Shown here piece by piece: positions 1-64,000 of a stretch of 64,000 nt of DNA. The position numbers and the translations under genes are program-made. Source of the stretch: Leptolyngbya sp. SIO1E4. GTDB taxonomy: Bacteria; Cyanobacteriota; Cyanobacteriia; Phormidesmidales; Phormidesmidaceae. The notes under the pieces are model-generated. The model saw only the letters and a program-made list of their open reading frames with translations, was not told where the DNA came from and made no database searches. Position 1 is the stretch's first letter. The number at the start of each line of letters is the position of its first letter. The stretch covers positions 1 to 64,000 of the forward strand of contig JAAHFU020000006.1 in the NCBI GenBank assembly GCA_010672825.2, given 5' to 3'.

Positions 1-391
1 TGGAAAAGCAAATAGTTTTGCGGGCTAACCACTTGATGCGAGTGCGTAAAGTGAGGTGCTTACGCTCAATTTTCTGGGTATGGGCTTTGCCAATGGTGTG
101 CTTTTGGGCGTCGAGTTGCCGTGAGTCAGCCCCCCAGTTTCAGCCCCCCAGTTGTCGGGGTAGAACTGTTGAATGCCAAAGGGGGTAAGTAACTCCATGA
201 GGGTAGAGAGGGCGGTATCTTCATGGGGGGCGAGCACATAGGCGAGGACTTCACCGCTGGAATGATCCATCGCGTGCCAGAGCCATCGTTGCTGCCGCTT
301 CGACTGCACAAAACTCCACATCTCATCCATCGCCGTTTTTAACCACATCCGTTGTGTGGCAGTGCGGACAACAGACCGGTTCTAAAACCAT
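1..391 (-). mobile_element. IS1-family transposase remnant (InsA start fused to InsB, cut by window edge)
   Basis: On the minus strand a start at 391 gives an InsA-like zinc-finger beginning (CCPHC, then TTDVVKNG). It runs straight into the InsB-like core, frame starting at 348: DEMWSFVQSK, QRWLWHAMDH, VLAYVLAP, FYPDNWG. The linking part of the element is missing, so an internal deletion joined the two. The InsB frame is then broken by a 14-bp tandem duplication at 126-153. Reading past it recovers the conserved InsB tail (DAQKHTIGKAHTQKIERKH, RTRIKWLARKTICFS) up to the window edge. This is a dead copy. Family assignment is from recognised InsA/InsB motifs; the element's left end lies outside the window. 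Confidence 0.85.
126..153. repeat. 14-bp exact tandem duplication inside the IS1 remnant
   Basis: TCAGCCCCCCAGTT occurs twice head to tail (126-139 and 140-153). Removing one copy restores the InsB reading frame (PDNWGADSRQLDAQK), so this duplication is the frameshifting lesion. Confidence 0.95.
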
Positions 392-930
392 GGAAAGTGA
401 TTACAGAGGGGACCACCTCCATCTTGCCTCAATACACAGGTCTAGAACATCACCGATAATTTGTTGCCCTACCAGGTAAAAAATTATCAGGCGGTTACAT
501 TACATCCTGAGGGCGGAAAAGATAGATAGCCACAACTCTAAGCCAGGATTCGCGGGTTTCGTGAACATCAACTATCACCATTCATTGATCAAGTCTTTCT
601 AAAATGATCTGAGTGCTGAATATAACCTGACTTAAGCGTCTGCCAAATGTAGGCAATTAAGAGGGACACTCTCCTTGATGTCTTTCAGGACCCTTGTAGG
701 CAGTAAAATCCTAGTTCTCTCCAGACGGCTGCTGGATTGCTTGACTTGTCTCCCATCTCAAATTGGGATGATAGCAGGTCCAGTCAGAGCGGGATAGTGT
801 CTAGCTACAGACTGTGGGATTGCGTTGTCCATAATAGGCTCAGTATCCAAGTCACAAGGGTCGGTTGTAACATGTCGCACCTCTTACATTATTCATTCAT
901 GTAGCGCCACACAGCAGCATGTGAGTCTTC
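392..930. other. Intergenic region, no gene seen
   Basis: About 540 bp between the IS1 remnant and the GFA gene. No reading frame with a recognisable product, no tRNA-like sequence and no long repeat was found. Confidence 0.6.
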
Positions 931-1353
931 TTATGGTAGAGCATACATTTCAAAGACCTCAGCTTCGGTCATATCATTGGTTTGATTTGCAAAGCTGTAA
1001 AACGAAGGTTTTTTATCAATAAAGACTTGGCTATCGAACACAAAAGGCGCTTGATCATCAAAAAGCCCAACTGGGACATAGTGCTGATTGCTCTCTTTTA
1101 ATCGATAAAATAGATGACTCCCGCATTTATTACAGAAGCCACGTTCGGCCCAGTCTGACGAGTCATACACGGTAATATTTTCTTCTCCTTTGAATGAAAT
1201 ATCCGTGCCGCAGTCTACTGCCATCACTGGCCCTCCTCCCCATCTTCTACACATGCTGCAATGGCATGCGCCTACCTTTTTACTGAAATTGCTCACAGCA
1301 AACGTTACAGCACCACATAGGCAACTTCCGTTTTTACTGGCTGTTTCTGGCAT
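931..1353 (-). CDS. GFA/CENP-V family zinc-binding protein
   Basis: A 140-residue protein of the GFA (glutathione-dependent formaldehyde-activating, CENP-V/Mss4-like) fold. The cysteine pattern is visible: CLCGAV near residue 11, CHCSMCRRW near 31 and CNKCGSHLF near 75, which together bind structural and exchangeable zinc. Length is normal for a single-domain member. The start at 1353 has TAGGAGAG a few bases upstream. Most family members have unproven substrates; formaldehyde-glutathione adduct handling is known only for the namesake, so no substrate is claimed. It lies alone, downstream of the condensation-domain gene on the same strand. Confidence 0.85.
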   Translation of the reverse strand: MPETASKNGSCLCGAVTFAVSNFSKKVGACHCSMCRRWGGGPVMAVDCGTDISFKGEENITVYDSSDWAERGFCNKCGSHLFYRLKESNQHYVPVGLFDDQAPFVFDSQVFIDKKPSFYSFANQTNDMTEAEVFEMYALP

Positions 1354-1438
1354 ATTGCTCTCCTAATTTATAAACCTTGCTTTTTCACATAAGTTTGAAC
1401 TCAGCAGCAACCGATAGGATGTCCGCTGCCGCCACTGG

Positions 1439-2815
1439 TCATGCGCTTCCTCCTATCGCCGTTTTTAGATGCCTCATGGCAGCTTCCTGCAAGCGAGTGG
1501 CATCACCGACTACGGACTCACGGCTGGCATGGAGAAACGACAGTCGTCCCCCAACCGTTATCACGCCGACCATCTTCTCTTCGACGTCTGAGTAGAACAG
1601 GGGACCGTATACGCCTTCAAGTTCGAGCGGCCCGTAGCGGGTTGGGATGTCGAATCGACCCACATTGGTCAGCGCATATCCATAGGTGATCTGGTGCCAG
1701 CCCATCTTGCGTAGGAACAGGCTGGGTAGGGTGCCGTCCAGCAGCCCGTACTTTTGGAAGTAGAGCGAATCGAGCAGGGTCGGGTGGATCTGTTCCGAGG
1801 CGAGCATTCGAAAGAGATTGGTCCTGGCAAGTTCTTTCGTAATCCTGGAATGTATCTTCCTCGCGTTATCCCAGAATAACCGCCGGGGAGAGTACGGCAG
1901 TTTCACCGTCAAAGACGAGGCAAAGAACCCGAACGATTCTCCTGCGGATACTCGGAGCTGCTCACGGGTGTTTACCGCCAACGCCGATCGCGGGCGATAG
2001 CGTTGGCGATCGACTTGACTGTCGTACTGGGCCGCCAGGAATGCAGTCCAGAGAGCCGAATTAACCGTCACCTGCTCGACCCGGCTGCGTTCAACCAGGC
2101 TCGCCGTAGCGTCGGGCTCCATGGCCCATGCCAGAACCTGCATTCCGGTGTTGTGCCGCCAGAATTCCTCGTGCAAACGATGCCTGTCGGACCAAGAGAA
2201 CCGAATGCCGCTTGCCGCCCATTTCTGGTTGATTAACCCTATGATGAATTGCTGAAGTGCAGGGGTGGACGGAGGCTTGGCCACGGTATTCCAGTCAATC
2301 GGTGGGGGAACCACAGGACCCGTGAGTTTCTTTTTCGGTTCCGCGAGGCACCCCAGCAAGTCACGCAGCAGATACCCCAGCGACATGCCGTCGCAGATGA
2401 CATGATGCCCGCACAGGATGATGTCACAGGTACTCTCCGAGCGAATGAGCGTGACCCGCACGAGCGGCCCGGTTGCCATCGGAAACGGCGTGCGTAATTC
2501 GTCTTTTACCCGGGCAAGCCACTGATCGTCACGCTCACGGGGTTCTACATGGACCGGTATGGGAGGAACCCCCTGGCTGGTAAATGTGCCAGTACCATCG
2601 TCCTCAATCTGAGCACGGACAGCCAGAAACGGATGGCGTGACTTCAGTCGCTCCAGGGCCGTCGCCACTGCTGACGGATCGACCGTTCCTCGCACCCGAC
2701 CGACGAACACGACATTGAACGGCAGCATCAGCATCACGCGTTCACCGATTATCTTGCGCCGGAAGTTTATATCGTCGTTCCCGGTCATAGCCATCCCTGA
2801 TTTACGAATGGTCAC
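1439..2815 (-). CDS. Condensation-domain-type acyltransferase (HHxxxDG)
   Basis: A 458-residue stand-alone protein with the condensation/alcohol-acyltransferase active-site motif GHHVICDGMS around residue 135, and a C-terminal half ending LEGVYGPLFYSDVEEKMVGVITVGGRLSF, typical of PapA/wax-synthase-like stand-alone C domains. These use the second His to acylate an alcohol or amine; substrate unknown. The listed start is GTG at 2815, overlapping the SDR stop as GTGA (translational coupling); ATG codons a few residues in are alternatives. Codon usage is GC-richer than the SDR gene upstream, hinting at separate origins. Confidence 0.75.
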   Translation of the reverse strand: MTIRKSGMAMTGNDDINFRRKIIGERVMLMLPFNVVFVGRVRGTVDPSAVATALERLKSRHPFLAVRAQIEDDGTGTFTSQGVPPIPVHVEPRERDDQWLARVKDELRTPFPMATGPLVRVTLIRSESTCDIILCGHHVICDGMSLGYLLRDLLGCLAEPKKKLTGPVVPPPIDWNTVAKPPSTPALQQFIIGLINQKWAASGIRFSWSDRHRLHEEFWRHNTGMQVLAWAMEPDATASLVERSRVEQVTVNSALWTAFLAAQYDSQVDRQRYRPRSALAVNTREQLRVSAGESFGFFASSLTVKLPYSPRRLFWDNARKIHSRITKELARTNLFRMLASEQIHPTLLDSLYFQKYGLLDGTLPSLFLRKMGWHQITYGYALTNVGRFDIPTRYGPLELEGVYGPLFYSDVEEKMVGVITVGGRLSFLHASRESVVGDATRLQEAAMRHLKTAIGGSA

Positions 2816-3666
2816 GTTGCATTCTCATAGAAAAAAGTTTCTAGTCTGATCTCTCCGTATTGCGGTGTATTCATATCCATCGCCATGGTGGTTAAGAAAA
2901 ACTCAATTGGGCCATACGTTTTCGAATCAGTAAAAGTCCGGACTAGCCATAGCGAACCTTTTCTTATCCAATTCGGTAGATGAATTATTCTTATAGGTTT
3001 CGCATAGGCTTTTAGAGCTAATTCTGCAATCTCATTTTGAGTCAGCAAATCAGGCCCGCCTATGTTGATTTCCTTCGGGCTTTGACTAATTGAATCAACG
3101 ACGACTTTCGCTAAGTCTTCTCCATGTATTGGGTTTAATTTTAAGGATCCATCGCCGAATAGATACACTTTCCCTCCTTTTGCCATCTTTAAAAAATCTG
3201 CCATATCAGAAAAGAATTCATTCGATCTGATGATTGTGTAGTCGAGTCCTGATGATCTCAACTCACCGCGAAAACGTTCTTTTGCTTCGCATATTTTCAA
3301 CTTTCGGAGTTGTTCGCCATTTAAAACTGAGACGTAAATAAATCTTTTGACATTGGCTCTCTGTGCTTCACTCAGTAAGTTTGCATTTGCCTGATAGTCC
3401 ACGTTCATGTACCTCAGGCCATCCTTTTGGCGAGTAATACCAACAGTACTGATTACAACATCAACATCGGCAAGGAGATCTGATATAGTCTCAGGCTTTG
3501 TGACTTCAGCTTCAATGATTTCTAATTTTTCGTTATGGATATTTATTTTGTTCCTGTTGCGAACCAAAATTTTCGTATTGATACCTCTTCTGAGGAGTTC
3601 TTTTGTAACGTAGCCTCCTAAATAACCTGATGCACCCGCGACTAATACCTTCGCTGTTTCTTGCAT
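2812..3666 (-). CDS. SDR-family NAD(P)-binding protein (NmrA/atypical SDR)
   Basis: 284 residues, Rossmann fold at the N terminus with the dinucleotide motif VLVAGASGYLGGYV (about residues 8-21) and ILVRN after beta-2. It has no obvious YxxxK dyad in the usual place; YVSVLNG replaces it, as in atypical extended SDRs and NmrA-like proteins. It may reduce a quinone or another small molecule or act as a redox-sensing binder. It is co-transcribed with the downstream acyltransferase (4-bp overlap). Its upstream region carries a copy of the recurrent direct-repeat promoter (3799-3829). AT-richer than its operon partner. Confidence 0.75.
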   Translation of the reverse strand: MQETAKVLVAGASGYLGGYVTKELLRRGINTKILVRNRNKINIHNEKLEIIEAEVTKPETISDLLADVDVVISTVGITRQKDGLRYMNVDYQANANLLSEAQRANVKRFIYVSVLNGEQLRKLKICEAKERFRGELRSSGLDYTIIRSNEFFSDMADFLKMAKGGKVYLFGDGSLKLNPIHGEDLAKVVVDSISQSPKEINIGGPDLLTQNEIAELALKAYAKPIRIIHLPNWIRKGSLWLVRTFTDSKTYGPIEFFLTTMAMDMNTPQYGEIRLETFFYENAT

Positions 3667-3798
3667 TCAGTTCTCCCTTTCATGTCTGTGAAAAGAATAC
3701 TTGTCTCTGCTGGTTGAAGTTGCCCATTCTGACAACGGCTACCTTGGGCAAGCATCACGATAAAAGAAGGCACACCCTAGTTTTTCCCTCACATCGCA

Positions 3799-3829
3799 AT
3801 CCTGGAACAAAAAGATGAGGTTCTTATGA
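3799..3829 (-). promoter_or_regulatory. Direct-repeat promoter, site 1 (SDR gene)
   Basis: Gene strand: TCATAAGAACCTCA (3829-3816), 11 nt, then CAGGAT (3804-3799) as -10. The start codon is at 3666, leaving a leader of about 125 nt. The surrounding ~110 bp is homologous to the region upstream of DUF4336 (4945-5075). Confidence 0.7.
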
Positions 3830-3860
3830 GCAGGTTGAAGAAACTAGTACCGCTACGCGG

Positions 3861-3894
3861 AATTCAAAATTCAGAATTCAGAATGCAAAATGCC
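3861..3894. repeat. AATTCA-type short degenerate repeats
   Basis: Consecutive AATTCAAA/ATTCAGA/ATTCAGA/ATGCAAA heptamer-like units, the kind of short tandem repeat often scattered through filamentous cyanobacterial genomes. Apart from this repeat and promoter site 1, nothing is seen in 3667-4109. Confidence 0.5.
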
Positions 3895-4109
3895 AGCAGA
3901 CAGGCTTTTTAAGCATCCTGAATGGTGAGACTATTTCTGCCATAGTGTACTAGTAGTTCCCTCATCAATTAGTCAATCTATGGGTAGGGTAGCTAGGAGT
4001 TGTAGTGGGCACACCCTACAGGATCGGCGAACTGACAAGTCAGCGCTTGCGCTATCGCACTAGCCCAAAGACAAATCAACCTAATACCAAGCTAAGGGGC
4101 CGAGCGGCG

Positions 4110-4820
4110 CTAGGCTTTCAACACATTCTGCCATGCCTTTGTCGCTACCGCCTTTGCATCCATTTCGATCAAGTTCCCGTGTGCAATAATGATACGTTCA
4201 AAATCCCAGGAGAGAATTTTTTTCAGCCCTTTTCTCACGATCTCTTTGTCACCCCATCCCAGCTGATATTCAGGTGCGGGTTTAGGGTTATTCCACATGT
4301 GGAACACAGCTTTCCACCAGAATCTCAATAGCAGGCCGGCTTCGTGTGTATAATCATCGCCAATGTTCTCCAAGAGATCCACAAGGATTAGTGTTCGGGT
4401 TGGTTTGTGGAGAAAGGCGACTTCGTTAATAATACGCGTGCCTTGGATAACGACCTGCTCGAAATCTAATTCCCAACGGGGATCGGCTCGGTTTCCCAAG
4501 ATCCAGTCAAAACTGAGATCAGCGCGTTTCTTTTCCAGACCTGGGCAGAGAAAGGTTTCAGCGTTGGGGTAATCGGCTTGGAGATCGGAAACATAGAGGT
4601 GGTGAAAGTTGCCGGGGGCAATGATGTAGGCGACTTGGCCGAGTTGATCAATTTCTGATTTGAGGAGTGCGTCCAATTTGCACGGGCTATGTAGCCACAG
4701 TTTGCCGTCGTTTAGCCTCACTATTGTCATACGGCTGAAGAGATCCATGCCGCCGAAGCGAATCGCATACTCCACAATGTAAATCGTGCCCGGAATATAC
4801 TCATCTATTAAATAGGCCAT
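4110..4820 (-). CDS. DUF4336 domain protein
   Basis: 236 residues covering the whole DUF4336 family, a metallo-beta-lactamase-like fold with degenerate metal ligands common in cyanobacteria and plants. Seen here: LWLHSPCKLDALL (about 42-54), APGNFHHLYVSDLQADYPNAE, FLHKPTRTLILVDLLEN and IIAHGNLIEMD near the C terminus. Function is unknown in the family. It carries a well-formed direct-repeat promoter (4923-4953), so it likely belongs to the same regulon as groES, nifJ and prs. Confidence 0.85.
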   Translation of the reverse strand: MAYLIDEYIPGTIYIVEYAIRFGGMDLFSRMTIVRLNDGKLWLHSPCKLDALLKSEIDQLGQVAYIIAPGNFHHLYVSDLQADYPNAETFLCPGLEKKRADLSFDWILGNRADPRWELDFEQVVIQGTRIINEVAFLHKPTRTLILVDLLENIGDDYTHEAGLLLRFWWKAVFHMWNNPKPAPEYQLGWGDKEIVRKGLKKILSWDFERIIIAHGNLIEMDAKAVATKAWQNVLKA

Positions 4821-4922
4821 GATGACACTCTCCCGATCGGCTTTTCATAGCCCTGCCTAACGCAGGAGCCAGACGCAGAGAAGCGGAAAATATCAGGATA
4901 ATCATTCCTCAGCTCCCTTTTC

Positions 4923-4953
4923 AAAGTAGACATAAACCATGAGGAATTTGTGG
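4923..4953 (-). promoter_or_regulatory. Direct-repeat promoter, site 2 (DUF4336)
   Basis: Gene strand: CCACAAATTCCTCA (4953-4940), 11 nt, then TACTTT (4928-4923). The leader to the start at 4820 is about 100 nt. A degenerate second copy lies at about 5062-5078, in the block homologous to the SDR promoter region. Confidence 0.75.
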
Positions 4954-5123
4954 AGAATTGCCCATCCCGACAACAGCAATCTGGAGCAAGCACACGGTCA
5001 AAGAGAGCTAACCCTGTTTCTTTTCCTCGCATCGTAATTCTGGAACAATCAGATAAAGATCTTTTGAGGAGGGCAAAGGATTGACAACCTATAGTCAAAA
5101 TCTCAGATCCCGCTGGGCTCGGG

Positions 5124-5384
5124 TTGTCGTATCTGGTCATCAGTGTAGATGGGCCTCCTATACCCTTAACGCCTCTGGTAGGCCAACACGTTGCTTTTGC
5201 AGCTCTCGATCGCAGTGTCGTGGATCGCTTCTATCAAGCAGGATTAGAAGCTGGCGGCAAAGACAATGGCCCACCCGGACTCCACCCCCATTATCATCCC
5301 AACTACTATGCAGCTTTCCTGATTAATTCAGATGGCCATCACATTGAAGTGGTTTGCCAAACCCCAGAGAAAGTCAGTTCATGA
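5124..5384 (+). pseudogene. VOC/glyoxalase-family protein, N-terminally truncated
   Basis: The frame encodes the C-terminal half of a vicinal-oxygen-chelate dioxygenase-superfamily protein: HVAFAALDRSVVDRFYQAG, GLHPHYHPNYYAAF and a metal-ligand-like DGHHIEVVC. Family members are about 120-130 residues; the first roughly 50, including the first metal-binding strand, are missing. The listed ATG has no good ribosome-binding site. It is best read as a remnant, abutting the promoter region of the divergent DUF4336 gene. Confidence 0.7.
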
Positions 5385-5699
5385 AATGGGTTACAGGCTA
5401 TTCCAGGCAGTCAATCACGAGGAGCCGTGTCATGAGTATTGCTCTCCGACCCTCATAAGTTTGCCAAGTTGTTGCCATAGAGTGAAGGTAGAAGACAGCT
5501 GAGGAAATGTACTACGCCTAATTCACTCAGCTACTAGCCTGAGAGATAAGACGTCATATCTGTCTGTTGAGAAAAAAAGACTATTAATTAGGTAGAAATA
5601 TTTCCTCAACGATAGTTCGATGCTGCGATCGTAAACGTTTTGTCAGGCATCCCTACGGACCCGGCGAGCAAACCGTATTGCCAGCAGGAGGGGATGAAA
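5385..5699. other. Leader/intergenic region of the TPR gene
   Basis: Contains one half-site of the recurrent motif (TTTCCTCA at 5596-5603), but the second half of the direct repeat is missing, so it was not counted as a site. Nothing else seen. Confidence 0.4.
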
Positions 5700-6932
5700 A
5701 TGAAGATTAATCGAGGTGTTTTTGTCAGCCTAGCGATCGCAGCAACGGTTGCAAATACAGGGTTAGTGTTTGCTAAACCATCTGTTCCAGTCATCATGAA
5801 TCGTGATTCGTTCGTGCTTGAAACAGAGTCAATTCTAAAGGTAAACAGAGCAACTGAACCTGTCTCGCCAATGATTGCAACCCTCGATCTTGACAGTCAG
5901 ACCATCGACCAATTGTTTGAGGCGGGCGATAGCGCTCAAGAAGCTGGCGATTACATTGAGGCTGAAATCATTTGGCGTCGGTTGCTTCAACGTGATCCTG
6001 ACAATGTCTCAGCCCGTGTCAGGCTGGGTGAAGCCCTGCATCGTCAGAATCGCTTGGAAGAGGCAATTCAAGCCTATCAATCGGCCATTAAACTAGCCCC
6101 TAACTTTACAGTTGCTCATGTCAATTTAGGTGGGGCATTTGCTGACCAGGGTGATTTTGAGGCCGCCGCTGCATCTTTACGTCAGGCCATCGAAATTGAC
6201 CCTTATTTCATGCCAGCTTACAACCTGTTGGGAGCCATTCTGCAAGAACAGGGGCAGCTGACAGAGGCGATCGCCTTGACAGAGCAGGCCATTGAAATCG
6301 ACCCCCATTGGACCGTTTCACATGTTTTGTTGGGGCATTTACGCATTGCTCAAAATGACTTCGAAGCAGCAACCGCAGCATTTTACCAAGCGCTTAATCT
6401 TACCGACATGCCTGGACCAAGAGGCAGTACCGATTCACTCGCTTACGTCGGGTTAGGAAATCTTGCCCTATCGCAAGGAGACCTTGAGGAAGCAGCCTCA
6501 GCCTACCGCCGCGCTGCTGATCTAGACCCTAGCTGTGTGGACGCTCACGTTGGTCTGGGAGCTGTACTTCTGACCCAGAGAAGATTTGGAGACGCGATTG
6601 TCTGTGAGCGACGAGCCCTTGAATTGGATCCCAATGAGCCTTGGGCCCATGTCAATCTGGGGGCTGCATTGTTGGCACAGGGTCGCTTAGAAGAGGCGAT
6701 CGCAGCCTTTCATCAAACATTGGCTTTACCTAATATGCAGGGAATGCCTGCCAGTACTCACACCCTAGCTCATACCAATCTCGGATATGTGCTGCAGTTG
6801 CAAGGCAAGCTAGAGGAGGCCATCGAGGAATACAGATATGCGCTTCAACTCGATGCCAACTTCATCCCAGCCCAAAACGCGCTTAGAGCAGCAGAGCGCT
6901 TATTAGGAGGACAGTCTTTTCCAGATGATTAA
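5700..6932 (+). CDS. Secreted TPR-repeat protein
   Basis: 410 residues from the ATG at 5700, chosen because AGGAGGGG ends about 6 nt upstream and gives a clean signal peptide (MKINRGVFVSLAIAATVAN, then cleavage near VFA-KPS). After a short linker come about nine tetratricopeptide repeats with the usual pattern (A-x-G-x-G-x-x-D/N-x-x-E-A-x-x-x-Y/F-x-x-A-x-x-x-x-P). Such repeats bind partner proteins, here probably in the periplasm. It is followed 60 bp later by a second, longer TPR gene on the same strand; the two start alike (SIDQLFE / TIDQLFE, then EAEIIWRR / EAEAIWRQ), so they are paralogues and probably one operon. Confidence 0.85.
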   Translation: MKINRGVFVSLAIAATVANTGLVFAKPSVPVIMNRDSFVLETESILKVNRATEPVSPMIATLDLDSQTIDQLFEAGDSAQEAGDYIEAEIIWRRLLQRDPDNVSARVRLGEALHRQNRLEEAIQAYQSAIKLAPNFTVAHVNLGGAFADQGDFEAAAASLRQAIEIDPYFMPAYNLLGAILQEQGQLTEAIALTEQAIEIDPHWTVSHVLLGHLRIAQNDFEAATAAFYQALNLTDMPGPRGSTDSLAYVGLGNLALSQGDLEEAASAYRRAADLDPSCVDAHVGLGAVLLTQRRFGDAIVCERRALELDPNEPWAHVNLGAALLAQGRLEEAIAAFHQTLALPNMQGMPASTHTLAHTNLGYVLQLQGKLEEAIEEYRYALQLDANFIPAQNALRAAERLLGGQSFPDD

Positions 6933-6993
6933 TCGTTGAATCTATCTCCACGCCACCCAAACAGGTAGCTGAGGGAAGGGAGGTAACATCCTT

Positions 6994-9753
6994 ATGAAAA
7001 GCGTACAGTTTTATACCGGATTTACCGGATTTACCGGATTGGTTGCCGCCGCTATTTGGCTGCATGGCAGTGTGGGCACGATACCAGTCGGACGTGCCGC
7101 CACCCTTAGGCAAAATGCTACCCTTACCGCCATCAACTTGAGTCATGAAGATCCGGCGATCGCACCGATCACACTGGCTCAAAGCAACACGGCTCAATCC
7201 ATTGATCAGCTCTTTGAGCAGGGGAATACGGCCCTGCAAGCAGGTGACTTTGTTGAGGCCGAAGCGATTTGGCGTCAGGTGCTTCAGATTGCCCCGGATA
7301 ATGTAGCCGCTCACATGAGTCTGGGAGATGCGCTATATCATCAAGCCCGAGTAGAAGAGGCCATTGCCTCCTATCGGGATGCGATTGAACTTGCACCTAA
7401 CCTGGCGAATGCGCACATAAAGCTAGGAATAGCGTCAGCTGACCAACAGCAACTGGAGGCCGCAATTGCATCGTTTCAACGGGCGGTTGACCTGGATCCC
7501 AATAACGCTTTTGCCTACAACGCGCTGGGCTGGGGCTTGATTATACAAGGCCAAATAGATGCAGGTATTGACTTACTTCATCAAGCCCTTAGCCTCCCAG
7601 ATAGAGAGGGATTCCCTGTTAGTGCTCACACCTTGGTGTACTCAAATCTTGGGATGGCGTATGCCAGACAGGGGCAAGTTGAGGAGGCGATTGTCGCCTA
7701 TCGCCGCGCCATTGAAATTACACCCAACTATGTGCCTGCACATTTAACTCTGGGTTCCTTACTCTTAGAACAGGGAGAACCGGAAGCTGCGATCGCGACA
7801 CTGCAAGAGGTCATTCAAATAGAGCCCGACTTCATCCCTGCCTACCTCTCACTAGGTCAAATATTGGCTGAACAGGGACACTTGGAGGAGGCTCTTGCAA
7901 CCCTGCAAACGGCCATTGAGATCCAACCCAATTCCTTCTCTGCCTATTTTCTCTTTGTTGCTTTATGGGGTGAACAGGAAGAGTGGGATGACGCTATAGA
8001 CCCCTATCAGGCAATCGCTCAACGGATTCCTGACAACCCACAGGTTTACCAAACACTGGGCATCTTATTTGCCATGGAGGGAAACTGGGACGAGGCGATC
8101 TCTCACTTCGAAAAAGCTATCCAGTTAGATCCCGACGATGTGAGAACCTATTACCTGTTGGGGGGCTCCTATCACGAGCAAGAGCAATGGGAAGCAGCCA
8201 TTGAAAATTACGAAAAGATCATTCAACTCAGCCCAGATGATGCTGATGCCTACCATGCTTTGGCCATCGCCCTGGAGTTCAACGGCGATATCGAGGCAGC
8301 TATTACGGCTTACCACAAAGCCATCGAATTTGCTCCTGATGATCCCATCATCTACTTCAATTTAGGTGACTTATTTTCGAACCAGGGTCGATTTGAAGAG
8401 GCAATTCACACCTTCCGCCAGGCTATTGAACTAAACCCTGAGGATGAAGATAACTATGTTGAGTTAGGTATTGCCCTGGCTTGGCAAGGAGAACTAGAGG
8501 AAGCAATTGCGAATTTTCAAAAAGCGATTCAACTCAACCCCAATGATGCTTGGGTCTACAGCAATCTGGGCACAGCCCTATACGAACAGGGAGACTGGGA
8601 AGCTGCGATCGCCCAGTACCAAAAGGCAATTCAACTTGACCCTGACTATGAGTATGCCCATGCAAGGTTGGGTAGAATGCTGGTCCTACAAGGCGACTGG
8701 GAAAATGCTATTGCCAGCTATCAGAGAGCGATTCAACTTGACCCTGAAGATACCCATACCTATAACAGTCTTGGTGAAGCTCTCTACAATCAGGGCAAGT
8801 TAGAGGAGGCTATTACTCATTATCGTCAGGCATTGAGTTTGCCCGAAGAAAGAGGATTAGTCGTCAGTGCTCATACCTTTGCGCACAATGGATTAGGGCT
8901 GGCGCTTCAAGCACAAGGGAATCTCGAAGCTGCCGTTGATGAGTTTCAGCAAGCCATTGCTCTAGATGCTAACTATGTCATTGCTCACAACAATCTCAAA
9001 GAAGTGCAGCGCCGTTTGGCGCTACGGCAAAATCCACGACCCGCTACGCTAAACGAGCAGCAGTTCCTACCAAGCCCAGTTGATGAACCGTTAATCCAGA
9101 TCTTACGAGCCACTCCCAAAATCATCTCCCAGGTTCTGGAGGGCACCGTTATCGAGACGGGCTGGGTTGTTAAGCGGGAAGGTGATACCGTTTGGATTGT
9201 GACTACCCGACGGGCGATTACGGATCCAGAGACCAAGCACCCCAGTGAAGAGATTGAGGTGGAATTTTTCAGTGAACTGCCTGACGAGCATCGGCCTCGC
9301 TATGTAGCCACGATTGAGCACATCAGTGATCCAGATGACTCAGCCCTAAACTTAGCGGTGCTCAAAGTGGTAGGTGTCCCAGCAGATATTCAACCCCATG
9401 ACATGTATCCCGACGATATTTTGTTGAACACTGACGTCACCTTGATTGGGCATCCCTTCACAGTTGAAGCGCCGTGGCATGTTACATCTGGAATCATTAA
9501 CCATGTCAACGCTGACATTCTGACGATTGAAATCCCTGTCTCAGAGGGTAATCTGGGGAGTCCGATTATGAATGGCCAAGGGCAGGTTCTTGGCATGGTT
9601 GTCCAGATTGGACACGATCGCGACATAGCCCCATCTCTCCACGAGGTTCTCCCTACTCTGAGGAGACTCCAACCCAAGACAGGTGAGATTGCGATCGCTT
9701 ATCCCATCAATGTTGTGCTGGAACAGCTCCGTGCTTGGGAGGTTATGAAGTAA
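6994..9753 (+). CDS. Secreted TPR protein with C-terminal trypsin-like pseudoprotease domain
   Basis: 919 residues. GGGAGG upstream of 6994 sets the start; the N terminus (MKSVQFYTGFTGFTGLVAAA) contains a 9-bp tandem repeat (TTTACCGGA) and looks like a signal anchor. Residues about 65-680 are some 17 TPRs. Residues about 720-919 resemble the S1 serine-protease domain that follows TPRs in other cyanobacterial proteins (GWVVKREGDTVWIVTT, EVEFFSELPDE, VTLIGHPF). The catalytic positions are lost: His is replaced in TTRRAI (about 739), Asp in LNLAVL (about 785), and Ser in GNLGSP (about 852). It is therefore probably a binding module rather than a protease. That all three changed, while the fold motifs remain, is the odd feature. 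Confidence 0.85.
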   Translation: MKSVQFYTGFTGFTGLVAAAIWLHGSVGTIPVGRAATLRQNATLTAINLSHEDPAIAPITLAQSNTAQSIDQLFEQGNTALQAGDFVEAEAIWRQVLQIAPDNVAAHMSLGDALYHQARVEEAIASYRDAIELAPNLANAHIKLGIASADQQQLEAAIASFQRAVDLDPNNAFAYNALGWGLIIQGQIDAGIDLLHQALSLPDREGFPVSAHTLVYSNLGMAYARQGQVEEAIVAYRRAIEITPNYVPAHLTLGSLLLEQGEPEAAIATLQEVIQIEPDFIPAYLSLGQILAEQGHLEEALATLQTAIEIQPNSFSAYFLFVALWGEQEEWDDAIDPYQAIAQRIPDNPQVYQTLGILFAMEGNWDEAISHFEKAIQLDPDDVRTYYLLGGSYHEQEQWEAAIENYEKIIQLSPDDADAYHALAIALEFNGDIEAAITAYHKAIEFAPDDPIIYFNLGDLFSNQGRFEEAIHTFRQAIELNPEDEDNYVELGIALAWQGELEEAIANFQKAIQLNPNDAWVYSNLGTALYEQGDWEAAIAQYQKAIQLDPDYEYAHARLGRMLVLQGDWENAIASYQRAIQLDPEDTHTYNSLGEALYNQGKLEEAITHYRQALSLPEERGLVVSAHTFAHNGLGLALQAQGNLEAAVDEFQQAIALDANYVIAHNNLKEVQRRLALRQNPRPATLNEQQFLPSPVDEPLIQILRATPKIISQVLEGTVIETGWVVKREGDTVWIVTTRRAITDPETKHPSEEIEVEFFSELPDEHRPRYVATIEHISDPDDSALNLAVLKVVGVPADIQPHDMYPDDILLNTDVTLIGHPFTVEAPWHVTSGIINHVNADILTIEIPVSEGNLGSPIMNGQGQVLGMVVQIGHDRDIAPSLHEVLPTLRRLQPKTGEIAIAYPINVVLEQLRAWEVMK

Positions 9754-9770
9754 CTAACGAGAAGCACCCG

Positions 9771-10862
9771 ATGTCCCAGGTATCCGATGTCGTTATTCGG
9801 CCCATGCGAGATGATGAGCGAGGTACTGTGCATGCCATCATGCGCCGAGCTTTCCCGCTTGTCGATCAATGGGCTTTTTCATGGACGCCCAATGTCCTGG
9901 TTGCCGAACAGGGTGGGCAACTGCTGGGTGCGATTGTGCTCAAACTATTTGCGCTTCCCCATAATCGTAAAGGGGGTTCGGTTGCTTGGGTGTTCACAGC
10001 GCCAGAGGCCCGTGGCCAGGGATTAGGGCAACGTCTTGTTGAGGCGGGAATCGATTTCTTCGATCGCCAAGGTTGTGATGAGATTCTGACCACTGTTGAA
10101 GGTTTTAATACTAGTTCCAGTAAGCTATTTGCCACGCGCGGGTTCAAGATACTATCCCCTGGAGCCCAGTTCCAGCGTTACGGCTTGGCGACATTTGCTG
10201 TGTGGGCAAAGATCTCTCATTATTTCGATATTGGTCACTTCTTGTGGGTGCGCCCTGCCGCGACGGAAGCCGATAAGCCAACCTGGCAATGGTGGGGCAC
10301 GATCGCAGCGAACGCTCTGATTGGGTTGTTGATGTTAGGGCGACTCAAAAGTTCTAGAGCGATTCATCCAGCTATGTGGCTGGTTCTACCCCTGGCAATC
10401 CTTGCGTTGTTTGGCCTGCGCCATCTAGGTATGTGGCTGGCAGCCCGTAGACAAGGGCTTACGGTGCGGTTTCGTGCATGGGAATCAGGATTTCTGCTTA
10501 GCACAGCGATCGCCCTGTTTTTTGGAGCAATGTATCCACTACCCGGTGGCGTCTATCCCACAATGCATCAGTGGCGATATCGAGACTTGCTGCCTCAGTT
10601 GGGTTGGATAGCCTTGGCCGGAACACTCCCAGTATTGCTCGTGGTATGGGGAGTCTGGATGGTGCTTCAGCTAGACATACCATCGCCCTACTTGAAGGCT
10701 GGGCTGGACGTGATACTCTTAGTGGGCCAGCCGTTGATTCTTTTCGATATTGCCCTGCCGTTTTTCCCCTTTGTCAGTTTCAACGGGCAACGGTTGTGGG
10801 ACTGGAATAAATCCATCTGGACAGTGCTGACTGTCGCAACTATCGCAATGTTCTTGGTTTAG
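9771..10862 (+). CDS. GNAT acetyltransferase fused to a multi-span membrane domain
   Basis: 363 residues from the ATG at 9771 (an upstream TTG at 9735 overlaps the TPR gene and is less likely). Residues 1-150 are a GNAT domain: acetyl-CoA loop APEARGQGLGQRL, beta-4 LLGAIVLKLF, and SSSKLFATRGFKIL near the end. Residues about 185-363 form five or more hydrophobic spans (NALIGLLMLG, MWLVLPLAILALFGL, FLLSTAIALFFGAMY, LIWIALAGTL-type, VILLVGQPLILFDI, SIWTVLTVATIAMFL). The fusion suggests acetylation of a membrane-associated or exported substrate; no substrate is identifiable. Only 17 bp separate it from the TPR gene, so it is probably cotranscribed. Confidence 0.75.
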   Translation: MSQVSDVVIRPMRDDERGTVHAIMRRAFPLVDQWAFSWTPNVLVAEQGGQLLGAIVLKLFALPHNRKGGSVAWVFTAPEARGQGLGQRLVEAGIDFFDRQGCDEILTTVEGFNTSSSKLFATRGFKILSPGAQFQRYGLATFAVWAKISHYFDIGHFLWVRPAATEADKPTWQWWGTIAANALIGLLMLGRLKSSRAIHPAMWLVLPLAILALFGLRHLGMWLAARRQGLTVRFRAWESGFLLSTAIALFFGAMYPLPGGVYPTMHQWRYRDLLPQLGWIALAGTLPVLLVVWGVWMVLQLDIPSPYLKAGLDVILLVGQPLILFDIALPFFPFVSFNGQRLWDWNKSIWTVLTVATIAMFLV

Positions 10863-11127
10863 TTTTGCAGTCGGTATAGATGAACCCAGCTCACACTCTC
10901 TTCCCTGCTCCACCTGGTGTGAAGTGATGTCCGCTAGGTCTTTTGTGACCGCGCGATTGCACTCTTCTACTGTCCGTATCTTGGTTATCGACAACCAGGC
11001 TAGCGCATTTGATAAAAGATATTGCTTTTCATACACATAAGCACTGGTAGCGGAATCATCTACAAATAGCTACTGCATCAAATTGAGTGATAAATTCGCT
11101 GGTTTAAGGTCAGCCCCCCAATTCCTG

Positions 11128-11394
11128 TCATAACGCGACCCAAAACCGAACAAAATCTATGAAGAAATGATATCCGGCTGCATGTTCAAAATCTTGTTTA
11201 ACAAAGAGCAACCCCATTGGCACGCCAAACAGTCGTGTTTCCATCGCATCGGGATTGGCAAATCGGAAAAATTCTTCTGCACCCGCCTTTCCATAGTCTG
11301 GAGCCACAAATTCATCGAACACCTGCCGAACTAACTCGCAAACTATCGGCTCTTCACCAGACCTCATGTCTCGATAGATGACCTGCTCTTTCAT
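11128..11394 (-). pseudogene. GNAT acetyltransferase, N-terminal fragment
   Basis: 88 residues. The first 55 (MRSGEEPIVCELVRQVFDEF, VAPDYGKAGAEEFFRFANPDAMETR) match the start of a GNAT family in which the acetyl-CoA loop would follow near residue 80-90. Here the frame ends first, so the cofactor site is missing. Probably a truncated remnant. Confidence 0.6.
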
Positions 11395-11426
11395 TTATTT
11401 ATTCGTTAAGTCAGAATTTCATAGCC

Positions 11427-12491
11427 TTACTCAAACAAACCGACCTGTCGGGCAATCTGTCTGACTGCGGCATTGAACTTTTCGGGCTCCTCAAACGGGA
11501 CCATATGGGCTGATTTCTCGAACCAGATCAGCTCTTTATCAGGTACCTCCAAGGTCGCTAAATATTCAGCTCCAAGGCGAGGAGAAACCACGCGATCGCT
11601 ACGACCGAGCATCAAAATAATGGGGACTTCAATCTTGGGATGCCGCTTATATGCATCGTAGTCCTGCTGCTCTGGACATAGCGCCTCGAGCGAAAAAGCA
11701 TTGCCCCGGAGAAATGCGATGAAATCCGGCCAGGCAAATTCCGACAGTGCTAAAACAGACCACAACAAATCCAGATTAGATTGCGGTTCAACAAATATGC
11801 CGCCCAACCGATTGAGATAACGGTCTCGAGTCATCTGCTCTTTGGCGGTGTAAGACGGTGGGCCGAGTGTTTCGAGAGTGGCAATCGCCTTAGCGTCTCC
11901 GCGAGCCTGAGCCTCGGCCAGCGCCCACAAAAAACTCTCTGTGTCGTTTGCCATCTGGTTCGTGATTTGGCTAATGCTGATATAGGCTGCGACGGTCTCT
12001 GGGCGTGCCGCGACATATTCCAGGGCCAGGATTGTGCCCCAGGAATGGGCAACCAGGAGCACCTGATCTTGATTGAATTCTGCGAGGAGCAGGTCGATGA
12101 GCTCTCCTAAGTCAGCGGTCATGCGAGCGATCGTGAGTTCGGCAGGGTCAAGTCGTGCATCAAAACTCTTTACCGTGCCACGCTGATCCCAGTACACGGT
12201 TAGGAAGTCGTTTTCTAGTTCGGCATTATGGATCCGCAGAAATGGAGTTTCCGAACCACCTGGGCCACCGTGCACGTATACCAAAAGCGGCGCGGTTCGC
12301 GATCGCCCCCTCAGTAGCACATACTGCTCGACGCCTCCGAGGTTGACTCGGCGTTCCTCAGCAATTGAGTCTGTCAAAACGTTGCCATCGGCGTCCAAGA
12401 AAGGAGGTGTGCTAGTTCGCGACGTCAAGACGAGGGCACTTGCCAACCCGATTATCAAAACTGCAAACGAAACGAGAATCCAGTGCATCAC
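11427..12491 (-). CDS. Alpha/beta hydrolase, proline-iminopeptidase-like (family S33)
   Basis: 354 residues. N-terminal hydrophobic segment (residues 3-25) suggests export or membrane anchoring. Family S33 motifs in order: VYVHGGPGGS (oxyanion hole, about 69-78), VYWDQRG (about 98), nucleophile elbow LVAHSWGTILAL (about 145), then GRSDRVVSPRLG with the acidic residue and KSAHMVPFEEP with the His. The catalytic set is complete, so an active peptidase/esterase is likely. Neighbours on the same strand are unrelated detoxification-type genes. Confidence 0.85.
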   Translation of the reverse strand: MMHWILVSFAVLIIGLASALVLTSRTSTPPFLDADGNVLTDSIAEERRVNLGGVEQYVLLRGRSRTAPLLVYVHGGPGGSETPFLRIHNAELENDFLTVYWDQRGTVKSFDARLDPAELTIARMTADLGELIDLLLAEFNQDQVLLVAHSWGTILALEYVAARPETVAAYISISQITNQMANDTESFLWALAEAQARGDAKAIATLETLGPPSYTAKEQMTRDRYLNRLGGIFVEPQSNLDLLWSVLALSEFAWPDFIAFLRGNAFSLEALCPEQQDYDAYKRHPKIEVPIILMLGRSDRVVSPRLGAEYLATLEVPDKELIWFEKSAHMVPFEEPEKFNAAVRQIARQVGLFE

Positions 12492-12524
12492 GCCATATCT
12501 ATGCCTAAAACCAATATCCCTGGG

Positions 12525-13319
12525 CTAAAGTGACAGCGCTGATCCACTCTTCCGGTTTTTCGTCCTTCTCACTTGAATCCAGTCAAAAAGACTGCCGACT
12601 GCCTTCTTCAGGACGCCCAAGCGTACGGGATAGTAATAGTCAGATTCGAACCAGCCCTTTTCTTGGTAGTATCGGTAGTCAAAGCTGGTCTCATCGAGTT
12701 CCAGTTGCATACTCGTTCGACCCATTCTGAAAATAATAAGCTCGAGCCACGTTGGCACTGGATAGTTCGACTTAACCAAGCTTTTGTAGAATCGCTTGCT
12801 ATGCCTTACGAGCATCTTGTCCAGTTTCTGTTTTTCCTGCTCTGTCATCGGCTCAAGCGCTGTAAAGCAAGTCCCTTTGATGGTACTGAAACCCAGGGCG
12901 TTGCCGACTAAATCAAGGTAGCTGACGATTTTACTGCCGCCATAGATTCCTTGGACAACGATGCTGGTGAAGGTCTTCCCGAAGAAGCGTGGGCGATGGC
13001 AGATAAAGCCAAGCCGGTCGAGAAATACCTTCATGATGCCGGAGACGTTGAATACATAGTTTGGTGTGGCGAAGATGACGCCATCAGACGCCATCATTTT
13101 CTCGATGAGCACATCTCGGTCGTCCTTCAAGGGACAGGACTCCTCACCCTTCTCGAAGCACTGCTTACACCCCCGACAGATTCCGAGCTGATAATCGCTG
13201 AGAGCAACGATCTCGCACTCGACATCACCAAGCGATCGTAGATGCTCCATGAATTTACGGACGGCGCTGTATGTGTGCTTCTTGCGAGCAGTTCCAACGA
13301 ACGCAGTAACTTTTTTCAT
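12525..13319 (-). CDS. Flavodoxin-like NAD(P)H-dependent FMN protein with compact cysteine motif
   Basis: 264 residues from the ATG at 13319 (MKKVTAFVGTARKKHTY), preferred over the upstream ATG at 13355 because the flavodoxin fold begins there. FMN-binding features: VGTARKKHTYSAVRK (phosphate loop), FATPNYVFNVSGIMKVFLDR and YGGSK. CRGCKQCFEKGEESC (about 47-61) has C-x2-C-x2-C-x7-C spacing, as in archaeal-type iron-sulfur flavoproteins, so a [4Fe-4S] cluster next to FMN is plausible. A C-terminal extension of about 80 residues (YRYYQEKGWF) is unassigned. The promoter carries a doubled direct-repeat motif (13361-13405). Confidence 0.75.
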   Translation of the reverse strand: MKKVTAFVGTARKKHTYSAVRKFMEHLRSLGDVECEIVALSDYQLGICRGCKQCFEKGEESCPLKDDRDVLIEKMMASDGVIFATPNYVFNVSGIMKVFLDRLGFICHRPRFFGKTFTSIVVQGIYGGSKIVSYLDLVGNALGFSTIKGTCFTALEPMTEQEKQKLDKMLVRHSKRFYKSLVKSNYPVPTWLELIIFRMGRTSMQLELDETSFDYRYYQEKGWFESDYYYPVRLGVLKKAVGSLFDWIQVRRTKNRKSGSALSL

Positions 13320-13360
13320 CTGAATAGAGGATGCATCCAGTCTTTTCCTCCTCATATTTA

Positions 13361-13405
13361 ATCCTGGAGTGCAAAGATGAGGATTTTGTGATGAGGATTT
13401 TGTGA
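13361..13405 (-). promoter_or_regulatory. Direct-repeat promoter, site 3 (flavodoxin-like gene), motif duplicated
   Basis: Gene strand: TCACAAAATCCTCA (13391-13378), 11 nt, CAGGAT (13366-13361). The same 14-mer is repeated directly upstream (13405-13392), giving three in-phase half-sites. It shares CCAGGATT with the SDR promoter. Confidence 0.75.
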
Positions 13406-13427
13406 TGTCGTCAAAAAAGCTGGATGG

Positions 13428-13862
13428 CTATGCAGATATCTCTCTAATTGCCAGGGTGATCATTGCAATCGCTGAAATAACCCAGATGAAGCCAAGCACG
13501 TATGCTGTGTACTCCGATGAGGCTTTCCCAATATTTCTACCATGTCTTTTTAGGAAGATGCGATTTAATATAACGAGGCCCGGAAAGTAGAGGTAAATGC
13601 CACCACCAATCAGGGCAAGAATGGGCCAGCCTGACACGTCCAAAATCATCAGCAGGGCGGATAGGGGCAGCATCCAGGTAAGGACCACGTTGGTAAGGCC
13701 ATTTGCCTTTGTTTCAATCAGGAATAGGACAGGGTCCATTTCTCCCTCGGCTTCGCAGACACCAAGTTTGTTGGCTGCTGCAGGAGCGAATAATGAAAGC
13801 AATTGCCCAATCCAGCAAATTAATCCGGCCACGATCACGGCAATTCCAATAGCAATCTTCAT
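13428..13862 (-). CDS. Small four-span membrane protein, unknown
   Basis: 144 residues from the ATG at 13862, set by GGAGGATAC immediately upstream. Four hydrophobic segments: residues 3-25 (IAIGIAVIVAGLICWIGQLL), 58-75, 78-100 and 120-142. No conserved catalytic motif recognised. It neighbours the frameshifted DUF6326 membrane protein. Confidence 0.6.
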   Translation of the reverse strand: MKIAIGIAVIVAGLICWIGQLLSLFAPAAANKLGVCEAEGEMDPVLFLIETKANGLTNVVLTWMLPLSALLMILDVSGWPILALIGGGIYLYFPGLVILNRIFLKRHGRNIGKASSEYTAYVLGFIWVISAIAMITLAIREISA

Positions 13863-13910
13863 GTATCCTCCATTTGCTGCTGAATCGGAAGATAAATACA
13901 AATCGGCTTT

Positions 13911-14359
13911 CTATCCAAGTTCTTGACTGTAGCTTTGTTTAGGCCACTTCCATGCATACCAAACAATGAGTGAAAGGAGCACGATCTCTACAGCACTGTC
14001 AAATAGATAATAAGCCTGTGCTTCTGACGTCAGCATCGTAGTGATAGCAAGGCCGATATGGCTATCCCTAAAATCATGTTTGCGTAGCGATTGACTTTAG
14101 GACTCAGGGTCAGAGACAAGAAAATCATGATAGTCGGAATCGACATTAATACTGCGCTTCCCAGTAAAAATGCTTGATTGATTTGGAAACCGATTATTTC
14201 TCCAATCATTATCTGCTCTAAAAGATCTGACCGGTAGAGTGATAAAATATCTGCATATAAGTAGCAGAACATTGTAGCCACCCATAATGCTGAAAGTTTT
14301 ATTCTCACATCTACTTTTGCATCTGCGAAGATTCTTGAGGTCTGTTTATTTGAAATCAT
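13911..14359 (-). pseudogene. DUF6326 small membrane protein, frameshifted
   Basis: Start at 14359 (MISNKQTSRIFADAKVD) follows GGAGG. The first frame runs through IKLSALWVATMFCYLYADIL and a second span to a stop at 14030. The conserved C-terminal part of the family (YLFDSAVEIVLLSLIVWYA, then WKWPKQSYSQELG) is intact in another frame and ends at 13911. A single indel near 14040-14060 explains both. Either a recent pseudogene or a sequencing error. Confidence 0.65.
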
Positions 14360-14394
14360 GATTTCCTCCATTTAAGTAAGGTTTGAAATCAATG

Positions 14395-15381
14395 TCAGGA
14401 ACTGCCGTCATGTTCCACAGTTATGACGACATTTCCTGTTTTATGACCTTGTTCAACATACTTATAAGCCTTGACGATTTGCTCTAGCGAAAATTCTCTA
14501 TCGATCACTGACTTGAACTGACCTTGTTCAATGAGACTTTTGACGAATTGTAGAGTTCTTCTGATATTTTTAGGTGTTGGAAATACAGTCTTCTTGTTGC
14601 CAATTAGGAACTTGATTCTGGGTGTTATTAGTGGCAGAAAAATATTTTGAGCCATATTGCCCAAGTCTGAAGAAATATACGCGCCGCCTGGCTTCAGAAG
14701 AGTTCTGCACGTAAAGAATGAGCTTTTACCGACCGCGTCGAACACAAAGTCGTACTTGTGTTCATCTTTGGTGAAATCTTCTTTTGTGTAGTCGATGATC
14801 CTATCGGCTCCAAGTGATTTCACAAGCTCAATATGTCTGGTCGAGCATACGGCTGTGACCTGCACGTCAAAACACTTCAGAAGTTGTACAGCAGCCGAGC
14901 CGATCGCACCTGTGGCTCCATTCACGAGAACGTGTTGTCCCTTTTCAAGATCTACCTTGTTGATGAAGTTGTACGCATAGTGTGCGCCTTCTGGAATCGC
15001 GGCTGCCTGCTCGTACGATAGCTTGTCGGGTATGGTGACAGCGTTATCCGCTCGTATGGTCATGTACTGAGCGTGAGCACCTGCGCCCTCATCATCAAAT
15101 CCAAACACTTTGTCGCCTACTTTTAGAGACGATACGCTGTTACCAACCGCTTCGATTTCTCCCGCAAATGCAGTGCCTGGAATTTGCTTTTTGGGTTTGA
15201 AGAGTCCGGTCACGATTCTCATGAAAACTGGTTTTGCGCGAATGGTGGCGCAGTCGGTTCTATTTACGGTCGTTGCATGGACTCTGATTAGAACTTCATC
15301 CTCTCCAGGTAGAGGCTTTTCGACCTCTTTTAGCTGGAGAACATCCGGCGGTCCATATTTTGTGTACACAAGTGCTTTCAT
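14395..15381 (-). CDS. MDR-superfamily NAD(P)H oxidoreductase (quinone-oxidoreductase/enoyl-reductase type)
   Basis: 328 residues. GroES-like domain first (MKALVYTKYGPPDVLQL, PGTAFAGEIEAVG), then a Rossmann domain with VLVNGATGAIGSAAVQL (about 148-164) and a C-terminal QIVKAYKYVEQGHKTGNVVI. It lacks the zinc-ligand cysteines of true alcohol dehydrogenases, so it belongs to the zinc-free quinone/enone reductase branch. It is 16 bp downstream of a paralogue (15398-16357) with the same organisation: a tandem duplication that has diverged strongly. Confidence 0.85.
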   Translation of the reverse strand: MKALVYTKYGPPDVLQLKEVEKPLPGEDEVLIRVHATTVNRTDCATIRAKPVFMRIVTGLFKPKKQIPGTAFAGEIEAVGNSVSSLKVGDKVFGFDDEGAGAHAQYMTIRADNAVTIPDKLSYEQAAAIPEGAHYAYNFINKVDLEKGQHVLVNGATGAIGSAAVQLLKCFDVQVTAVCSTRHIELVKSLGADRIIDYTKEDFTKDEHKYDFVFDAVGKSSFFTCRTLLKPGGAYISSDLGNMAQNIFLPLITPRIKFLIGNKKTVFPTPKNIRRTLQFVKSLIEQGQFKSVIDREFSLEQIVKAYKYVEQGHKTGNVVITVEHDGSS

Positions 15382-15397
15382 GCCTGTGGCTCCGAAA

Positions 15398-16357
15398 TCA
15401 CACAGTTATGACAACTTTTCCTCGGGCGTGGCCTTCCTCCAGATGTCTGATTGCGTCTGCGACCTCACTTAAGGGGTAGACTTTGTCGATAACAGATACA
15501 ACTTTGCCTGCTTCAAGCAGCGCTTTCAAAAACTCCAGATCGCTCTGGTTGGACTTCGTCATATCGGTGTTGCGCATGGTTTGCCCGCCGGTCTTTGACT
15601 TCCCTGCTCGAAGCATCAACTGCAACATCAAAGTCGGGGCGTAAGCGTTTAAGAGATACGTTCCATTGGGGGCCAAAATACGCTGAATATCCGCAATCGA
15701 ACGATTGCCCACATTGTCAAAAATCAGATCGTAAAGCTGGCCAGTTTGGGTGAAATCTTCACGGGTGTAATCAATCACCTGATCTGCACCAATCGATCGC
15801 ACCCTATCCACATTCTGTGTGCTGCATACACCGGTCACGATCGCCCCAAAAACCTTAGCAAGCTGTACTGCAAAAATGCCCACACCCCCCGATGCACCAT
15901 TGATCAAAACCCTTTGCCCCGGCTGAAGCTGCCCCTGATCGCGAAGACACTGCAGGGCGGTGAGTCCTGCAACCGGGACAGCAGCGGCTTGCTCAAACGA
16001 CAGATTGGTCGGTTTCAGGACTAATTTGTCTTCAGTCACACACACATACTCAGCAAAGCCTCCCCTGAGTATCTCCCCATACACCTCATCACCGACCTTG
16101 AACTGCTTAACGTTGGCCCCAACCGCTTCAACCTGCCCGGCAATGTCTGCACCAAGGATTTGATGTCTGGGTTTTAGCAGCCCAGAGATGAAACGGATGA
16201 TGAACGGGGCAGCTCTCATGAAATGCCAGTCCAATGGATTAGCGGCGGCTGCACGGATTTTTACCCGGACTTCATTGTCTCCAGGAATCGGTTTTTGAAC
16301 ACTTTGAAGCTGGAGAACATCCGGGGAACCATATCTTGTGTATATAACTGCTTTCAT
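15398..16357 (-). CDS. MDR-superfamily NAD(P)H oxidoreductase, tandem paralogue
   Basis: 319 residues, same domain order as its neighbour: MKAVIYTRYGSPDVLQL, GADIAGQVEAVG, VLINGASGGVGIFAVQLAK (nucleotide loop, about 142-160), and a C-terminal EVADAIRHLEEGHARGKVVI. No zinc-site cysteines. GGAGG lies just upstream of 16357. The start codon overlaps the stop of the truncated serine-hydrolase frame as ATGA, so a deletion seems to have joined the hydrolase remnant to this gene's ribosome-binding site. Confidence 0.85.
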   Translation of the reverse strand: MKAVIYTRYGSPDVLQLQSVQKPIPGDNEVRVKIRAAAANPLDWHFMRAAPFIIRFISGLLKPRHQILGADIAGQVEAVGANVKQFKVGDEVYGEILRGGFAEYVCVTEDKLVLKPTNLSFEQAAAVPVAGLTALQCLRDQGQLQPGQRVLINGASGGVGIFAVQLAKVFGAIVTGVCSTQNVDRVRSIGADQVIDYTREDFTQTGQLYDLIFDNVGNRSIADIQRILAPNGTYLLNAYAPTLMLQLMLRAGKSKTGGQTMRNTDMTKSNQSDLEFLKALLEAGKVVSVIDKVYPLSEVADAIRHLEEGHARGKVVITV

Positions 16358-16779
16358 AAGTTTCCTCCAGGGTTGCCTTCGCAGGCTATCTCATCGAAGG
16401 CGAACAAACCCGTTTGGTGAGTCAGAAGCTGGCGGACGGTGATGGTGTCTTTACCCTGTTGCGCGAACTCTGGCCAGTAGGTGCAGACGCGCGCTTCGTA
16501 GTCAAGCCAGCCCCGCAAATGGGCGATCGCCAGCGTCATCGCCGCTAGCCCCTTAGTGGCCGAATAGACGACGACCATCGTGTCCGCGTCCCAAGGCTCG
16601 CCGGTATCTTTATTGCGCACACCGCCCCAAAGATCAACCACCTTCTCGCCTTGGTGGTATACGCAACAGGCACTCCCTAGTTCGTGTCGCCGCGAGAAAT
16701 TCTCAGCGAATACACTGCGTACAGCTTCAAAACCGGCGTTCACATGCCCTTCAATACGAATTGCGATGTGATGTTTCAT
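16354..16779 (-). pseudogene. Serine beta-lactamase-like hydrolase (EstB type), N-terminal fragment
   Basis: From the ATG at 16779 (MKHHIAIRIEGHVNAGF) about 141 residues cover the start of a class-C beta-lactamase/esterase domain, including the nucleophile motif SATK (about 72) and LLTHQTGL. Full-length members have about 380-400 residues; the Tyr and the KTG-like box are missing. The frame ends inside the ribosome-binding site of the next gene, consistent with a deletion. Confidence 0.8.
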
Positions 16780-16822
16780 AGAGCAAAACCGCTCCTGGTC
16801 AAAATTGCTCAGCAATCGAGCC

Positions 16823-18298
16823 CTAATAATCAAACTGACTACCCCCTACACCCGCAGGCATCGGTTCCTTAGACTCTGGTTTCTCCACCACAATGCATTC
16901 AGTGGTGAGGGTCATCGCGGCAATGGAGGCCGCATTTTGGAGCCCGCTGCGGGTCACTTTCACCGGGTCAACGATGCCCGCTTCAAACAGGTTGACAAAC
17001 TTGTTGGCGATCGCATCGTACCCCACCTCAAACTCCCGCTCTTTGATGTACTCAGCAATGACGGCTCCGTTGTGACCGGCATTGTCTGCAATGCGGCGGA
17101 TGGGTGCATAGAGAGCCCGAGCCACAATCAGCGCCTCGGTCAATTCCTCTGCATCCAAGTGGTCTTGCGCCCAGGTTTCGAGTTGGGGAGCGAGGTGGGC
17201 CAACGTGGTACCACCGCCGGGGACAATCCCTTCCTCCACTACAGCCTTGGTCGAGTTAATGGCATCCTCCAGCTTATATTTGCGGTCTTTCATTTCAGTC
17301 TCGGTGGCGGCCCCTATCTTAATGATGGCGACACCACCAGAGAGTTTAGCCAGACGCTCCTGCAATTTTTCCTGGTCATAGTCAGAGGCGGCTGCGTCGA
17401 TTGACCTGAGCCCCCGTCAAAACGGCAATGTCTTGCAGGATGGCTTTGTGGCGATCGCCAAACCCAGGGGCTTTAACGGCGACAACCTGCAAGACTCCCC
17501 GCAGTTGGTTGACCACCAGCGTGGCTAAGACTTCTTTTTCGATATCTTCAGCGATAATCAGCAGTGGCTTACCCGCTTTTGTAACCGACTCTAATATCGG
17601 CAACAAATCTTGGATGAGGGTGATTTTCTTATCCGTGAGCAGCAAGTAAGGCTCATCCAGCAAGGCTTCCATCCGCTCGGCATCGGTCGCAAAGTAAGGC
17701 GATATATACCCGCGGTCGAAGCGCATCCCTTCGGTGATTTCCAGCTCAGTGGTCATCGATTTGCCTTCTTCCAGAGAGATGGCGCCTTCCCGACCCACTT
17801 TTTCCATGGCCGTGGCAATCATGTCACCAATCTCTGGGTCATTGCCCGCTGAGATGGTGCCGACTTGAGCGATTGCGGTTGCATCCTCAACCGGACGAGC
17901 ATGGGCTTTGATTTGCTCCACGACAAAATCAGCCGCTTTTTCAATGCCATGTCGGATGGCCATCGCATTGAAAAAGCGGCCACATTACGCAGCCCTTCCT
18001 TAACAATGGCTTGGGCCAGCACAACGGCAGTGGTAGTGCCATCACCGGCAACGTCATTGGTTTTAGAGGCAGCTTGCCGAATCAAGGCAGCGCCTGTATT
18101 TTCGACATGGTCTTCCAGTTCAATTTCCTTGGCGATTGTGACGCCATCATTGATAATTTGAGGCTCTCCAAATTTTCTTTCCAGAACCACATTTCGACCC
18201 CGAGGCCCTAACGTCACAGCAACAGCTTCGGATAAAAGATCAATTCCTCTTTCTAGAGCATGACGAGCGTCAGCACTATAAAAAATAGATTTAGCCAT
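16823..18298 (-). pseudogene. groEL: Chaperonin GroEL, broken by a frameshift and an internal deletion
   Basis: Three frames together cover GroEL. 18298 to about 17970: [20 protein letters not shown] through the ATP site [16 protein letters not shown] to LRNVAA. 17963-17382: [15 protein letters not shown] to LTGAQV. 17365 to 16823: [23 protein letters not shown], to the end [11 protein letters not shown]. Lesion 1 (about 17965-17980) is a frameshift where the sequence has become a perfect 16-bp inverted copy of 17932-17947. Lesion 2 (about 17400) removes roughly 60-65 apical/intermediate-domain residues between TGAQV and [12 protein letters not shown] and also shifts frame. No functional chaperonin can be made; another groEL presumably exists elsewhere. 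Confidence 0.9.
17932..17980. repeat. Perfect 16-bp inverted repeat at the groEL frameshift
   Basis: GCCGCTTTTTCAATGC (17932-17947) and its exact reverse complement (17965-17980), 17-nt spacer. On the gene strand the upstream arm replaces the codons expected for the conserved AAGANAM segment, so it looks templated by the other arm. Confidence 0.9.
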
Positions 18299-18455
18299 TG
18301 CAATCTCCTCCTAATTTTAAAGGTATACAATTAGGTGTATTCCTCAAGGCGAGAAGCTATCCTTGCGTAGAAGTCAGAATTTAGGAAATCGGGTCCGTTT
18401 CCCGTCGACTGTTCCTTGTTCCCTGCCAATCTCTACTAAGCCTCCTGGGCTTCAA

Positions 18456-18773
18456 TTAGCTATCTGTGAGTGTTGCCAAAAGATCCCTCTCTGAAACTAA
18501 GACATGGTCTTCATGCCCTAGTACGATGTCAGTCCCTCCATATTTTGAATAGAGGACTCGATCGCCGACCTTGACATCAATCGGTTGGAAGGAACCATCC
18601 TTTTTATGACTACCGGGTCCAACCGCGATCACTTCCCCTATCTGGGGTTTCTCCTTCACAGTATCCGGAAGTAAAATCCCACCTTCTGTCCGTTCTTCAG
18701 GGGCGCTGACCTTTACAAGAATGCGATCATCCAAAGGCTTTACCGTCGTAAGCTTCAAAGCTATTGTTGCCAT
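18456..18773 (-). CDS. groES: Co-chaperonin GroES
   Basis: 105 residues from [20 protein letters not shown]. Mobile loop [21 protein letters not shown] and the conserved [25 protein letters not shown] end are intact; length matches the family. The stretch GGAGGAGGTCTT followed by repeats of TCTTATG makes an in-frame ATG at 18788 equally well placed, so the N terminus could be five residues longer. No CIRCE element (TTAGCACTC-N9-GAGTGCTAA) is visible upstream; instead the direct-repeat promoter at 18896-18926 is present, an unusual control for groES. The following groEL is a pseudogene, so this GroES must serve another chaperonin or be on its way out. Confidence 0.92.
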
Positions 18774-18895
18774 AAGACATAAGACCATAAGACCTCCTCC
18801 TACCGGGGAAACCAAAGGTAGATAAAAACTAGGTTGAGTATAATTTTTAGAAATACTTAAACCCAATCATTCTCAGATTTGTATTACTACGATTA

Positions 18896-18926
18896 ATGCT
18901 AATAAAACAATATGAGGAAGTTATGA
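18896..18926 (-). promoter_or_regulatory. Direct-repeat promoter, site 4 (groES)
   Basis: Gene strand: TCATAACTTCCTCA (18926-18913), 11 nt, then TAGCAT (18901-18896). Leader about 115 nt. Confidence 0.8.
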
Positions 18927-18996
18927 TCCCATCTACCCATCCACTCATTCACCCTCTTCTACAGGTACTTCATTTAGATGCAGATCCTGAGGTCGC

Positions 18997-21117
18997 CTAC
19001 TGGATTGCTTGATGCAGGGCTGCTTTGGTCATCGTAGCGATCGCGCTATCGGTCGCCTTGGGGAGTTGATAATGTTTTCCCCCAGCCTGCTTGGCAAGTT
19101 CTGCCATCAGCCCAGTAGAGACAAACTTACGCTCAGTATCAATCACCAGCAAACGCATATCTAGAGCTCTGATTCTGGCGGCAATTTCCAGAAGCTCGGC
19201 CTTGAGGTCAGGTTTCTCTTCCTGCCAGAGGGGTTCCTCAAGAGAGCGTGCCAGGGGAATGTTGGCGCGACCATCGGTGATCAGCACCAAAATGACCTGG
19301 CCGATATCTTTCGTCAGCAGGGCATTGGTCCCGACTCGAACCGCCTGAGCCAAGGCGTGGGCCAGGGGCGATCCACCCCCACAAGGCAAATGCTCTAACC
19401 GTTTGCGCGCAGCGGTGATCGACCGGGTCGGGGGTAATAAGACTTCTGCTTTCTCTTCTCGGAAGTGGATGAGGGCGACCTGATCACGATGGCGATAAGC
19501 CTCCGCTAAAATCTGCAGAGCGGCCCCCTTGGCAGCCTGCATGCGGTTCAACGCCATGGAGCCCGAGGCATCGACGACAAAAATCACCAGGGCACCGGCT
19601 TTACGGGCCAATCGCTTGATGCGAATATCCTCTTCTTCAACCACCACTCGACGCCCTGGCTGACGGCGACGGCGGGCAATTTGGTGAGGGGCTGCAGCCC
19701 TTAAGGTGGCATCCACGGCAATCCGCTTAATCTCTCCTTTTGGAAACACCGGCTTCACGTAGCGGCCTCGGTCTTGGGAGAAAATTAGGCTGCGGCTACC
19801 CGCTTTGCCGCGTCGTCGCCTGATGTGGGCAAAATCAAGCACCGACGGATCAAGGATGACGCTCTCGGGATCCAAGAGAAATTCTTCGGGGATTTCGAGG
19901 TCTTCTGGCTCGGGTTGCTCCTGGTCTACCGTGTCTTCTGGCTCGGGGGATGCTTCAGGAGTCGTTTCGGGTGGAGGTGGGGGCGGTTGCTCCGGCGGCA
20001 TTTCGATAATCGCCGCTCGGGGCACAATGGCAAGTTCGACAGCACAGCGTAAATCCTCGGCATTCACCGCCAAGCGACCGTTCAAAACGGCATGGGCCTT
20101 GGCAACGCGCACGGCAAACAACTCAGCCCGATGCCCTTCTACATCCCCTCGAATAGCCTCATTCACGAGATAGGCAATTTGCTCCGGTTTAATGGTGACT
20201 GTCGGCAGCCACTCGCGCGCCAACACAATTTGGGTGGTGAGTTCCTCAATCTCGTCAGCGTGTTGCTGCAGAAATCGCTGCGGCGATTCGGCATAGCGCT
20301 GGGCACGCTCCACCACTTCGACCCGGTCATTAAGGCTCAAGGGCATGTCTGCAGACAGAACGATCGCAAAGCGATCGAGCAAATGAGTCCGCAGATGGCC
20401 CTCTTGCGGATTATAAGTAGCAATGAACAGCGGTTTGCAGGGATGCTGAAAACTAATTCCCTCTCGTTCGATGGTGTTGACGCCATCGGTTAAAACGGTG
20501 ATGAGCAGGTTCGTAGTGTGTTCATCGAGCAAATTGATTTCATCGACATACAGCACCCCCCGATGGGCTTCGGCCAGCAAGCCGGGTTGAAACACAGAGT
20601 CTCCTCGCTTGATGGACTGGCTGACATCGACCGAGCCCAGCAATCTATCTTCCGTTACCCCTAGCGGCACTTGAATGAAAGGGGTTGGGATGAGGGTGGT
20701 GGCGCTGCTGCGATCGGCTGGGCTCAAGCCATCTGCATATTTGCGTTGGATCTCGTCATCCCACTCGGATGGATTGTTGGGATCACAGTTGCAGCAGGAG
20801 CCTTTCACCACTTCAATAGGTGGGAGCAGGGCGTGGAGGGCTCGGGCCATAACCGATTTGGCGGTCCCCCGACGACCCGCGATAATCACACCCCCCAAAC
20901 CGGGATCGACACCGATTAACAAAAGCGCTAGTTTAATCGCCGCTTGATTGACGATCGCCGTTAAGGGAAAGGCTTGGATGGCTGCCTGACCCGCAGGAGC
21001 GATCGCAGTGGAGACCTCAGGCAGTCCAGCTTGCGTCGCTCCAACACCATCAACTTCACTAGATCTCATCGCTTGAGCTTTGGATAAGCCGAATGGGGCA
21101 GAAGAAATTACGAGCAT
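18997..21117 (-). CDS. chlD: Magnesium chelatase subunit D (ChlD)
   Basis: 706 residues, the D subunit that with ChlI and ChlH inserts Mg into protoporphyrin IX in chlorophyll synthesis. AAA+ domain with Walker [21 protein letters not shown] (about 75-94) and Walker [12 protein letters not shown] (about 190). A proline/acid-rich linker ([18 protein letters not shown], about 378-400) is followed by a C-terminal integrin-I/VWA domain with [15 protein letters not shown] (about 515). The N terminus has some 45 extra residues before the conserved [10 protein letters not shown]; later in-frame starts are possible. The upstream region contains a weaker direct-repeat promoter (21152-21182). Whether this is the only chlD or a second, condition-specific copy cannot be told here. 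Confidence 0.9.
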
Positions 21118-21151
21118 CTCTGAAGGTCAACCCGCACTCTATTCCACCCTC

Positions 21152-21182
21152 ATTCAATCAGTAGACTGTGAGATTCCTATGA
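21152..21182 (-). promoter_or_regulatory. Direct-repeat promoter, site 5 (chlD), weak
   Basis: Gene strand: TCATAGGAATCTCA (21182-21169), 11 nt, TTGAAT (21157-21152). Direct repeat good, -10 poor. Confidence 0.5.
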
Positions 21183-21223
21183 GCTAAACGTTTTGGTTGA
21201 ATCAGCATCTGGCCGCAGAATGC

Positions 21224-21566
21224 TTATGAGTCTGACTCCCAAGCATTCACAGTGAGCGTGTAACGCCCGTACTGGCCGGAACTGTATGAAGTTGCCCGGA
21301 TGGTGTAGCGTCCTGTTTCCATGGGGCGATAGGTGATTTCAGCATCAAGACTGCCTAATCCATCGTCATTTTGAGCAATTTCATAGCCGTTGGGATTCAA
21401 CAGCACCAGGTAGGGATCAAAATCGTCGCTTTCCATGGTGATTGTGATCCGTTGTCCTTCATAAGCCGGGAAAGTATAGTCTTGGTAAGCAGCGTTGCCT
21501 CTGGTCCAAAGCCTAGGCAGGCTACTGGTGAGTTCTCCATCCGGAACTGATAAAGGAGTTCCACAA
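21224..21566 (-). pseudogene. Pre-peptidase C-terminal (PPC) domain fragment
   Basis: The open frame from an upstream stop near 21567 to 21224 reads DGELTSSLPRLW, then AAYQDYTFPAYEGQRITITM, SDDFDPYLVLLNPNGYEIAQ, RPMETGRYTIRATSYSSGQY and YTLTVNAWESDS: one complete PPC beta-sandwich, normally appended to secreted peptidases or TPR proteins. There is no start codon before it other than an internal ATG at 21436, so the catalytic or TPR part has been lost. Confidence 0.65.
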
Positions 21567-21628
21567 GCCTAACGTCCTTCCGAAGCGATAGCTGGAAAAC
21601 TTGTGGATACTGGATTTATCACTTTTGC

Positions 21629-22350
21629 CTACCCGATCACCCCTTCTTGCTGTAGCCAACGCTCTGCATCCAAGGCCGCCATGCAACCCGTGCCGGCAGC
21701 CGTGATGGCTTGGCGATAGACTTTGTCTTGAACGTCGCCGCAGGCAAAAACTCCCACAATACTGGTTTGCGTGGAGTCGGGCAAGGTGAAAATATAGCCT
21801 TGATTATCCATTTTGAGCCAAGGTCCAAAAATCTCAGTATTCGGGCGATGGCCAATCGCAATAAAAATTCCCTGGATCGGTAAGCAAGAACTAATTCCAG
21901 TGCTGACTTCTTCTAGCACTAGACCTTCGACAGTGTGTTTACCCAGGATGTCTTTAACTTGAGTATTCCAAACCAAAGAAATTTTTTCGTGATGAAAGAC
22001 CTGCTTTTGCATTGCCTGTGAAGCTCGCAGGCGATCGCGACGGTGAATAATATGTACATGAGAGGAAAAACGGGTGAGGGAAAGCGCATTTTCCATGGCC
22101 GCATCCCTTCCCCCGACGACAGCCACAGATTGATCTTTGAAAAAGGCACCATCACAAATGGCACAGGTTGAGACTCCACGCCCAACTAAACGCCGTTCAT
22201 TTGCTAACCCGAGCCACTTAGGGGAAGCCCCAGTCGCAATAATCACAGCATCGCCTGCAGCAACGGGGCATCATCAATCTGCAGCTTAAACGGATGACCT
22301 GAGAAATCAACTTTTGTCGCAACGCCATACTTCAACCGTGCGATGTTCAA
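21629..22350 (-). pseudogene. trxB: Thioredoxin reductase, truncated and frameshifted
   Basis: The frame 22246-21629 encodes the NADPH domain and C terminus of TrxB: VIIATGASPKWLG, redox motif CAICD, VVGGRDAAMENALSL, and FAP-type ending GVFACGDVQDKVYRQAITAA. Upstream, another frame carries RLKYGVATKVDFSGHPFKLQ up to about 22262, so an indel lies near 22250-22262. The N-terminal FAD domain (about 70 residues) is absent. Full-length enzymes have about 310 residues. Non-functional remnant. Confidence 0.8.
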
Positions 22351-22400
22351 CAGGATGCAGAGTCATAGTGAATGCCTACGCTCTCAGTCAGCAAAAAAGC

Positions 22401-23291
22401 TTATGCGGCTATCTCTTGGCCTCGGACGACGCGTTTGCCTCGCAGCGCGCCACGGGTTTCAGTCACGACGGTACACTGCCCCGTGTGCCCCTCCCGCTCG
22501 TAGTAGATAATGACCCAGTCATGGGTTTTACCGAGTTTATGGGCTCGGAAAGTGTTGGAGTAGAGGGCGCTAAACCACCATCCGTCTCGTTTGAGGTGCA
22601 TAACAGGCAGCCATCGTTTACCTTGTGGATTAAATCGACGGGGGGCAATGGTCTGTAGCTGACCCGCCTTGGCAAGGCGACGATATTGAGCATCAATGTC
22701 GAGGATGAGAGATATGGGCGGTTGTAATTCACCAGGTCTCTTGAGAGCGTGGGTCGACTGCCACCGCTTCACTCGAATACGCTGACTTGAAGAACGATTG
22801 AGCATAGCTTCTAAGGCATCGCCAACTAGCTGGATTCGACCTTTGCCAAACCCTTTCACTGTGTCGAGCTTGCCCGTATGGGCGGCCAGTTCTAATTCCT
22901 CTAACGTTTCAATCTTCAGGTCTTGATAGATCCGGCGGGCCAGCACCGGCCCTATGCCAGGAATTGTTCTGAAGCGGTCCTCAGGCGAGACTTCTTCAAG
23001 TAAGCGGTTGAGTAGACTTAGCTCACCGGTATGAATCAGTTCTTCAAGCGACAGTGACAAACGGTGGCCAATGTGAGGCAACCTTTCTAGACCCGTAGTC
23101 CCCTCATTTTGAAAAACCTCTACGACGGAACTCTTCAGTGAGCGAATGGTTTGAGCCGCCTCCCGATAAGCTCTAACGCGATAATAATTAGCCCCCTGAA
23201 TTTCCAAAAGATCGCCAATCTGCTCCAAGATATTTGCAATCTCATCATTGGAGAATGGAAAACATTTCCTCGGCATAGCGGTTGAATTCAT
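22401..23291 (-). CDS. Helix-hairpin-helix protein with PolX-like N terminus but no polymerase domain
   Basis: 296 residues. Residues about 10-160 match the N-terminal 8-kDa-like and fingers HhH region of family X DNA polymerases: IANILEQIGDLLEIQGANYY, RVRAYREAAQTIRSL, LERLPHIGHRLSLSLEEL, RTIPGIGPVLARRIYQDL and KGFGKGRIQLVGDALEAML. Instead of the nucleotidyltransferase palm there is a different C-terminal domain (LDIDAQYRRLAKAGQLQTI, APRRFNPQGKRWLPVMHL, WWFSALYSNTFRAHKLGKTH, DWVIIYYE, CTVVTETRGALRGKRVVRG). I know this two-part arrangement from other bacterial proteins annotated only as HhH proteins. DNA binding is likely; catalysis unknown. An alternative start is the ATG at 23276. Confidence 0.75.
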   Translation of the reverse strand: MNSTAMPRKCFPFSNDEIANILEQIGDLLEIQGANYYRVRAYREAAQTIRSLKSSVVEVFQNEGTTGLERLPHIGHRLSLSLEELIHTGELSLLNRLLEEVSPEDRFRTIPGIGPVLARRIYQDLKIETLEELELAAHTGKLDTVKGFGKGRIQLVGDALEAMLNRSSSQRIRVKRWQSTHALKRPGELQPPISLILDIDAQYRRLAKAGQLQTIAPRRFNPQGKRWLPVMHLKRDGWWFSALYSNTFRAHKLGKTHDWVIIYYEREGHTGQCTVVTETRGALRGKRVVRGQEIAA

Positions 23292-23513
23292 GGCTTAATG
23301 GCATTGCGCAGTCGCAACAAAAACTGCACTACACCTCTCCTCTATTATCCAATATCCAAATCGGTTTGGATTAAAATTAAAGTCTAAATCTAGCTAGATT
23401 CTCACCCAAATAATTGATGGATATTATATGACGAAAATAAATCTCACCTGCATGATAGTCTCGAGCTGAGAATAAAGCTTTCATTCTCAAGTGCAACCTT
23501 TAAAGTACCTTAA

Positions 23514-23545
23514 TATAGAATTAATCCCCTATAGAATTAATCCCC
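23514..23545. repeat. 16-bp tandem repeat upstream of cyAbrB
   Basis: TATAGAATTAATCCCC occurs twice head to tail (23514-23529, 23530-23545), about 57 bp before the cyAbrB start; possibly an operator or promoter duplication. Confidence 0.7.
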
Positions 23546-23601
23546 TTGTGAAATAAGCTATTCTAGAGATAGAAGAATCGAACTTTTATTTATTAAGTAT
23601 T

Positions 23602-24014
23602 ATGAGGAAATTTTTGCCCATTCCATTGACAGGGAAACGTTTGCTCCAGAAAGTCGAAAAACTGACTCACTTATCTAGACGTGAGAAGGCACAAGAGTGT
23701 GGCTATTCCATTTTACTAAGTGGGGTGATGTCAGAGTCGATCTAAGATCCTTTGTGGAAGCTCTATTAGTTGCCGTAGATCTGAAAATCGCTGTGGAAGC
23801 AGTGGCCGAGCATAGACCGAGGAAACTCACTTGCATTGCGACTGTGAATAAGAAAAATCAGATAGTCATTGGAACTGCTTACGCAAGGTTGATGGATTTA
23901 ACCCCAGGTGACGAGTTTGAGATTAAGCTGGGTTACAAACATATTCATCTGATGCAGATTGCCAACAACAATAATATTGATGACGTTAATGAGGAAGTTT
24001 CTTTAGCAGCTTAA
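23602..24014 (+). pseudogene. cyAbrB-type transcriptional regulator, single-base frameshift
   Basis: From ATG 23602 the first frame gives PLTGKRLLQKVEKLTHLSRR then EKAQECGYSI, the normal beginning of cyanobacterial AbrB proteins. The second frame continues FTKWGDVRVDLRSFVEALLV and the C-terminal DNA-binding part IATVNKKNQIVIGTAYARLM, then LTPGDEFEIKLGYKHIHLM. Adding one T to the TTTT run at about 23708-23711 restores one open frame of normal length with CGYSIFTKWGD. cyAbrBs control carbon/nitrogen balance and hydrogenase genes in other cyanobacteria. Either a fresh loss or a homopolymer read error; otherwise the protein looks functional. Confidence 0.8.
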
Positions 24015-24140
24015 AAGGTTTCACTGAAAGATTTTCGATGCTTTGTTGGACTACTCTCAAGAGAACTCTTAACTCAGGAGAATCGCTTCATTCAGCCCAG
24101 TAGTGTGTTTGTCAAGTATTGAATAATTGAGGAGGAAGTT

Positions 24141-24704
24141 ATGCAACTACCGCTGCAGATAACATTCCGTAACCTTCCACCCTCTGATGCCATCACAGCC
24201 AGCATTCGGAAACATGCTGATAAATTGAATCGGTTTTATGATCGGATTATGGGCTGTCGGGTCGTGGTTGACGCCCCTCCTCGGCACCATCATAAGGGGA
24301 ATCTTTATCAAGTACGCATTGACTTGACAGTTCCCCACAAAGAACTGGTGGTGAATCACGAGTCACCTGCCCATCAAGCCTATGAGGATATTTATGTGGC
24401 AATTCGGGATGCTTTTGCCGCAGCTCAGCGTCAACTGATGACGTATGCTCAGTGTCGTCGACATCAGGTCAAAAGTCATGCGACCCCTCCCTACGAACGT
24501 ATTGTCAACCTATTCCCCAGTGAGGGATATGGTTTCATTAAAACGCCTGAGGGGCATGAAATTTACTTCCATAAAAATAGCCTCTTGAATCGAAGATTTA
24601 GCGAGCTAGAAATCGGTGACCCAGTGCGGTTCGCCCTAGAGGAAGGCGATCTCGGTTCTCAGGCAAGTACCGTCAGACTTATCGGTAAACACCATCGGCT
24701 TTAA
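24141..24704 (+). CDS. HPF/RaiA-type ribosome hibernation factor fused to a cold-shock domain
   Basis: 187 residues. Residues 1-110 form the HPF/YfiA beta-alpha-beta fold that binds the 30S decoding region (LPLQITFRNLPPSDAITASI, KHADKLNRFYDRIMGC, HKGNLYQVRIDLTVPHKEL). Residues about 118-187 are an S1/CspA-like domain (ERIVNLFPSEGYGFIKTPEG, IYFHKNSLLNRRF) instead of the dimerising C-terminal domain of long HPF. A strong ribosome-binding site (GAGGAGGAA) precedes the ATG. The fusion suggests ribosome silencing plus RNA binding in non-growing cells. The 3' end overlaps the convergent gene at 24701 by 4 bp. No direct-repeat promoter was found; it may be read from the cyAbrB promoter. Confidence 0.85.
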   Translation: MQLPLQITFRNLPPSDAITASIRKHADKLNRFYDRIMGCRVVVDAPPRHHHKGNLYQVRIDLTVPHKELVVNHESPAHQAYEDIYVAIRDAFAAAQRQLMTYAQCRRHQVKSHATPPYERIVNLFPSEGYGFIKTPEGHEIYFHKNSLLNRRFSELEIGDPVRFALEEGDLGSQASTVRLIGKHHRL

Positions 24705-25267
24705 TCAAAGGCCCAGTTACACAACTGAGATGGCGAGGTCATGCGGGGTTCAGGATAGGAATGCATCCCCTGCATATTCAAACTTGCCTGTTCAAAAATA
24801 ATCCAACTGGCCTGATCTTCGCCCATGCCTTCGTGATGCATCACCTCTCCCTGGCTCAGAAATAAGCGGCCCTCCGAATCCCAGGTAAATTCTTCTTGAA
24901 AAATGTCAGACCAGGTTTGTCCAAACCAAGAAATCGCTAGTCCTTCACCTTGTAACCAATCCCCGGAAACCTCTCCCCGTAGGCACACAAAGTTACCACT
25001 GTGGGGATAGCCATAGTAACCATCAACAGTGACGCCTTGCTTCACAAAATTGAGACACACTCCCGCCCCATCGCGCCAATCTTGAGGGTCGGGTTCTGTG
25101 CAAAACTGATAATTCTTATCGGGGAGATTAGTCAGCAAAGTCTCTGCCGTGAGAGAAGTATCAGCCGCCGCTATTTTTTCCAATCCAGCTGGTAAGGTTG
25201 CACTGTTAGAAAATAAAAGCCAGCCAACTAAGGGTATCAAACTAATAGAACGCTGCCAGACAGACAT
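24701..25267 (-). CDS. Secreted cyanobacterial protein of unknown function
   Basis: 188 residues. A likely signal peptide (SLIPLVGWLLFSNSATLPA) is followed by a 150-residue domain with three or four cysteines (YQFCTEPDPQDWRDGAGVC, FVCLRGEV, QLCNWAFD) that could form disulfides, and the recurring GDWLQGEGLAISWFGQTW motif. No family recognised. It has a well-formed direct-repeat promoter only about 35 bp upstream, so it belongs to the shared regulon. Confidence 0.6.
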   Translation of the reverse strand: MSVWQRSISLIPLVGWLLFSNSATLPAGLEKIAAADTSLTAETLLTNLPDKNYQFCTEPDPQDWRDGAGVCLNFVKQGVTVDGYYGYPHSGNFVCLRGEVSGDWLQGEGLAISWFGQTWSDIFQEEFTWDSEGRLFLSQGEVMHHEGMGEDQASWIIFEQASLNMQGMHSYPEPRMTSPSQLCNWAFD

Positions 25268-25294
25268 ATCACGCCTCCGGCTGCTTTTATTTAC

Positions 25295-25325
25295 ACCCTA
25301 CGGAAACAATATGGGGAAATTGTGA
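25295..25325 (-). promoter_or_regulatory. Direct-repeat promoter, site 6 (secreted unknown)
   Basis: Gene strand: TCACAATTTCCCCA (25325-25312), 11 nt, TAGGGT (25300-25295). Leader about 20 nt. Confidence 0.75.
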
Positions 25326-25520
25326 GTTTTCCAGCTGTTGTCTATTGTTGAACGCTTTGCAAGCTATGCAGATATAGCAAAGATGAGATCGCTGCCAACA
25401 TTCAATATGACCAAAATGCCGCTATCGCGGCCTGCCTGGGCCAACTTGGCTCCAACCATCTTCAGTCAGGAGGTGAAATATTATCCTAGCAGTCGTATTT
25501 TTGCCAGGAGAGTCTCTCCC

Positions 25521-25551
25521 TTATAACTTCCTCAAACTTAGCTCCTATCTT
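25521..25551 (+). promoter_or_regulatory. Direct-repeat promoter, site 7, pointing into non-coding DNA
   Basis: TTATAACTTCCTCA (25521-25534), 11 nt, TATCTT (25546-25551). No recognisable gene follows on the + strand. 25552-25841 holds only a 13-codon frame (start about 25570) and a short open stretch YDKRLALLYLELVEIANKEE ending near 25772 without a start, so the target may be a small RNA or a lost gene. Confidence 0.65.
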
Positions 25552-25841
25552 CAAACTTAGGGTAAACGTATGATTAGTCTATTCTTTCAGGCAAAAGGAC
25601 TCAGTAGCTGAAGCAAACATGCCTTTTATGATGCTTTGATAATCGCAAAAGTAACCAAATTAACCCTTGATCGATTGCATGTTTACGCTTGAGTTAATGC
25701 TTATGATAAACGTCTAGCTCTGCTCTACTTGGAACTTGTAGAAATCGCCAATAAAGAAGAACCTATTGAGTGAGGTTCAGTGGTTAAATGCATGATTTCC
25801 AGGTACTGGGGACACTTCTTGCTATAGCCAATGCTCCGCAT

Positions 25842-26540
25842 CTAAGACCACTCCCATTCCCAGGGGACAAATAAAAGAGTCATTTCCGACCAAGCCAGGA
25901 AGACCATTATCCCAACGCGCCACGGCCAGGGTCCTAGCCAATTAATTAGGGGGAATTGGCCTGGGTGAAAGTCACCCAGATAGCCATAGTTGAAGCCAAA
26001 CGCAGCATTAATCGGAAAGACACAGGCTACATAAAGCAGACCCACTCTCACCGCCCAGTGATAATCTCTGCGGGTAGGCCGAAATCGATGCACCACCGCC
26101 ATGTAAATTGCAGCACCCACAATAGTCGCATGATGAAGCCAAAAGAGCCAAAACAGAGGACTTAGCAGCCCCACTTGCAGATCAGGGATTAGCAGCCCCA
26201 GGCAACTAAAACCAATGCCCCAAAAATAGAGCAACGCGATCAGACATCGTTTTCGCCAAATGAAGGCTAACGCTACTAGCAGTGCCGCAATGTCACAGAT
26301 ATGAAGTGGGAGCGATCGCGCCGGATCAAAATTAGCCGGCAATAACCACCAGCCATGCAACGCTATCCATAGCAGTAGGTAAATTGTCGCAACTCGCTTT
26401 TCCAGTTTGATCAACTGGCATTTCCCCCGCTGCTGTGCCCCTAAAGCAATGATTTTCCCAACAATTACCGTCAGGCCACTCAAGATGACAACGTGAGTCA
26501 ATGAAAAAGGCTCAAACTGATGAAGGGAATTCTGAAACAT
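25842..26540 (-). CDS. TIGR02206/TMEM164-like integral membrane protein
   Basis: 232 residues, six or seven hydrophobic spans. SLPLHICDIAALLVALAFIW (about 75-94), WLHHATIVGAAIYM and FNYGYLGDFHPGQFPLINWLGPWPW are the conserved segments of the YwaF/TIGR02206 family. Function unknown in the family. Last gene of a run of minus-strand genes (psbU-1, aldo/keto reductase, hydrogenase protease, GNAT); 60 bp after the GNAT gene, so possibly the end of that operon. Confidence 0.75.
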   Translation of the reverse strand: MFQNSLHQFEPFSLTHVVILSGLTVIVGKIIALGAQQRGKCQLIKLEKRVATIYLLLWIALHGWWLLPANFDPARSLPLHICDIAALLVALAFIWRKRCLIALLYFWGIGFSCLGLLIPDLQVGLLSPLFWLFWLHHATIVGAAIYMAVVHRFRPTRRDYHWAVRVGLLYVACVFPINAAFGFNYGYLGDFHPGQFPLINWLGPWPWRVGIMVFLAWSEMTLLFVPWEWEWS

Positions 26541-26600
26541 GAAAACTTGTCGTTATCGTGTTCTTGAGAAAATGACACCGGCTGGTTGCAGGCTCCCTAA

Positions 26601-27119
26601 TTACGTCATCGCTAGGCCAAACTCGTCTCTATACCGAACAACACCGGATACTCCTGACATGACAACCTCATCCAAAATCAAGACCATGAAAGCCTGATCG
26701 GGAACATCTGCCCACTGACAACGGAGCCCCCTCTGGGAGGCGGGGACAAATCCGAAGCGAGGATAATACGTTGGGTGGCCTAGCACAATTACAAAAGGAC
26801 AGTGGCTTTGGCGCAGGATATCGAGACTGGTTTTGACTAGGTGAGTCCCGATATGCCGGCGTTGGTATCCAGGCAATACAGCCATTGGAGCAAGGCCCAT
26901 CCCCCGTGTCAGATCAGCATGCCCTTCAACCATCACTGGTGTAAAAAGAATGTGGCCAACAACTGCCTGCCCGGAGACGGCCACTAAAGATAAAGCATCC
27001 GGACAAGTCAACCGCAAACTATCGACAAGGTCAGCTTCCTGTAATTGACCAAAGGCCCTCTCATTGATGAGGCGAATTGACGGAATGTCGTCGGGTTTCT
27101 CCGGTCGGACTATAACCAT
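26601..27119 (-). CDS. GNAT N-acetyltransferase (YhbS-like)
   Basis: 172 residues from the ATG at 27119 (MVIVRPEKPDDIPSI). Full GNAT fold: ALSLVAVSGQAVVGHILFTP, MAVLPGYQRRHIGTHLVKTS (acetyl-CoA loop) and LGHPTYYPRFGFVPA, a signature of the YhbS branch. Overlaps the end of the hydrogenase protease gene by 59 bp, so the two are translated together. Substrate unknown. Confidence 0.85.
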   Translation of the reverse strand: MVIVRPEKPDDIPSIRLINERAFGQLQEADLVDSLRLTCPDALSLVAVSGQAVVGHILFTPVMVEGHADLTRGMGLAPMAVLPGYQRRHIGTHLVKTSLDILRQSHCPFVIVLGHPTYYPRFGFVPASQRGLRCQWADVPDQAFMVLILDEVVMSGVSGVVRYRDEFGLAMT

Positions 27120-27627
27120 TAGGGACTGTTTGAGCCACTGAGTCAATCAATTCTACGATCGCGTCTAATGCTTGTTCAACGCCTCGTTCTGCCAATCCTG
27201 AGAGTGGTTGCCCTGCGGTAAAGTCGCTAGCAGGTACTTCAACCCACCAAGCTTTAGGACAATGGCCATAAGCTGAGGCGGCCAATGCCAAGAGTGAACA
27301 CGGATCGCAAGAATGGCCAAAAGCAGGGACGGCTGACCCAGCTGTTTCAGAACCGCAAGCATCTAAGGACTTTATCTTAACGGCACCAACATCTTTTAAC
27401 TTGCAGGCATCCACAAAGATAGCGAAGTCAGCCGCTGTCAGTTTATCAGCGAGTTCTGGCGTCAGTTGGGTCACCAAGAATGCCTCGACGGCGGGTATTT
27501 TGAGTGTTTTCAGTCGTGAGATTACAGTTTGGCCAATTGCATCATCACCCCGTTGGGGGTTGCCATACCCAATGACCACAATAGTCGGCTTAGCTTCTGA
27601 AAAAGAACTATTTACAACCTCTGCCAT
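27061..27627 (-). CDS. Hydrogenase maturation protease (HycI/HoxW type)
   Basis: 188 residues. VIGYGNPQRGDDAIGQTVI (about 18-36) is the nickel-sensing N-terminal signature of these endopeptidases, which cut the C-terminal peptide of the [NiFe]-hydrogenase large subunit once Ni is inserted. FVDACKLKDVG supplies the second acidic ligand and FGHSCDPCSLLALA the His. The C-terminal tail (about 30 residues) overlaps the GNAT gene. With the broken hypD at 45.6-46.2 kb it indicates bidirectional-hydrogenase functions nearby; no structural hydrogenase genes are in the window. Confidence 0.85.
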   Translation of the reverse strand: MAEVVNSSFSEAKPTIVVIGYGNPQRGDDAIGQTVISRLKTLKIPAVEAFLVTQLTPELADKLTAADFAIFVDACKLKDVGAVKIKSLDACGSETAGSAVPAFGHSCDPCSLLALAASAYGHCPKAWWVEVPASDFTAGQPLSGLAERGVEQALDAIVELIDSVAQTVPNGYSPTGETRRHSVNSPHQ

Positions 27628-27688
27628 GGAACCTTACCTCCGTTGCTCTGCGATGATGTTTGCCATCTGAGGCTGTGATGGCATGACT

Positions 27689-28651
27689 CTAGTTGGGTTC
27701 CTCATTGACACAGTGGCCTGCATTATTGAGTTTTGCCATCTGCTCAGGAGAAAGGGTGAGATCTAGCGCCCCCAGGTTTTCTCGCATGTGCTCCGGTCTA
27801 CCCCCCGAGAAAACAGGTAGCAGAGGCGGTTGGCGATGCATCATCCAGGCCAGCACAACTTGGTTTGGAGTAGCCCCTAGTTCCTGGCCAACTTCTTGTA
27901 AGACTGCTATCCGGGCTTCTAGGTCAGGACCACTGTAAGTTGCTGGAATCGGGCGTTCGGGTCGCACATACGCTCCCCGGAGAAGTGGCGTGTAGGGCAG
28001 CATGGTTTTGCCACGGGCATCGCAATAGCTCATCAAGTCCTGGTTGATTAAGCGTTGGTCGCCAAAGTCGGCTCCTGGATTCGGACGCAGGTACGTGAAT
28101 CGCTGCTCGACACAGGTGAACCCAGCCCAACCTTGTGCCGCCGCGATCTCATCGGCATCAGCCAAGCGCCAGGCCCGATAATTGCTCGCCCCCACAAACC
28201 GGACCTTACCAGCTTGCACCAACTTATGAAAGGCTTCTAGGGTCTCTTCTAACGGTGTGTGCGAGTCATCTTTGTGGGCGTAGTACAAATCGAGATGCTG
28301 AATGCCCAAGCGATTCAGACTCTTTTCGCATTCTGAGATAATGGTTGACGCGGATAGGCCATCAGGGACATCTTCATAGCCAAACCCAACCTTACTGGCA
28401 ATGAAGAGTTCATCACGATTTCCTCGTTCCCGCAGCCAGCGTCCAATCACGACTTCGCTTTCGCCACCCTTGCCACCAACACTCCATTGGTTATAGCTGT
28501 TACCGGTGTCCATAAACATGCCCCCGGCTTCCCGATACAGGTCCATCAGTTCAGCCGATTGCTTGTAATTGTTGAGGGTACCAAATCGCAGCGTTCCCAA
28601 AGCTAAACAACTAACCTCAATACCTGTTTGGCTCAATTGAATCTTCTTCAT
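27689..28651 (-). CDS. Aldo/keto reductase
   Basis: 320 residues from MKKIQLSQTGIEVSCLALG. TIM-barrel with the catalytic tetrad visible: Asp in FMDTGNSYNQW, Tyr in the same motif, Lys in FIASKVGFGYED, His in LDLYYAHKDDSH. The NADPH-phosphate end (SGGRPEHMRENLGAL) is present. Reduces aldehydes or sugars; substrate unknown. 55 bp upstream of it ends psbU-1, same strand. Confidence 0.85.
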   Translation of the reverse strand: MKKIQLSQTGIEVSCLALGTLRFGTLNNYKQSAELMDLYREAGGMFMDTGNSYNQWSVGGKGGESEVVIGRWLRERGNRDELFIASKVGFGYEDVPDGLSASTIISECEKSLNRLGIQHLDLYYAHKDDSHTPLEETLEAFHKLVQAGKVRFVGASNYRAWRLADADEIAAAQGWAGFTCVEQRFTYLRPNPGADFGDQRLINQDLMSYCDARGKTMLPYTPLLRGAYVRPERPIPATYSGPDLEARIAVLQEVGQELGATPNQVVLAWMMHRQPPLLPVFSGGRPEHMRENLGALDLTLSPEQMAKLNNAGHCVNEEPN

Positions 28652-28705
28652 GACTATCTCCAACGCTACGGATTAAGTCTCGGCAGATCGAAATAGGCCG
28701 AGAAG

Positions 28706-29146
28706 CTATTTGTAAATTCCGGGATTAATGCGATCGCCGCCTTCAATCAAAGCGGGCTCAGAGGGAGTCACCACAAAATTATCGAGATTGGCTTTCAACA
28801 AATCGAGTTCGTGATCGCTTAGCCCTGGAATATCAAGCACCTCTTCCACCGTATTAAAGGGTGCATTTTGAATGATTTTTCGGGCTAGCGTTGGGTACAA
28901 TCCTCGATGCCGCCTGAAGGTCAGCACATTGGAATTATTCAAGTCAATCTTGGAACTGATTTCACCCAGCTTTTCATCCACAGGATTCCGGAATATCTCA
29001 GATAGGTTGTATGGGCTGTTCATGGTTTTGTGGACCATAAGTTGCGCGATTGCTGGCTGATTAAAGCCCAGCCCAAACCAGAAGACAAGCCACAGGGCAA
29101 GTCCTATGAAAAGGCCCATTAATAAACTCACAAAGTTTTTCATCAC
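28706..29146 (-). CDS. psbU: PsbU-like photosystem II extrinsic protein (copy 1)
   Basis: 146 residues. N-terminal signal (SLLMGLFIGLALWLVFWFGL, cleavage near AIAQ), then the PsbU core: KIDLNNSNVLTFRRHRGLYP, TLARKIIQNAPFNTVEEVLD, IPGLSDHELDLLKANLDNF and the C-terminal ALIEGGDRINPGIYK that is diagnostic. The helix-hairpin-helix-like core docks on the lumenal face of PSII and stabilises the oxygen-evolving complex. It lacks the direct-repeat promoter. Located among anaerobic-type genes rather than photosynthesis genes. Confidence 0.88.
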   Translation of the reverse strand: MMKNFVSLLMGLFIGLALWLVFWFGLGFNQPAIAQLMVHKTMNSPYNLSEIFRNPVDEKLGEISSKIDLNNSNVLTFRRHRGLYPTLARKIIQNAPFNTVEEVLDIPGLSDHELDLLKANLDNFVVTPSEPALIEGGDRINPGIYK

Positions 29147-29521
29147 TATCCACCTCCCTCTAGACAGCTAGAAAGCGTCAATAAGCCTCTCATTACAGGA
29201 CATCTGTTTCTGACTGCGAGTCTTTCATGACAGCCCTATTCAGTACCCGAAGACCCTCTAGCAATAGAGCCGATACCCCAACGAACATAACCAAAGCTGT
29301 CAGTTCACTTATCACTAGATAGGCTTCTGATAAGTTGAGTTACCTAGAGAGCAATAAGAAACTCTTCATGCTTTGTTTTGTTGATGAACTTGTAGTACCG
29401 TTCTGTGGCATACTCATCCCCCCAGTGATACCAGGATGCATTCTGGTGTTTATGCCTTTGCCTAGCCAGTAATCGTCACACTGAGTGATTCTGGCTTCCA
29501 GATTGTTGATGGATTTCTCTG
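29147..29521. other. Intergenic region upstream of psbU-1
   Basis: Possible 40-codon minus-strand peptide from a GTG near 29313 (ISELTALVMFVGVSALLLEG, one hydrophobic span, ending about 29194) but without a clear ribosome-binding site; too weak to call a gene. Nothing else seen. Confidence 0.3.
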
Positions 29522-29710
29522 CTAAGCAGGTGCGCCAATGTGGTAAGAAACGCCACGATATTTCAGATCCAGTGACGGTTGAGGCAAAGCTTTTATCAGC
29601 TTATGAAAGTGAAAAGTTCTGCCTCGATACTTACCAATTTCCGTGCTTTCAGAGATTGGGACTTGGGGAGGAGTATACTCGTAGCTAACACCCCGATAGG
29701 TAAGTTTCAT
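29522..29710 (-). CDS. DUF4278 small protein (copy 1)
   Basis: 62 residues from the ATG at 29710 (AGGAGGTGAAGTC directly upstream). The DUF4278 motif KLTYRGVSYEYTPP starts at residue 2, and a second half DLKYRGVSYHIGA lies at the C terminus, so the YRG(V/A)-Y unit is repeated. Function unknown; restricted mainly to cyanobacteria. A direct-repeat promoter lies at 29859-29889 and, divergently about 280 bp away, the structured-RNA candidate A. The other DUF4278 gene (59643) has the same neighbour. Confidence 0.8.
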   Translation of the reverse strand: MKLTYRGVSYEYTPPQVPISESTEIGKYRGRTFHFHKLIKALPQPSLDLKYRGVSYHIGAPA

Positions 29711-29858
29711 GACTTCACCTCCTGATAATTTCGAGTTCACTGACAACGTCAGAAGCTGGCCTTGTAAAAAATGCTGTGACACAGATTCCAGAAAACTTTT
29801 GAAGCAGTTTAGACACTTGAAGAAAATTAGTGACTCACACTAACTTTCTTCTACTTTG

Positions 29859-29889
29859 ATGCTAGACAAAGAATTTGAGAATCTTGTGA
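29859..29889 (-). promoter_or_regulatory. Direct-repeat promoter, site 8 (DUF4278 copy 1)
   Basis: Gene strand: TCACAAGATTCTCA (29889-29876), 11 nt, TAGCAT (29864-29859). Confidence 0.75.
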
Positions 29890-29987
29890 AGATACTTTGG
29901 TGTATTGCCATCATGTAGCACCCGTTAAGCAACGTAAATTCGATCGCAGAAAATTTCTAGGGAATCAGGATTTGCTAATATATAGAT

Positions 29988-30208
29988 GAGGATGTAGTTC
30001 ATCCTCCTTCGACATAGGAAAAAGTGGTAATGCCTGTATTAGGCAAGGCCAAACGAGGATCTAGCAAGAGGTAGCTATGTGAAGGAAAATGTGAGAACTG
30101 CATGCTCGTGTTCCAAATTAGAAAGGTTCAGGAGGGAACCATTGGAAAACCTGATAGAGGAGGTTTGACGGGGGCTGTTGGCACGTGACAGATTCCCCGT
30201 CAAATTTT
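29988..30208 (+). ncRNA. Candidate structured small RNA, copy A
   Basis: A stretch of about 175 nt is homologous to 59370-59204 on the minus strand. Features in order: 5' hairpin GAGGATG/CATCCTC (29988-30006), small hairpin GCCTGTATTAGGC, the shared block GGCAAGGCCAAAC, AGGATCTAGCAAGA with TAGC/GCTA pairing, GCTATGTGAAGG, GAACTG and the hairpin GGTTCAGGAGGGAACC exposing AGGAGG in its loop. It ends in an intrinsic terminator (30164-30208). No reading frame is conserved between copies. A TATATA stretch at 29979-29984 could be the -10. Start inferred. Could instead be a remnant of a mobile RNA (for example an IS605/IscB-associated or intron RNA), which I cannot test. Confidence 0.55.
30164..30208 (+). 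terminator. Rho-independent terminator of candidate RNA A
   Basis: TTTGACGGGG (30164-30173) and CCCCGTCAAA (30195-30204) form a perfect 10-bp stem followed by TTTT. Confidence 0.8.
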
Positions 30209-30316
30209 GTGTTTTAGAGGCGTATTTCTTATAGCGCAAATCGAGCATCTATGGAGTAATCTTCAGGATGCGATCGCATTGTTAGAACTGACTTGTCAAA
30301 AAGGAGTTCAGTAGCA

Positions 30317-30436
30317 ATGTTAACGATTCAATCACCAATGGCATATCGCAATTTGCGATTGCTTCTGCTGATCCTGTTGGCCCTAATGCTGATGGGGCTA
30401 TGGCAGGAACTTACAGTTGGCCTCCCCCTTGCATGA
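30317..30436 (+). CDS. Small single-span membrane protein (39 aa)
   Basis: ATG at 30317 is preceded by AAGGAG 11 nt upstream. Short N terminus (MLTIQSPMAYRNLR), one hydrophobic helix LLLLILLALMLMGLW, and a short tail. Too small for family assignment; lies just after the candidate RNA A, divergent from nothing and convergent with the hydrolase gene. Confidence 0.45.
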   Translation: MLTIQSPMAYRNLRLLLLILLALMLMGLWQELTVGLPLA

Positions 30437-30481
30437 TTGCAATGACTCTCGTGAGACGTGGCAATCCTGTCTTGCATTCAC

Positions 30482-31147
30482 TCATGTCAAGTATTTTCGG
30501 AACCATTGGCTAGCCAGCTGAGCAACTTGTTCTAACGTGCCGGGTTCCTCAAACAGGTGAGTGGCCCCTGGAATAATCTTTAGGTGCTTTTCGGCAGGAA
30601 TGTACTGATACGCCTTTTGATTCAGAGCCACAACGGGTGTGTCATCGCCTCCCACAATCAACAATGTGGGCACTTTTATACGGGTAAGCGTGGAACCGGC
30701 CAAATCGGGTCGCCCACCCCGTGAAACAATGGCTGATACGGCATCTGGGCACTCGGCAGCCGCCATCAGCGCGGCAGCACTGCCCGTACTAGCACCGAAA
30801 TAACCAATTTTCAGCTGGCGAGTAGTGGGGTTCTGCCTTATCCAATCGGTAGCCCTTATCAATCGGTCTGTCAGTAACCCAATGTCGAAGCGGAGACGCC
30901 GGGTTAGTTGGTCAATTTGTTCTTCTTCGACTGTTAGTAGGTCAAACAGAAAAGTAGCTAAACAAGCTTCCTGCAAGACTTCTGCTACATAGCGGTTGCG
31001 CGGGCTCCGCCGACTGCTGCCGCTACCATGAGCAAACAGAACAATCCCTTGAGCATTCGTTGGGATCACGAGATTCCCAGTCAATTGCACTGAACCAGCT
31101 GTAATTGAGATTGAGGAGTCATTATTTTGTTTTGGCAAAGTCTTCAT
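30482..31147 (-). CDS. Dienelactone-hydrolase-like alpha/beta hydrolase
   Basis: 221 residues. FAHGSGSSRRSPRNRYVAEV (oxyanion region, about 38-57), nucleophile GYFGASTGSAAALMAAA (about 114-130), Asp in VGGDDTPV, His in GATHLFEEPG: complete triad. RRLRFDIGLLTDRLIRATDW between core strands is typical of the hydrolases often linked to phosphoribosyltransferase genes. Substrate unknown. Related proteins occur in hypoxia/dormancy gene sets of other bacteria (inference for this one). Confidence 0.8.
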   Translation of the reverse strand: MKTLPKQNNDSSISITAGSVQLTGNLVIPTNAQGIVLFAHGSGSSRRSPRNRYVAEVLQEACLATFLFDLLTVEEEQIDQLTRRLRFDIGLLTDRLIRATDWIRQNPTTRQLKIGYFGASTGSAAALMAAAECPDAVSAIVSRGGRPDLAGSTLTRIKVPTLLIVGGDDTPVVALNQKAYQYIPAEKHLKIIPGATHLFEEPGTLEQVAQLASQWFRKYLT

Positions 31148-31317
31148 GGGTGTACCCTCCTGATTCAGACAACAGCGTTTGCAGCGGTGGGGATGAGGTC
31201 GGCGTTCTCATTGTGCTGGGCTAATTCTCGTCATCGGTTGTTTGAGCAAAGTTCTCATACCAAAGACCGATCGCATAGAAGGGAGCTGGGGTGGCCAGAC
31301 AAATAAACTGATCGACC

Positions 31318-31572
31318 TCAGTTTTTAGCGACTGAGTTGGGGGACTCGATGGAAAGATACCCATAAGTAAACACGGCTTGAGGATTTATGCCAGCTACCT
31401 GTTCCAGTGGGATATATCCTTGATCGCTCGATAAGTAGACAATGCGTCCTTTCTCATCCACCCAAATGTCTTGGATTTCTCCCAAATGCTTAGCCGTTGC
31501 ACTGTCTACCGTGGCGAGACCGATCATCTGGCTATAACGGATAACACTGAGCATCGTATTGAATACCTTCAC
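31318..31572 (-). CDS. PRC-barrel domain protein
   Basis: 84 residues, single PRC-barrel: IRYSQMIGLATVDSATAKHL, GEIQDIWVDEKGRIVYLSS, YIPLEQV. The fold is shared with photosynthetic reaction-centre subunit H and RimM and usually mediates protein binding. It has a direct-repeat promoter 11-41 bp upstream. The length is shorter than the tandem-PRC stress proteins of cyanobacteria. Confidence 0.75.
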   Translation of the reverse strand: MKVFNTMLSVIRYSQMIGLATVDSATAKHLGEIQDIWVDEKGRIVYLSSDQGYIPLEQVAGINPQAVFTYGYLSIESPNSVAKN

Positions 31573-31582
31573 TCTCTAATCT

Positions 31583-31613
31583 ACCCTAGGCAAACATCTT
31601 GAGGACTTTGTGA
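31583..31613 (-). promoter_or_regulatory. Direct-repeat promoter, site 9 (PRC-barrel)
   Basis: Gene strand: TCACAAAGTCCTCA (31613-31600), 11 nt, TAGGGT (31588-31583). The very short leader (about 5-10 nt) implies a later start or near-leaderless mRNA. Confidence 0.75.
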
Positions 31614-31732
31614 AGGCAGGCGGTGAGTTTTTCCCGTCTGAGAAAACTACAGTTCTGAAACTAGATGGGGTTTATTTAGGGGCATCACGCTTGCCTCTTG
31701 AGGCTGAATTCCGCACTTGGAATCGACTTTCG

Positions 31733-32761
31733 CTAGAGTGGGAGATTCTTCGCGGCCATGTGTAAATAGGTTTGAGCTCGCTGAAACCAAGCGGCGGCAT
31801 CAAGGTGTCCGGGTTCTTTCATGTGCCAGACAGCTAGCTTAGCCCGTAAGCAAGCTCGATAGGCTTTGTAAAACTGAATTAAAGCATCGGGTGGAGTATC
31901 TTGAGCCACATAACAGTAGTGGGTGAGGATTTGATCGCCAACCCAAGCAGCTCCCAAACGATCGCACTCTAAAGACAAAAAGGCCAACTCATCGACACAA
32001 TCAAGAATTCGCAGCGATCGGTCAAACTCTAAACAGTCAATAATCGCGACTTCAGGTCTTAGACAAATGTGCTCAGGTCGTAAATCTCCATGACCTTCGA
32101 TGATTTTGCCTTGATCAAGACGGTCATTAAATATCTCTGGCCTAGCTTCTAGAAAGGCTAGCAGATACGATATCAAATCGCTAATCAGTTGGCTAGATAA
32201 ACCATTCGCATAAAGCTTAAGTTCCTGAAGCGTTGTCTGCAGATCTAACTTAAGCCTGCCTAGATAGATCATGCTAGATAGATTAACCGGAGGCAAGGTC
32301 TGGTAGAAATTGACCAAATGCTGCGCAATTCGGTCAGGATCTGCCCCTTCGACGGTTCCCCACTGAATGGCCACATCCAGCATATCTTCTGCTGGCAGGC
32401 GACGCATTTTTACGAGCCAATCAACAACACGACCATTGCCACCTAGTTGTAGCGTCCCCTGAGGTGTAAACATGAGTGGAACGACTTGTAAGTAAGCCTG
32501 AGGGGCCAATCGTTGGTTAAGCTGCAGTTCAGCTTGACAGTCTTGATGTCTGGCTGCAGGCGTACTGAAATCCAGAAATCTGTAGCGGACAGGTTTTTTA
32601 AGCTTATAAGCATACTGCTGGGTTAAGAACACCCAAGACATATGGGTTTCAATAATCTCAACTCGCAGGCAGCCATTGGCTGAGTTCCCAGGATAACTGT
32701 TTGGCTGACTCAGGAACTGAACCTTTTCTGGAGTACTCACTTGCGAATTAATTTTCTGCAT
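31733..32761 (-). CDS. Aminoglycoside-phosphotransferase-like kinase, APH domain only
   Basis: 342 residues. LTQQYAYKLKKPVRYRFLDF (about 47-66) holds the ATP-binding Lys region, GHGDLRPEHICLRPEVAIID (about 225-244) is the catalytic loop with Asp and the metal Asp, followed by CLEFDRSLRILDCVDELAFL. It resembles the N-terminal part of APH-ATPase fusion proteins such as mycobacterial Rv2004c, but the P-loop ATPase half is absent. Substrate unknown; antibiotic resistance should not be assumed. Divergent from psbU-2. Confidence 0.75.
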   Translation of the reverse strand: MQKINSQVSTPEKVQFLSQPNSYPGNSANGCLRVEIIETHMSWVFLTQQYAYKLKKPVRYRFLDFSTPAARHQDCQAELQLNQRLAPQAYLQVVPLMFTPQGTLQLGGNGRVVDWLVKMRRLPAEDMLDVAIQWGTVEGADPDRIAQHLVNFYQTLPPVNLSSMIYLGRLKLDLQTTLQELKLYANGLSSQLISDLISYLLAFLEARPEIFNDRLDQGKIIEGHGDLRPEHICLRPEVAIIDCLEFDRSLRILDCVDELAFLSLECDRLGAAWVGDQILTHYCYVAQDTPPDALIQFYKAYRACLRAKLAVWHMKEPGHLDAAAWFQRAQTYLHMAAKNLPL

Positions 32762-32868
32762 GCTGTAGGTGCTTGCTTAACTCTAGGGTGCAACAAATTG
32801 AACTCGCAAGTAGCCAAGCTGTACAAGAATTTACATCAAAAACCCACTGCACTAAAGTTCAAGTTTCC

Positions 32869-32899
32869 TCATAAATTCCTCATGATTTAAATTTAATTT
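32869..32899 (+). promoter_or_regulatory. Direct-repeat promoter, site 10 (psbU-2)
   Basis: TCATAAATTCCTCA (32869-32882), 11 nt, TAATTT (32894-32899). Gene starts at 32950; leader about 45 nt. Confidence 0.8.
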
Positions 32900-32949
32900 G
32901 AGAAATAGATTTTGTTCCAATAGATGATTAAGTATTTGAGGAAACTGAT

Positions 32950-33366
32950 ATGCTTCTGATGCACTCATGGGTGAGTTTAGGCATGGCCTTTCTTATCAGT
33001 ATTTTTGTTTGGTTAGGATGGGATATGCCAGCGATCGCGGCTAACGAAGTCAATCTCCAGACAAGCCTATCTGCAAATAGTCAGGTGTCAACCTTATCTG
33101 AGAGATTATGTGTCGATACGGGACAAAAAATTGACTTGAATAATGCTAATCTTGTAGCCTTCACAGATTGTCCAGGGTTCTATCCTACGCTGGCAGCGAT
33201 CATTGTGCAGCAAGGTCCTTACGATCGCGTTGAAGATGTTTTAAATGTTCCGGATCTGAATGAGCAGCAACAGCAATTGCTACAGGCAAACTTGGAATTT
33301 TTCATGGTATCAACACCGGTTGTTCCTTTAGCAATGAGGATGCCGCCGAAACCAGCAGCGAGGTGA
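32950..33366 (+). CDS. Divergent PsbU-like protein (copy 2)
   Basis: 138 residues, GAGGAAAC before the ATG. Signal segment (WVSLGMAFLISIFVWLGW, cleavage near PAIAANE), then the PsbU core in diverged form: GQKIDLNNANLVAFTDCPGF, YPTLAAIIVQQGPYDRVEDV, LNVPDLNEQQQQLLQANLEF. The C-terminal ALIEGGDR-Y signature of PsbU is missing and two cysteines (LCVDTG, TDCPGF) are added that could form a disulfide. It has the direct-repeat promoter, unlike copy 1, suggesting a condition-specific lumenal partner of PSII. Confidence 0.8.
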   Translation: MLLMHSWVSLGMAFLISIFVWLGWDMPAIAANEVNLQTSLSANSQVSTLSERLCVDTGQKIDLNNANLVAFTDCPGFYPTLAAIIVQQGPYDRVEDVLNVPDLNEQQQQLLQANLEFFMVSTPVVPLAMRMPPKPAAR

Positions 33367-33421
33367 GGCCATCTTGAGTCCTGAAAAGGGATGAGGCGAT
33401 CGCGATGACCGGCAAAGGTTA

Positions 33422-33458
33422 TATTCGAGATGTGTCATTACAGTTCACATCTCGAATA
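33422..33458 (+). terminator. Inverted repeat downstream of psbU-2
   Basis: TATTCGAGATGTG and its exact reverse complement (13-bp arms, 11-nt loop), 56 nt after the psbU-2 stop. No T-run follows, so it may be a transcript-stabilising hairpin or a weak bidirectional terminator. Confidence 0.5.
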
Positions 33459-33466
33459 CCTGGATA

Positions 33467-33815
33467 TTAGCCAAGGTACTTATCGTAGCAGTGGTACATG
33501 ATGCGTCCTACGCCGCCCATTGACTCAGCGAACCTTCTGGATCTTATATTGGCCTCGTTCACAGGATGAAAGAATGCCTTCTGCAAGCCTCGCTCTTCAT
33601 AGCTGCGATAGAGAGAGATCGCTAGCCTTGTCTTCATCGCCAGAACAATCGAGAAGTTGGCACAAAGCTTCGGATTTTAGGGGCGAGTGATTGTCCCTAG
33701 ACACAGCGATTTCCTGCTTTGTAATCAGTGTTTTGAATGCAGTCAGTGCTCGGCAAAGAAGAATTCGAGCAAGATTGCCCAAATGCTCTCCTAGTTGACG
33801 ATGAAGATTTGCCAA
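33467..33815 (-). pseudogene. Unidentified gene remnant, two frames
   Basis: Minus-strand frame 33815-33597 (ANLHRQLGEHLGNLARILLC) and, in another frame, YRSYEERGLQKAFFHPVNEA then NIRSRRFAESMGGVGRIMYH ending at 33467. The latter reads like real protein sequence (a GNAT-like NIRSRRFAESMG), but no intact product can be assembled. Confidence 0.3.
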
Positions 33816-33952
33816 GGCTGTCTACCTAAACCCCTGTAGCAAGTCTATTAAGCAGAAAAAGTCGGGCTAATCACCCTATTTGGGGGTGTTTCCAAGACTC
33901 AGGTCTGCATAACGCACCAATTTAGTGGGTTGCCCGATCAAGATCCGTATAG

Positions 33953-34010
33953 CTCTTCATTTCGGGTGTTTATGCTGATAATTATCAGCATAAACACCCG
34001 AAATGAAGAG
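33953..34010. repeat. 58-bp perfect palindrome
   Basis: Positions 33953-33981 and 33982-34010 are exact reverse complements (29 bp each) with no spacer; the outer ends read CTCTTCATTTCGGGTG and CACCCGAAATGAAGAG. Two imperfect hairpins flank it with the shared core GGCTAATCACC (33871 and 34030). It sits 84 bp before the integron-type cassette boundary. Confidence 0.95.
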
Positions 34011-34093
34011 GTGATATTCAACTCCCAGTCTGGCTAATCACCTTGGTAAGGGTGTCATGCAGAGTAGAGGATAGTAAAGCAGGCTAAACAATA

Positions 34094-34100
34094 GTTAGGC
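34094..34100 (+). other. Integron core site (R' type) at the 5' cassette boundary
   Basis: GTTAGGC, the canonical GTTRRRY recombination heptamer, directly before the GNAT gene. No attI or intI is visible upstream. Confidence 0.55.
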
Positions 34101-34106
34101 GGCAGA

Positions 34107-34625
34107 ATGCAAACAGAGAATAACCAAGCGTCAAAGGTAGGGTTATCTCCTTTCAATCCCAAAGGGGATTTGCCTATAGTCGAAAAGTGGCTCAAGTACC
34201 CTCACGTTGCACGCTGGTGGGGTGATCCCACGGAGTCGATTGATGCGGTTCGAAACCACGATACTTCGACTTCGGCACTTATCCTGGTTGATAGCACACC
34301 AATCGGCTATCTATGTTGGCAGATACCTACCTCCCAAGAACTTGCAGATGCAGGGCTCGCTGACTTGCCCGCAAATTTGGTCGATATCGACATCATGATC
34401 GGCGAATCATCTGCATTGGGGCATGGTTACGGCCCCAATGCTCTATCTCAACTGCTTGCCAAACTACGCGACGAGGGCGTCCAAATTGTCGGCATGGCCA
34501 CCGCTGAATCTAATCAGCGTGCCAGGAAAGCTTTTAAGAAGGCTGGATTTAGACTGTTTCGAGTCTTTACAGAATCAGGCGAGAAAATGCGATATTTGAC
34601 CAGAGTACTCCATGCTACCGCCTAA
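34107..34625 (+). CDS. GNAT acetyltransferase, AAC(6')-like, on an integron-type gene cassette
   Basis: 172 residues. Resembles the aminoglycoside 6'-N-acetyltransferase branch: WLKYPHVARWWGDPTESIDA (about 28-47), STPIGYLCWQIP, NLVDIDIMIGESSALGHGYG with the acetyl-CoA loop, and QRARKAFKKAGFRLFRVF. The gene starts 7 nt after GTTAGGC (34094-34100), the cassette-boundary core site, and its stop codon lies in the next attC site (34620-34692). Aminoglycoside activity is not proven by sequence; the branch is broad. Confidence 0.8.
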   Translation: MQTENNQASKVGLSPFNPKGDLPIVEKWLKYPHVARWWGDPTESIDAVRNHDTSTSALILVDSTPIGYLCWQIPTSQELADAGLADLPANLVDIDIMIGESSALGHGYGPNALSQLLAKLRDEGVQIVGMATAESNQRARKAFKKAGFRLFRVFTESGEKMRYLTRVLHATA

Positions 34626-34692
34626 CAAGTGCATGCAGCCAGGCCAACAAAAGGCTGCGCCTTTTGTTGGCTGCTGATGCGAGGTGTTATAT
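34620..34692 (+). other. attC recombination site of an integron cassette
   Basis: 73 bp. R'' GCCTAAC (34620-34626) with the GNAT stop codon inside it, unpaired spacer AAGTG, L'' GCATGCAGC, long stem GCCAACAAAAGG/CCTTTTGTTGGC, L' GCTGATGC, unpaired spacer GAGGT, R' GTTATAT (34686-34692). L'' has the single extra base relative to L' that marks attC orientation. R' deviates from GTTRRRY at one position. Confidence 0.8.
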
Positions 34693-35200
34693 GGCAAGGT
34701 CAATCGCGCTGTGGAATAAGATCATGAAAGAAAATCGGCAATTAAGTTATCTTTTCATTGGAATATTTATTTTTCTCTGGATAATGGGTCCTTTGACGCA
34801 GCTACTTCAGATTGTCAATCTATCGCTTCACGTAAGTTTGGGTCTATCTGAACCAATAATATTGGATCCGGCATACGGTTGGTTCCAGGCCGACGAGCTC
34901 GCAATATCCTGGGCCGATATGACATATCTTACTGCAGGGGCTGTTTTTGTGATTGGGGCTTTTCTTCATCGACCATGGGCGATACCGTTTGGTTTTTATA
35001 CATCAGCCGCTTGGTCTTTTGTGTTGCTGATGGCACGAATCCGCTGGTCACTTTTGGAAGCCAATGGTTTCGATGTTGTTTCAGGGGATCAGGAGATGAT
35101 GTTCTACAAGTATGCAACAGTCTATGTTCTTTTTGGTTGGTTCGGGATGGTCTATCTATGGATAAACCGTGATATCTATAAGCGGAATAACGATGCCTAA
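34691..35200 (+). CDS. Four-span membrane protein, second cassette-like gene
   Basis: 169 residues from the ATG at 34691, which sits inside the attC R' site with GAGG seven nt upstream. Hydrophobic spans at about 19-38, 72-90, 95-113 and 138-158; PAYGWFQADELAISWADMTY in the first loop. No family recognised. The position immediately behind an attC suggests it came as a second cassette; its stop lies in TGCCTAAAC, similar to an R'' site, but no complete attC follows. Confidence 0.6.
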   Translation: MARSIALWNKIMKENRQLSYLFIGIFIFLWIMGPLTQLLQIVNLSLHVSLGLSEPIILDPAYGWFQADELAISWADMTYLTAGAVFVIGAFLHRPWAIPFGFYTSAAWSFVLLMARIRWSLLEANGFDVVSGDQEMMFYKYATVYVLFGWFGMVYLWINRDIYKRNNDA

Positions 35201-35538
35201 ACAGACGGCTGTTTCTTAGATGTAAATCCTCTCAGATAAATCAAAAAGTAGGCAGCCACATAACATCAGCTTTCAAAGCGGACTCAGTTCCCTCACCGCT
35301 GAAGCCGGGCGCTAGCCCTACTGATTCAGCATCTTGCAAGGTTCAGGCTAGTATTTGCATCGTCGGATTTGGGTTGAGAGCGGTCATTGGGAAACAATAA
35401 AATCTGTGTAGCATGCTGGCATCGAGTTTTTAGCATGAATGTACGAGGTTTCGGGATTAATGAACAGCTTCTCCATCATCGGCCCCACCTCACCGCCCAT
35501 CGCTATATCAAGGTTTCCAGTTGAGTACGCTGATGCTA
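35201..35538. other. Region between cassette gene and IS630 copy 1
   Basis: An open minus-strand stretch (GNLDIAMGGEVGPMMEKLFI, then NPETSYIHAKNSMPACYTDF, ending 35384) reads like a protein C terminus cut by the IS, but I do not recognise it and the far side of the IS does not continue it in frame. Confidence 0.3.
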
Positions 35539-36732
35539 AGTAGGGGAGCAGAATTAAACGTAGCAGTGGAGGTATGCTGAAGAGCCTTCTTATTGAGGTT
35601 ATCTGAACGATGTCAACCCCAATCTTGCGAGCCGAACTGAGCCGAGAGGAAGATCGCACCCTGCAAGAGCTCCGCGCGGCATCGAGCGTGCCTCAACGGA
35701 CGAAAGATCGAGCAGAGGCCCTGCGCTTAAGCCATCGAGGATGGACGCCACACCAGATTGCCGAATATCTGGGCTGGCAAGTTGCCACTGCCCGTAAGGC
35801 GATTCATCGGTGGCAACAGGACGGGTTGTATGGGTTATGGGATCAGCCCCGCGGCGGTCGACCGCCGCGCTGTTCGAGCGCGGTGATGACGGCGTTGAGG
35901 CAGCACATATCCACTGAGGAAGGCACCGTCAACAGTCGTCAACTGGTGGAACATCTGGCTGAGGCCCATGGGATTCACCTGAGCCGGAGCCATCTGAGAC
36001 GCCTCCTCAAAAAAACGATATCGGTGGAAACGCACTCGTCATAGCCATCGCCGTCGCCAAGACCCAGTGCTGCGAGCCCGAAAACAGGCAGACTTAGAGC
36101 TGCTTGAGCAAGCGGCTCAAGATGGCTATATTCGGTTGCAGTACCTTGATGAGTCGGGTTTCGATAGCTGGAGTCCCGTCAGCTACAGTTGGTCGTTAGT
36201 CGGCACTCAGAAGCGCCAAGAGCAGACCGGCAAACGCAGCCGGCGACTGAGTATTCTGGGCCTTTGGGAACCGGGACGCCAGATGAGCTACGGCTTAGTC
36301 GTGGGTAGTCTCACCAGTGCCACCTATATCCGCTTCATGGATTGGCAAGCCACTCGCGCCCACCGCCTGTTTCAGCGCACAGGTATCGCCACAGTCATTG
36401 TCCAAGATAATGCCTCAATCCATACCAGCAAAGCGGTTCGACAGCGGCTCCCGATTTGGCAGGCTCAGGGACTGGAGTTCTTTCAGCTGCCCCCTTATTG
36501 CTCGGAGATGAACCCGATTGAGACCGAATGGCATCAACTCAAAGCCCATGGGATGCGCGGAGAGATGTTTGAAGATACCTATGACTTAGCCATCGGCGTC
36601 ATTGCCGGATTGAATGGCAGAGGCGCGAAGGCTGGCTATGTCCTCAAACGGTTTAATTTCGCTTCCAAACGTCAAGCCAACCCCAACTTTCTCACCACTT
36701 AGCAGGGCGACGTTTATTTAAGGGCATCTACT
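35539..36732 (+). mobile_element. IS630-family insertion sequence, copy 1
   Basis: 1194 bp bounded by degenerate inverted ends starting AGTAG (left AGTAGGGGAGCAGAATTAAA, right reads AGTAGATGCCCTTAAATAAA on the other strand) and flanked by TA on both sides (35537-35538, 36733-36734), the target duplication of this family. Confidence 0.8.
35610..36702 (+). CDS. IS630-family transposase, two frames joined at an A7 run
   Basis: First frame (35610-36044): helix-turn-helix region ALRLSHRGWTPHQIAEYLGW and second HTH HIEG-type LVEHLAEAHGIHLSRSHLRR. The second frame continues after AAAAAAA (36010-36016) with [13 protein letters not shown] and the DDE domain: [48 protein letters not shown]. All three acidic residues (D, D, E) are present. 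Joining needs a +1 shift or polymerase slippage at the A-run; copy 2 has the same arrangement, so it is probably programmed. Confidence 0.85.
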
Positions 36733-36898
36733 TACGCGCTTCGAAGGTGTCTTTCACATCATTAAGCTCAAGGACATCCTGAATCCGTAACAATCCCGGC
36801 GCTAATTCCGAACGGGCTGCGCGTGGCCAGAGAAGCTTGGCGAAAATCGTCACTGCGATCGCCATTGAGAACGAAGTCAGAGGAGGTTCTGCAACGGC

Positions 36899-37816
36899 TC
36901 AAAGCGATGGGATATCCTTTGCTACCAACGTGCCTTGTTGATCGGCCAAAATTGCAGCGGCGTCTTGTAGCTGACCAATCCCTGCGATGCCACCAGCCTG
37001 CTCGACAAATCGACAGACCGCCTCGATTTTGGGAGCCATGGACCCTGCTGTAAAGGAATACTGGCGCAATTGTTGTGGCGAAACATGATGGAGCGGTTGC
37101 GCCTGGGGCGTACCCCAATCAGCATAGACAGCATCAACATCGGTCAGTAGCAGCAGGGCATCTGCGCTCAGTGATGTGGCCAGCAGGGCGGCTGCTAAAT
37201 CTTTATCTATCACCGCTTCGACCCCATGAATACTGCCTGTCGGGGTGGTGATGACCGGGATCCCGCCGCCACCCACACAAATTACGAGCGCACCGGCTCG
37301 AACGAGTAGCTCAATCGCCGCCAGTTCAACGATACGTCGTGGCTCTGGTGAGGGCACAACTCGGCGGTAGGCGTCGCCATCGGGGGCAATGGCCCATCCG
37401 CGCTCGGCAGCCAGATGCTCTGCTTCGGCCTGTGTGTAGACAACCCCAATCGGCTTGGTGGGTCGGTGGAAGGCTAGATCAGCCGCATCGACTTCCACCT
37501 GAGTCAGTAGTGTCACAACCTGGCGATCCGGTAATTGATTGCGGAGTTCTTGCTCAATCAAATAGCCAATCATGCCTTCAGTTTCGGCATTAAGAATGTC
37601 TAACGGATAGGGCTGAAGACTCTTGTATGCCTCTGCCTGGAGGGCTAATAATCCTACTTGTGGTCCATTGCCATGGGTAATGATTAGGTCATGTTCTTGG
37701 GCTAGCGATGCGATCGCCTGAGCCGCTGTGTGAATATTCGCCTGCTGATTCTCGGACGTCATGGGTTCTCCCCGACGCAGCAGTGCATTGCCCCCGAGTG
37801 CAACGACAACTTGCAT
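36899..37816 (-). CDS. arcC: Carbamate kinase
   Basis: 305 residues from the ATG at 37816 (AGGAGG six bases upstream). Catalyses carbamoyl phosphate + ADP to ATP + CO2 + NH3, the energy-yielding step of arginine fermentation. Motifs: VVVALGGNALLRRG at the start, ITHGNGPQVGLLALQ (about 48-62), VICVGGGGIPV, AVIDKDLAAALLA, LLLLTDVDAVYADWG, GSMAPKIEAVCRFV. Length normal. Last of the arc genes, 13 bp after arcB. Confidence 0.93.
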   Translation of the reverse strand: MQVVVALGGNALLRRGEPMTSENQQANIHTAAQAIASLAQEHDLIITHGNGPQVGLLALQAEAYKSLQPYPLDILNAETEGMIGYLIEQELRNQLPDRQVVTLLTQVEVDAADLAFHRPTKPIGVVYTQAEAEHLAAERGWAIAPDGDAYRRVVPSPEPRRIVELAAIELLVRAGALVICVGGGGIPVITTPTGSIHGVEAVIDKDLAAALLATSLSADALLLLTDVDAVYADWGTPQAQPLHHVSPQQLRQYSFTAGSMAPKIEAVCRFVEQAGGIAGIGQLQDAAAILADQQGTLVAKDIPSL

Positions 37817-37829
37817 TTGCATCCTCCTG

Positions 37830-38831
37830 TTAATCTCCTAAGGTGGCAACCAATAGCGCCTTAATGGTGTGCATCCGGTTTTCTGCTTGATCAAAGATGA
37901 TGGAGGCCGGTGACTCAAACACCTCATCCGTAACTTCCATCGCTTCCAGTCCAAACTGCTCAAAAATTTGGTGACCAATTTGGGTGTCACGGTTGTGGAA
38001 CGCCGGTAAACAGTGCATAAATCTCGTGTGCGGATGACCCGTTGCCGCCATAAGCGATGCCGTGACTTGATAGGGCTTTAGCAGCTTGATGCGCTCTGCC
38101 CAAACATCGCTAGGTTCCCCCATCGAAACCCAAACATCGGTGTAGATAAAATCGACATCTTCAATAGCGGCTTTCAGATTTTCAGTAATCGTCAGCCTTG
38201 CGCCAGAGGACTTTGCTCGATCGCGGGCGATCGCTTCTAGTTCAGCATCCGGCAAGTATGGCTGCGGGCCACATATGCGCACATCCATGCCCATGGTGCA
38301 GCCACCAACCAGCAGCGAATGAGCCATATTAAAGCGACAGTCACCGATAAAGCAAAACGACACATCGTGCAGCGGTTTATCGCTATGCTCTCGCATGGTC
38401 AGCAGGTCGGCTAACACCTGAGTAGGATGGGATTCTGCCGTCAATCCGTTATAGACGGGAACCCCTGCATACTGAGCCAGCGTTTCAACAAGCGATTGTC
38501 CAGAGCCCCGATATTCAATGCCGTCATACAGACGGCCCAAGACGCAGGCGGTATCTTGAATGGTTTCTTTGCGACCCATTTGCGATCCGGAGGGATCAAG
38601 ATAGGAAACATTTGCGCCCTGATCGAAACAAGCAACTTCGAACGAGCAACGAGTCCGCGTCGAAGGTTTCTCGAAAATCAGCGCAATATTTTTGCTTTTG
38701 AGGTGCTGTTGCTCAGTTTTGGAATATTTAGCCCGTTTCAGATCCTGGGCTAAATCAAGGAGATAAAGCAGCTCTCGCTGATTCAGATCCAGCATCTTGA
38801 GTAAACTGCGATTACGAAGATTGAATGACAT
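37830..38831 (-). CDS. arcB: Ornithine carbamoyltransferase, catabolic
   Basis: 333 residues from [20 protein letters not shown]. Phosphorolyses citrulline to ornithine and carbamoyl phosphate. Carbamoyl-phosphate site [15 protein letters not shown] (about 54-68), [11 protein letters not shown] (about 131), [14 protein letters not shown], and the ornithine motif [10 protein letters not shown]. Lies between arcA and arcC with short gaps, in the operon order arcD-A-B-C. The internal order and 333-residue length fit catabolic (trimer/dodecamer) OTCs rather than the biosynthetic ArgF, but that is inferred from context. Confidence 0.93.
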
Positions 38832-38905
38832 GATGAAAGCCTCCCCTTTCTGCAACTAACAAACGCGGATGCTCGCAGTGATTAGAGATTGGCGGTTGGC
38901 CAACT

Positions 38906-40132
38906 CTACAAAATGGGATCGCGCAGAATTGGACAGGTCATGCAGTGACCACCGCCACGCCCCCGACCCAGTTCTGAGCCAGAGATAGTGATGACTTCGA
39001 CCCCCGCTTTGCGCAGCTTGGTGTTGGTGTAAACATTACGGGAGTAGGCGATCACAACGCCCGGTTCTAGGGCAATCAGATTATTGCCGTCATCCCACTG
39101 TTCACGTTCTGCCGCATACGTATCGCCCCCGGTGGTCACTACCCGCAGTTCCTTTAGACCTAATGCTGCAGCCACAACGTCCAGGAAGGGCTTTTCTTCT
39201 AATCGAATATCGAATTCAGCATGTTGATCGCTGGGTCTCAGGCTGTAGGTGCGAATGTTATTGACAACATCGGGATAGATGGTGACCAAATCGAGATCGC
39301 AGAAAGTAAACACCGTATCGAGATGCATTGTGGCGCGACTCTTCGGCAACTGTGCCACAATAATTTGCTGCGTCGCATGATGTTGAAACAAAGACTGGGC
39401 AACTTGCCCAATTGCTTGGGGAGTTGTACGTTGTCCCATCCCTATCAACACAACCCCATTACTCAGAGGCATCACATCGCCCCCTTCTAGGGTGGCAAAG
39501 CCGTGGTCAACATCAGGATCGCCCCACCAGATATGAAAGTCAGCCTGTTTAAAGAGTGGATGGAATTGGTAGATCGCCTTGAGCAAAAGCGTTTCATGAC
39601 GGCGGGCAGAGTAGTGGAGTTCGTTGAGCGTGACGCCATTAAAAATCCAGCAACTGGCGTCACGGGTAAACAGCAGATTCGGTAAAGGCGGAATAATCCA
39701 CATCTCTGGATCAACGAATTGTCCCAGAGTGTTGTAAGGAGGAAAGGGAATTTCCTGGGCGCTTAAACCACCAATTAGATACTCTGCCAGGGGTTCGGAA
39801 GGCATTTCATTTAACCACCCCCGCAGTTCGGCCAAGCCGCTGACACCGGCCTGATTGGGCGTGATTTTGCGATCCAATATCCAGGCTCTAGCAGTCGAGT
39901 TATCCAAGGTTTCTGCTAATAAATCGTGGATTTCTAGGACTTCGATGCCGCGCTCCTGCATCAATAAAACGAAATTGTGATGCTCATTTTGGGCTTCATG
40001 AACCCACAAGACCGTGTCGAATAACAGCGCTTCGCAGTTGCGGGGAGTTAAGCGCAGATGAGCCAGTCCGGGTCGGCATACGAGGACTTTGTGCAGTTTG
40101 CCAACTTCTGAGTAAACACCATACGAAACCAT
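38906..40132 (-). CDS. arcA: Arginine deiminase
   Basis: 408 residues. Hydrolyses arginine to citrulline and ammonia. Guanidine-modifying fold: [20 protein letters not shown] at the N terminus, [15 protein letters not shown] (about 155), [40 protein letters not shown] with the catalytic His, and the nucleophilic Cys in [17 protein letters not shown] at the C terminus. All key residues present, so the enzyme should work. Confidence 0.95.
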
Positions 40133-40162
40133 CGGTTTTTCTCTCCTGATTGTGGGTGAGCG

Positions 40163-41545
40163 TCAATGGCCAGGTGCACCAAGAGACGGATCACTGCCGC
40201 TGCTAGGTAAAGCGTTTTCAACGGGCTGTATCTGCTGCTGTCTGAAGAGCCAAAGGTATACCGGAATGCCTAACAAGAGCAGAATGAAACCGTAAAGCAC
40301 GGTCTCTGCACCAGAGCCATAGATGGCCCAGACTGAGTAAATGAAGGCGATCGCAGCGACAATGCCAGAACCTTTGAAGTGCCGTCGTCCGCCAAATTGG
40401 GCTGGATCACGCAGGAAAATAATGAACTCTGCAATCGCACAAAACGCATAGGGAATTAGCGTCGTTAACGTTGCTAGCAGAATCACAAAGTTAAAGACAT
40501 CGACTAAGGTCTTGGTGCCGGAATAGTTCAACACCATCAACACTGTGATCAACACACTGGAGAGGATAATCCCAAAGGCCGGCACCCCTCGATCAGAAAT
40601 GCGGGCAAACTCCTTCGGAAAGAGATTATCCATCGCAGCGGCCATGGGTACTTGTCCCTACAAAATAATCCAACCATTGAGCGCACCGGCAGACGAAACG
40701 ACTGCCCCAAAAGCAACCGCATAATAAGCCCAGTTACCCCAAATTGCTCGGGCCGCTTCGGCAAAGGGAGCTGCCGAATTGACTAAGGCTTCTGTCGGTA
40801 AAATACCGATCACTGCAGTCGTCCCGAGGATATAGACTAATGCCGTTACAAGGGTTCCGATGATCGTGGCGCGGGGAATATTGCGCCTAGGATTCACCAC
40901 ATCGGCAGCTGGAATCGTGGCAGATTCTAATCCGATGAAGGCCCAAAGCGTGAGAGCCGCAACTGAGGAGACCGCTGTAAACGCAGGCTCACCACTGGGA
41001 TTAAAGGGCACAAAGTTGCTCCCATTCATCCAGAACAAACCAACGGTGGCGATCACCACCAGCGGCACAATTTTGATGGCGGTCGTGACCAACTGAGTCA
41101 TCCCGGCTTCTCGAATGCCGCGACAGTTAATCCAGGTGAACACCCAAATCAGGGCGATCGCTCCCAATCCCGCGATCCACGTGCTGCTGCCCAAAATTGG
41201 AATGAACACAGTGAGGTAGCTGATGCAAGCAACGGCGATTGCCGCATTACCGGCCCAAACGGCAATCCAATAGCCCCAGGCAATCCAAAAGCCAATGAAA
41301 TCCCCAAACCCCTGCCGTGCATAGGCATAGGGGCCTCCGGCTTTCGGCACCCAAGCCGCGAGTTTGGCGAACACTAAGGCCAAACAGACAGCCCCGACGG
41401 CAGTGAATAACCACCCAACAATCGACATGCCGCCATAGGGACCGAGCGAAGCCGGCAGTAGAAAAATTCCAGAACCGATCATATTGCCCACGACCAAAGC
41501 AGTGGCCATCCAAAAACCGAGTTTCCCTCGGTTAGATTCGGCCAT
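40163..41545 (-). pseudogene. arcD: Arginine/ornithine antiporter (APC family), in-frame amber codon
   Basis: One continuous frame of about 460 codons interrupted by a single TAG (40660-40658). Before it: GFWMATALVVGNMIGSGIFL, WVPKAGGPYAYARQGFGDFI, and ending GALNGWIIL. After it: GQVPMAAAMDNLFPKEFARI and four more spans. In APC antiporters a glutamine stands at this place (GW-I/L-L-Q-GQ), so CAG to TAG is the likely change. APC transporters of this type (ArcD/AdiC/PotE) exchange arginine for ornithine or a related product. The fragment before the stop has 295 residues and about eight spans; it should not transport unless TAG is suppressed. Confidence 0.85.
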
Positions 41546-41570
41546 ACTGCCGGTTCCATTTTCAGTTGTA

Positions 41571-42691
41571 AGTAGCAGGGTCGAATTAAATGTAAGATGG
41601 CAAAGTTGCTAGGGATGCCACCGATGCCTGCACCATTGCGGATTGTTTTAACAGCAGAGGAAGCCCGCACCTTAAGCGAACTGCGAGTGGCGCAGACGGT
41701 GCCGTATCGGACCCGTGACCGAGCCCACATGCTGCCGTTGAATACCCAAGGGTGGAATGCTCCGGCGATTGCCCAGATGTTTGAGTGTCATGAACATACG
41801 GTCAGAGCGACCCTTAAACGCTGGCAGACGGGGGGTCTAGGTGGGTTATGGGAAGCCCCTGGACGGGGAGCGAAACCGAAATGGCAGCCTTCGGATCTGG
41901 CGTATCTGACGGCGTGTTTAGACCAAGCCCCCCGCACTTACACCAGTGCGCAACTGGCCCAAAAGCTCAAGCAGGAACGCTTAGTGGACTTAAGCAGTGA
42001 CCGTTTGCGGCGTCTGCTCAAAAAAAAGATATCGGTGGAAACGGACACGGCACAGTCATCGAGGCAAACAAGACCCGGTTCAAAAAGCGCTGAAGCAAGC
42101 GGACTTAGACACCTTAAGACTGGCGGCTCAGGAGGGACATATTGACCTCAAGTACTTGGATGAAGCCGGGTTCTGTCTCTGGAGTCCCGTCAGCTACAGC
42201 TACAGTCGTGTCGGTGAGCAGAAGCGCCTGGAACAAACGCTGAAGCGCTATGGGCATCGGATCAGCATTTTAGGATTATGGCAACCCGGCGACGGATTCG
42301 AGTATGCCTTGGCTCAGGGAGGCTTTAAGGGAGCCAGCTACAGTGAAGTGATGGATTGGGTGGCCCAGAAGGCCGCGCACACTTTGGCAGAGTCTGGACG
42401 GATGACCGTCGTGGTGCAGGATAATGGCTCATTGCACAAGAGTCGTTTGGTGCAACAACACTGGTCCCGATGGCAGGAACAAGGACTGTTTCTTTTTTTC
42501 TTAGCGCCCTATTGTTCGGAAATGAATCCGATTGAAACGCAATGGCGACAGTTGAAAGGTCACGAAATTGCTGGTCAACTGTTTGATAGCGAATATGACC
42601 TGGCCAGGGCCGTGATTGACGGCATGGAAGCCCGCAGCGCTGCAGGGAATTATGAGCTGGAACGTTTTATATTTAATTCCGCCTAGCTACT
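41571..42691 (+). mobile_element. IS630-family insertion sequence, copy 2, upstream of arcD
   Basis: 1121 bp with 24-bp imperfect inverted ends (left AGTAGCAGGGTCGAATTAAA, right on the other strand AGTAGCTAGGCGGAATTAAA) and TA on both sides (41569-41570, 42692-42693). It sits 25 bp before the arcD start, in the opposite orientation, separating arcDABC from its leader. About 50% similar at protein level to copy 1, so an independent relative rather than a recent duplicate. Confidence 0.88.
41597..42686 (+). CDS. IS630-family transposase, two frames joined at an A8 run
   Basis: First frame with HTH ([37 protein letters not shown]), second frame from after AAAAAAAA (42020-42027): [73 protein letters not shown] residues intact. 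The shift point and the flanking GATATCGGTGGAAACG are the same as in copy 1. Confidence 0.85.
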
Positions 42692-42693
42692 TA

Positions 42694-43139
42694 TTCACAG
42701 TTTTATCTCCTACAATTCATCTAAAGGGAGTCAATCTTTTATTTAAAGAAAGATTGATTAGAGTCGATCTAAAGTGCGTCTTAGCTTGGCAAATCTTGAG
42801 CCACCAAAATGCTATGGAGCTAGACGCAAAGGTGATGCAAGATTTGCAGGACAGACAAACTGTCCTGTTGGTTTATCCCAAGCTATTGAGTCACCGACTG
42901 GTTGACCTATCCGTCGATTTAATCGTCATCCTTTCCTTCTGTTATATCTTTACCTCGCAACGATGAATGTGACTCACGAGGTAAGGCTCAAAGGTATTGG
43001 ACAACAGAGAGATCATGAGGTGACTCTCTCTTATCAACGGGATCTTCGGAGTGATTGTGTAATGGAGGTGGTGACGATAAGGTTATTCTCTCCTCGATAG
43101 TTTCTTTCAACAGAACCTCATAGAAGGAATCACACTGTT
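42694..43139 (-). other. Leader between promoter site 11 and the IS630 before arcD
   Basis: Read on the minus strand, this roughly 450-nt stretch links the direct-repeat promoter to GGAGATAAAACTGTG next to the IS. No convincing gene; it may be a long arc leader or a decayed gene. Confidence 0.4.
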
Positions 43140-43170
43140 AGCGTAAGAAAATAATTTGAGGAAATCATGA
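43140..43170 (-). promoter_or_regulatory. Direct-repeat promoter, site 11 (facing the arc operon)
   Basis: Minus strand: TCATGATTTCCTCA (43170-43157), 11 nt, TACGCT (43145-43140). After removing the IS630 the next gene downstream is arcD, about 490 nt away. Confidence 0.75.
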
Positions 43171-43200
43171 GGTTACGAAAATAGAACTGTTGACTCAGTT

Positions 43201-43665
43201 TTAGAGTTTGAGTCGCCTTGCAGTTTTGTTCATAGCACCTAACCATTGATAGGCAACTAGATTGAGCAGCAGCCCCACACAAAATAGGAACACCATCAGT
43301 ATCAACTGATAACTGGGAACTGCAATAAGGCTATCCAAAACAAAATGCAGCAGGTTGAGTACTGTATAGATCAGCGTCATACCAAAATGCAGTTTGCGGA
43401 ACAGTAGCGAGGGATGAAACACACACCCTACGATCGCCAACAACGGCAGCGAGAAAAAGATCAACATGAACCACATCACCACAGTCACGCTGATGTAGTC
43501 ATGGGCATGGGATTCAACCACACTAAGGCCATGAAACAACGGCATCAAAGCCAGCTGTGTATGAAATAAGGTACCGAGTAAAAAAACTGTCCATAACGCG
43601 GCGATCTTGGCCGTAAAGTTGTTAGCGGTAGGCTTGTGCATGACGGAATGGATGGCATCATCCAC
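43201..43665 (-). CDS. Four-span membrane protein, unknown
   Basis: 154 residues, hydrophobic spans about 18-45, 60-82, 90-112 and 118-142; HFGMTLIYTVLNLLHFVLDS and a His-rich loop (HGLSVVESHAHDYISV) that could bind metal or heme. No family recognised. Has a well-formed direct-repeat promoter just upstream. The gene behind it (43736-43957) is a truncated paralogue. Confidence 0.65.
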   Translation of the reverse strand: MDDAIHSVMHKPTANNFTAKIAALWTVFLLGTLFHTQLALMPLFHGLSVVESHAHDYISVTVVMWFMLIFFSLPLLAIVGCVFHPSLLFRKLHFGMTLIYTVLNLLHFVLDSLIAVPSYQLILMVFLFCVGLLLNLVAYQWLGAMNKTARRLKL

Positions 43666-43684
43666 CGAATTCAGCTATACCCAT

Positions 43685-43715
43685 ACCGTAGAAAATGAAG
43701 GTGGGGAACTTATGA
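43685..43715 (-). promoter_or_regulatory. Direct-repeat promoter, site 12 (membrane protein 43201)
   Basis: Gene strand: TCATAAGTTCCCCA (43715-43702), 11 nt, TACGGT (43690-43685). Leader about 15 nt. Confidence 0.75.
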
Positions 43716-43735
43716 GGCTGAGCGGTTGCGGTTAA

Positions 43736-43957
43736 TTAGTGGTAATCAATAAGGTTTAGTAATAGACCTACACCCAATAACGGCAGCATCAAGTTGAGTT
43801 GACAGATTGGAAAGGCAATGATGGCACCTGCCGCGAAATGCAGCAGATTGAGCGTGATGCAAATTGGCATTATGTCGCAGTGTAGCTTTCGCAAGCTTAT
43901 GCGATAAAAAACGTTCAGCCAGACATCACTAGTAGCGCTAGTGAAAAGCATCATCAC
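43736..43957 (-). pseudogene. Truncated paralogue of the membrane protein at 43201
   Basis: 73 residues aligning with the C-terminal half of its neighbour: LRKLHCDIMPICITLNLLHF versus FRKLHFGMTLIYTVLNLLHF, and GVGLLLNLIDYH versus FCVGLLLNLVAYQ. The N-terminal two spans are missing. Confidence 0.65.
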
Positions 43958-43985
43958 TAATTTCTTTTATCTATAAAAAATAGAA

Positions 43986-45260
43986 TCACTCTTCGTATCT
44001 AATATCTCCATATACGCAATTATTAGGATATCCAAGACTCCCATGAAAGCTGATGGGATCACTGTGCATGAATACATTCTTTGAGTAGTTCATCAACAAA
44101 AAATTTTTTATTGGAAAGCTTCCTATCACCTCTGTGCTTAACCTGACAATGCCCGTTTCTTCTATTTTTTCATTATTGAAATATGCGAGCAGCGTATTTC
44201 TAATCTGATCATTTTCGACGCCATTTTCGCCTTGAGCTTTCCTGGTGGCTACCCATAGAACGACTTTTTCACTGGCACCTAAAATATACTTCCCTCTTAT
44301 TTTTCCCTTGCCATCCTCTGGTAAAAGTTCGCATTCTACTGTTGCTTCAGCTAAACTATTGCTTTTCTTTGCAATTAGCAGATGAGCATGTTCGCCTATT
44401 ATCACTGGTGATGATCCATAATTTTCCAAGCGGATTTTTGCAGCCCATCTTTTGTTATTATCCAGTATAGGCTTGATGTATTCATGAATATGCTTAAAGA
44501 GTCTTGCCTCCCTTTCAATTATCGGTTGAACCTCTTTAATAACTTCCCTTAGATTTGCGGGATCTGCTGACTTAAGAATTATTGCTAAAGGCTCAAGCCT
44601 CTCTTTTATTGATGGAAAGCTTGTGAGATTTCTGCCAATAAAACTAAAGCTTTTATGCCAGTCAATTTGAAAGAAAGCATATGCAAGACCTTGGCTTTCG
44701 CCAGAAATCCTAACATCGTCAGTCACAGATAAATTGTTCGGCACATCACTCATCTTTTTGGGAAGCTTGTTAGGGAGCTTTTCAACATCTATTTTTAATT
44801 CTCCATAAGTTAAAGCCTTATCTAATGCACTGGACATTCCATTAGTATCATAAATTTCTCTGATTATATTTTTAGTTTTTTCATGCGATTGCATTAGCGA
44901 AACGTCTGAATTCTCATCTGTATTGTTAATAATTTCTTCGAGATCTAGAATCCACCTGTCAATTTTTTCGGCAGATTTCTCTAGTTCCTTTTGACTGTCT
45001 TTGGCTTCCGTATAGACTTCATAGAGAGTAACAAGTTGAACTTCTTCGCCTGCTCCTTTGGAAGGCCTGCTAAAAATCCATGATGCCTCAATGTCTTCCC
45101 TCAGTTCAGTAGAATAAGACACTTTTGTTCCTTCATCAATAAAAGTTGAGAATCCTTGAACAATTAGCAAAGGCTTTCCTCTATTCTGCCAACGATTAAA
45201 TATGTCACCTAGCATAAATGCAAATATAGGAATTAAAAGCTCCAGAAAAATAGGCATCAC
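43986..45260 (-). CDS. Membrane-anchored protein of unknown function
   Basis: 424 residues: one N-terminal hydrophobic segment (residues 3-18, IFLELLIPIFAFMLGD), then a soluble part with a probable coiled coil (about 85-150, KDSQKELEKSAEKIDRWILD) and a C-terminal beta-rich region (RLENYGSSPVIIGEHAHLLI). Not recognised. AT-richer than all neighbours, suggesting acquisition. It nevertheless sits downstream of direct-repeat promoter 13, with a leader of about 110 nt, so it may have been inserted behind an existing regulon promoter. Confidence 0.65.
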   Translation of the reverse strand: MMPIFLELLIPIFAFMLGDIFNRWQNRGKPLLIVQGFSTFIDEGTKVSYSTELREDIEASWIFSRPSKGAGEEVQLVTLYEVYTEAKDSQKELEKSAEKIDRWILDLEEIINNTDENSDVSLMQSHEKTKNIIREIYDTNGMSSALDKALTYGELKIDVEKLPNKLPKKMSDVPNNLSVTDDVRISGESQGLAYAFFQIDWHKSFSFIGRNLTSFPSIKERLEPLAIILKSADPANLREVIKEVQPIIEREARLFKHIHEYIKPILDNNKRWAAKIRLENYGSSPVIIGEHAHLLIAKKSNSLAEATVECELLPEDGKGKIRGKYILGASEKVVLWVATRKAQGENGVENDQIRNTLLAYFNNEKIEETGIVRLSTEVIGSFPIKNFLLMNYSKNVFMHSDPISFHGSLGYPNNCVYGDIRYEE

Positions 45261-45374
45261 CTTAACCTCGTCAAACTTGTTTCATAAAGTTCAGGGTAGG
45301 CAGATTTGGGTAGTTTTTGACTTTAGAGTTATGTACAGAAAAAGCTTATCTATGCGAGATTTGCTTGCGCTTTT

Positions 45375-45406
45375 ATAATACCGAGAAAAAGATGAGGAAC
45401 TCATGA
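45375..45406 (-). promoter_or_regulatory. Direct-repeat promoter, site 13 (gene 43986)
   Basis: Gene strand: TCATGAGTTCCTCA (45406-45393), 12 nt (not 11), TATTAT (45380-45375). Confidence 0.65.
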
Positions 45407-45621
45407 AGAAATCCTATAGTGATAAGTAAGAGGAGCAGGCTCCTTCTGAAGACACCATGGGGGCTCCAAGCGGATGCTCAGGGCGACAGAGCGTGCCAAA
45501 AACAGGACACTCATGGGTTTGTTTTTTCAGCCCCTGGAAAACCAGACCGCTGATGCAGGTGGAATCAATAGGAGGTGCATTCGTTTGGGCTTGAATGCGC
45601 AGCGATCGCGGGGTAATCTTG

Positions 45622-46228
45622 TTACCCCGTCACCGTACACACATGACCGGCAGCCAAAAATCCCTGTACCTGACAATCCGGCGATGCCAAAATCGCCTCC
45701 ATCACCGGAGGGACCAGCACATGAGCTACGAGTACAGATAAAGGTTGATGCGCCTGGTAAATCGCCAGTGCCGTCGCCGGTGCCGTCGTCTCAAACCCAA
45801 CCGCGAAGAACACTACCTGTCGCTCTGGGTGTTTGCGGGCTAGGGCTAACGCATCTAGGGGTGAATACACTATCCGCACATCACCCCCCTGAGCTTTAAC
45901 ACTGAGCAGATCCAATGAGGTGTCAGGTACCCGCAACATATCGCCATAGGAGTAGAAGATAATCTCTGGCTGAGCTGCGAGAAGCGAGGTCTTGATCAAT
46001 CAGAGCAGTATCCGTGACACAAACAGGGCAACCAGGACCATGAATTAACGTCACTTCAGGTGGCAACAGTTGGTCAAGACCATATTTGACGATAGTGTGG
46101 GTTTGACCGCCACAGATTTCCATCAGCATCCAGGGTTGGGTGCTCAAGGCTGCGATCGCCCCCACATAATCCCGGATAATTGTTTCGTTACGATATTCAC
46201 TGGCGTATTGCATAGCCACGGGAGACAC
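45622..46228 (-). pseudogene. hypD: Hydrogenase maturation protein HypD, frameshifted and C-terminally truncated
   Basis: Frame 1 (46228 to about 46000): [58 protein letters not shown]. Frame 2 (about 46000-45622): [60 protein letters not shown], ending [14 protein letters not shown]. HypD (about 370 residues) carries the Fe(CN)2CO unit on a [4Fe-4S] scaffold with HypC. Here an indel breaks it in the middle and the last roughly 150 residues with the cluster cysteines are gone. Downstream of pfkA on the same strand. Confidence 0.85.
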
Positions 46229-46231
46229 GAT

Positions 46232-46269
46232 CTGTCGTAGAGCCGCGATATATGGTGGCTCTACGACAG
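46232..46269 (-). terminator. Inverted repeat spanning the pfkA stop codon
   Basis: CTGTCGTAGAGCC (46232-46244) and GGCTCTACGACAG (46257-46269) are exact reverse complements, 12-nt loop. The pfkA stop (TAG) lies inside the stem. No T-run follows, so it may be a stabilising or processing hairpin between pfkA and hypD. Confidence 0.55.
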
Positions 46270-47454
46270 GGTAATTAATGCAGGTTGGGTAACCGTTGCC
46301 GGATCACCTACATAAATTCCCAAATCTCGAGCAGTCTGTACCCATGGGTTGTTAGGTTCCACTGGGCTTGTGCAGCGGTGGGCTTGATGTCTTCCTTTAA
46401 TCAGCGGCATCACTGCATCAAGGGGTTTGCTATCCACCTGACCCTGAGACCAAATCACTAACTGTTGATACTGCTGCGCTTCAATTAACTCGATTGCCTT
46501 GCGACCAAAGGCAGCAGCAATCAATCGGTCAAAAGAAGAGGGCGGGCTGCTGCGTTGGATATGACCTAAAGTTGTCGCACGGGTTTCCAGGGTTTCAAGG
46601 TGACAGAACTCGGGCTGCCCAGTCTGGCATAGCTGATGACCGTGGAGCTGAATTTGCTGCGCCAAGACATCCCCAATGTACTTTTCTTTGTCGCCAGCTT
46701 GATTCCGTACCCCTTCGGCAACCACCACTAGAGCAAACTGGCGATCGCTCTCTCGCAGCGTCACAATTTGATGGCAAATACCATCCAGAACTCCGTTGTT
46801 TAAGCTCGGAGTCAGCTCTGGAATCAGAATGACGTCTGCTCCCCCCGCAATGCCAGCCTGCAAAGCTAGATGTCCGGCATCCCGACCCATCACTTGCACC
46901 ACAATAATCCGGCTGTGGCTAGCAGCGGTGAAGGTGAGGTCGTAAAGCGCACGGGTAACGGTGTCTACCGCAGTATCAAAGCCAAGGGAGCGCTCAGTGT
47001 AGGGCACATCGTTATCAATGGTTTTGGGAATCGCAATCCAGTTCCAGTTGCCCTGCCGGGCTAAGTCATCAATGATATCGAGGCTGCCGTCACCCCCGAG
47101 AGCAATTAGGGCATCCAAGTCAAGTAGCCGATAGCCATCGAGAATTTCCTGAGCAATCACCGGATTACTCGGATCGCCTTTATTCAGGGCTCCAAGAATG
47201 CTACCACTGAGGAACTGGAGAATATCGACCCCGTGGAGTAGACCTGGAATATCAAATCCGTGGTCCCGCAGTTGCAAATCCTGAATACCACAGTTTCCTT
47301 GTTCCAGGGTAATGAGTCCCTGAGTGCCATAGGGGATCCCATAGACTTCCCAGCCACGTCGCGTGGCACATTTGACGACGGCTCGAATAACGGCGTTGAG
47401 ACCAGGACAGTCCCCGCCGCTGGTGAGGATACCGATTTTTTTTGACTTCTTCAT
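46261..47454 (-). CDS. pfkA: 6-phosphofructokinase, ATP-type
   Basis: 397 residues. [20 protein letters not shown] (about 8-27), [12 protein letters not shown] (the G of GGDG marks ATP rather than pyrophosphate use), catalytic [40 protein letters not shown], and DVILIPE. Longer than the 320-residue short PFK, like the cyanobacterial/clade-B2-like forms. Commits sugar phosphates to glycolysis, which feeds the pyruvate oxidoreductase encoded upstream. 15 bp after the dihydroorotate-dehydrogenase-like gene, so cotranscribed. Confidence 0.9.
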
Positions 47455-47469
47455 GGGCTTTGTCTCCTA

Positions 47470-48501
47470 TTACCCAAAGTAGTACGACGGCTCCTGAACC
47501 CGTTCCGCTTTTGGGTGATAGCTCTGAATCGATTTGATATGTTGGGCGCGTTCAAAAGCACTGGGGTCAGGACAGTTGACTTGGCTCATACTGCCTTGAA
47601 GCTGTTGAATTGAGGTATATTCGTGAGCCTGCAGCCAATCGCGTAGATCTTGTTCGACTGTCCGCAGGTGATTAATGCCGTGGCGTAGTAAGGCGCTTAC
47701 CATCATGGTGGCACTGGCCCCAAACATCAGTAGTTTGAGGGCATCTTGGGCGCGGTGGATGCCCCCTGTGGCAGCAAAATCTAAGGGTAGGGTACCGTAC
47801 AAAATGGCAATCCATCGCAGGGACAAGCCTAAGTCCTGGGGCGCACTGAGCAAAACGTGGGAAGAGACCTCCAGTGCTTCTAAATCAATATCGGGTTGAT
47901 AGAAACGATTGAACAGAACTAGGCCATTGACACCTACCATTGAGAGCTGATGGGCGAAGTTGGCGAGATTGGTAAAATAGGGACTGAGCTTAACCGCGAT
48001 CGGCATATTGACGTGGTGGATTACCGATCGCACGATATCGAGATAGGACTGCTCAAGCTGGGCTGCTGTTTGGTTGGGGTCAGTCGGTACAGCGTAGATA
48101 TTCAACTCTAAGGCATCGGCTCCGGCAGATTCGATTTGCTGGGCATAATCAGTCCAACCGCCAGGGGTATTGCCGTTGAGGCTGCCAATAATCGGAATAT
48201 CCACCATCGACTTAGCTCGCTGAATATGCTCCAGGTAGGCTTCAGCACTGATGTGGAACAGGGGCTGATGCGGGAAATGGTTGAGGGCTTCGGCATAGCT
48301 CTCGGTGCCCCGATTGAGGTAATAGTCCAGCTCAAAGCGATCTTTTTGTAGTTGCTCTTCAAATAAAGAGTGGAGAACAACCGCTCCCGCTCCCGCATCT
48401 TCCATCTGACGCAGGTTGCTAAGGTTTTCTGTCAGTGGCCCGCAGGCACCGACAACCAAGGGAGAGCGGAGGTTAAGACCAAGGTAAGTAGTAGAAAGCA
48501 T
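47470..48501 (-). CDS. Dihydroorotate-dehydrogenase-like flavoprotein linked to nifJ
   Basis: 343 residues. FMN TIM-barrel: TTYLGLNLRSPLVVGACGPL, FHISAEAYLEHIQRAKSMVD, IPIIGSLNGNTPGGWTDYAQ, ADALELNIYAVPTDPNQTAA, AVKLSPYFTNLANFAHQL, FAATGGIHRAQDALKLLMFG. These proteins commonly stand next to pyruvate:ferredoxin oxidoreductase genes in cyanobacteria and other anaerobes and are distinct from PyrD of pyrimidine synthesis; their reaction is unproven. Same strand and order here: nifJ, a small protein, this gene, pfkA. Confidence 0.85.
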   Translation of the reverse strand: MLSTTYLGLNLRSPLVVGACGPLTENLSNLRQMEDAGAGAVVLHSLFEEQLQKDRFELDYYLNRGTESYAEALNHFPHQPLFHISAEAYLEHIQRAKSMVDIPIIGSLNGNTPGGWTDYAQQIESAGADALELNIYAVPTDPNQTAAQLEQSYLDIVRSVIHHVNMPIAVKLSPYFTNLANFAHQLSMVGVNGLVLFNRFYQPDIDLEALEVSSHVLLSAPQDLGLSLRWIAILYGTLPLDFAATGGIHRAQDALKLLMFGASATMMVSALLRHGINHLRTVEQDLRDWLQAHEYTSIQQLQGSMSQVNCPDPSAFERAQHIKSIQSYHPKAERVQEPSYYFG

Positions 48502-48512
48502 GGGAGAGTCAG

Positions 48513-48536
48513 AGATGAAGAGATGAAGAGATGAAG
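48513..48536. repeat. AGATGAAG tandem repeat, three units
   Basis: Three exact head-to-tail copies of AGATGAAG just upstream of the dihydroorotate-dehydrogenase-like gene. Confidence 0.8.
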
Positions 48537-48590
48537 AAGCAGACGCGTAAATGGCAACAGGTAAACGGATCGATTTGGATAGGGTTGTAT

Positions 48591-48878
48591 CTATCCGATT
48601 CGGAATTCTAGAAGAGGGGTAGTGACAGGAAAGAGAATTGGCAAATTGAGTAGCAAAGCATCTTGTTCAACTTGAGCATTTTTCTCTTGGGCGTTTTCAG
48701 CGACTAAAAAGGCGTTTCCTACTCCATAAGCCTTTGCAGCTATCAAATCACCACTCGCTTCGAAGGTGTCTTGATAAAGGGGGTTGGCCTGTACTGATAC
48801 GTAGCCACTGCTAGCCCAAAGCGCCCAGAACAGAGCAAGGAGGCCAATTAGCCACCACTTCAAAGGTTTCCATCGCAT
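48591..48878 (-). CDS. Small membrane-anchored or secreted protein, unknown
   Basis: 95 residues from the ATG at 48878 (GGAGGTAAACCC before it). One hydrophobic segment (WWLIGLLALFWALWASSGYV), then YQDTFEASGDLIAAKAYGVG and a hydrophobic end. It overlaps the end of nifJ by 19 bp and so is translated from the same mRNA. No family recognised. Confidence 0.6.
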   Translation of the reverse strand: MRWKPLKWWLIGLLALFWALWASSGYVSVQANPLYQDTFEASGDLIAAKAYGVGNAFLVAENAQEKNAQVEQDALLLNLPILFPVTTPLLEFRIG

Positions 48879-51800
48879 GGGTTTACCTCCTGAATATTCA
48901 AATTCGCCAGCGAGTGATACAACTGCCACCGCATCTGCACATCCTGCCGGGCTTGTTGAAGCAAGTTTTTTGCCGCTTCAGGATGGCTGCGGGCAAGCAT
49001 TTTGAAGCGATTCTCAGCATACATAGAGGCTTCAACCGGGAGTTTGGGGGCACGGCTATCGACAATAAGGGGATTGAGCCCGGCTGTGCGACGGCGAGGA
49101 TCGTAGCGGTAGAGGAACCAGCGACCGGAGTCAACGATCGCTTTTTGGTGGTGCATTGCAGCGGCCATATTGATGCCATGGGCAATACAATGGGCGTACG
49201 CAATGATCAGGGACGGGCCATTATAGGCTTCGGCTTCGAGGAAGGCTTTGAGCGTGTGTTCGTCGCGGGCTCCCATCGCGACACTGGCAACGTAGGCAGA
49301 ACCGTAGGTCATCGCCATGAGACCCAGGTCTTTTTTGGCGGCGGTTTTGCCCGCTGCGGCGAACTTAGCCACAGCAGCTCTAGGCGTTGCCTTGGATTGC
49401 TGACCACCCGTATTGGAGTAGACTTCGGTGTCGAGAACAAGGATGTTGACATTGCGATCGCTACTCAGCACATGATCTAATCCGCCATACCCAATGTCGT
49501 AGGCCCAGCCGTCACCCCCGACAATCCACACACTCTTTTTCACTAGAGAATCAGCGAGAGACAAAAATCGCTGAATTTTGGCCTCTAGGTCTTCAGAGAT
49601 AGCGATTTGCATGGTCTCTATTAGCAGGGTCTTGAGTTGGGCAACTCGCTCCCGCTGCTCCACGATATCGACTTCATCAGTTTGCTGCGTTTGGAGAATC
49701 TGTTGGGCCAAGGTGGGCAAAGCAGACGCTTGCAAGCGGTCTTCTGCAGCGAGTTGCTGCAACAGCTCAGCCGCATATTCTGCCTGCTTGTCGATAGAAA
49801 TTCGGAATCCCAGGCCAAACTCGGCATTGTCTTCAAACAGCGAGTTCGACCAGGCGGGACCCCGTCCCTCGGCGTTTTGACTCCAGGGCGTTGTGGGTAG
49901 GTTGCCACCGTAGATAGAAGAACAACCCGTGGCGTTGGCAATCAATAGGCGATCGCCAAAGAGTTGGGTGAGTAATTTCAGATAGGGCGTTTCACCACAG
50001 CCTGCACAGGCTCCCGAAAATTCAAACAGCGGTTCCTGCATCTGCTGCTGGCTGATTTTGTGCAGATTAAGCTGCTGGCGATCGGGGTTGGGCAGCTTCA
50101 AAAAGAAATCCCAATTCAGCTTCTCCTGCTGCCGCAAATCAACGGTGTTATCGTTTGCCTTAGGTTTGCCCTCAAGACCCGCTAATGCTGAGGGGCTTTG
50201 AACTTTGGTTCCCCCAGTATTCGCGGGCGAGGGGTTCCGTCGGATGTTTGTCTTGCCATTATCTTCAGACGTTGACGCCGTTTGATAAACCGGGGTCATG
50301 TTGATCGCCTTCAAGCAGGGAATAGCCTTGTTTTTAGCGGGACACACATCGACACAGATGCCACAGCCAGTGCAGTCTTCCGCCGCCACCTGAATGGTGA
50401 ATGCTTGCCCTGGCCACTCGCGCGCAGCTTTGTGTTTGAAGGTGTCGGGGGCATTGACTAGTTGCTCTGGCTCATAGACTTTGCTGCGAATTACCCCGTG
50501 GGGGCACACCATGACGCACTTGCCGCATTGCACACACACATCTGGATCCCATACTGGAATTTCCTGGGCAATGTTGCGCTTTTCCCACTGAGTGGTGCCG
50601 GTTGGATAGGTTCCATCACAGGGCAGGGCGCTGACGGGAAGGGTATCGCCTTGGCGTTGCATCATGGGGCTCAGCACGGTTTGCACAAAGGTTGGGGCAG
50701 TATCAGGCACAGGCGACTTGAGGGGCGGTATTGTTGCACCTTGATCCTGAGTGGGAGAAAGAAGAGGAACTTTGTACAAGTGCTGTAGGGTCTGATCCAC
50801 GGCCTGAAGGTTCATCGCGACGATCTCCGCTCCCTTTTTGGCATAGGTCTTATGAATAGAATTTTTAATCGCCGCGATCGCGGCGGCTTGGGGCAAAATG
50901 TGCGACAGGGTAAAGAAGCAGGTTTGCATTATCGTGTTGATGTGTCCGCCCATACCTGCTTCGCGAGCTACCTGATAAGCGTTGATAGCGTAGACCTGCA
51001 GCTGCTTCTGAACAATCTGGGCCTGGATACGCTCAGGGAGCTGGTTCCAGGTTCCCTCAGGGGCATAGGGGGAATTCAGCAAAAACGTTGCCTCTACCAT
51101 GGCTGGCCCCAGAATGTCGAGTTGGTCTAGCAGCATCCACTGGTGACAGGCGACTAGATTGGCCTGGTCGATTAAATAGGGAGCGTGGACAGGGGCAGGG
51201 CCAAACCTGAGGTGAGAGGTCGTGACCGATCCAGACTTCTTCGAGTCATAGACAAAGTATCCCTGGGCATAGTTTTCGGTCGTTTCGCCAATGATTTTGA
51301 TCGTGTTTTTATTTGCTCCCACCGTGCCATCTGCCCCCAAACCATAAAAGACCGCACGGACGGTTTGTGTCGGTTCAATAGAAAAGCTGGGATCATAAGG
51401 CAGACTGGTATGGGTCACATCGTCGTGGATGCCAATGGTGAAATGATTCTTCGGCCCTGGCAGATTATGCTGAAACCCATCCAGCAGTAGATTGTCGAAA
51501 ACAGCCTTCACCATTGCTGGGGTAAACTCTTTGGACGATAGTCCGTAGCGGCCTCCAACAATGACGGGAAAGCCATTAGCGGGAGTTGTGAACCGCTGCT
51601 CTAGAAGGGCACTGAGCACATCTAAATAAAGGGGTTCGCCAGTACTGCCGGGTTCCTTGGTGCGATCTAGCACGCTGATGGCTTGCACAGTTCGCGGTAG
51701 AACGGCCACGAATCGCTGAGCGTCAAAGGGACGATAGAGCCGGACTTTGACGACTCCCACGTTTTCACCCTCCTCGTTAAGGGCATCCACAGTAGCTTGA

Positions 51801-52666
51801 ACGGTTTCACAACCAGAGCCCATCAGGACGATGACCCGCTCAGCATCAGGGCTGCCGTGATACTCAAAGGGTTGATACTGGCGTCCAGTGAACTGAGCAA
51901 AGACATCCATTACCTGCTCTAAAATGTCGATGCAGTTTTGGTAGTAGGGATTTACGGTTTCCCGTGCCTGGAAGAACACATCGGGGTTCTGGGCCGTGCC
52001 TCGAATCACAGGATGATCAGGACTGAGGGCACGCTGGCGATGTTGGGCAATCAGCTCGTCGTCCATCAGCACCCGCAAGTCACTCTCAGAAAGAAGGTCA
52101 ATTTTTTGAATTTCGTGGGAGGTGCGAAAGCCATCAAAAAAGTGAATGAAGGGAATGCGGCTGGCTAGAGACGTGGCGGTGGCGATCTCCGCCATATCCT
52201 GAGCCTCTTGCACTGAGGCCGAACATAGCATCCCAAAGCCTGTGCTGCGGGCTGCCATCACGTCGCTGTGGTCGCCAAAGATAGAGAGTGCTTGAGCGGC
52301 TACTGATCGGGCAGCGACGTGAATTACACAAGGCGTCAGTTCACCCGCAATCTTGTAGAGATTGGGTAGCATCAACAACAGCCCTTGGGAAGCCGTAAAG
52401 GTCGTGGTCAGCGCGCCTGTTTGCAGCGCCCCATGCACCGCTCCAGCCACCCCCCCTTCACTCTGCATCTCCACAATCGCCGGAACCGTTCCCCACAGAT
52501 TGGGCTTACCGCTAGCAGCCCAGGCATCCGCCCATTCTCCCATTGGCGACGCGGGGGTAATGGGATAAATGGCAATGACCTCATTGAGGGCATAAGCAAC
52601 CCGTGCCACAGCTTCATTACCATCCAGGTTAATAGCAGTGGGTTGCAATAATGCAGAGATGGTCAT
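48860..52666 (-). CDS. nifJ: Pyruvate:ferredoxin (flavodoxin) oxidoreductase
   Basis: 1268 residues from the ATG at 52666 (GAGGA eight bases upstream). Oxidatively decarboxylates pyruvate to acetyl-CoA, reducing ferredoxin. Domains in order: pyrimidine-binding domain (IYPITPASPMGEWADAW), CoA domain (GDHSDVMAARSTGFGML), two [4Fe-4S] ferredoxin motifs (CVQCGKCVMVCPHG about 712; CTGCGICVDVCPAK about 767), and TPP domain (GACAGCGETPYLKLLTQLFG about 885; IVGGDGWAYDIGYGGLDHVL). Between the ferredoxin and TPP domains there is an unusual low-complexity insert of about 60 residues (STSEDNGKTNIRRNPSPANT), making the protein about 70 residues longer than usual. Direct-repeat promoter 40-70 bp upstream. 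Confidence 0.95.
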   Translation of the reverse strand: MTISALLQPTAINLDGNEAVARVAYALNEVIAIYPITPASPMGEWADAWAASGKPNLWGTVPAIVEMQSEGGVAGAVHGALQTGALTTTFTASQGLLLMLPNLYKIAGELTPCVIHVAARSVAAQALSIFGDHSDVMAARSTGFGMLCSASVQEAQDMAEIATATSLASRIPFIHFFDGFRTSHEIQKIDLLSESDLRVLMDDELIAQHRQRALSPDHPVIRGTAQNPDVFFQARETVNPYYQNCIDILEQVMDVFAQFTGRQYQPFEYHGSPDAERVIVLMGSGCETVQATVDALNEEGENVGVVKVRLYRPFDAQRFVAVLPRTVQAISVLDRTKEPGSTGEPLYLDVLSALLEQRFTTPANGFPVIVGGRYGLSSKEFTPAMVKAVFDNLLLDGFQHNLPGPKNHFTIGIHDDVTHTSLPYDPSFSIEPTQTVRAVFYGLGADGTVGANKNTIKIIGETTENYAQGYFVYDSKKSGSVTTSHLRFGPAPVHAPYLIDQANLVACHQWMLLDQLDILGPAMVEATFLLNSPYAPEGTWNQLPERIQAQIVQKQLQVYAINAYQVAREAGMGGHINTIMQTCFFTLSHILPQAAAIAAIKNSIHKTYAKKGAEIVAMNLQAVDQTLQHLYKVPLLSPTQDQGATIPPLKSPVPDTAPTFVQTVLSPMMQRQGDTLPVSALPCDGTYPTGTTQWEKRNIAQEIPVWDPDVCVQCGKCVMVCPHGVIRSKVYEPEQLVNAPDTFKHKAAREWPGQAFTIQVAAEDCTGCGICVDVCPAKNKAIPCLKAINMTPVYQTASTSEDNGKTNIRRNPSPANTGGTKVQSPSALAGLEGKPKANDNTVDLRQQEKLNWDFFLKLPNPDRQQLNLHKISQQQMQEPLFEFSGACAGCGETPYLKLLTQLFGDRLLIANATGCSSIYGGNLPTTPWSQNAEGRGPAWSNSLFEDNAEFGLGFRISIDKQAEYAAELLQQLAAEDRLQASALPTLAQQILQTQQTDEVDIVEQRERVAQLKTLLIETMQIAISEDLEAKIQRFLSLADSLVKKSVWIVGGDGWAYDIGYGGLDHVLSSDRNVNILVLDTEVYSNTGGQQSKATPRAAVAKFAAAGKTAAKKDLGLMAMTYGSAYVASVAMGARDEHTLKAFLEAEAYNGPSLIIAYAHCIAHGINMAAAMHHQKAIVDSGRWFLYRYDPRRRTAGLNPLIVDSRAPKLPVEASMYAENRFKMLARSHPEAAKNLLQQARQDVQMRWQLYHSLANLNIQEVNPCDGNL

Positions 52667-52707
52667 AGCTGCAGTCCTCAAGTAGCTTGCGCCAACCTTT
52701 GGATTTC

Positions 52708-52738
52708 AGCTTAGAGAGAGAATTTGAGGAAGTTATGA
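52708..52738 (-). promoter_or_regulatory. Direct-repeat promoter, site 14 (nifJ)
   Basis: Gene strand: TCATAACTTCCTCA (52738-52725), 11 nt, TAAGCT (52713-52708). The 14-mer is identical to that of groES. Leader about 35 nt. Confidence 0.85.
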
Positions 52739-52790
52739 AGGCGATAGAACCGATTCTTTATGATGGAGAGACGTTACTTTCCACACGCTC

Positions 52791-53558
52791 ATGCCGAATC
52801 CGTTCCCAGGGATGAACCCCTATCTGGAGCAGCCTGATTATTGGTCAGATTTTCACAATCAGCTGGTAGCGGCGATCGCCCGTAGCTTAGTCCCCCAACT
52901 TCTGCCCAAATATCGCGTGGTGACGGACAAATGGGTTTACACCGTAACCGATGCTCTGATGCTAGCAGTGGGTCGGCCCGATGTGAGTATTCAGCAACGT
53001 CAGGAAGCGTCATCACCGATTGCAACAACCACTCCGACAACGGTGCAGACGATGGTGCAGCCAGTCCAGGTGAGAGTACCCATGCCGGTTGAAGTCCAGC
53101 AGTCCTATCTGGAAGTCAGAGATGCGGCAACGCAGGCGATCGTGACGGCAGTAGAAGTCCTTTCCCCAGCCAATAAACGGGGCGAGGGTCGAAGCCAATA
53201 CGAGACTAAGCGACAACGGGTACTCGGGAGCCTCACCAATCTAGTTGAAATTGACTTGTTACGGGCTGGACGGTCCCTTCTACTGGAATCTGATGCGGTT
53301 CAGAGCCATTATCGTATGTTGGTCAGTCGGGCTTCCAAAAGACCTTTGGCTGATCTGTACGCTTTTGATGTGTCCACCCCGATTCCCATCCTGCCATTTC
53401 CCCTGCATCCAGAAGACAGCAACGTGACACTCGACGTGCAATCCCTAGTGAACGAACTCTATGAGCAGCTGGGATACGACTATTTCATCGACTACTCTCA
53501 AACTCCACCTACTCCCTGGCTCTTAGAAGAGATTCAGTCCTTTCTGCCCAAGCACTGA
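52791..53558 (+). CDS. DUF4058 family protein
   Basis: 255 residues, full DUF4058: NPFPGMNPYLEQPDYWSDFH at the N terminus, TAVEVLSPANKRGEGRSQYE (about 122-141), DLLRAGRSLLLESDAVQSHY and LYEQLGYDYFIDYSQTPPTP at the end. The middle EVLSPANK resembles the core of a PD-(D/E)xK-like fold, but nuclease activity is not established. Common multi-copy family in filamentous cyanobacteria. Divergent from nifJ. Confidence 0.85.
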   Translation: MPNPFPGMNPYLEQPDYWSDFHNQLVAAIARSLVPQLLPKYRVVTDKWVYTVTDALMLAVGRPDVSIQQRQEASSPIATTTPTTVQTMVQPVQVRVPMPVEVQQSYLEVRDAATQAIVTAVEVLSPANKRGEGRSQYETKRQRVLGSLTNLVEIDLLRAGRSLLLESDAVQSHYRMLVSRASKRPLADLYAFDVSTPIPILPFPLHPEDSNVTLDVQSLVNELYEQLGYDYFIDYSQTPPTPWLLEEIQSFLPKH

Positions 53559-54213
53559 GTTTTCCAGGTTGCGTTTTGATGTCGGTTGGAGGGTTGCGAC
53601 ACTCAAACAGATGAAGCGATCGCCTCTCTGAAATAGCCGATAGGATGAGAGTTCAGAGAGGTAGAGAGTGAGCCATCACAAGTGACCCAAGTTTCATTTC
53701 AGGAGCGTTCCCAGCGTAAGTTTCGCCTCTTTTTGCCAAAAATCTGGCAATACTAGTTTTGGAAAGATTTGATAGCACCATATTAATCTAATCATTTCCG
53801 AGTTCAATTTCTTTCCAGAAATCTTTCCAGAAGTCAGAAGTATTTGATTTTTTCTGTTTTTTTCCAGACTTTCATAAGTTTGATAATCGAGTCTGCCACG
53901 ATTACTGGAATATATTCGAGAACTCGGTTGAGACCATCTTGATCTTTCGGTTTTTTGATGCGAGAAATATCTTCTCCATGTTCAATTCGAGAGCTGAAGA
54001 GTTTGGCAATCGCTCTGGGCAGCTCAACTTTTTGAAATGTCGGTTGAAACCCAAATGCTTGAAAAAGTCCCGATGGAATTGCTGCAACTCTGGTCTGATC
54101 TACTCTGTTACTCAGCGTGATTGGATAAAGTCGAGCTTAGAACCCAGTTCAATACCTCAATGCCCCTCATCCAGAATTGAGACAGGGGCTTAGAAAACTG
54201 AAGGAAGCCTTGA
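53559..54213. other. Intergenic region, no gene seen
   Basis: About 655 bp. Several short open frames without similarity to anything recognised; AT-rich stretch 53740-53930 with the repeated phrase TTTCCAGA. Nothing supportable. Confidence 0.5.
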
Positions 54214-55329
54214 CTAACCGTTATTCTTAAGCGCCCAAAAAATAAATTCATCATCCAGCAGGCCGGTTTGGATTAAAGTATCTTCAATTTGCATCAGTAT
54301 TTTAAGCCACGAGTTAGCAAAGTCATCTTGATTCGCCCTCTTAAAATCGAAATGACCTGACATATATGAGAGGATAGTACCCCCAAACCCTCTTCTCTCA
54401 AGAACTTCAAACGTTTCGGAGAATAAATCCTTCAATTTGAAGCCAGATATGGCTTCTGAAGGATCCCATGCTCTAATCGCTTCTTCAGAAGGGGGAACAT
54501 AAAAAATCCTCATGTTTTCCTGGGGGGTTGCGGGATAGTTACCCTCCTGATCTCGAGGAAAAGGTCGCAAAGTTTTAGGTAAAACAGCCAATGCAGCATT
54601 GATCCAGCGCACCTGATAATCTGGCAATTGAAAGCGAAACGGGCCATGATGCTCAACTCCAAACATAAGACCACCATTCACAAGCTTACCCTTCAGTATT
54701 TGCAAACAATTTTCAATATTTTCAATATGGTGTAAAACACCTTCAAAAATAATGAAGTCGAATATCCCGTCAAATTCTTTTAAATCTCCATTCAAATCTG
54801 CAACAATGTATTTTACATTCTTATAACCAAGCTCCTGAGATTTCTCCGCAGCTCTTGAAAGCGCTTTATCTGCAATATCGGATGCAATTATCTCGCCAGA
54901 AAATCCATTTTTACAAAGTTCACGCTCTATCCAACCCTCATTTGCACCTAATATTAGACAACGGTAACTGGTTTGAGCTTTATTTGAAGGTTTCTTTCCT
55001 ATGGCTTCTGCCAAATAATTCTGTATTGTGTAGGAAAGCCAATGGGTATTTTCATCCCCCGTAACTTTTCGCTGAATATTTTCGACACACTCGTTACAAC
55101 CTAACCAAATACCGTCATAGGTTACGGCTTCGTCAGCGTTCCACGGATTATTGGAATTAGCTTCATTCCCGTCAGGACTAGCCTCATTCTTATCAAGACT
55201 AATTTCATTCTTATCAAAACCAACCTCATCTTCAAAAGATAAGCTTTCTGATACATCGGCTATATCCTTATGAAAGTTGAAAAGCTGCCTTACATAACCG
55301 AAAACTTTTGACAATAATAAAATAATCAT
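54214..55329 (-). CDS. SAM-dependent methyltransferase, class I
   Basis: 371 residues. Rossmann motif I LILGANEGWIERELC (about 128-142), motif II GEIIASDIADKALSRAAEKS, motif III YIVADLNGD, motif IV DFIIFEGVLHHIENIENCLQ. A short N-terminal hydrophobic stretch (IILLLSKVFGYV) and a heptad-like repeat KNEISLD-KNEASPD-GNEANSN (about 38-58) precede it. CNECVEN might bind zinc. The C-terminal YVPPSEEAIRAWDPSEAISG region is typical of methyltransferases acting with sugar or peptide pathways; substrate unknown. AT-rich, isolated; probably acquired. Confidence 0.75.
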   Translation of the reverse strand: MIILLLSKVFGYVRQLFNFHKDIADVSESLSFEDEVGFDKNEISLDKNEASPDGNEANSNNPWNADEAVTYDGIWLGCNECVENIQRKVTGDENTHWLSYTIQNYLAEAIGKKPSNKAQTSYRCLILGANEGWIERELCKNGFSGEIIASDIADKALSRAAEKSQELGYKNVKYIVADLNGDLKEFDGIFDFIIFEGVLHHIENIENCLQILKGKLVNGGLMFGVEHHGPFRFQLPDYQVRWINAALAVLPKTLRPFPRDQEGNYPATPQENMRIFYVPPSEEAIRAWDPSEAISGFKLKDLFSETFEVLERRGFGGTILSYMSGHFDFKRANQDDFANSWLKILMQIEDTLIQTGLLDDEFIFWALKNNG

Positions 55330-55590
55330 AAATCTGAGAGCCTATTTCTAAAGGTATTAATCAGCTTATGAAAACCAGAACAAACTCCAACAAGACTCTT
55401 ATCATTCTTCAATCAAACGAAGAATAGACATCAAAATCTAGTTGAAGACTTCAACTCAAATTAAATAGAAGAACATTATTCTTTAGGAAACAATATTAAA
55501 ATCTTGACAATCCTTATAAAAGCGTCATCTTCAAGCGGAACTACATTATTTTCATCAGTCTTATCAACTCACTAATATGGGTGTTTCGAA

Positions 55591-55767
55591 ACGGTAGGTC
55601 TATCAACAGGAATCACCCGTCCTGAAGCGCCAATTGGGGTACTGTGGACAGAAATAGTGGGCATGGTGCTAGGACGACTGGAGTTCTTTACCGTGATCAT
55701 CGGCGGCACACAGTTGTTGCAAGATGGAATGACGCTAGTTCTCAAAAATCTATTCGGTAGCGATTAG
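55591..55767 (+). pseudogene. C-terminal remnant of a TrkH/KtrB potassium transporter
   Basis: 58 codons open to 55767: TVGLSTGITRPEAPIGVLWT then EIVGMVLGRLEFFTVIIGGT, the last pore-loop and transmembrane segment of TrkH/KtrB subunits (LSTGIT, GRLEFF). No start codon and no upstream part; a remnant. Confidence 0.7.
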
Positions 55768-55797
55768 AGGAAAATCCAGCCAAAACTTATGTTGCCA

Positions 55798-56862
55798 TCA
55801 ATCCACTGTAAGGCTCGTGGGGAGAGAGTCCCCTTCAGCGAACACCACATCCGCTTGTTCTGTGCCATCTCTCTGTGCTGACTCCAATAACTCCACAATT
55901 GAACCTCCACTATGGAGTCTGCGAATCGCTTCAGCAAACAGTGGTGTGGTATCCAGAATCTTGAGTTTGTCCTTCACAGCACCTGACGTCAAACGGAAGG
56001 GTGAAATTGTATTAGTAATGACAATTTGATCGAGATTTGGGGTTGCCAAAATCTGGTTGGATTCCTCAGCAAAAACACCATGGGAGGCGGCTGCATAGAC
56101 TTTGATTGCGCCTTGGTGATGACAGGCATTCGCTGTTCGAGCTAACGTCGTGCCGCTACTGATCAGGTCATCAATGATAATTGCAATGCGACCTTGGATG
56201 TCACCGGCAATCATTTCCCCGGAAACGACACCCGCGCTGCGATATTTCTCGGTAAAGGCAATGGGAATGTCTTGATGTAGCTTATCGCTGAGAACGCTTC
56301 GAAAGGCTTCAGCCCGCTTGACACCACCAAAATCAGGCGACACTACAACAGCCTCGTCATCGCGCACCAGTGGAGCAAAATGATGCACAAAGATGGTTTT
56401 CCCTTCCAAATGCTCAGTCGGGCATCGAAAGGCATTTTGAAAAGCTGCTAGGTTATGGACATCTAGAGTGACAACGAGATCGCATCCTATCGCCTCAAAA
56501 AGATAGGCCATATATCGGGTCGTCACCGGATCGCGGAATTTTGTTTTGCGATCTTTGCGGGCGTAGCAGAGATAAGGAACTACAGCGGTTACTCGCGCAG
56601 CGGAGGCATCCTTAAGTGCCCCAATAAAAAAGAGCAAGCGGCAGAGTTTATCGTTGACGCTGGCATGAGGCTCACCGTAAAGCGATTGGATGACGTAAAC
56701 ATCCTGTCCACGCACATTGATGAGCGATCTCGTCTTATGCTCACCATCTTCAAAATCCCGTTCTTTATGGGGGCTCAGAGCAATACCCAGATGCTCAGCA
56801 ACACGTTCACCGAAGTACCGACTGGCATTGAGGCTAAAAAGCTTAATGGCTGAATTGTTCAT
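55798..56862 (-). CDS. prs: Ribose-phosphate pyrophosphokinase
   Basis: 354 residues. Transfers pyrophosphate from ATP to ribose 5-phosphate, giving PRPP for nucleotide, His and Trp synthesis. [20 protein letters not shown] (about 37-56), [20 protein letters not shown] (flexible loop), [14 protein letters not shown], and the PRPP loop [19 protein letters not shown] (about 231-249). A C-terminal tail of about 30 residues exceeds the 315-residue classical form, so it may be a second, condition-specific Prs. Its direct-repeat promoter lies about 45 bp upstream. Confidence 0.9.
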
Positions 56863-56891
56863 AGCAGGTCTCCTAATCAGCCTTTATAGCC

Positions 56892-56922
56892 AGCGTAGAA
56901 CGGAGATCTGAGGAAATCGTGA
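56892..56922 (-). promoter_or_regulatory. Direct-repeat promoter, site 15 (prs)
   Basis: Gene strand: TCACGATTTCCTCA (56922-56909), 11 nt, TACGCT (56897-56892). Leader about 25 nt. Confidence 0.8.
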
Positions 56923-56968
56923 GGGGTTACCTACCATAAAGTCCTCAGCGTGTTTGCGGCATTACTCT

Positions 56969-57304
56969 TTACATTGAGGCCAGTTCTAGAAATGCGATCG
57001 CATCGCAAACATCATCTCGCAGATGCTCATCCATCTGATCGGCTAGCTTCAGTTCATCTTCCAGCAGAATAGCTATTGCACTACGAACAGGTCCCTTATG
57101 CTTCGGCAACCTCAAGGCTTCAGGTATACCCTCAGGCATCATAGCTGCTCGGTCTGACACATCTGTCAATTCATAGCTGGGATCTAAGGGAGTCTTGTTT
57201 GGACGAGGAGTTGCCTTCGCCTCGGCCTGCATATTCCAAGGATCTGGCACTGGCGAAAATACTGAGTCGTGGGAAGCATCTTGGGGCCTGATAACGGACG
57301 ACAT
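56969..57304 (-). CDS. Hypothetical cyanobacterial protein
   Basis: 111 residues; Pro/Asp-rich disordered first half (SPVPDPWNMQAEAKATPRPN) and an alpha-helical acidic second half (SAIAILLEDELKLADQMDEH, DDVCDAIAFLELAS). Not recognised. Lies upstream of prs on the same strand but has no direct-repeat promoter of its own. Confidence 0.5.
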   Translation of the reverse strand: MSSVIRPQDASHDSVFSPVPDPWNMQAEAKATPRPNKTPLDPSYELTDVSDRAAMMPEGIPEALRLPKHKGPVRSAIAILLEDELKLADQMDEHLRDDVCDAIAFLELASM

Positions 57305-57610
57305 AATGCCCCTCCTACATTCAATTAATTGTTTACTGAGGGCTCAGCCGCTTCTTTCACAGCATCGAATAAAATCCCTCTACCTTCAATATAACAGCCC
57401 AAAAGTTACTGCTCTGACAAGAAGTATTTCTCTGAAAATCAGGATTAAAAGCGGATACAAATGGATGATGAAAGCTCCCACGCAAAACGAACTGATTCTA
57501 GATATTTGATGATAGGCATCCCCGCAATCGGTGTACTTCATCTTGCCAAGCTAACGGTTATCAATTCAGGCTCTAGATGAGTTAAATCAATACAATTTAA
57601 AGGGCGACAT

Positions 57611-58916
57611 CCTTGGTGGTGCAGAAAACTTTTGAGAGTCTCACGCTGAGAATCTGACTACTTTTGAGAATTCAATGCGAGTGTCTAAAGTCTCTCGTTT
57701 GCGCTTCGAGGCGCAAGCAGGGGGAGGATTAGCCTGAGGCAACCGTTTGAGCAGAGGCAACATTAAGCGGTGATAACTGAGTCTGGCGCATTCTCTGAGG
57801 CCCAGTTGCAGCAAACTCAATCCTCGCTGTCCGTGCCAATCAAGCATCGCCCGCCGTCCTTGTTGAACCAGCATCACACCCAAGATGACCGCAATCAGAT
57901 AGGCGGTATCGAGCAGCATAAATAGACGAGTGAGGACTGGGGCCTCCCGCAGTCCGGATTGCAATACCTCAAAGGCCGCTGACTTGTAGTCTTTGAAATG
58001 CGGTTCAATACCGCCAAAGCGCTCACCGTAGAGCGCAAAGGTTTGCAGAGACGGGGACTGGTTGGACAAGACGGCCCAAGCCTCCCCCGCGATGGGGACA
58101 TGCGCCGTGGCGAGATGCGCCGTCAACTCATCGCCAACGGTGATTGCCTCGAAGAGGTAGGCCTGCTGTACGGGTGGGAGTAGTTGCGCGACAGTCCGAG
58201 TGTTGCCCGAGACTAAAGTGACCTGTAAATCAGATTTCACGCGCAGTGCCCAATGCCATCCCTGCTGCTGGAGCCAGCGCAACAACTCGCGATGCTGGAA
58301 CCCCCGGTCTGCTAGAAACATGACCTGACAGCCCGCAGGTAGGACCGCCTTGGCGGTTTCTAAAACTTCCCGGTAATCCGCAAAGCCAACGGTGGCGCTG
58401 CCGTGCTCTAAAACAACTTGAGCCAGGGTCAAAGAGCGACCGCCCCAGGCCAGGCACACTTCAATGAGGCAGAATTGATCCCACAGCATGCTGGTATCCA
58501 AGACCAGGGTGACCGTTGTCTCCTCAAAGCCTTCCAGCATCGCTTGCAGAAGCGGAACATAGAAGCGTTCAGCACTGATAGAGTCGTTGTGTAGCAAGTA
58601 AGCCAGACGCTCTAGATGAGCCCGCGCACTACACCCACGATGCGATAGATAGGGAATCCATTTTCCCAAAACGGCACTTTGCGATTGCAGGATGGCGGCG
58701 ACCGCCTCGGCAACGCCTTGCAGATGGCGGCGATCTTGGGGGCTGGCCCACTGACCCAGTTGGTCGTGCAATTGACGATACAGTAAAGGAGTCTCCATGT
58801 AGATGCTGGTAAGTTGGGGAACTTGAGCATCTCATGGAGCGCTCACTTCACCAATCTTGTCTCATCTGAGACTCACTAATTTTCAGGGCTTTCAGGACTT
58901 TTCTGCACCACTAAGG
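57611..58916 (-). mobile_element. IS4-family insertion sequence
   Basis: 1306 bp, inverted ends CCTTGGTGGTGCAGAAAACT and, on the other strand, CCTTAGTGGTGCAGAAAAGT (2 mismatches in 20), flanked by the 8-bp target duplication GGCGACAT (57603-57610 and 58917-58924). Inserted in the left terminal repeat of the MITE-like element. Confidence 0.9.
57641..58798 (-). CDS. IS4-family transposase
   Basis: 385 residues, intact. DDE features: first Asp in TLVLDTSMLWDQFCLIEVCL (about 98-117), second Asp in VMFLADRGFQHRELLRWL (about 180), and YGERFGGIEPHFKDYKSAAF (about 258-277), which is the Y-2-R-3-E-6-K-like signature with E in GIEPHFKDYK. Helical C terminus. Assignment to IS4 rests on these motifs and the 8-bp target duplication. 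Confidence 0.85.
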   Translation of the reverse strand: METPLLYRQLHDQLGQWASPQDRRHLQGVAEAVAAILQSQSAVLGKWIPYLSHRGCSARAHLERLAYLLHNDSISAERFYVPLLQAMLEGFEETTVTLVLDTSMLWDQFCLIEVCLAWGGRSLTLAQVVLEHGSATVGFADYREVLETAKAVLPAGCQVMFLADRGFQHRELLRWLQQQGWHWALRVKSDLQVTLVSGNTRTVAQLLPPVQQAYLFEAITVGDELTAHLATAHVPIAGEAWAVLSNQSPSLQTFALYGERFGGIEPHFKDYKSAAFEVLQSGLREAPVLTRLFMLLDTAYLIAVILGVMLVQQGRRAMLDWHGQRGLSLLQLGLRECARLSYHRLMLPLLKRLPQANPPPACASKRKRETLDTRIEFSKVVRFSA

Positions 58917-59203
58917 GGCGACATCTTCCCTTTGGACTTTGGACAAATTTGCGAGGATCATGGGTCGAACTGAATTTCTGAAAACCTTGTATAAAAAGCT
59001 TTGTAGCGATTCTTGGCCTGTCGAAAAGCTTTGATTTGGGAGATATCTGGGAGTTGGACAAAATTGGCTTGAGCCTCAAAATCTCGAATATCTCCAATCT
59101 GAGAGCTTCCTGGTGGCTGGAACCACCGGAAACTCGTTAAATTAGTGATTCCTGCAGGTGCCTTTTTGTCCAAAGTCCAGTTCCCTCGATATCGCCCTTT
59201 AAA

Positions 59204-59370
59204 CGCTCCTTATTGAGTTTTTCAATGGTTCCCTCCTGAACCTTCCTACTTGGAATCATGAGCACACAGTTCGCACAATCACCTTCACATAGCCGCTTCT
59301 TGCTAGATCCTTAGTTTGGCCTTGCCGGTGTCGGTGTTGCCATTTCTTCCTAAGAGAGATTGGATCTCTG
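59204..59370 (-). ncRNA. Candidate structured small RNA, copy B (3' end cut by MITE)
   Basis: Minus-strand homologue of 29988-30163. The 5' hairpin is AGAGAT/ATCTCT (59369-59355): position kept, sequence changed on both sides. Then GGCAAGGCCAAACTAAGGAT, CTAGCAAGAAGCGGCTATG (TAGC/GCTA pairing kept), GTGCGAACTG and the identical hairpin GGTTCAGGAGGGAACC. The MITE begins at 59203, just where copy A enters its terminator stem, so copy B lacks the terminator. Divergent from the DUF4278 gene at 59643, as in copy A. Confidence 0.5.
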
Positions 59371-59378
59371 ATTTTTAG

Positions 59379-59418
59379 TTTCCATCACAGAACATTCATT
59401 TCCATCACAGAACATTCA
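59379..59418. repeat. 20-bp tandem repeat upstream of RNA B
   Basis: TTTCCATCACAGAACATTCA twice head to tail (59379-59398, 59399-59418), in the presumed promoter region of candidate RNA B. Confidence 0.9.
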
Positions 59419-59642
59419 ATGGTGCTGCCGTATTGGTGATGGAGTCGTAACGCTTTGTGTATCTTTCATGGCGAAGTGTTGAAAATCGCAAGTCTCGACA
59501 AAATGTATCGTAAAATACAGGTGTGAAGAAGAAATCGTTCATCTCTCTGGTTTAGTGGTGTGAGCGATGGAATAGCAGAGAGACGGAAGTAGGGATTGTC
59601 CCGAAGGAACGCGCCTCAACTCACTTCAAGGAGGCAGGGACT

Positions 59643-60149
59643 ATGCAACTCACTTATCGCGGTGCTCACTACACTTATGCACCCAATCCCGTTCCCAAGT
59701 TTGGTTCAATATTGGCAACTGGGATCTATCGGGGTGCTCCAGTATCCTTCCGGGCATTGGCAGAAATGCCTGAACAACCCAGGTTTAGTTTGAAGTGGCG
59801 AGGTGTGCCCTATCGGAGTGGTCCTAAAGTCCATAGGGTTCAGTCGACTGGGCCAGCAGCCACACCTGCAATGACGGCAACTGCGCCAGTGGCTACATCT
59901 GAGCCCAGCACCCCCTTGACACATGAATCCGCAATAGCAACCTCCAAGCTCAGTATTCTTGAACGAGCCAGAACGCTCTTTATTCGCCGCCACCAAAAAG
60001 TTCGGCAGCGGGAACAATCGATGCTAGCTCGTTTAGATGAAGAGGTCGGGCTAGCTGCTAAGGATGCCGCTAACTACGAAAGCCAAGTTCAAGGCAAGGT
60101 GCCTCATGACTTTGCCGGATATGACCGGAGTGGCACAGCCATGAGCTAA
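59643..60149 (+). CDS. DUF4278 protein with long C-terminal extension (copy 2)
   Basis: 168 residues; AAGGAGG ten bases before the ATG. The DUF4278 repeats QLTYRGAHYTYAPN (residues 2-15) and SLKWRGVPYRSGPK (about 49-62) match copy 1. Copy 2 adds about 105 residues: a Thr/Ala/Pro linker and a basic helical part (LERARTLFIRRHQKVRQREQ). No direct-repeat promoter was found, in contrast to copy 1, but the divergent structured-RNA candidate is shared. Function unknown. Confidence 0.8.
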   Translation: MQLTYRGAHYTYAPNPVPKFGSILATGIYRGAPVSFRALAEMPEQPRFSLKWRGVPYRSGPKVHRVQSTGPAATPAMTATAPVATSEPSTPLTHESAIATSKLSILERARTLFIRRHQKVRQREQSMLARLDEEVGLAAKDAANYESQVQGKVPHDFAGYDRSGTAMS

Positions 60150-60399
60150 GGTTCCCTAAGGCAGATCCGTCTTATGCCCTGTCTGCTTCATATCCAGGAC
60201 TTGGGCTAGTCTGATTTCCAGATAGGGTTACAAGTTATATTTGCCGCGATAGGGCAGGGCCCGATGTCATGTGGCATTGGGCTTTTGTCTAATAATGAAC
60301 TGTGATGACTCTTTGCAGCGATATCGGTACCGGAGCTTCCATTAATCCTAATAGAATTAATCTTGCTGATGCAAAGACGCCTTGAGAACACATGCATCT

Positions 60400-60430
60400 T
60401 CACAATTCCCTCAGCTTATTTTCCTATTCT
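60400..60430 (+). promoter_or_regulatory. Direct-repeat promoter, site 16 (Hsp20 remnant, then GlcG-like gene)
   Basis: TCACAATTCCCTCA (60400-60413), 11 nt, TATTCT (60425-60430). The transcript would run through the Hsp20 remnant to the gene at 60683. Confidence 0.75.
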
Positions 60431-60434
60431 GACA

Positions 60435-60551
60435 ATGGAAGTTCTTTCCTGGCTTGTGAAAGATCAAGTAGCTACTGAATACAAAGATGGTGTTCTCAGT
60501 CTTACAATCCCGAAGTCTCAAGAAGAAGCTACTAAGGTCAAGGTTGCCTAA
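60435..60551 (+). pseudogene. Small heat-shock protein (Hsp20), C-terminal remnant
   Basis: From about 60455: VATEYKDGVLSLTIPKSQEE then ATKVKVA and stop, the end of an alpha-crystallin domain (YKDGVL-L-L-PK). The ATG at 60435 falls on the predicted transcription start, so it is probably not translated. A deletion has apparently joined promoter 16 to the hsp20 end. Confidence 0.7.
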
Positions 60552-60682
60552 CACTTGATGCTTGTAGGGCTTCAAGTTATTGACAGCCTTAAGTGGATAG
60601 CGACAAGCCGCCTTGCAAACATGATCGTTTATGAGGCGGTCACTGCGTATGTCAATTTGTGTAATGGCAAGAGGAGAGAACC

Positions 60683-61099
60683 ATGGATATTCAATACGCT
60701 GAAGCTCAATCGCTTGTGGAAGCGGCTATGACGATCGCTCGGGAACGTAATGTCGCCGTCTCGGTTGCTGTTGTTGATACCCATGGTGACCTGGTTGCTT
60801 ATGGTCGGATGGATCAGGCAACCGTACAATCAGGGGTGTTAGCTCGGGCAAAAGCATATACGGCTGCCCGTGAGCGCATTCCCTCGTCTCAGGTGGGGCA
60901 ATGGGCTCAGAAGACTGGGAAGGACATGGGTTACTGGGTAGATCCCCAAATTACTGGAATGGCCGGAGGGCTACCGATCTTACTGAATCATAGGATGATT
61001 GGTGGGATGGGGATCAGTGGCCTCAGTGAGGAGGAGGATGAACAGCTTGTACAGGAGGCGATCAATCGCTGCTACCTGCAGGAGAATCGGGACTCATAA
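60683..61099 (+). CDS. GlcG/HbpS family (DUF336) protein
   Basis: 138 residues, GAGGAGAG before the ATG. Whole GlcG/HbpS domain: AEAQSLVEAAMTIARERNVA, VSVAVVDTHGDLVAYGRMD, VLARAKAYTAARERIPSSQV, GGLPILLNHRMIGGMGISGL, EDEQLVQEAINRC. HbpS of Streptomyces binds heme and senses oxidative stress with a two-component partner; for most members the role is unknown. Downstream of promoter 16. Confidence 0.85.
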   Translation: MDIQYAEAQSLVEAAMTIARERNVAVSVAVVDTHGDLVAYGRMDQATVQSGVLARAKAYTAARERIPSSQVGQWAQKTGKDMGYWVDPQITGMAGGLPILLNHRMIGGMGISGLSEEEDEQLVQEAINRCYLQENRDS

Positions 61100-61141
61100 A
61101 GCGCGCATGTTGATTCATGAACTTAACTGTTAGCGAACCGA

Positions 61142-61258
61142 TTAAAAGTCAAACTGGATGCCCCCGGCAAACATGCCCCTTTCATCATCGCTAAACACAT
61201 CTTCCACCCGCAGGTACAAACCCGACCCATTGGGTTCCCCAAGTGCCTGCGGTTTGGA
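61142..61258 (-). pseudogene. C-terminal fragment of a probable outer-membrane protein
   Basis: Frame reads PQALGEPNGSGLYLRVEDVF then SDDERGMFAGGIQFDF and stop: amphipathic strand and terminal Phe as in beta-barrel proteins. The frame stays open upstream but without recognisable homology or start, and it overlaps an antisense open stretch (61290-61402, EIHSFYTSYDRTGKPFDPNE). A remnant at best. Confidence 0.35.
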
Positions 61259-61418
61259 TAGTGCGTTGGCAACCCTAACAGAGCAGTTGTGACAAAACCC
61301 AAAGAAATCCACTCCTTTTACACTTCCTACGACAGAACTGGAAAGCCATTCGACCCAAATGAGATCGAGGCTGTTGTTGCTGATATTGATTTCGCCCGTT
61401 GATCACCAGTTCAGTTTG

Positions 61419-63941
61419 CTAGGCTGATACAGTCCTAACTACTGACAGTTGACTGTGGCCATCACTGTTCGCATCAGTCACAGTGGGTACCAAGGCATTT
61501 TGCAAAACTTGCTCGATGCGATCGCACCCAACAAACGTCATCGCCTGCCGCACATGCTCCGGCACATCCATCAAATCCTTCTCATTCTGTTGAGGCAACA
61601 GCACCCGGTGAATCCCTGCCCGATGAGCCGCCAGCACCTTTTCGCGGACGCCACCAATAGCCAGCACATCCCCGCTCAGGTCAATTTCCCCCGTCATCGC
61701 CGTGTCAGTGCGGACAGGACGGTGTAATAGGAGTGAGGCGATCGCCGTCAGCATCGTAACCCCAGCCGAAGGGCCATCTTTGGGAATCGCTCCAGCAGGT
61801 ACATGCAGGTGCAACCCATTATCCTTGAGCAGAGTCAAGTCAATGCCCAAATCCTCCGCATGAGACCAGATGTAGGATCGGGCAATGCAAGCCGACTCTT
61901 CCATCACATCGCCCAATTGTCCTGTTAGAGTCAGCTCTTTCCCTTGGGGCAGCAACACCGCTTCCACAAACAGCACGTCACCTCCAGCCAGTGTCCAGGC
62001 CAAGCCCGTTGCCACCCCTGGCTGCGGGTGCTGCCGCCGCTCATCCCGTAGATAGCGTTTCGATCCGAGCATAGTTTCCAATTGTTCCGGATGGATGGTC
62101 ACAGGCGTGGTTATCCCTTCCGCAAACTGTACAGCCACCTTACGACAGAGATTCCCCAACTGCTGCTCTAGCCGCCGCACGCCTGCCTCACGGGTGTAAT
62201 CATCAATCACATGACAGAGGGTTGCCTCAGGCAACTGGAGTGCATTTGAGGGAAGTCCCGACTTCTCTAACTGACGAGGCAGCAGGTAAGTGCGGGCGAT
62301 CGCCAACTTCTCCTGATCTGAATAGCCCGATAGCTCAATCAGCTCCAGCCGATCCAGCAGCGGTGGGGGTACTGTCGAGAGGTCGTTGGCGGTACCAATG
62401 AAGATTACCTGGGACAGATCAAAGTCTAAATCTAGATACAGGTCATGGAAGCAGTAGTTCTGCTGCGGGTCCAGAATTTCGAGCAATACCGAAGCTGGGT
62501 CTCCTCGATAATCCATGCCCACCTTGTCCAACTCATCCAGCATAATCACCGGATTCTTCACGCCAGCCCGATGCAACGCCTGAATAATCCGTCCTGGCAT
62601 AGCCCCAATGTAGGTACGGCGGTGACCTCGCAGTTCCGCTTCATCCCGCAGACCCCCTAGGCTAATACGTTCAAAGGGACGACCGAGCGCCCGCGCAATC
62701 GAATGCCCTAGACTGGTTTTGCCAACCCCCGGCGGCCCCACAAAGCAGATCACCGTACCCACCGAGTAGCGTTCCGCCCGCACTTGAGCAGACGCTGGTT
62801 CGGCCTCAACTGCCGTCGCTTGCTGCTGTGCTTGCCGTTTCAGCTTGAAGGTGGCCAAATGCTCGATGATGCGGTCTTTGACTTTGTTCATACCATAGTG
62901 ATCCGCATCCAGCACGGCCCTGGCGTTCTGCAAGTCTAAATTATCCTCGACCGTTTGCTGCCAAGGCATTTCCAGCAGCCAATCCAAGTAGGTACGAATC
63001 ACACCGCCCTCAGCCGAACTGCTGCCAATGCGCTCCAGTCGTGCCAGCTCCCGTTTAAGCTGCTTCTCGGCTGTTTCGGGCAGTGCTGATGTTGCTAAAT
63101 GCTCCCGAAGTTCGGCCATTTCCTCGCGATCCGGATCGCCCTCGCCTAATTCTTCCTGAATTTTCTTCAATTGCCGTCGCAGGAAGAACTCCCGCTGCTG
63201 CGCCCCAATTTCCTTTTTGGTTTCTCCCAAAATTTGGGTTCGCAGTCGTTGCTCTTCCACATATTGCTGTAGGTTTTCCAGAACCCGCCGCAGGAGTGTC
63301 TCCAGATGATTCTCTTCCAGCACAGCCTGTGTTTTGGGCACCCCTTTCTGCATGAGGATACTTGATTGGTAGGCGAGTTCAACCGGCTCTTGATTGCTCA
63401 CAAGAATCGCTAGCAGTTCCTCCGGGAAGTCGGCGTTCATAGACGCCGCATCTTGCCAGAGAGACTTTATGGCATCGGTCAATGCTTTCAAGGTGTCAGT
63501 TTCGCTGCCAGCGACCTCCGCCTCCGTAGTGGTTAACTGGGGCAATGGCTGAAAATCCACCTCGAATCTCTTACCTTTCAATCGCAAGCGCTCTAGCTGT
63601 ACGCGCTCCACTCCCCTCACAACAAGCTGAAGCGAACCAACCGGGAGTCGCATCATCCGCTGAACGACCGCCAAGGTTCCCACAGGATAGAGATCTTTTA
63701 GGGCCTCAACCTCGGCATCTGAGTCTCGGGTCAGTCGCTCCAGACACTTGGGGCGAATCGCTACAATCACTAGATGTTTCTCCGTCGTATCCACAGCAGC
63801 TTCGGCTGATGCCACAGAGCGCAGACGACCTGCCATCACGGGTATCGTAATGCCGGGCAGCAATACAACATCCCGCAAGGGCAACAGAAATGCCGATTGG
63901 GTCTGGGTAGAGGACTTAAAGGAGCTGGGCAACCATAGCAT
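61419..63941 (-). CDS. lon: ATP-dependent protease Lon
   Basis: 840 residues from the ATG at 63941, placed eight bases after GGGGAGG (the upstream ATG at 63947 is too close). Lon N-terminal substrate domain ([20 protein letters not shown]), coiled-coil region ([20 protein letters not shown]), AAA+ module with Walker [21 protein letters not shown], Walker [12 protein letters not shown], and protease domain with catalytic Ser in [15 protein letters not shown] and Lys in [15 protein letters not shown]. Cytosolic quality-control protease. Many cyanobacteria lack Lon and rely on Clp/FtsH, so its presence may be an acquired stress function. Its promoter region is mostly outside the window. Confidence 0.93.
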
Positions 63942-64000
63942 GGCCATAACCTCCCCGAATGATAAGTCAGCGCCTTGTACAAGCGAGGGAAAGACCGTCC

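Follow-up and report, generated by a model that had tools for sequence, protein, structure and literature searches.

In a 64,000-nt stretch of the genome of Leptolyngbya sp. SIO1E4 (contig JAAHFU020000006.1, here C6; hereafter "the window"), a first-pass annotation had claimed 16 promoter-like sites, each with two TCA half-sites 11 bp apart followed by a hexamer, and had ascribed all of them to a single response regulator of the OmpR/PhoB family. The computable predictions of a one-regulator, OmpR/PhoB-type reading are supported by the sequence comparisons reported below.

The element and its sites in the window

The full element consists of two 6-bp half-sites, TCYTCA-N5-TCCTCA, with an 11-bp period, then 11 nt and the -10 hexamer TANNNT. 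The half-site is larger than the TCA originally proposed; the direct repeat, with the 11-bp period expected of an OmpR/PhoB-type site and a fixed gap to the -10, was confirmed in the DNA. We scored the element with a 31-position matrix (PWM) trained on 28 sites outside the window, which were picked with the consensus of the first-pass annotation, so that the matrix is not blind. In the window there were 16 matches of at least 18 bits, against a mean of 0.03 and a maximum of 1 in 60 dinucleotide shuffles; an equal density in shuffled sequence, named beforehand as evidence against the motif, was not observed. The loose 14-mer with 3 mismatches was, taken alone, less striking in the window (58 vs 34.8).

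The matrix recovers 14 of the 16 claimed sites, all of which had been given with correct coordinates and strands, and misses 45375, because of its 12-nt gap, and 21152. Fifteen sites were supported, 14 with the 11-nt gap and one with 12; the site at 21152-21182 (minus strand, hexamer TTGAAT) scored below 12 bits and was rejected. As proposed, 15 of the 16 claimed sites have the 11-nt gap. At the observed gaps 13 hexamers, rather than 12, match TANNNT (12 of them after 11 nt, and the one at 45375), two more being CAGGAT, as claimed. Most boxes do lie before genes, at 5-163 nt from the next mechanically called ORF; no evident gene follows 25521 or 43140. The features of the window are the following:

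3799-3829, minus strand: box and -10 (CAGGAT), PWM 23.7, upstream of an NAD(P)-binding/NmrA-like gene, 2812-3666 (PF13460)
4923-4953, minus strand: box and -10, PWM 24.5, upstream of a DUF4336 gene, 4110-4820 (PF14234)
5453-5483, plus strand: additional box beyond the 16, PWM 19.8, upstream of ORF 5640-6932; its spacer is nearly the same as at C4:333290
13361-13405, minus strand: box and -10 (CAGGAT) with a tandem second 14-mer copy, upstream of an FMN_red/flavodoxin-like gene, 12525-13355 (Pfam)
18896-18926, minus strand: box and -10, PWM 34.8, upstream of groES, 18456-18866 (Cpn10, PF00166)
25295-25325, minus strand: box and -10, PWM 29.1, upstream of a 188-aa gene, 24701-25267, with boxed homologues in genomes G032 and G002
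25521-25551, plus strand: box and -10, PWM 23.1, without a recognisable gene behind
29859-29889, minus strand: box and -10, PWM 34.1, upstream of a DUF4278 gene, 29522-29782 (PF14105)
31583-31613, minus strand: box and -10, PWM 29.9, upstream of a PRC-barrel gene, 31318-31572 (PF05239)
32869-32899, plus strand: box and -10, PWM 28.8, upstream of a psbU-like gene, 32950-33366 (PF06514)
36899-41545, minus strand: arginine deiminase pathway block (NCBIfam: arcC 36899-37822, ornithine carbamoyltransferase 37830-38855, arcA 38906-40132), running through permease-like ORFs (by eye) to 41545
43140-43170, minus strand: box and -10, PWM 31.7; it is separated from the permease-like ORF 40658-41545 by ORFs that look transposase-like by eye (41597-42686)
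43685-43715, minus strand: box and -10, PWM 30.4, upstream of a 154-aa gene, 43201-43665, with a boxed homologue in G002
44848, plus strand: weak additional matrix match inside a 424-aa ORF of the other strand
45375-45406, minus strand: box with a 12-nt gap to TATTAT, upstream of the 424-aa ORF, 43986-45260
48860-52681, minus strand: nifJ, pyruvate:ferredoxin/flavodoxin oxidoreductase (TIGR02176); its homologue in G002 is boxed too
52708-52738, minus strand: box and -10, PWM 41.0, upstream of nifJ
56892-56922, minus strand: box and -10, PWM 26.4, upstream of a ribose-phosphate pyrophosphokinase-like gene, 55798-56862 (PF13793)
60400-60430, plus strand: box and -10, PWM 26.2, then a 38-aa ORF like an Hsp20 C-terminal end (by eye)

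The identical 14-mer TCATAACTTCCTCA is, as had been noted, common to groES (18913-18926) and nifJ (52725-52738).

Distribution and candidate regulator

A pattern scan of the genome and its relatives, along the lines that the first-pass annotation had proposed, recovered sites far above controls. In the genome there were 19 sites with 0 mismatches (control 0) and 79 with at most 2 (19 for the reversed control), and the gap from the core to the -10 was 11 nt for 19 cores and 12 nt for 3. Among 143 cyanobacterial genomes, 44 carry the exact pattern, at 284 sites (control 1). Homologues of boxed genes were boxed in 22/34 cases vs 18/114 (p 1e-7), and on a Stanieria plasmid 10/10 boxes lie between listed genes, at an intergenic fraction of 0.224.

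These data bear on the view that the sites arose by copying of a mobile or duplicated segment and have no regulatory role. Precisely, 29 of the 47 genome sites with at most one mismatch fall within one 108-kb island with transposase-like ORFs, and a few promoters nearly duplicate one another (5453 and C4:333290), as this view would expect; against it, flanks and downstream genes differ between sites, half-sites, gap and -10 stay constant with spacers of varying sequence, and boxes are kept before homologous genes in other genera. We consider it very improbable.

The best candidate for the regulator of the box, judged from sequence, is a REC-winged-helix-HPt-REC protein at C6:86758-88602, on the contig of the window and outside the window itself. 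It matches PF00072 and PF00486 (Pfam), with the N-terminal receiver and Trans_reg_C of the OmpR/PhoB family, and in its predicted structure residues 1-119 fold like a receiver and residues 127-221 form a winged helix (mean pLDDT 78.6, pTM 0.35). The gene adjoins single receivers and a CBS/PAS/GAF histidine kinase (C6:81985-85899), among whose domains no oxygen sensor was recognised. The genome has 29 winged-helix loci, and that of the candidate is the only one with a box of at least 22 bits within 1.5 kb, located about 600 nt upstream of the gene and not directly before it. A search of genome contigs gave 80 loci, among which were many ordinary winged-helix regulators from other phyla; six were scanned (L183, L184, L185, L187, L189, L190) and L183 was used.

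Box and regulator family also occur together across genomes. The box was found in 16/18 genomes with a homologue of at least 520 bits vs 27/124 (p 5e-8), the association being significant at cut-offs of 480, 440 and 400 bits too, and partly reflecting shared ancestry; outside the family of the window the counts were 8/14 vs 9/66 at 460 bits (p 0.0012) and 3/4 vs 14/76 at 500 bits (p 0.03). The module of regulator, kinase, single receiver and box recurs in distant families. Eight of 43 relatives with the exact box had no regulator homologue at E 1e-100, two of which (G119, G120) have shorter homologues near or beside the box; G037 and G042, with homologues of at least 520 bits, had no exact box, and no box of at least 14 bits was found around the homologue of Gloeothece. 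This co-occurrence with one OmpR-family regulator, and the conservation of the element in relatives, agree with the single regulator first proposed.

Another OmpR-type regulator encoded in the genome could bind the box, either C6:102556-103626, inside the island, or C1:243457-245271, a 76% paralogue of the candidate with the same recognition helix, which may act redundantly. The paralogue has no box in its 20-kb stretch. C6:102556-103626 was rejected, since no box lies within 1.5 kb of it and a search for it at 1e-70 found nothing in several genomes rich in boxes, G002, G015, G032 and G033 among them. Overall, we judge binding by either protein unlikely. RpaA was considered as a binder as well. 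OrrA was rejected because it is described, in passages of PMC13131328, as a LuxR-family factor and is hence not of the required type.

Kinship with RfpB and comparison with other known systems

The candidate regulator is a homologue of RfpB, which activates far-red photoacclimation, and five island-type regulators are 44-51% identical to RfpB. It is not RfpB itself: in the tree, a clade with support 100/99 unites 17 far-red proteins, together with an identical copy of one of them, and excludes the candidate, whose gene sits beside genes other than a far-red cluster. The genome has its own RfpB-like gene at C1:204342-206240.

A sister box, TCTTCA-N5-TCTTCA-N11-TANNCT, was found in 12/16 far-red clusters, that of this genome included; L298 and L301 have it only at 2 mismatches, and the clusters or fragments L307 and L308 (2/16) have no box within 2 mismatches. 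The sister-box profile comprised 26 sites, 6/32 far-red matches having been dropped beforehand, five with 2 mismatches each (L177:3564, L294:12256 and 16392, L298:3528, L302:13209) and one with 1 mismatch (L312:5522). The exact far-red pattern is associated with RfpB-like proteins (p 3e-10): 13/24 genomes carrying it have such a protein at 1e-110, and 17/30 genomes with the protein are without it. Of the 31 exact matches, four come from G378; these are almost the same in sequence and may represent a repeat.

The core repeats of the island box and the far-red box differ essentially by one base. Computed directly, this C-to-T change in the half-site goes together with a switch of the recognition helix from VRT to VTA/VTV, with exceptions in 5/31 rows; the helix pattern had no match in 4/34 island-set loci, and the far-red count leaves out one VRT-type regulator, which the far-red contig L293 carries at a distance of about 12 kb from its far-red genes.

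A further view is that an alternative sigma factor, such as the sigma-70-family protein C6:98703-99602 of the island, reads the box as an extended promoter. A box lies 73 nt upstream of its gene, the protein matches the cyanobacterial RpoD/SigA-family profile TIGR02997 below the cut-off (342 vs 384.5 bits), and Synechocystis SigE promoters are described with a TANNNT -10 in sections of PMC11368403. Nevertheless, two near-identical half-sites one helical turn apart are more easily explained by a head-to-tail dimer than by a -35, and a sister box of identical geometry accompanies RfpB; we regard the sigma factor as an improbable reader of the box. The TANNNT -10 itself is compatible with both an activator and a sigma factor, and the two could well act jointly.

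The RfpA/RfpB/RfpC far-red system resembles the one described here in its winged helix with receivers, adjacent kinase, CheY-like receiver and box of identical geometry, and differs in half-site (TCTTCA vs TCCTCA), helix (VTA/VTV vs VRT), targets (photosystem and phycobilisome genes) and sensor, a knotless phytochrome in the account given in parts of PMC4658448 vs a CBS/PAS/GAF kinase. DosR of mycobacteria is a LuxR-type regulator; its dormancy regulon shares universal stress proteins, Hsp20, CBS proteins, phosphofructokinase and a nitroreductase-like gene with the boxed set, and the Pfam scan of the candidate found Trans_reg_C and no GerE. The E. coli pho box, like the element here, repeats directly every 11 bp and precedes the -10 by about 10-11 nt, and the PF00486 winged helix of the candidate aligns to PhoB (1gxp); half-site sequence, targets, and the HPt and extra receivers of the candidate differ. 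RpaB/HLR1 is likewise an OmpR-family direct-repeat system of cyanobacteria, with HLR1 given in portions of PMC13421787 as KTTACAWW-N2-KTTACAWW and activating sites further upstream, at -45 to -66; the consensus TCYTCA-N5-TCCTCA has no KTTACAWW repeats, and we rejected membership of this regulon.

Proposed function and meaning

Overall, we put at about three in four the probability that the element is an activator-dependent promoter, bound and activated by C6:86758-88602. The phosphorylated regulator would bind TCYTCA-N5-TCCTCA as a head-to-tail dimer on one DNA face and hold RNA polymerase on the TANNNT -10 starting 11 nt downstream, which would make a -35 dispensable. The kinase is probably the neighbouring C6:81985-85899, from which phosphate would pass via the single receiver proteins and the HPt domain.

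The targets include nifJ, PEP synthase, an alternate ATPase, Hsp20, FtsH and groES, as well as universal stress proteins, CBS proteins, phosphofructokinase and a nitroreductase-like gene (the last by eye). The mix of the first six suggests a hypoxia/dark-energy dormancy regulon, which would turn on fermentation, hydrogenase maturation, the alternate ATPase, chaperones and proteases, most likely upon oxygen or energy shortage (dark anoxia).

A wider reading, to which we give even odds, is that of an old cyanobacterial family of HPt-containing OmpR phosphorelays with one promoter geometry, whose energy/oxygen-starvation branch runs a mobile dormancy regulon and from which RfpB arose through two helix residues (R-T to T-A/V) and one half-site base (C to T); one genome could thus now run the two regulons in parallel and free of cross-talk.

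Literature searches in one open-access library gave no listing naming this box, and no RfpB binding site is described in the portions covered of the far-red papers PMC4658448, PMC6424891, PMC4390838 and PMC9386421. For Synechocystis, sections of PMC11368403 describe how SigE and cyAbrB2 control the genes of fermentation and hydrogen metabolism. The likely regulator, its kinship with RfpB, the sister far-red box and the probable function are new here with respect to the first-pass annotation. These results propose a large anaerobic/stress regulon in cyanobacteria and offer the sister box as a candidate binding site for RfpB, and the difference of one base and two residues would provide a simple way to examine how a new regulon can split from an old one.

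Geometry and distribution of the box

The genome that holds the window comprises 8.22 Mb in 12 contigs, of which C6, the contig of the window, has 343,755 bases; the window spans C6:1-64000. The first-pass annotation had reported a promoter-like box (direct repeat with two TCA half-sites 11 bp apart, mostly an 11-nt gap, and mostly TANNNT as -10) at 16 sites of the window, and their positions were confirmed. We scored sites in bits against a matrix trained on 28 sites, all outside the window; since these were chosen with the consensus of that annotation, the matrix is independent of the letters of the window, not of the idea. The matrix recovered 14 of the 16 sites; of the other two, 45375 is a box whose gap measures 12 nt, and 21152 failed. 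At 18 bits the window held 16 matches, versus a shuffle mean of 0.03.

A profile of 49 sites (at least 22 bits, in fetched stretches of the genome, among them the training sites and a small number of weak or coding matches) reached further upstream, reading T-C-Y-TCA-Y-A-A-N-W-TCCTCA, eleven T-rich bases and TA-NNN-T; this makes the repeat unit a six-base one, TCYTCA/TCCTCA, with a period of exactly 11 bp. With TANNNT allowed at any gap of 4-24, 24 distinct cores were found genome-wide, versus 2 in the reversed control; the gap was 11 for 19 cores and 12 for three, about 0.4 per gap being expected in random sequence. At window 13375-13405 the 14-mer box is duplicated in tandem, directly upstream of box 13361.

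Sites with 0-1 mismatch numbered 47 in the genome, 29 of them (two overlapping) on C6, all at 4.9-108 kb (hereafter, the island); others were at C1:414-429 kb and in three C4 stretches between 213 and 461 kb, with further single sites elsewhere on C1, C2, C3 and C5. The first 140 kb of C6 (C6:1-140 kb) gave 31 matches at 18 bits or more, and nine other stretches of the genome (176 kb in total) gave two, both in stretches chosen for a weak site and one inside a gene. Among cyanobacterial genomes, the exact pattern was present in 44 of 143 (that of the window counted), with 284 sites by row sum, 50 of them in genome G016, and one match in the reversed control.

Candidate regulator and its neighbourhood

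The genome has 29 winged-helix loci, and boxes lay within 1.5 kb of a single one:

C6:86758-88602, candidate box-binding regulator, REC-Trans_reg_C-HPt, then one receiver-like domain and one receiver domain

Pfam gave two Response_reg stretches in this protein, and its structure model showed receiver-like folds at 362-478 and 484-606. Its neighbours are a kinase of 1304 aa, which contains CBS, PAS and GAF domains, and receiver proteins, one of them (C6:81034-81477) with a box before it. A boxed 129-aa family lies beside the regulator both here (C6:86051-86440, a copy with no Pfam match) and in genome G032, with a boxed paralogue at C2:973750-974139.

Strong homologues of the regulator predict boxes both inside and outside the family of the window, a co-occurrence that partly reflects ancestry. 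Six genomes of other families (G107, G118, G068, G119, G130 and G072) show the same succession of regulator, separate or fused kinase, single receiver and box, with no kinase gene seen between regulator and single receiver in G118; an Hsp20 or universal-stress gene is close to the module in G107, G118 and G119. In G110 and G120 a regulator is near a box in other arrangements.

The sister box of far-red clusters

One relative, carried on a plasmid, belongs to a far-red cluster in Fischerella sp. NIES-4106; it was labelled RfpB from its gene context and the published description. We searched this protein in 388 genomes and read 16 far-red clusters or fragments, of which 12 had sister boxes at 0-1 mismatch and two more at 2 mismatches. 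These boxes precede mostly psbA-type or apc genes, and some receiver, kinase or psa genes; their profile (26 sites) is TCTTCA-TNRGT-TCTTCA-N11-TANNCT. The exact far-red pattern gave 31 matches in 24 of the 388 genomes (control, 1), and 13 of these 24 are among the 30 genomes with an RfpB-like protein at 1e-110. TTTGAAG stands about 20 nt upstream in 4 of the 26 boxes (loci L294, L297, L300 and L302; near matches in L303, L306 and L312), and reads as an inverted third half-site. An RfpB-like domain (55%) is also encoded at locus L194, on contig JAAUUT010000045.1, which bears the label Candidatus Gracilibacteria; a binning error is likely.

The genome of the window, included in this reading of clusters, has its own far-red photoacclimation cluster at about C1:201-229 kb (L309, L312), with an RfpB-like regulator and three sister boxes, and the organism is therefore probably a chlorophyll f producer:

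C1:215553, minus strand, sister box
C1:218522, minus strand, sister box
C1:218608, plus strand, sister box

The recognition helix was VT[AV]H in all 17 regulators of far-red clusters and VRTH in 26 of the 31 rows of the island set, one of the five exceptions being a protein of another type. The varying positions align with D-V of PhoB VDVHIR and fall in helix 187-203 of the structure model; the difference between TCC and TCT could plausibly be explained by an Arg that faces the extra G on the complementary strand. In a tree of 60 proteins, the far-red ones form one supported clade inside a family with VRT widespread, their nearer relatives carrying VRA, IRS or VKA; the change presumably ran from VRT to VTA, a direction that depends on the position of the root.

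Genes behind the boxes and proposed function

With ORFs called mechanically, the boxed genes of the window were nifJ, groES and psbU-like, PRC-barrel, DUF4278, flavodoxin-like and PRPP synthetase-like genes. Nearby lie genes for phosphofructokinase, a dihydroorotate-dehydrogenase-like protein and Lon, and the arginine deiminase block; the matrix scan placed no box directly before any of these. At window 41597-43170, transposase-like ORFs separate box 43140 from the permease-like ORF of that block. Within window 60400-60550, the box precedes a 38-aa ORF similar to the C-terminus of the Hsp20 proteins encoded in the island; the promoter is intact, and the ORF seems to be what a deletion has left of the gene.

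Outside the window, PEP synthase, Hsp20, Psb28, FtsH, an alternate F1 beta subunit, a sigma factor and a hydrogenase-maturation-protease-like gene just under its profile cut-off are boxed; for HypB the nearest box is 608 nt upstream. A further case is:

C4:331642-332760 (L024:11642-12760), divergent D1-like protein, box 243 nt upstream, psbA score 595.4 versus a cut-off of 596.05

On a plasmid of Stanieria PCC 7437, boxes precede universal stress protein, Hsp20, ppsA and dihydroorotate-dehydrogenase-like genes; all matches lay between listed genes in two stretches (10/10 and 3/3), and a third stretch had no box match. In the comparison of homologues of boxed genes with those of other genes, most of the regions had been chosen for a box or regulator in them, which raises the background in both groups.

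Transcription would probably be activated from the 11-bp repeat standing in for the -35, under the control of a phosphorelay from the CBS kinase. CBS domains often sense adenylates, and by analogy those of the kinase suggest, as a guess, adenylate sensing. The target mix of the boxed genes may point to anoxia or energy limitation.

Follow-up and report, generated by a model that had tools for sequence, protein, structure and literature searches.

Copy A, a complete small-RNA gene at 29985-30208 (+) of the window (the whole 64,000-nt stretch of DNA analysed here, which is part of contig C6 of the 8.2 Mb cyanobacterial genome G000), is best read as belonging to a new family of structured small RNAs, autonomous and widespread among cyanobacteria, and it is nearly certain to be a structured-RNA gene. 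It is composed of an extended -10 promoter, a folded core and an intrinsic terminator. The overall reading we favour, with a probability of roughly one half, is that of an autonomous structured sRNA with a translated short frame, in which the act of translation and not the peptide would matter and whose output would be exerted in trans in stress physiology.

Copies in the host genome, promoter and fold

The host genome carries two more copies, namely copy B in the same window (59196..59372, -) and copy C on contig C4 (G000:C4:335099-335309), the latter detected by a whole-genome search with an identity of 79%. Copies A and B had been placed correctly by an earlier analysis made from the letters of the window only (hereafter the sequence-only reading), and their strong similarity is real, amounting to 81% identity across about 131 nt of alignment. 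They are not, however, the two equal copies they were taken for, as copy B is decayed: it keeps the core from P2 to P6 and an open 8-codon frame (59225-59199) but has no -10 box and no terminator, and its P1/P2 5′ arm is missing or scrambled. Copy C and a relative from Leptolyngbya sp. SIOISBB (G032), the only one retrieved by an exact-pattern scan of GTDB contigs, are intact like copy A, with promoter, core and terminator all present. The hairpin GGTTCAGGAGGGAACC, which had been described as invariant, and the terminator claimed for copy A are indeed there. The TAGC/GCTA pairing, likewise described as invariant, is not kept in copy C.

Copy B adjoins a DDE transposase gene (57641-58798). A short direct repeat, TTTCCATCACAGAACATTCA, occurs twice at 59380-59420, the expected site of the copy B promoter, and may have been left by the rearrangement in which this copy was truncated. 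At 30318-30437 (+), about 110 nt past the terminator of copy A, a hydrophobic protein of 39 residues may be encoded; it has a good Shine-Dalgarno (SD) sequence (AAGGAG) and a length under the cut-off of the ORF list.

The promoter of copy A is represented by an extended -10 element, TG-C-TAATAT (29973..29981, +), with transcription predicted to start at about 29985-29988. The consensus of this element, TTTGTTAnTATATA, is located immediately upstream of the RNA, and a TANNNT sequence not more than 18 nt upstream of P1 was found in 33 of 33 relatives, compared with an average of 7.5 of 33 for other upstream windows. The intrinsic terminator (TTTGACGGGG ... CCCCGTCAAA-TTTT, 30164..30208, +), assigned from sequence, fold and its detection in relatives, is present in copy A and in most of them. 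Copy A thus combines a promoter of its own with an intrinsic terminator, as is characteristic of intrinsically terminated bacterial sRNAs, and is presumably transcribed.

The fold of copy A is much more stable than those of shuffled sequences (z -5.0), and the proposal that it encodes a structured RNA was borne out by massive covariation among the relatives together with the terminator. The long-range helix P1 (29987-29990 and 29992-30000 with 30095-30108, span 29987..30108, +) pairs the 5′ end of the transcript with a strand about 95 nt downstream and is extended by P2, CCTTC.ACATAG / CTATGTGAAGG (30006-30010 and 30012-30017 with 30075-30085, +). P3 (30025-30028 with 30048-30051) and P4 (30032-30035 with 30041-30044) make up a two-part hairpin (30025..30051, +) with a conserved internal loop between them and a conserved AAAC after it. 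P5 (30060-30062 with 30067-30069, span 30058..30069, +), located in GATCTAGCAAGA, is a small hairpin inside the conserved GGATCTAGCAAGAG sequence, and this stretch is the most conserved part of the RNA, invariant in all four first copies. P6 (GGTTC-AGGAGG-GAACC, 30125..30140, +) carries the SD sequence AGGAGG in its loop (30130-30135). With P1-P2 closing a junction that bears the P3/P4 and P5 arms, the core has the architecture typical of domains that bind a ligand or a protein. Such folded cores often have a metabolite or a protein as their partner.

In an alignment of 53 sequences, which was fitted to the structure model, double-sided changes occur at 39 of the 39 modelled pairs, and 85.4% of cells are paired versus 31-43% in slid controls and 69.9% in shuffles, none of 500 shuffles reaching this level. 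Double-sided changes thereby cover all 12 pairs of P1, every pair of P2 (helices 2-4) and every pair of P3 and P4 (helices 5 and 6, with 97% and 94% of cells paired); P5 corresponds to helix 7 and P6 to helix 8 (88% of cells paired). When 12 relatives are aligned by MAFFT without reference to structure, P1 shows such changes at 8 of 13 pairs, with 81% of cells paired versus 26-42% in slid controls. The covariation originally claimed for the first hairpin (GAGGATG/CATCCTC versus AGAGAT/ATCTCT) rests on the decayed copy B and disappears in the 12 relatives, where no pair changes on both sides; it is in the long-range P1 pairing that the same 5′ strand is supported, by the 8 pairs just mentioned. 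This local 5′ hairpin, P0, has 82% of its cells paired in these relatives but does not exceed shuffles, and is therefore taken as a possible alternative fold only. A UUGG/CCAA hairpin following the SD holds within the host genome's own family, fails in others and was removed from model R3. Switching of the fold through UCCUCC:AGGAGG pairing is possible, 15 of 500 shuffles being equally high on one measure and more on other measures.

Distribution and comparison with known RNAs

A first covariance model built from four sequences recovered nine more genomes within the family (E < 0.1), including one false match in an EF-G gene, and the rebuilt models R2 and R3, used for wider searches, reached other families. 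Relatives were found with covariance models in 10 of 65 genomes of the same order, 29 of 390 genomes drawn from the class and 45 of 245 genomes of the order of G145, so that the search proposed by the sequence-only reading now places the RNA in at least 19 cyanobacterial families, mostly as a single copy per genome. Two hits, L019 (which is EF-G coding DNA) and L039, were excluded as false or doubtful. The distribution is patchy even within genera: one of seven genomes of genus g65 is positive, the sister species of G235 and of G212 are devoid of the RNA, and in the order of G215 it occurs in 2 of 36 genomes. No match was found in the plasmid, phage and viral collections.

Subfamily 2, comprising L073, L074 and L083-L099, possesses the same core and an extra 5′ hairpin domain (GTGGACACC...GGTGTCC). 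Upstream of it, GTNAA direct repeats with a period of about 10 nt are present at 10 of 20 loci versus 0.7 in shuffles, and they look like an OmpR-type response-regulator site. At L085, L088, L090, L095 and L099, in several genomes, this subfamily occurs in tandem copies or as repeated promoter-terminator units.

No family of Rfam 15 matches any member tested at either gathering or relaxed thresholds, which settles the Rfam comparison suggested for this RNA; the only above-threshold match in the window is a glutamine riboswitch distinct from copies A and B. Structured RNAs of this size that covary so extensively yet have no Rfam entry are uncommon. No description of the RNA was found in the literature searched, although it may have been recorded earlier as an unnamed transcript.

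None of the nearest known RNAs is described with this combination of features. In leader-peptide attenuators a single leader contains an SD, a short frame and a terminator, and the stop codon is so placed that a ribosome there could obstruct the terminator. The new RNA has a similar order of parts, and the stop of its short frame does overlap or abut the terminator, but at most loci there is no regulated gene after it, and the downstream genes differ instead of including a constant one on the same strand. The cyanobacterial sRNAs Yfr1, Yfr2, PsrR1 and IsaR1 are likewise free-standing, with their own promoter and terminator, a presence in many cyanobacteria and changing neighbours, but they are short (about 54-131 nt) and simpler, and the sources consulted (PMC6202907, PMC2662882) describe none of them with a junction core plus an 8-codon frame. 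The conserved cyanobacterial sRNA ncl0160 has a short frame using all three stop codons, though its predicted peptide of 23-25 aa is conserved and its start is mostly ATG (PMC4734099), as opposed to the 7-12 codons, UUG start and unconserved peptide of the new RNA. Finally, the odc1 motif is a structured RNA with a ribosome-binding site and a UUG-started frame of a constant 11 codons, but it is a cis-acting element of alpha-proteobacteria with a conserved peptide and the main ORF right behind (PMC8632094), while the new RNA has no constant downstream gene.

Gene neighbourhood

The RNA has no constant neighbour of any kind. The downstream genes differ and many lie on the opposite strand, as does the next gene at roughly 40% of the loci, and convergent or divergent neighbours are common. 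Several genes nevertheless recur nearby in unrelated cyanobacteria, namely those for PsbU paralogues (5 genes), alpha/beta hydrolase (4), phosphoribosyltransferase (4), aldo/keto reductase (4), PRC-barrel proteins (3), host-attachment/baeRF proteins (3) and Hsp20 (2), which we read as a shared stress-gene island, presumably linked to low oxygen. The window itself holds a stress-type gene island at 26000-34000 and 55000-64000, including two PsbU paralogues (28706-29146 and 32950-33366), a ribose-phosphate pyrophosphokinase (55798-56862), an HbpS-like gene (60683-61099), a Lon protease (61419-63947) and genes for aldo/keto reductase, PRC-barrel and alpha/beta hydrolase proteins. An RNA family found repeatedly in such islands provides a concrete handle on how cyanobacteria regulate them.

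DUF4278 genes are directly beside the RNA at 5 of 57 loci (A, B, G235, G232 and G212), which exceeds chance by a rough estimate, and one more is about 4 kb off. They are divergent in the host genome, where the reported distances proved accurate (271 bp for B; 275 bp for A when measured from the ATG at 29710), whereas in G235, G232 and G212 they follow the RNA on its own strand. The suggestion that gene and RNA had been duplicated as a module did not survive the wider comparison, since copy C has no DUF4278 neighbour and, with 5 of 57 loci in two arrangements, the module is real as a neighbourhood and not as a property of the family; co-occurrence in other cyanobacteria is a minority feature, missing from most members. 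The sequence-only reading had also named what would tell against it, a known intron or transposon RNA with copies scattered independently of DUF4278. One half of this was seen, the loci being mostly independent of DUF4278, while the other half, a link to any intron or transposon family, was not.

The host genome has nine DUF4278 genes. A glutamine riboswitch (RF01739, 55.8 bits, 59534-59615, +) is located directly upstream of the DUF4278 gene at 59643-60149, and for four of the genome's five glutamine riboswitches such a gene begins no more than about 150 nt downstream; the DUF4278 gene beside copy A has none. The association is already published, with DUF4278 genes elsewhere being controlled by this riboswitch (PMC6316151).

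The short reading frame and its possible role

A micro-ORF at 30142..30168 (+) of copy A starts with UUG, has 8 codons (fMet-ENLIEEV) and ends with a UGA stop (30166-30168) at the base of the terminator. Throughout the members the frame is 7-12 codons long, usually 8, with its stop at or in the 5′ arm of the terminator, and in subfamily 1 the UUG follows AGGAGG by 5-9 nt, which is the spacing of an SD; in subfamily 2 there is no SD before the UUG. Among 35 distinct members the start codon is TTG in 33, CTG in one and GTG in one, never AUG, and the stop codon is TGA in 18, TAA in 13 and TAG in 4. A TTG frame of exactly 8 codons is present in 28 of 45 non-redundant members, compared with an average of 3.8 and a maximum of 12 in dinucleotide shuffles, and the combination ranks top of 549 triplet-by-length combinations, the runner-up scoring 16. 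Of 18 loci fetched after the rule had been set, which are mutually related and hence do not amount to 18 independent tests, 15 contain a TTG frame that runs for 8-11 codons and closes at the terminator (exactly 8 in 5 of them), and three, G405b, G517 and G581b, have no such frame. About seven members altogether are without a proper frame, the others being G360, G574, the other G405 copy and G528.

The stop ranges in position from -3 to +6 around the terminator stem, lying up to 3 nt ahead of it or as much as 6 nt within it, and this shift means that the register of the stem does not explain where the frame ends. Differences at codon positions 1/2/3 number 116/90/122, which is nearly flat and no clear coding signature; amino-acid conservation does not rise above nucleotide conservation, and a conserved peptide was rejected on these counts and on the variability of the residues. 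Judging by these patterns, the short frame is probably under selection and likely to be translated, and, somewhat less certainly, what matters is probably not the peptide.

The strict UUG together with the flat codon signal leaves room for an explanation purely at the RNA level, namely a non-coding trans-acting sRNA in which AGGAGG, the UUG motif and the loops serve as RNA-binding or base-pairing motifs and the apparent frame is a by-product of a conserved UUGAAAA-type motif lying at a fixed distance from the terminator. This agrees with the strong structure, the autonomous promoter and terminator, the unconserved peptide with its weak codon-position signal, the near-invariant UUG in place of AUG and the conserved UGUAAACC motif of many members; the use of all three stops, the length steps of three (8, 9, 10 and 11 codons), the correctly spaced SD of subfamily 1 and a stop untied to the terminator stem argue against it, and we consider it possible but doubtful. 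A dual-function sRNA with the 7-12 residue peptide as its active product would fit a frame kept across families and the motifs common to some groups, e.g. LKTQTF or LNNLNPEI, but seems very unlikely with a peptide that is close to unconserved family-wide.

It is also quite unlikely that the RNA is a riboswitch or attenuator acting in cis as a leader, where a ribosome translating the short frame would keep the terminator from forming and transcription would enter the next gene. A riboswitch-like junction, SD, leader frame and terminator do follow each other in that order, the stop sits where a ribosome would block the terminator, and in G235, G232 and G212 a DUF4278 gene, a type controlled by glutamine riboswitches elsewhere (PMC6316151), is found roughly 150-250 nt further on the same strand. 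Such a downstream gene is, however, limited to these three loci, the genes that do lie on the same strand are unrelated, and the promoter belongs to the RNA itself. The patchy distribution and the transposase gene next to copy B could point to a part of a mobile element (intron, retron or transposon guide RNA), but this is highly improbable, given that no RT, TnpB, IscB or other nuclease gene recurs beside the RNA, that neither viral contigs, phages and plasmids nor the introns of Rfam yielded a match, and that one copy per genome is the rule.

In the favoured reading of an autonomous sRNA with a translated short frame, the extended -10 promoter would set the 5′ end of a transcript that folds into the P1-P2 helix, the junction and the arms and stops at the intrinsic terminator. 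The SD of subfamily 1 would be held in a weak hairpin before the UUG frame, and we propose that the folded core gates ribosome entry to it. Of the sequence-only reading of the AGGAGG loop, the identification as an SD sequence is retained, whereas competition for the anti-SD is less favoured than service to the RNA's own short frame. Once at the stop codon, a ribosome would mask the 5′ arm of the terminator and could in this way set termination, the structure of the 3′ end or the stability of the RNA. Given the lack of a constant downstream gene, the RNA itself, acting in trans, is the probable output, and the neighbours suggest a role in stress or low-oxygen physiology. The most specific version, which we put forward tentatively and regard as rather unlikely in all its parts together, is a phylum-wide class of trans-acting RNAs in which a junction sensing a ligand or protein gates translation of a near-constant 8-codon UUG frame with no role for the peptide, the ribosome stopped on the terminator arm being the output signal through RNA stability, ribosome capture or termination.

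If the frame is translated for its own sake, the RNA would be a rare example of an sRNA that stands alone and has translation as such at its centre. With the alignment and consensus at hand, tests by transcription, probing and mutation become straightforward in any culturable carrier. As a separate observation, at one locus (L022, G033:C11:7410224-7410449) the 5′ half of the RNA is swapped for unrelated sequence, and its 3′ half, like the frame and the terminator, differs hardly at all from the G002 copy.
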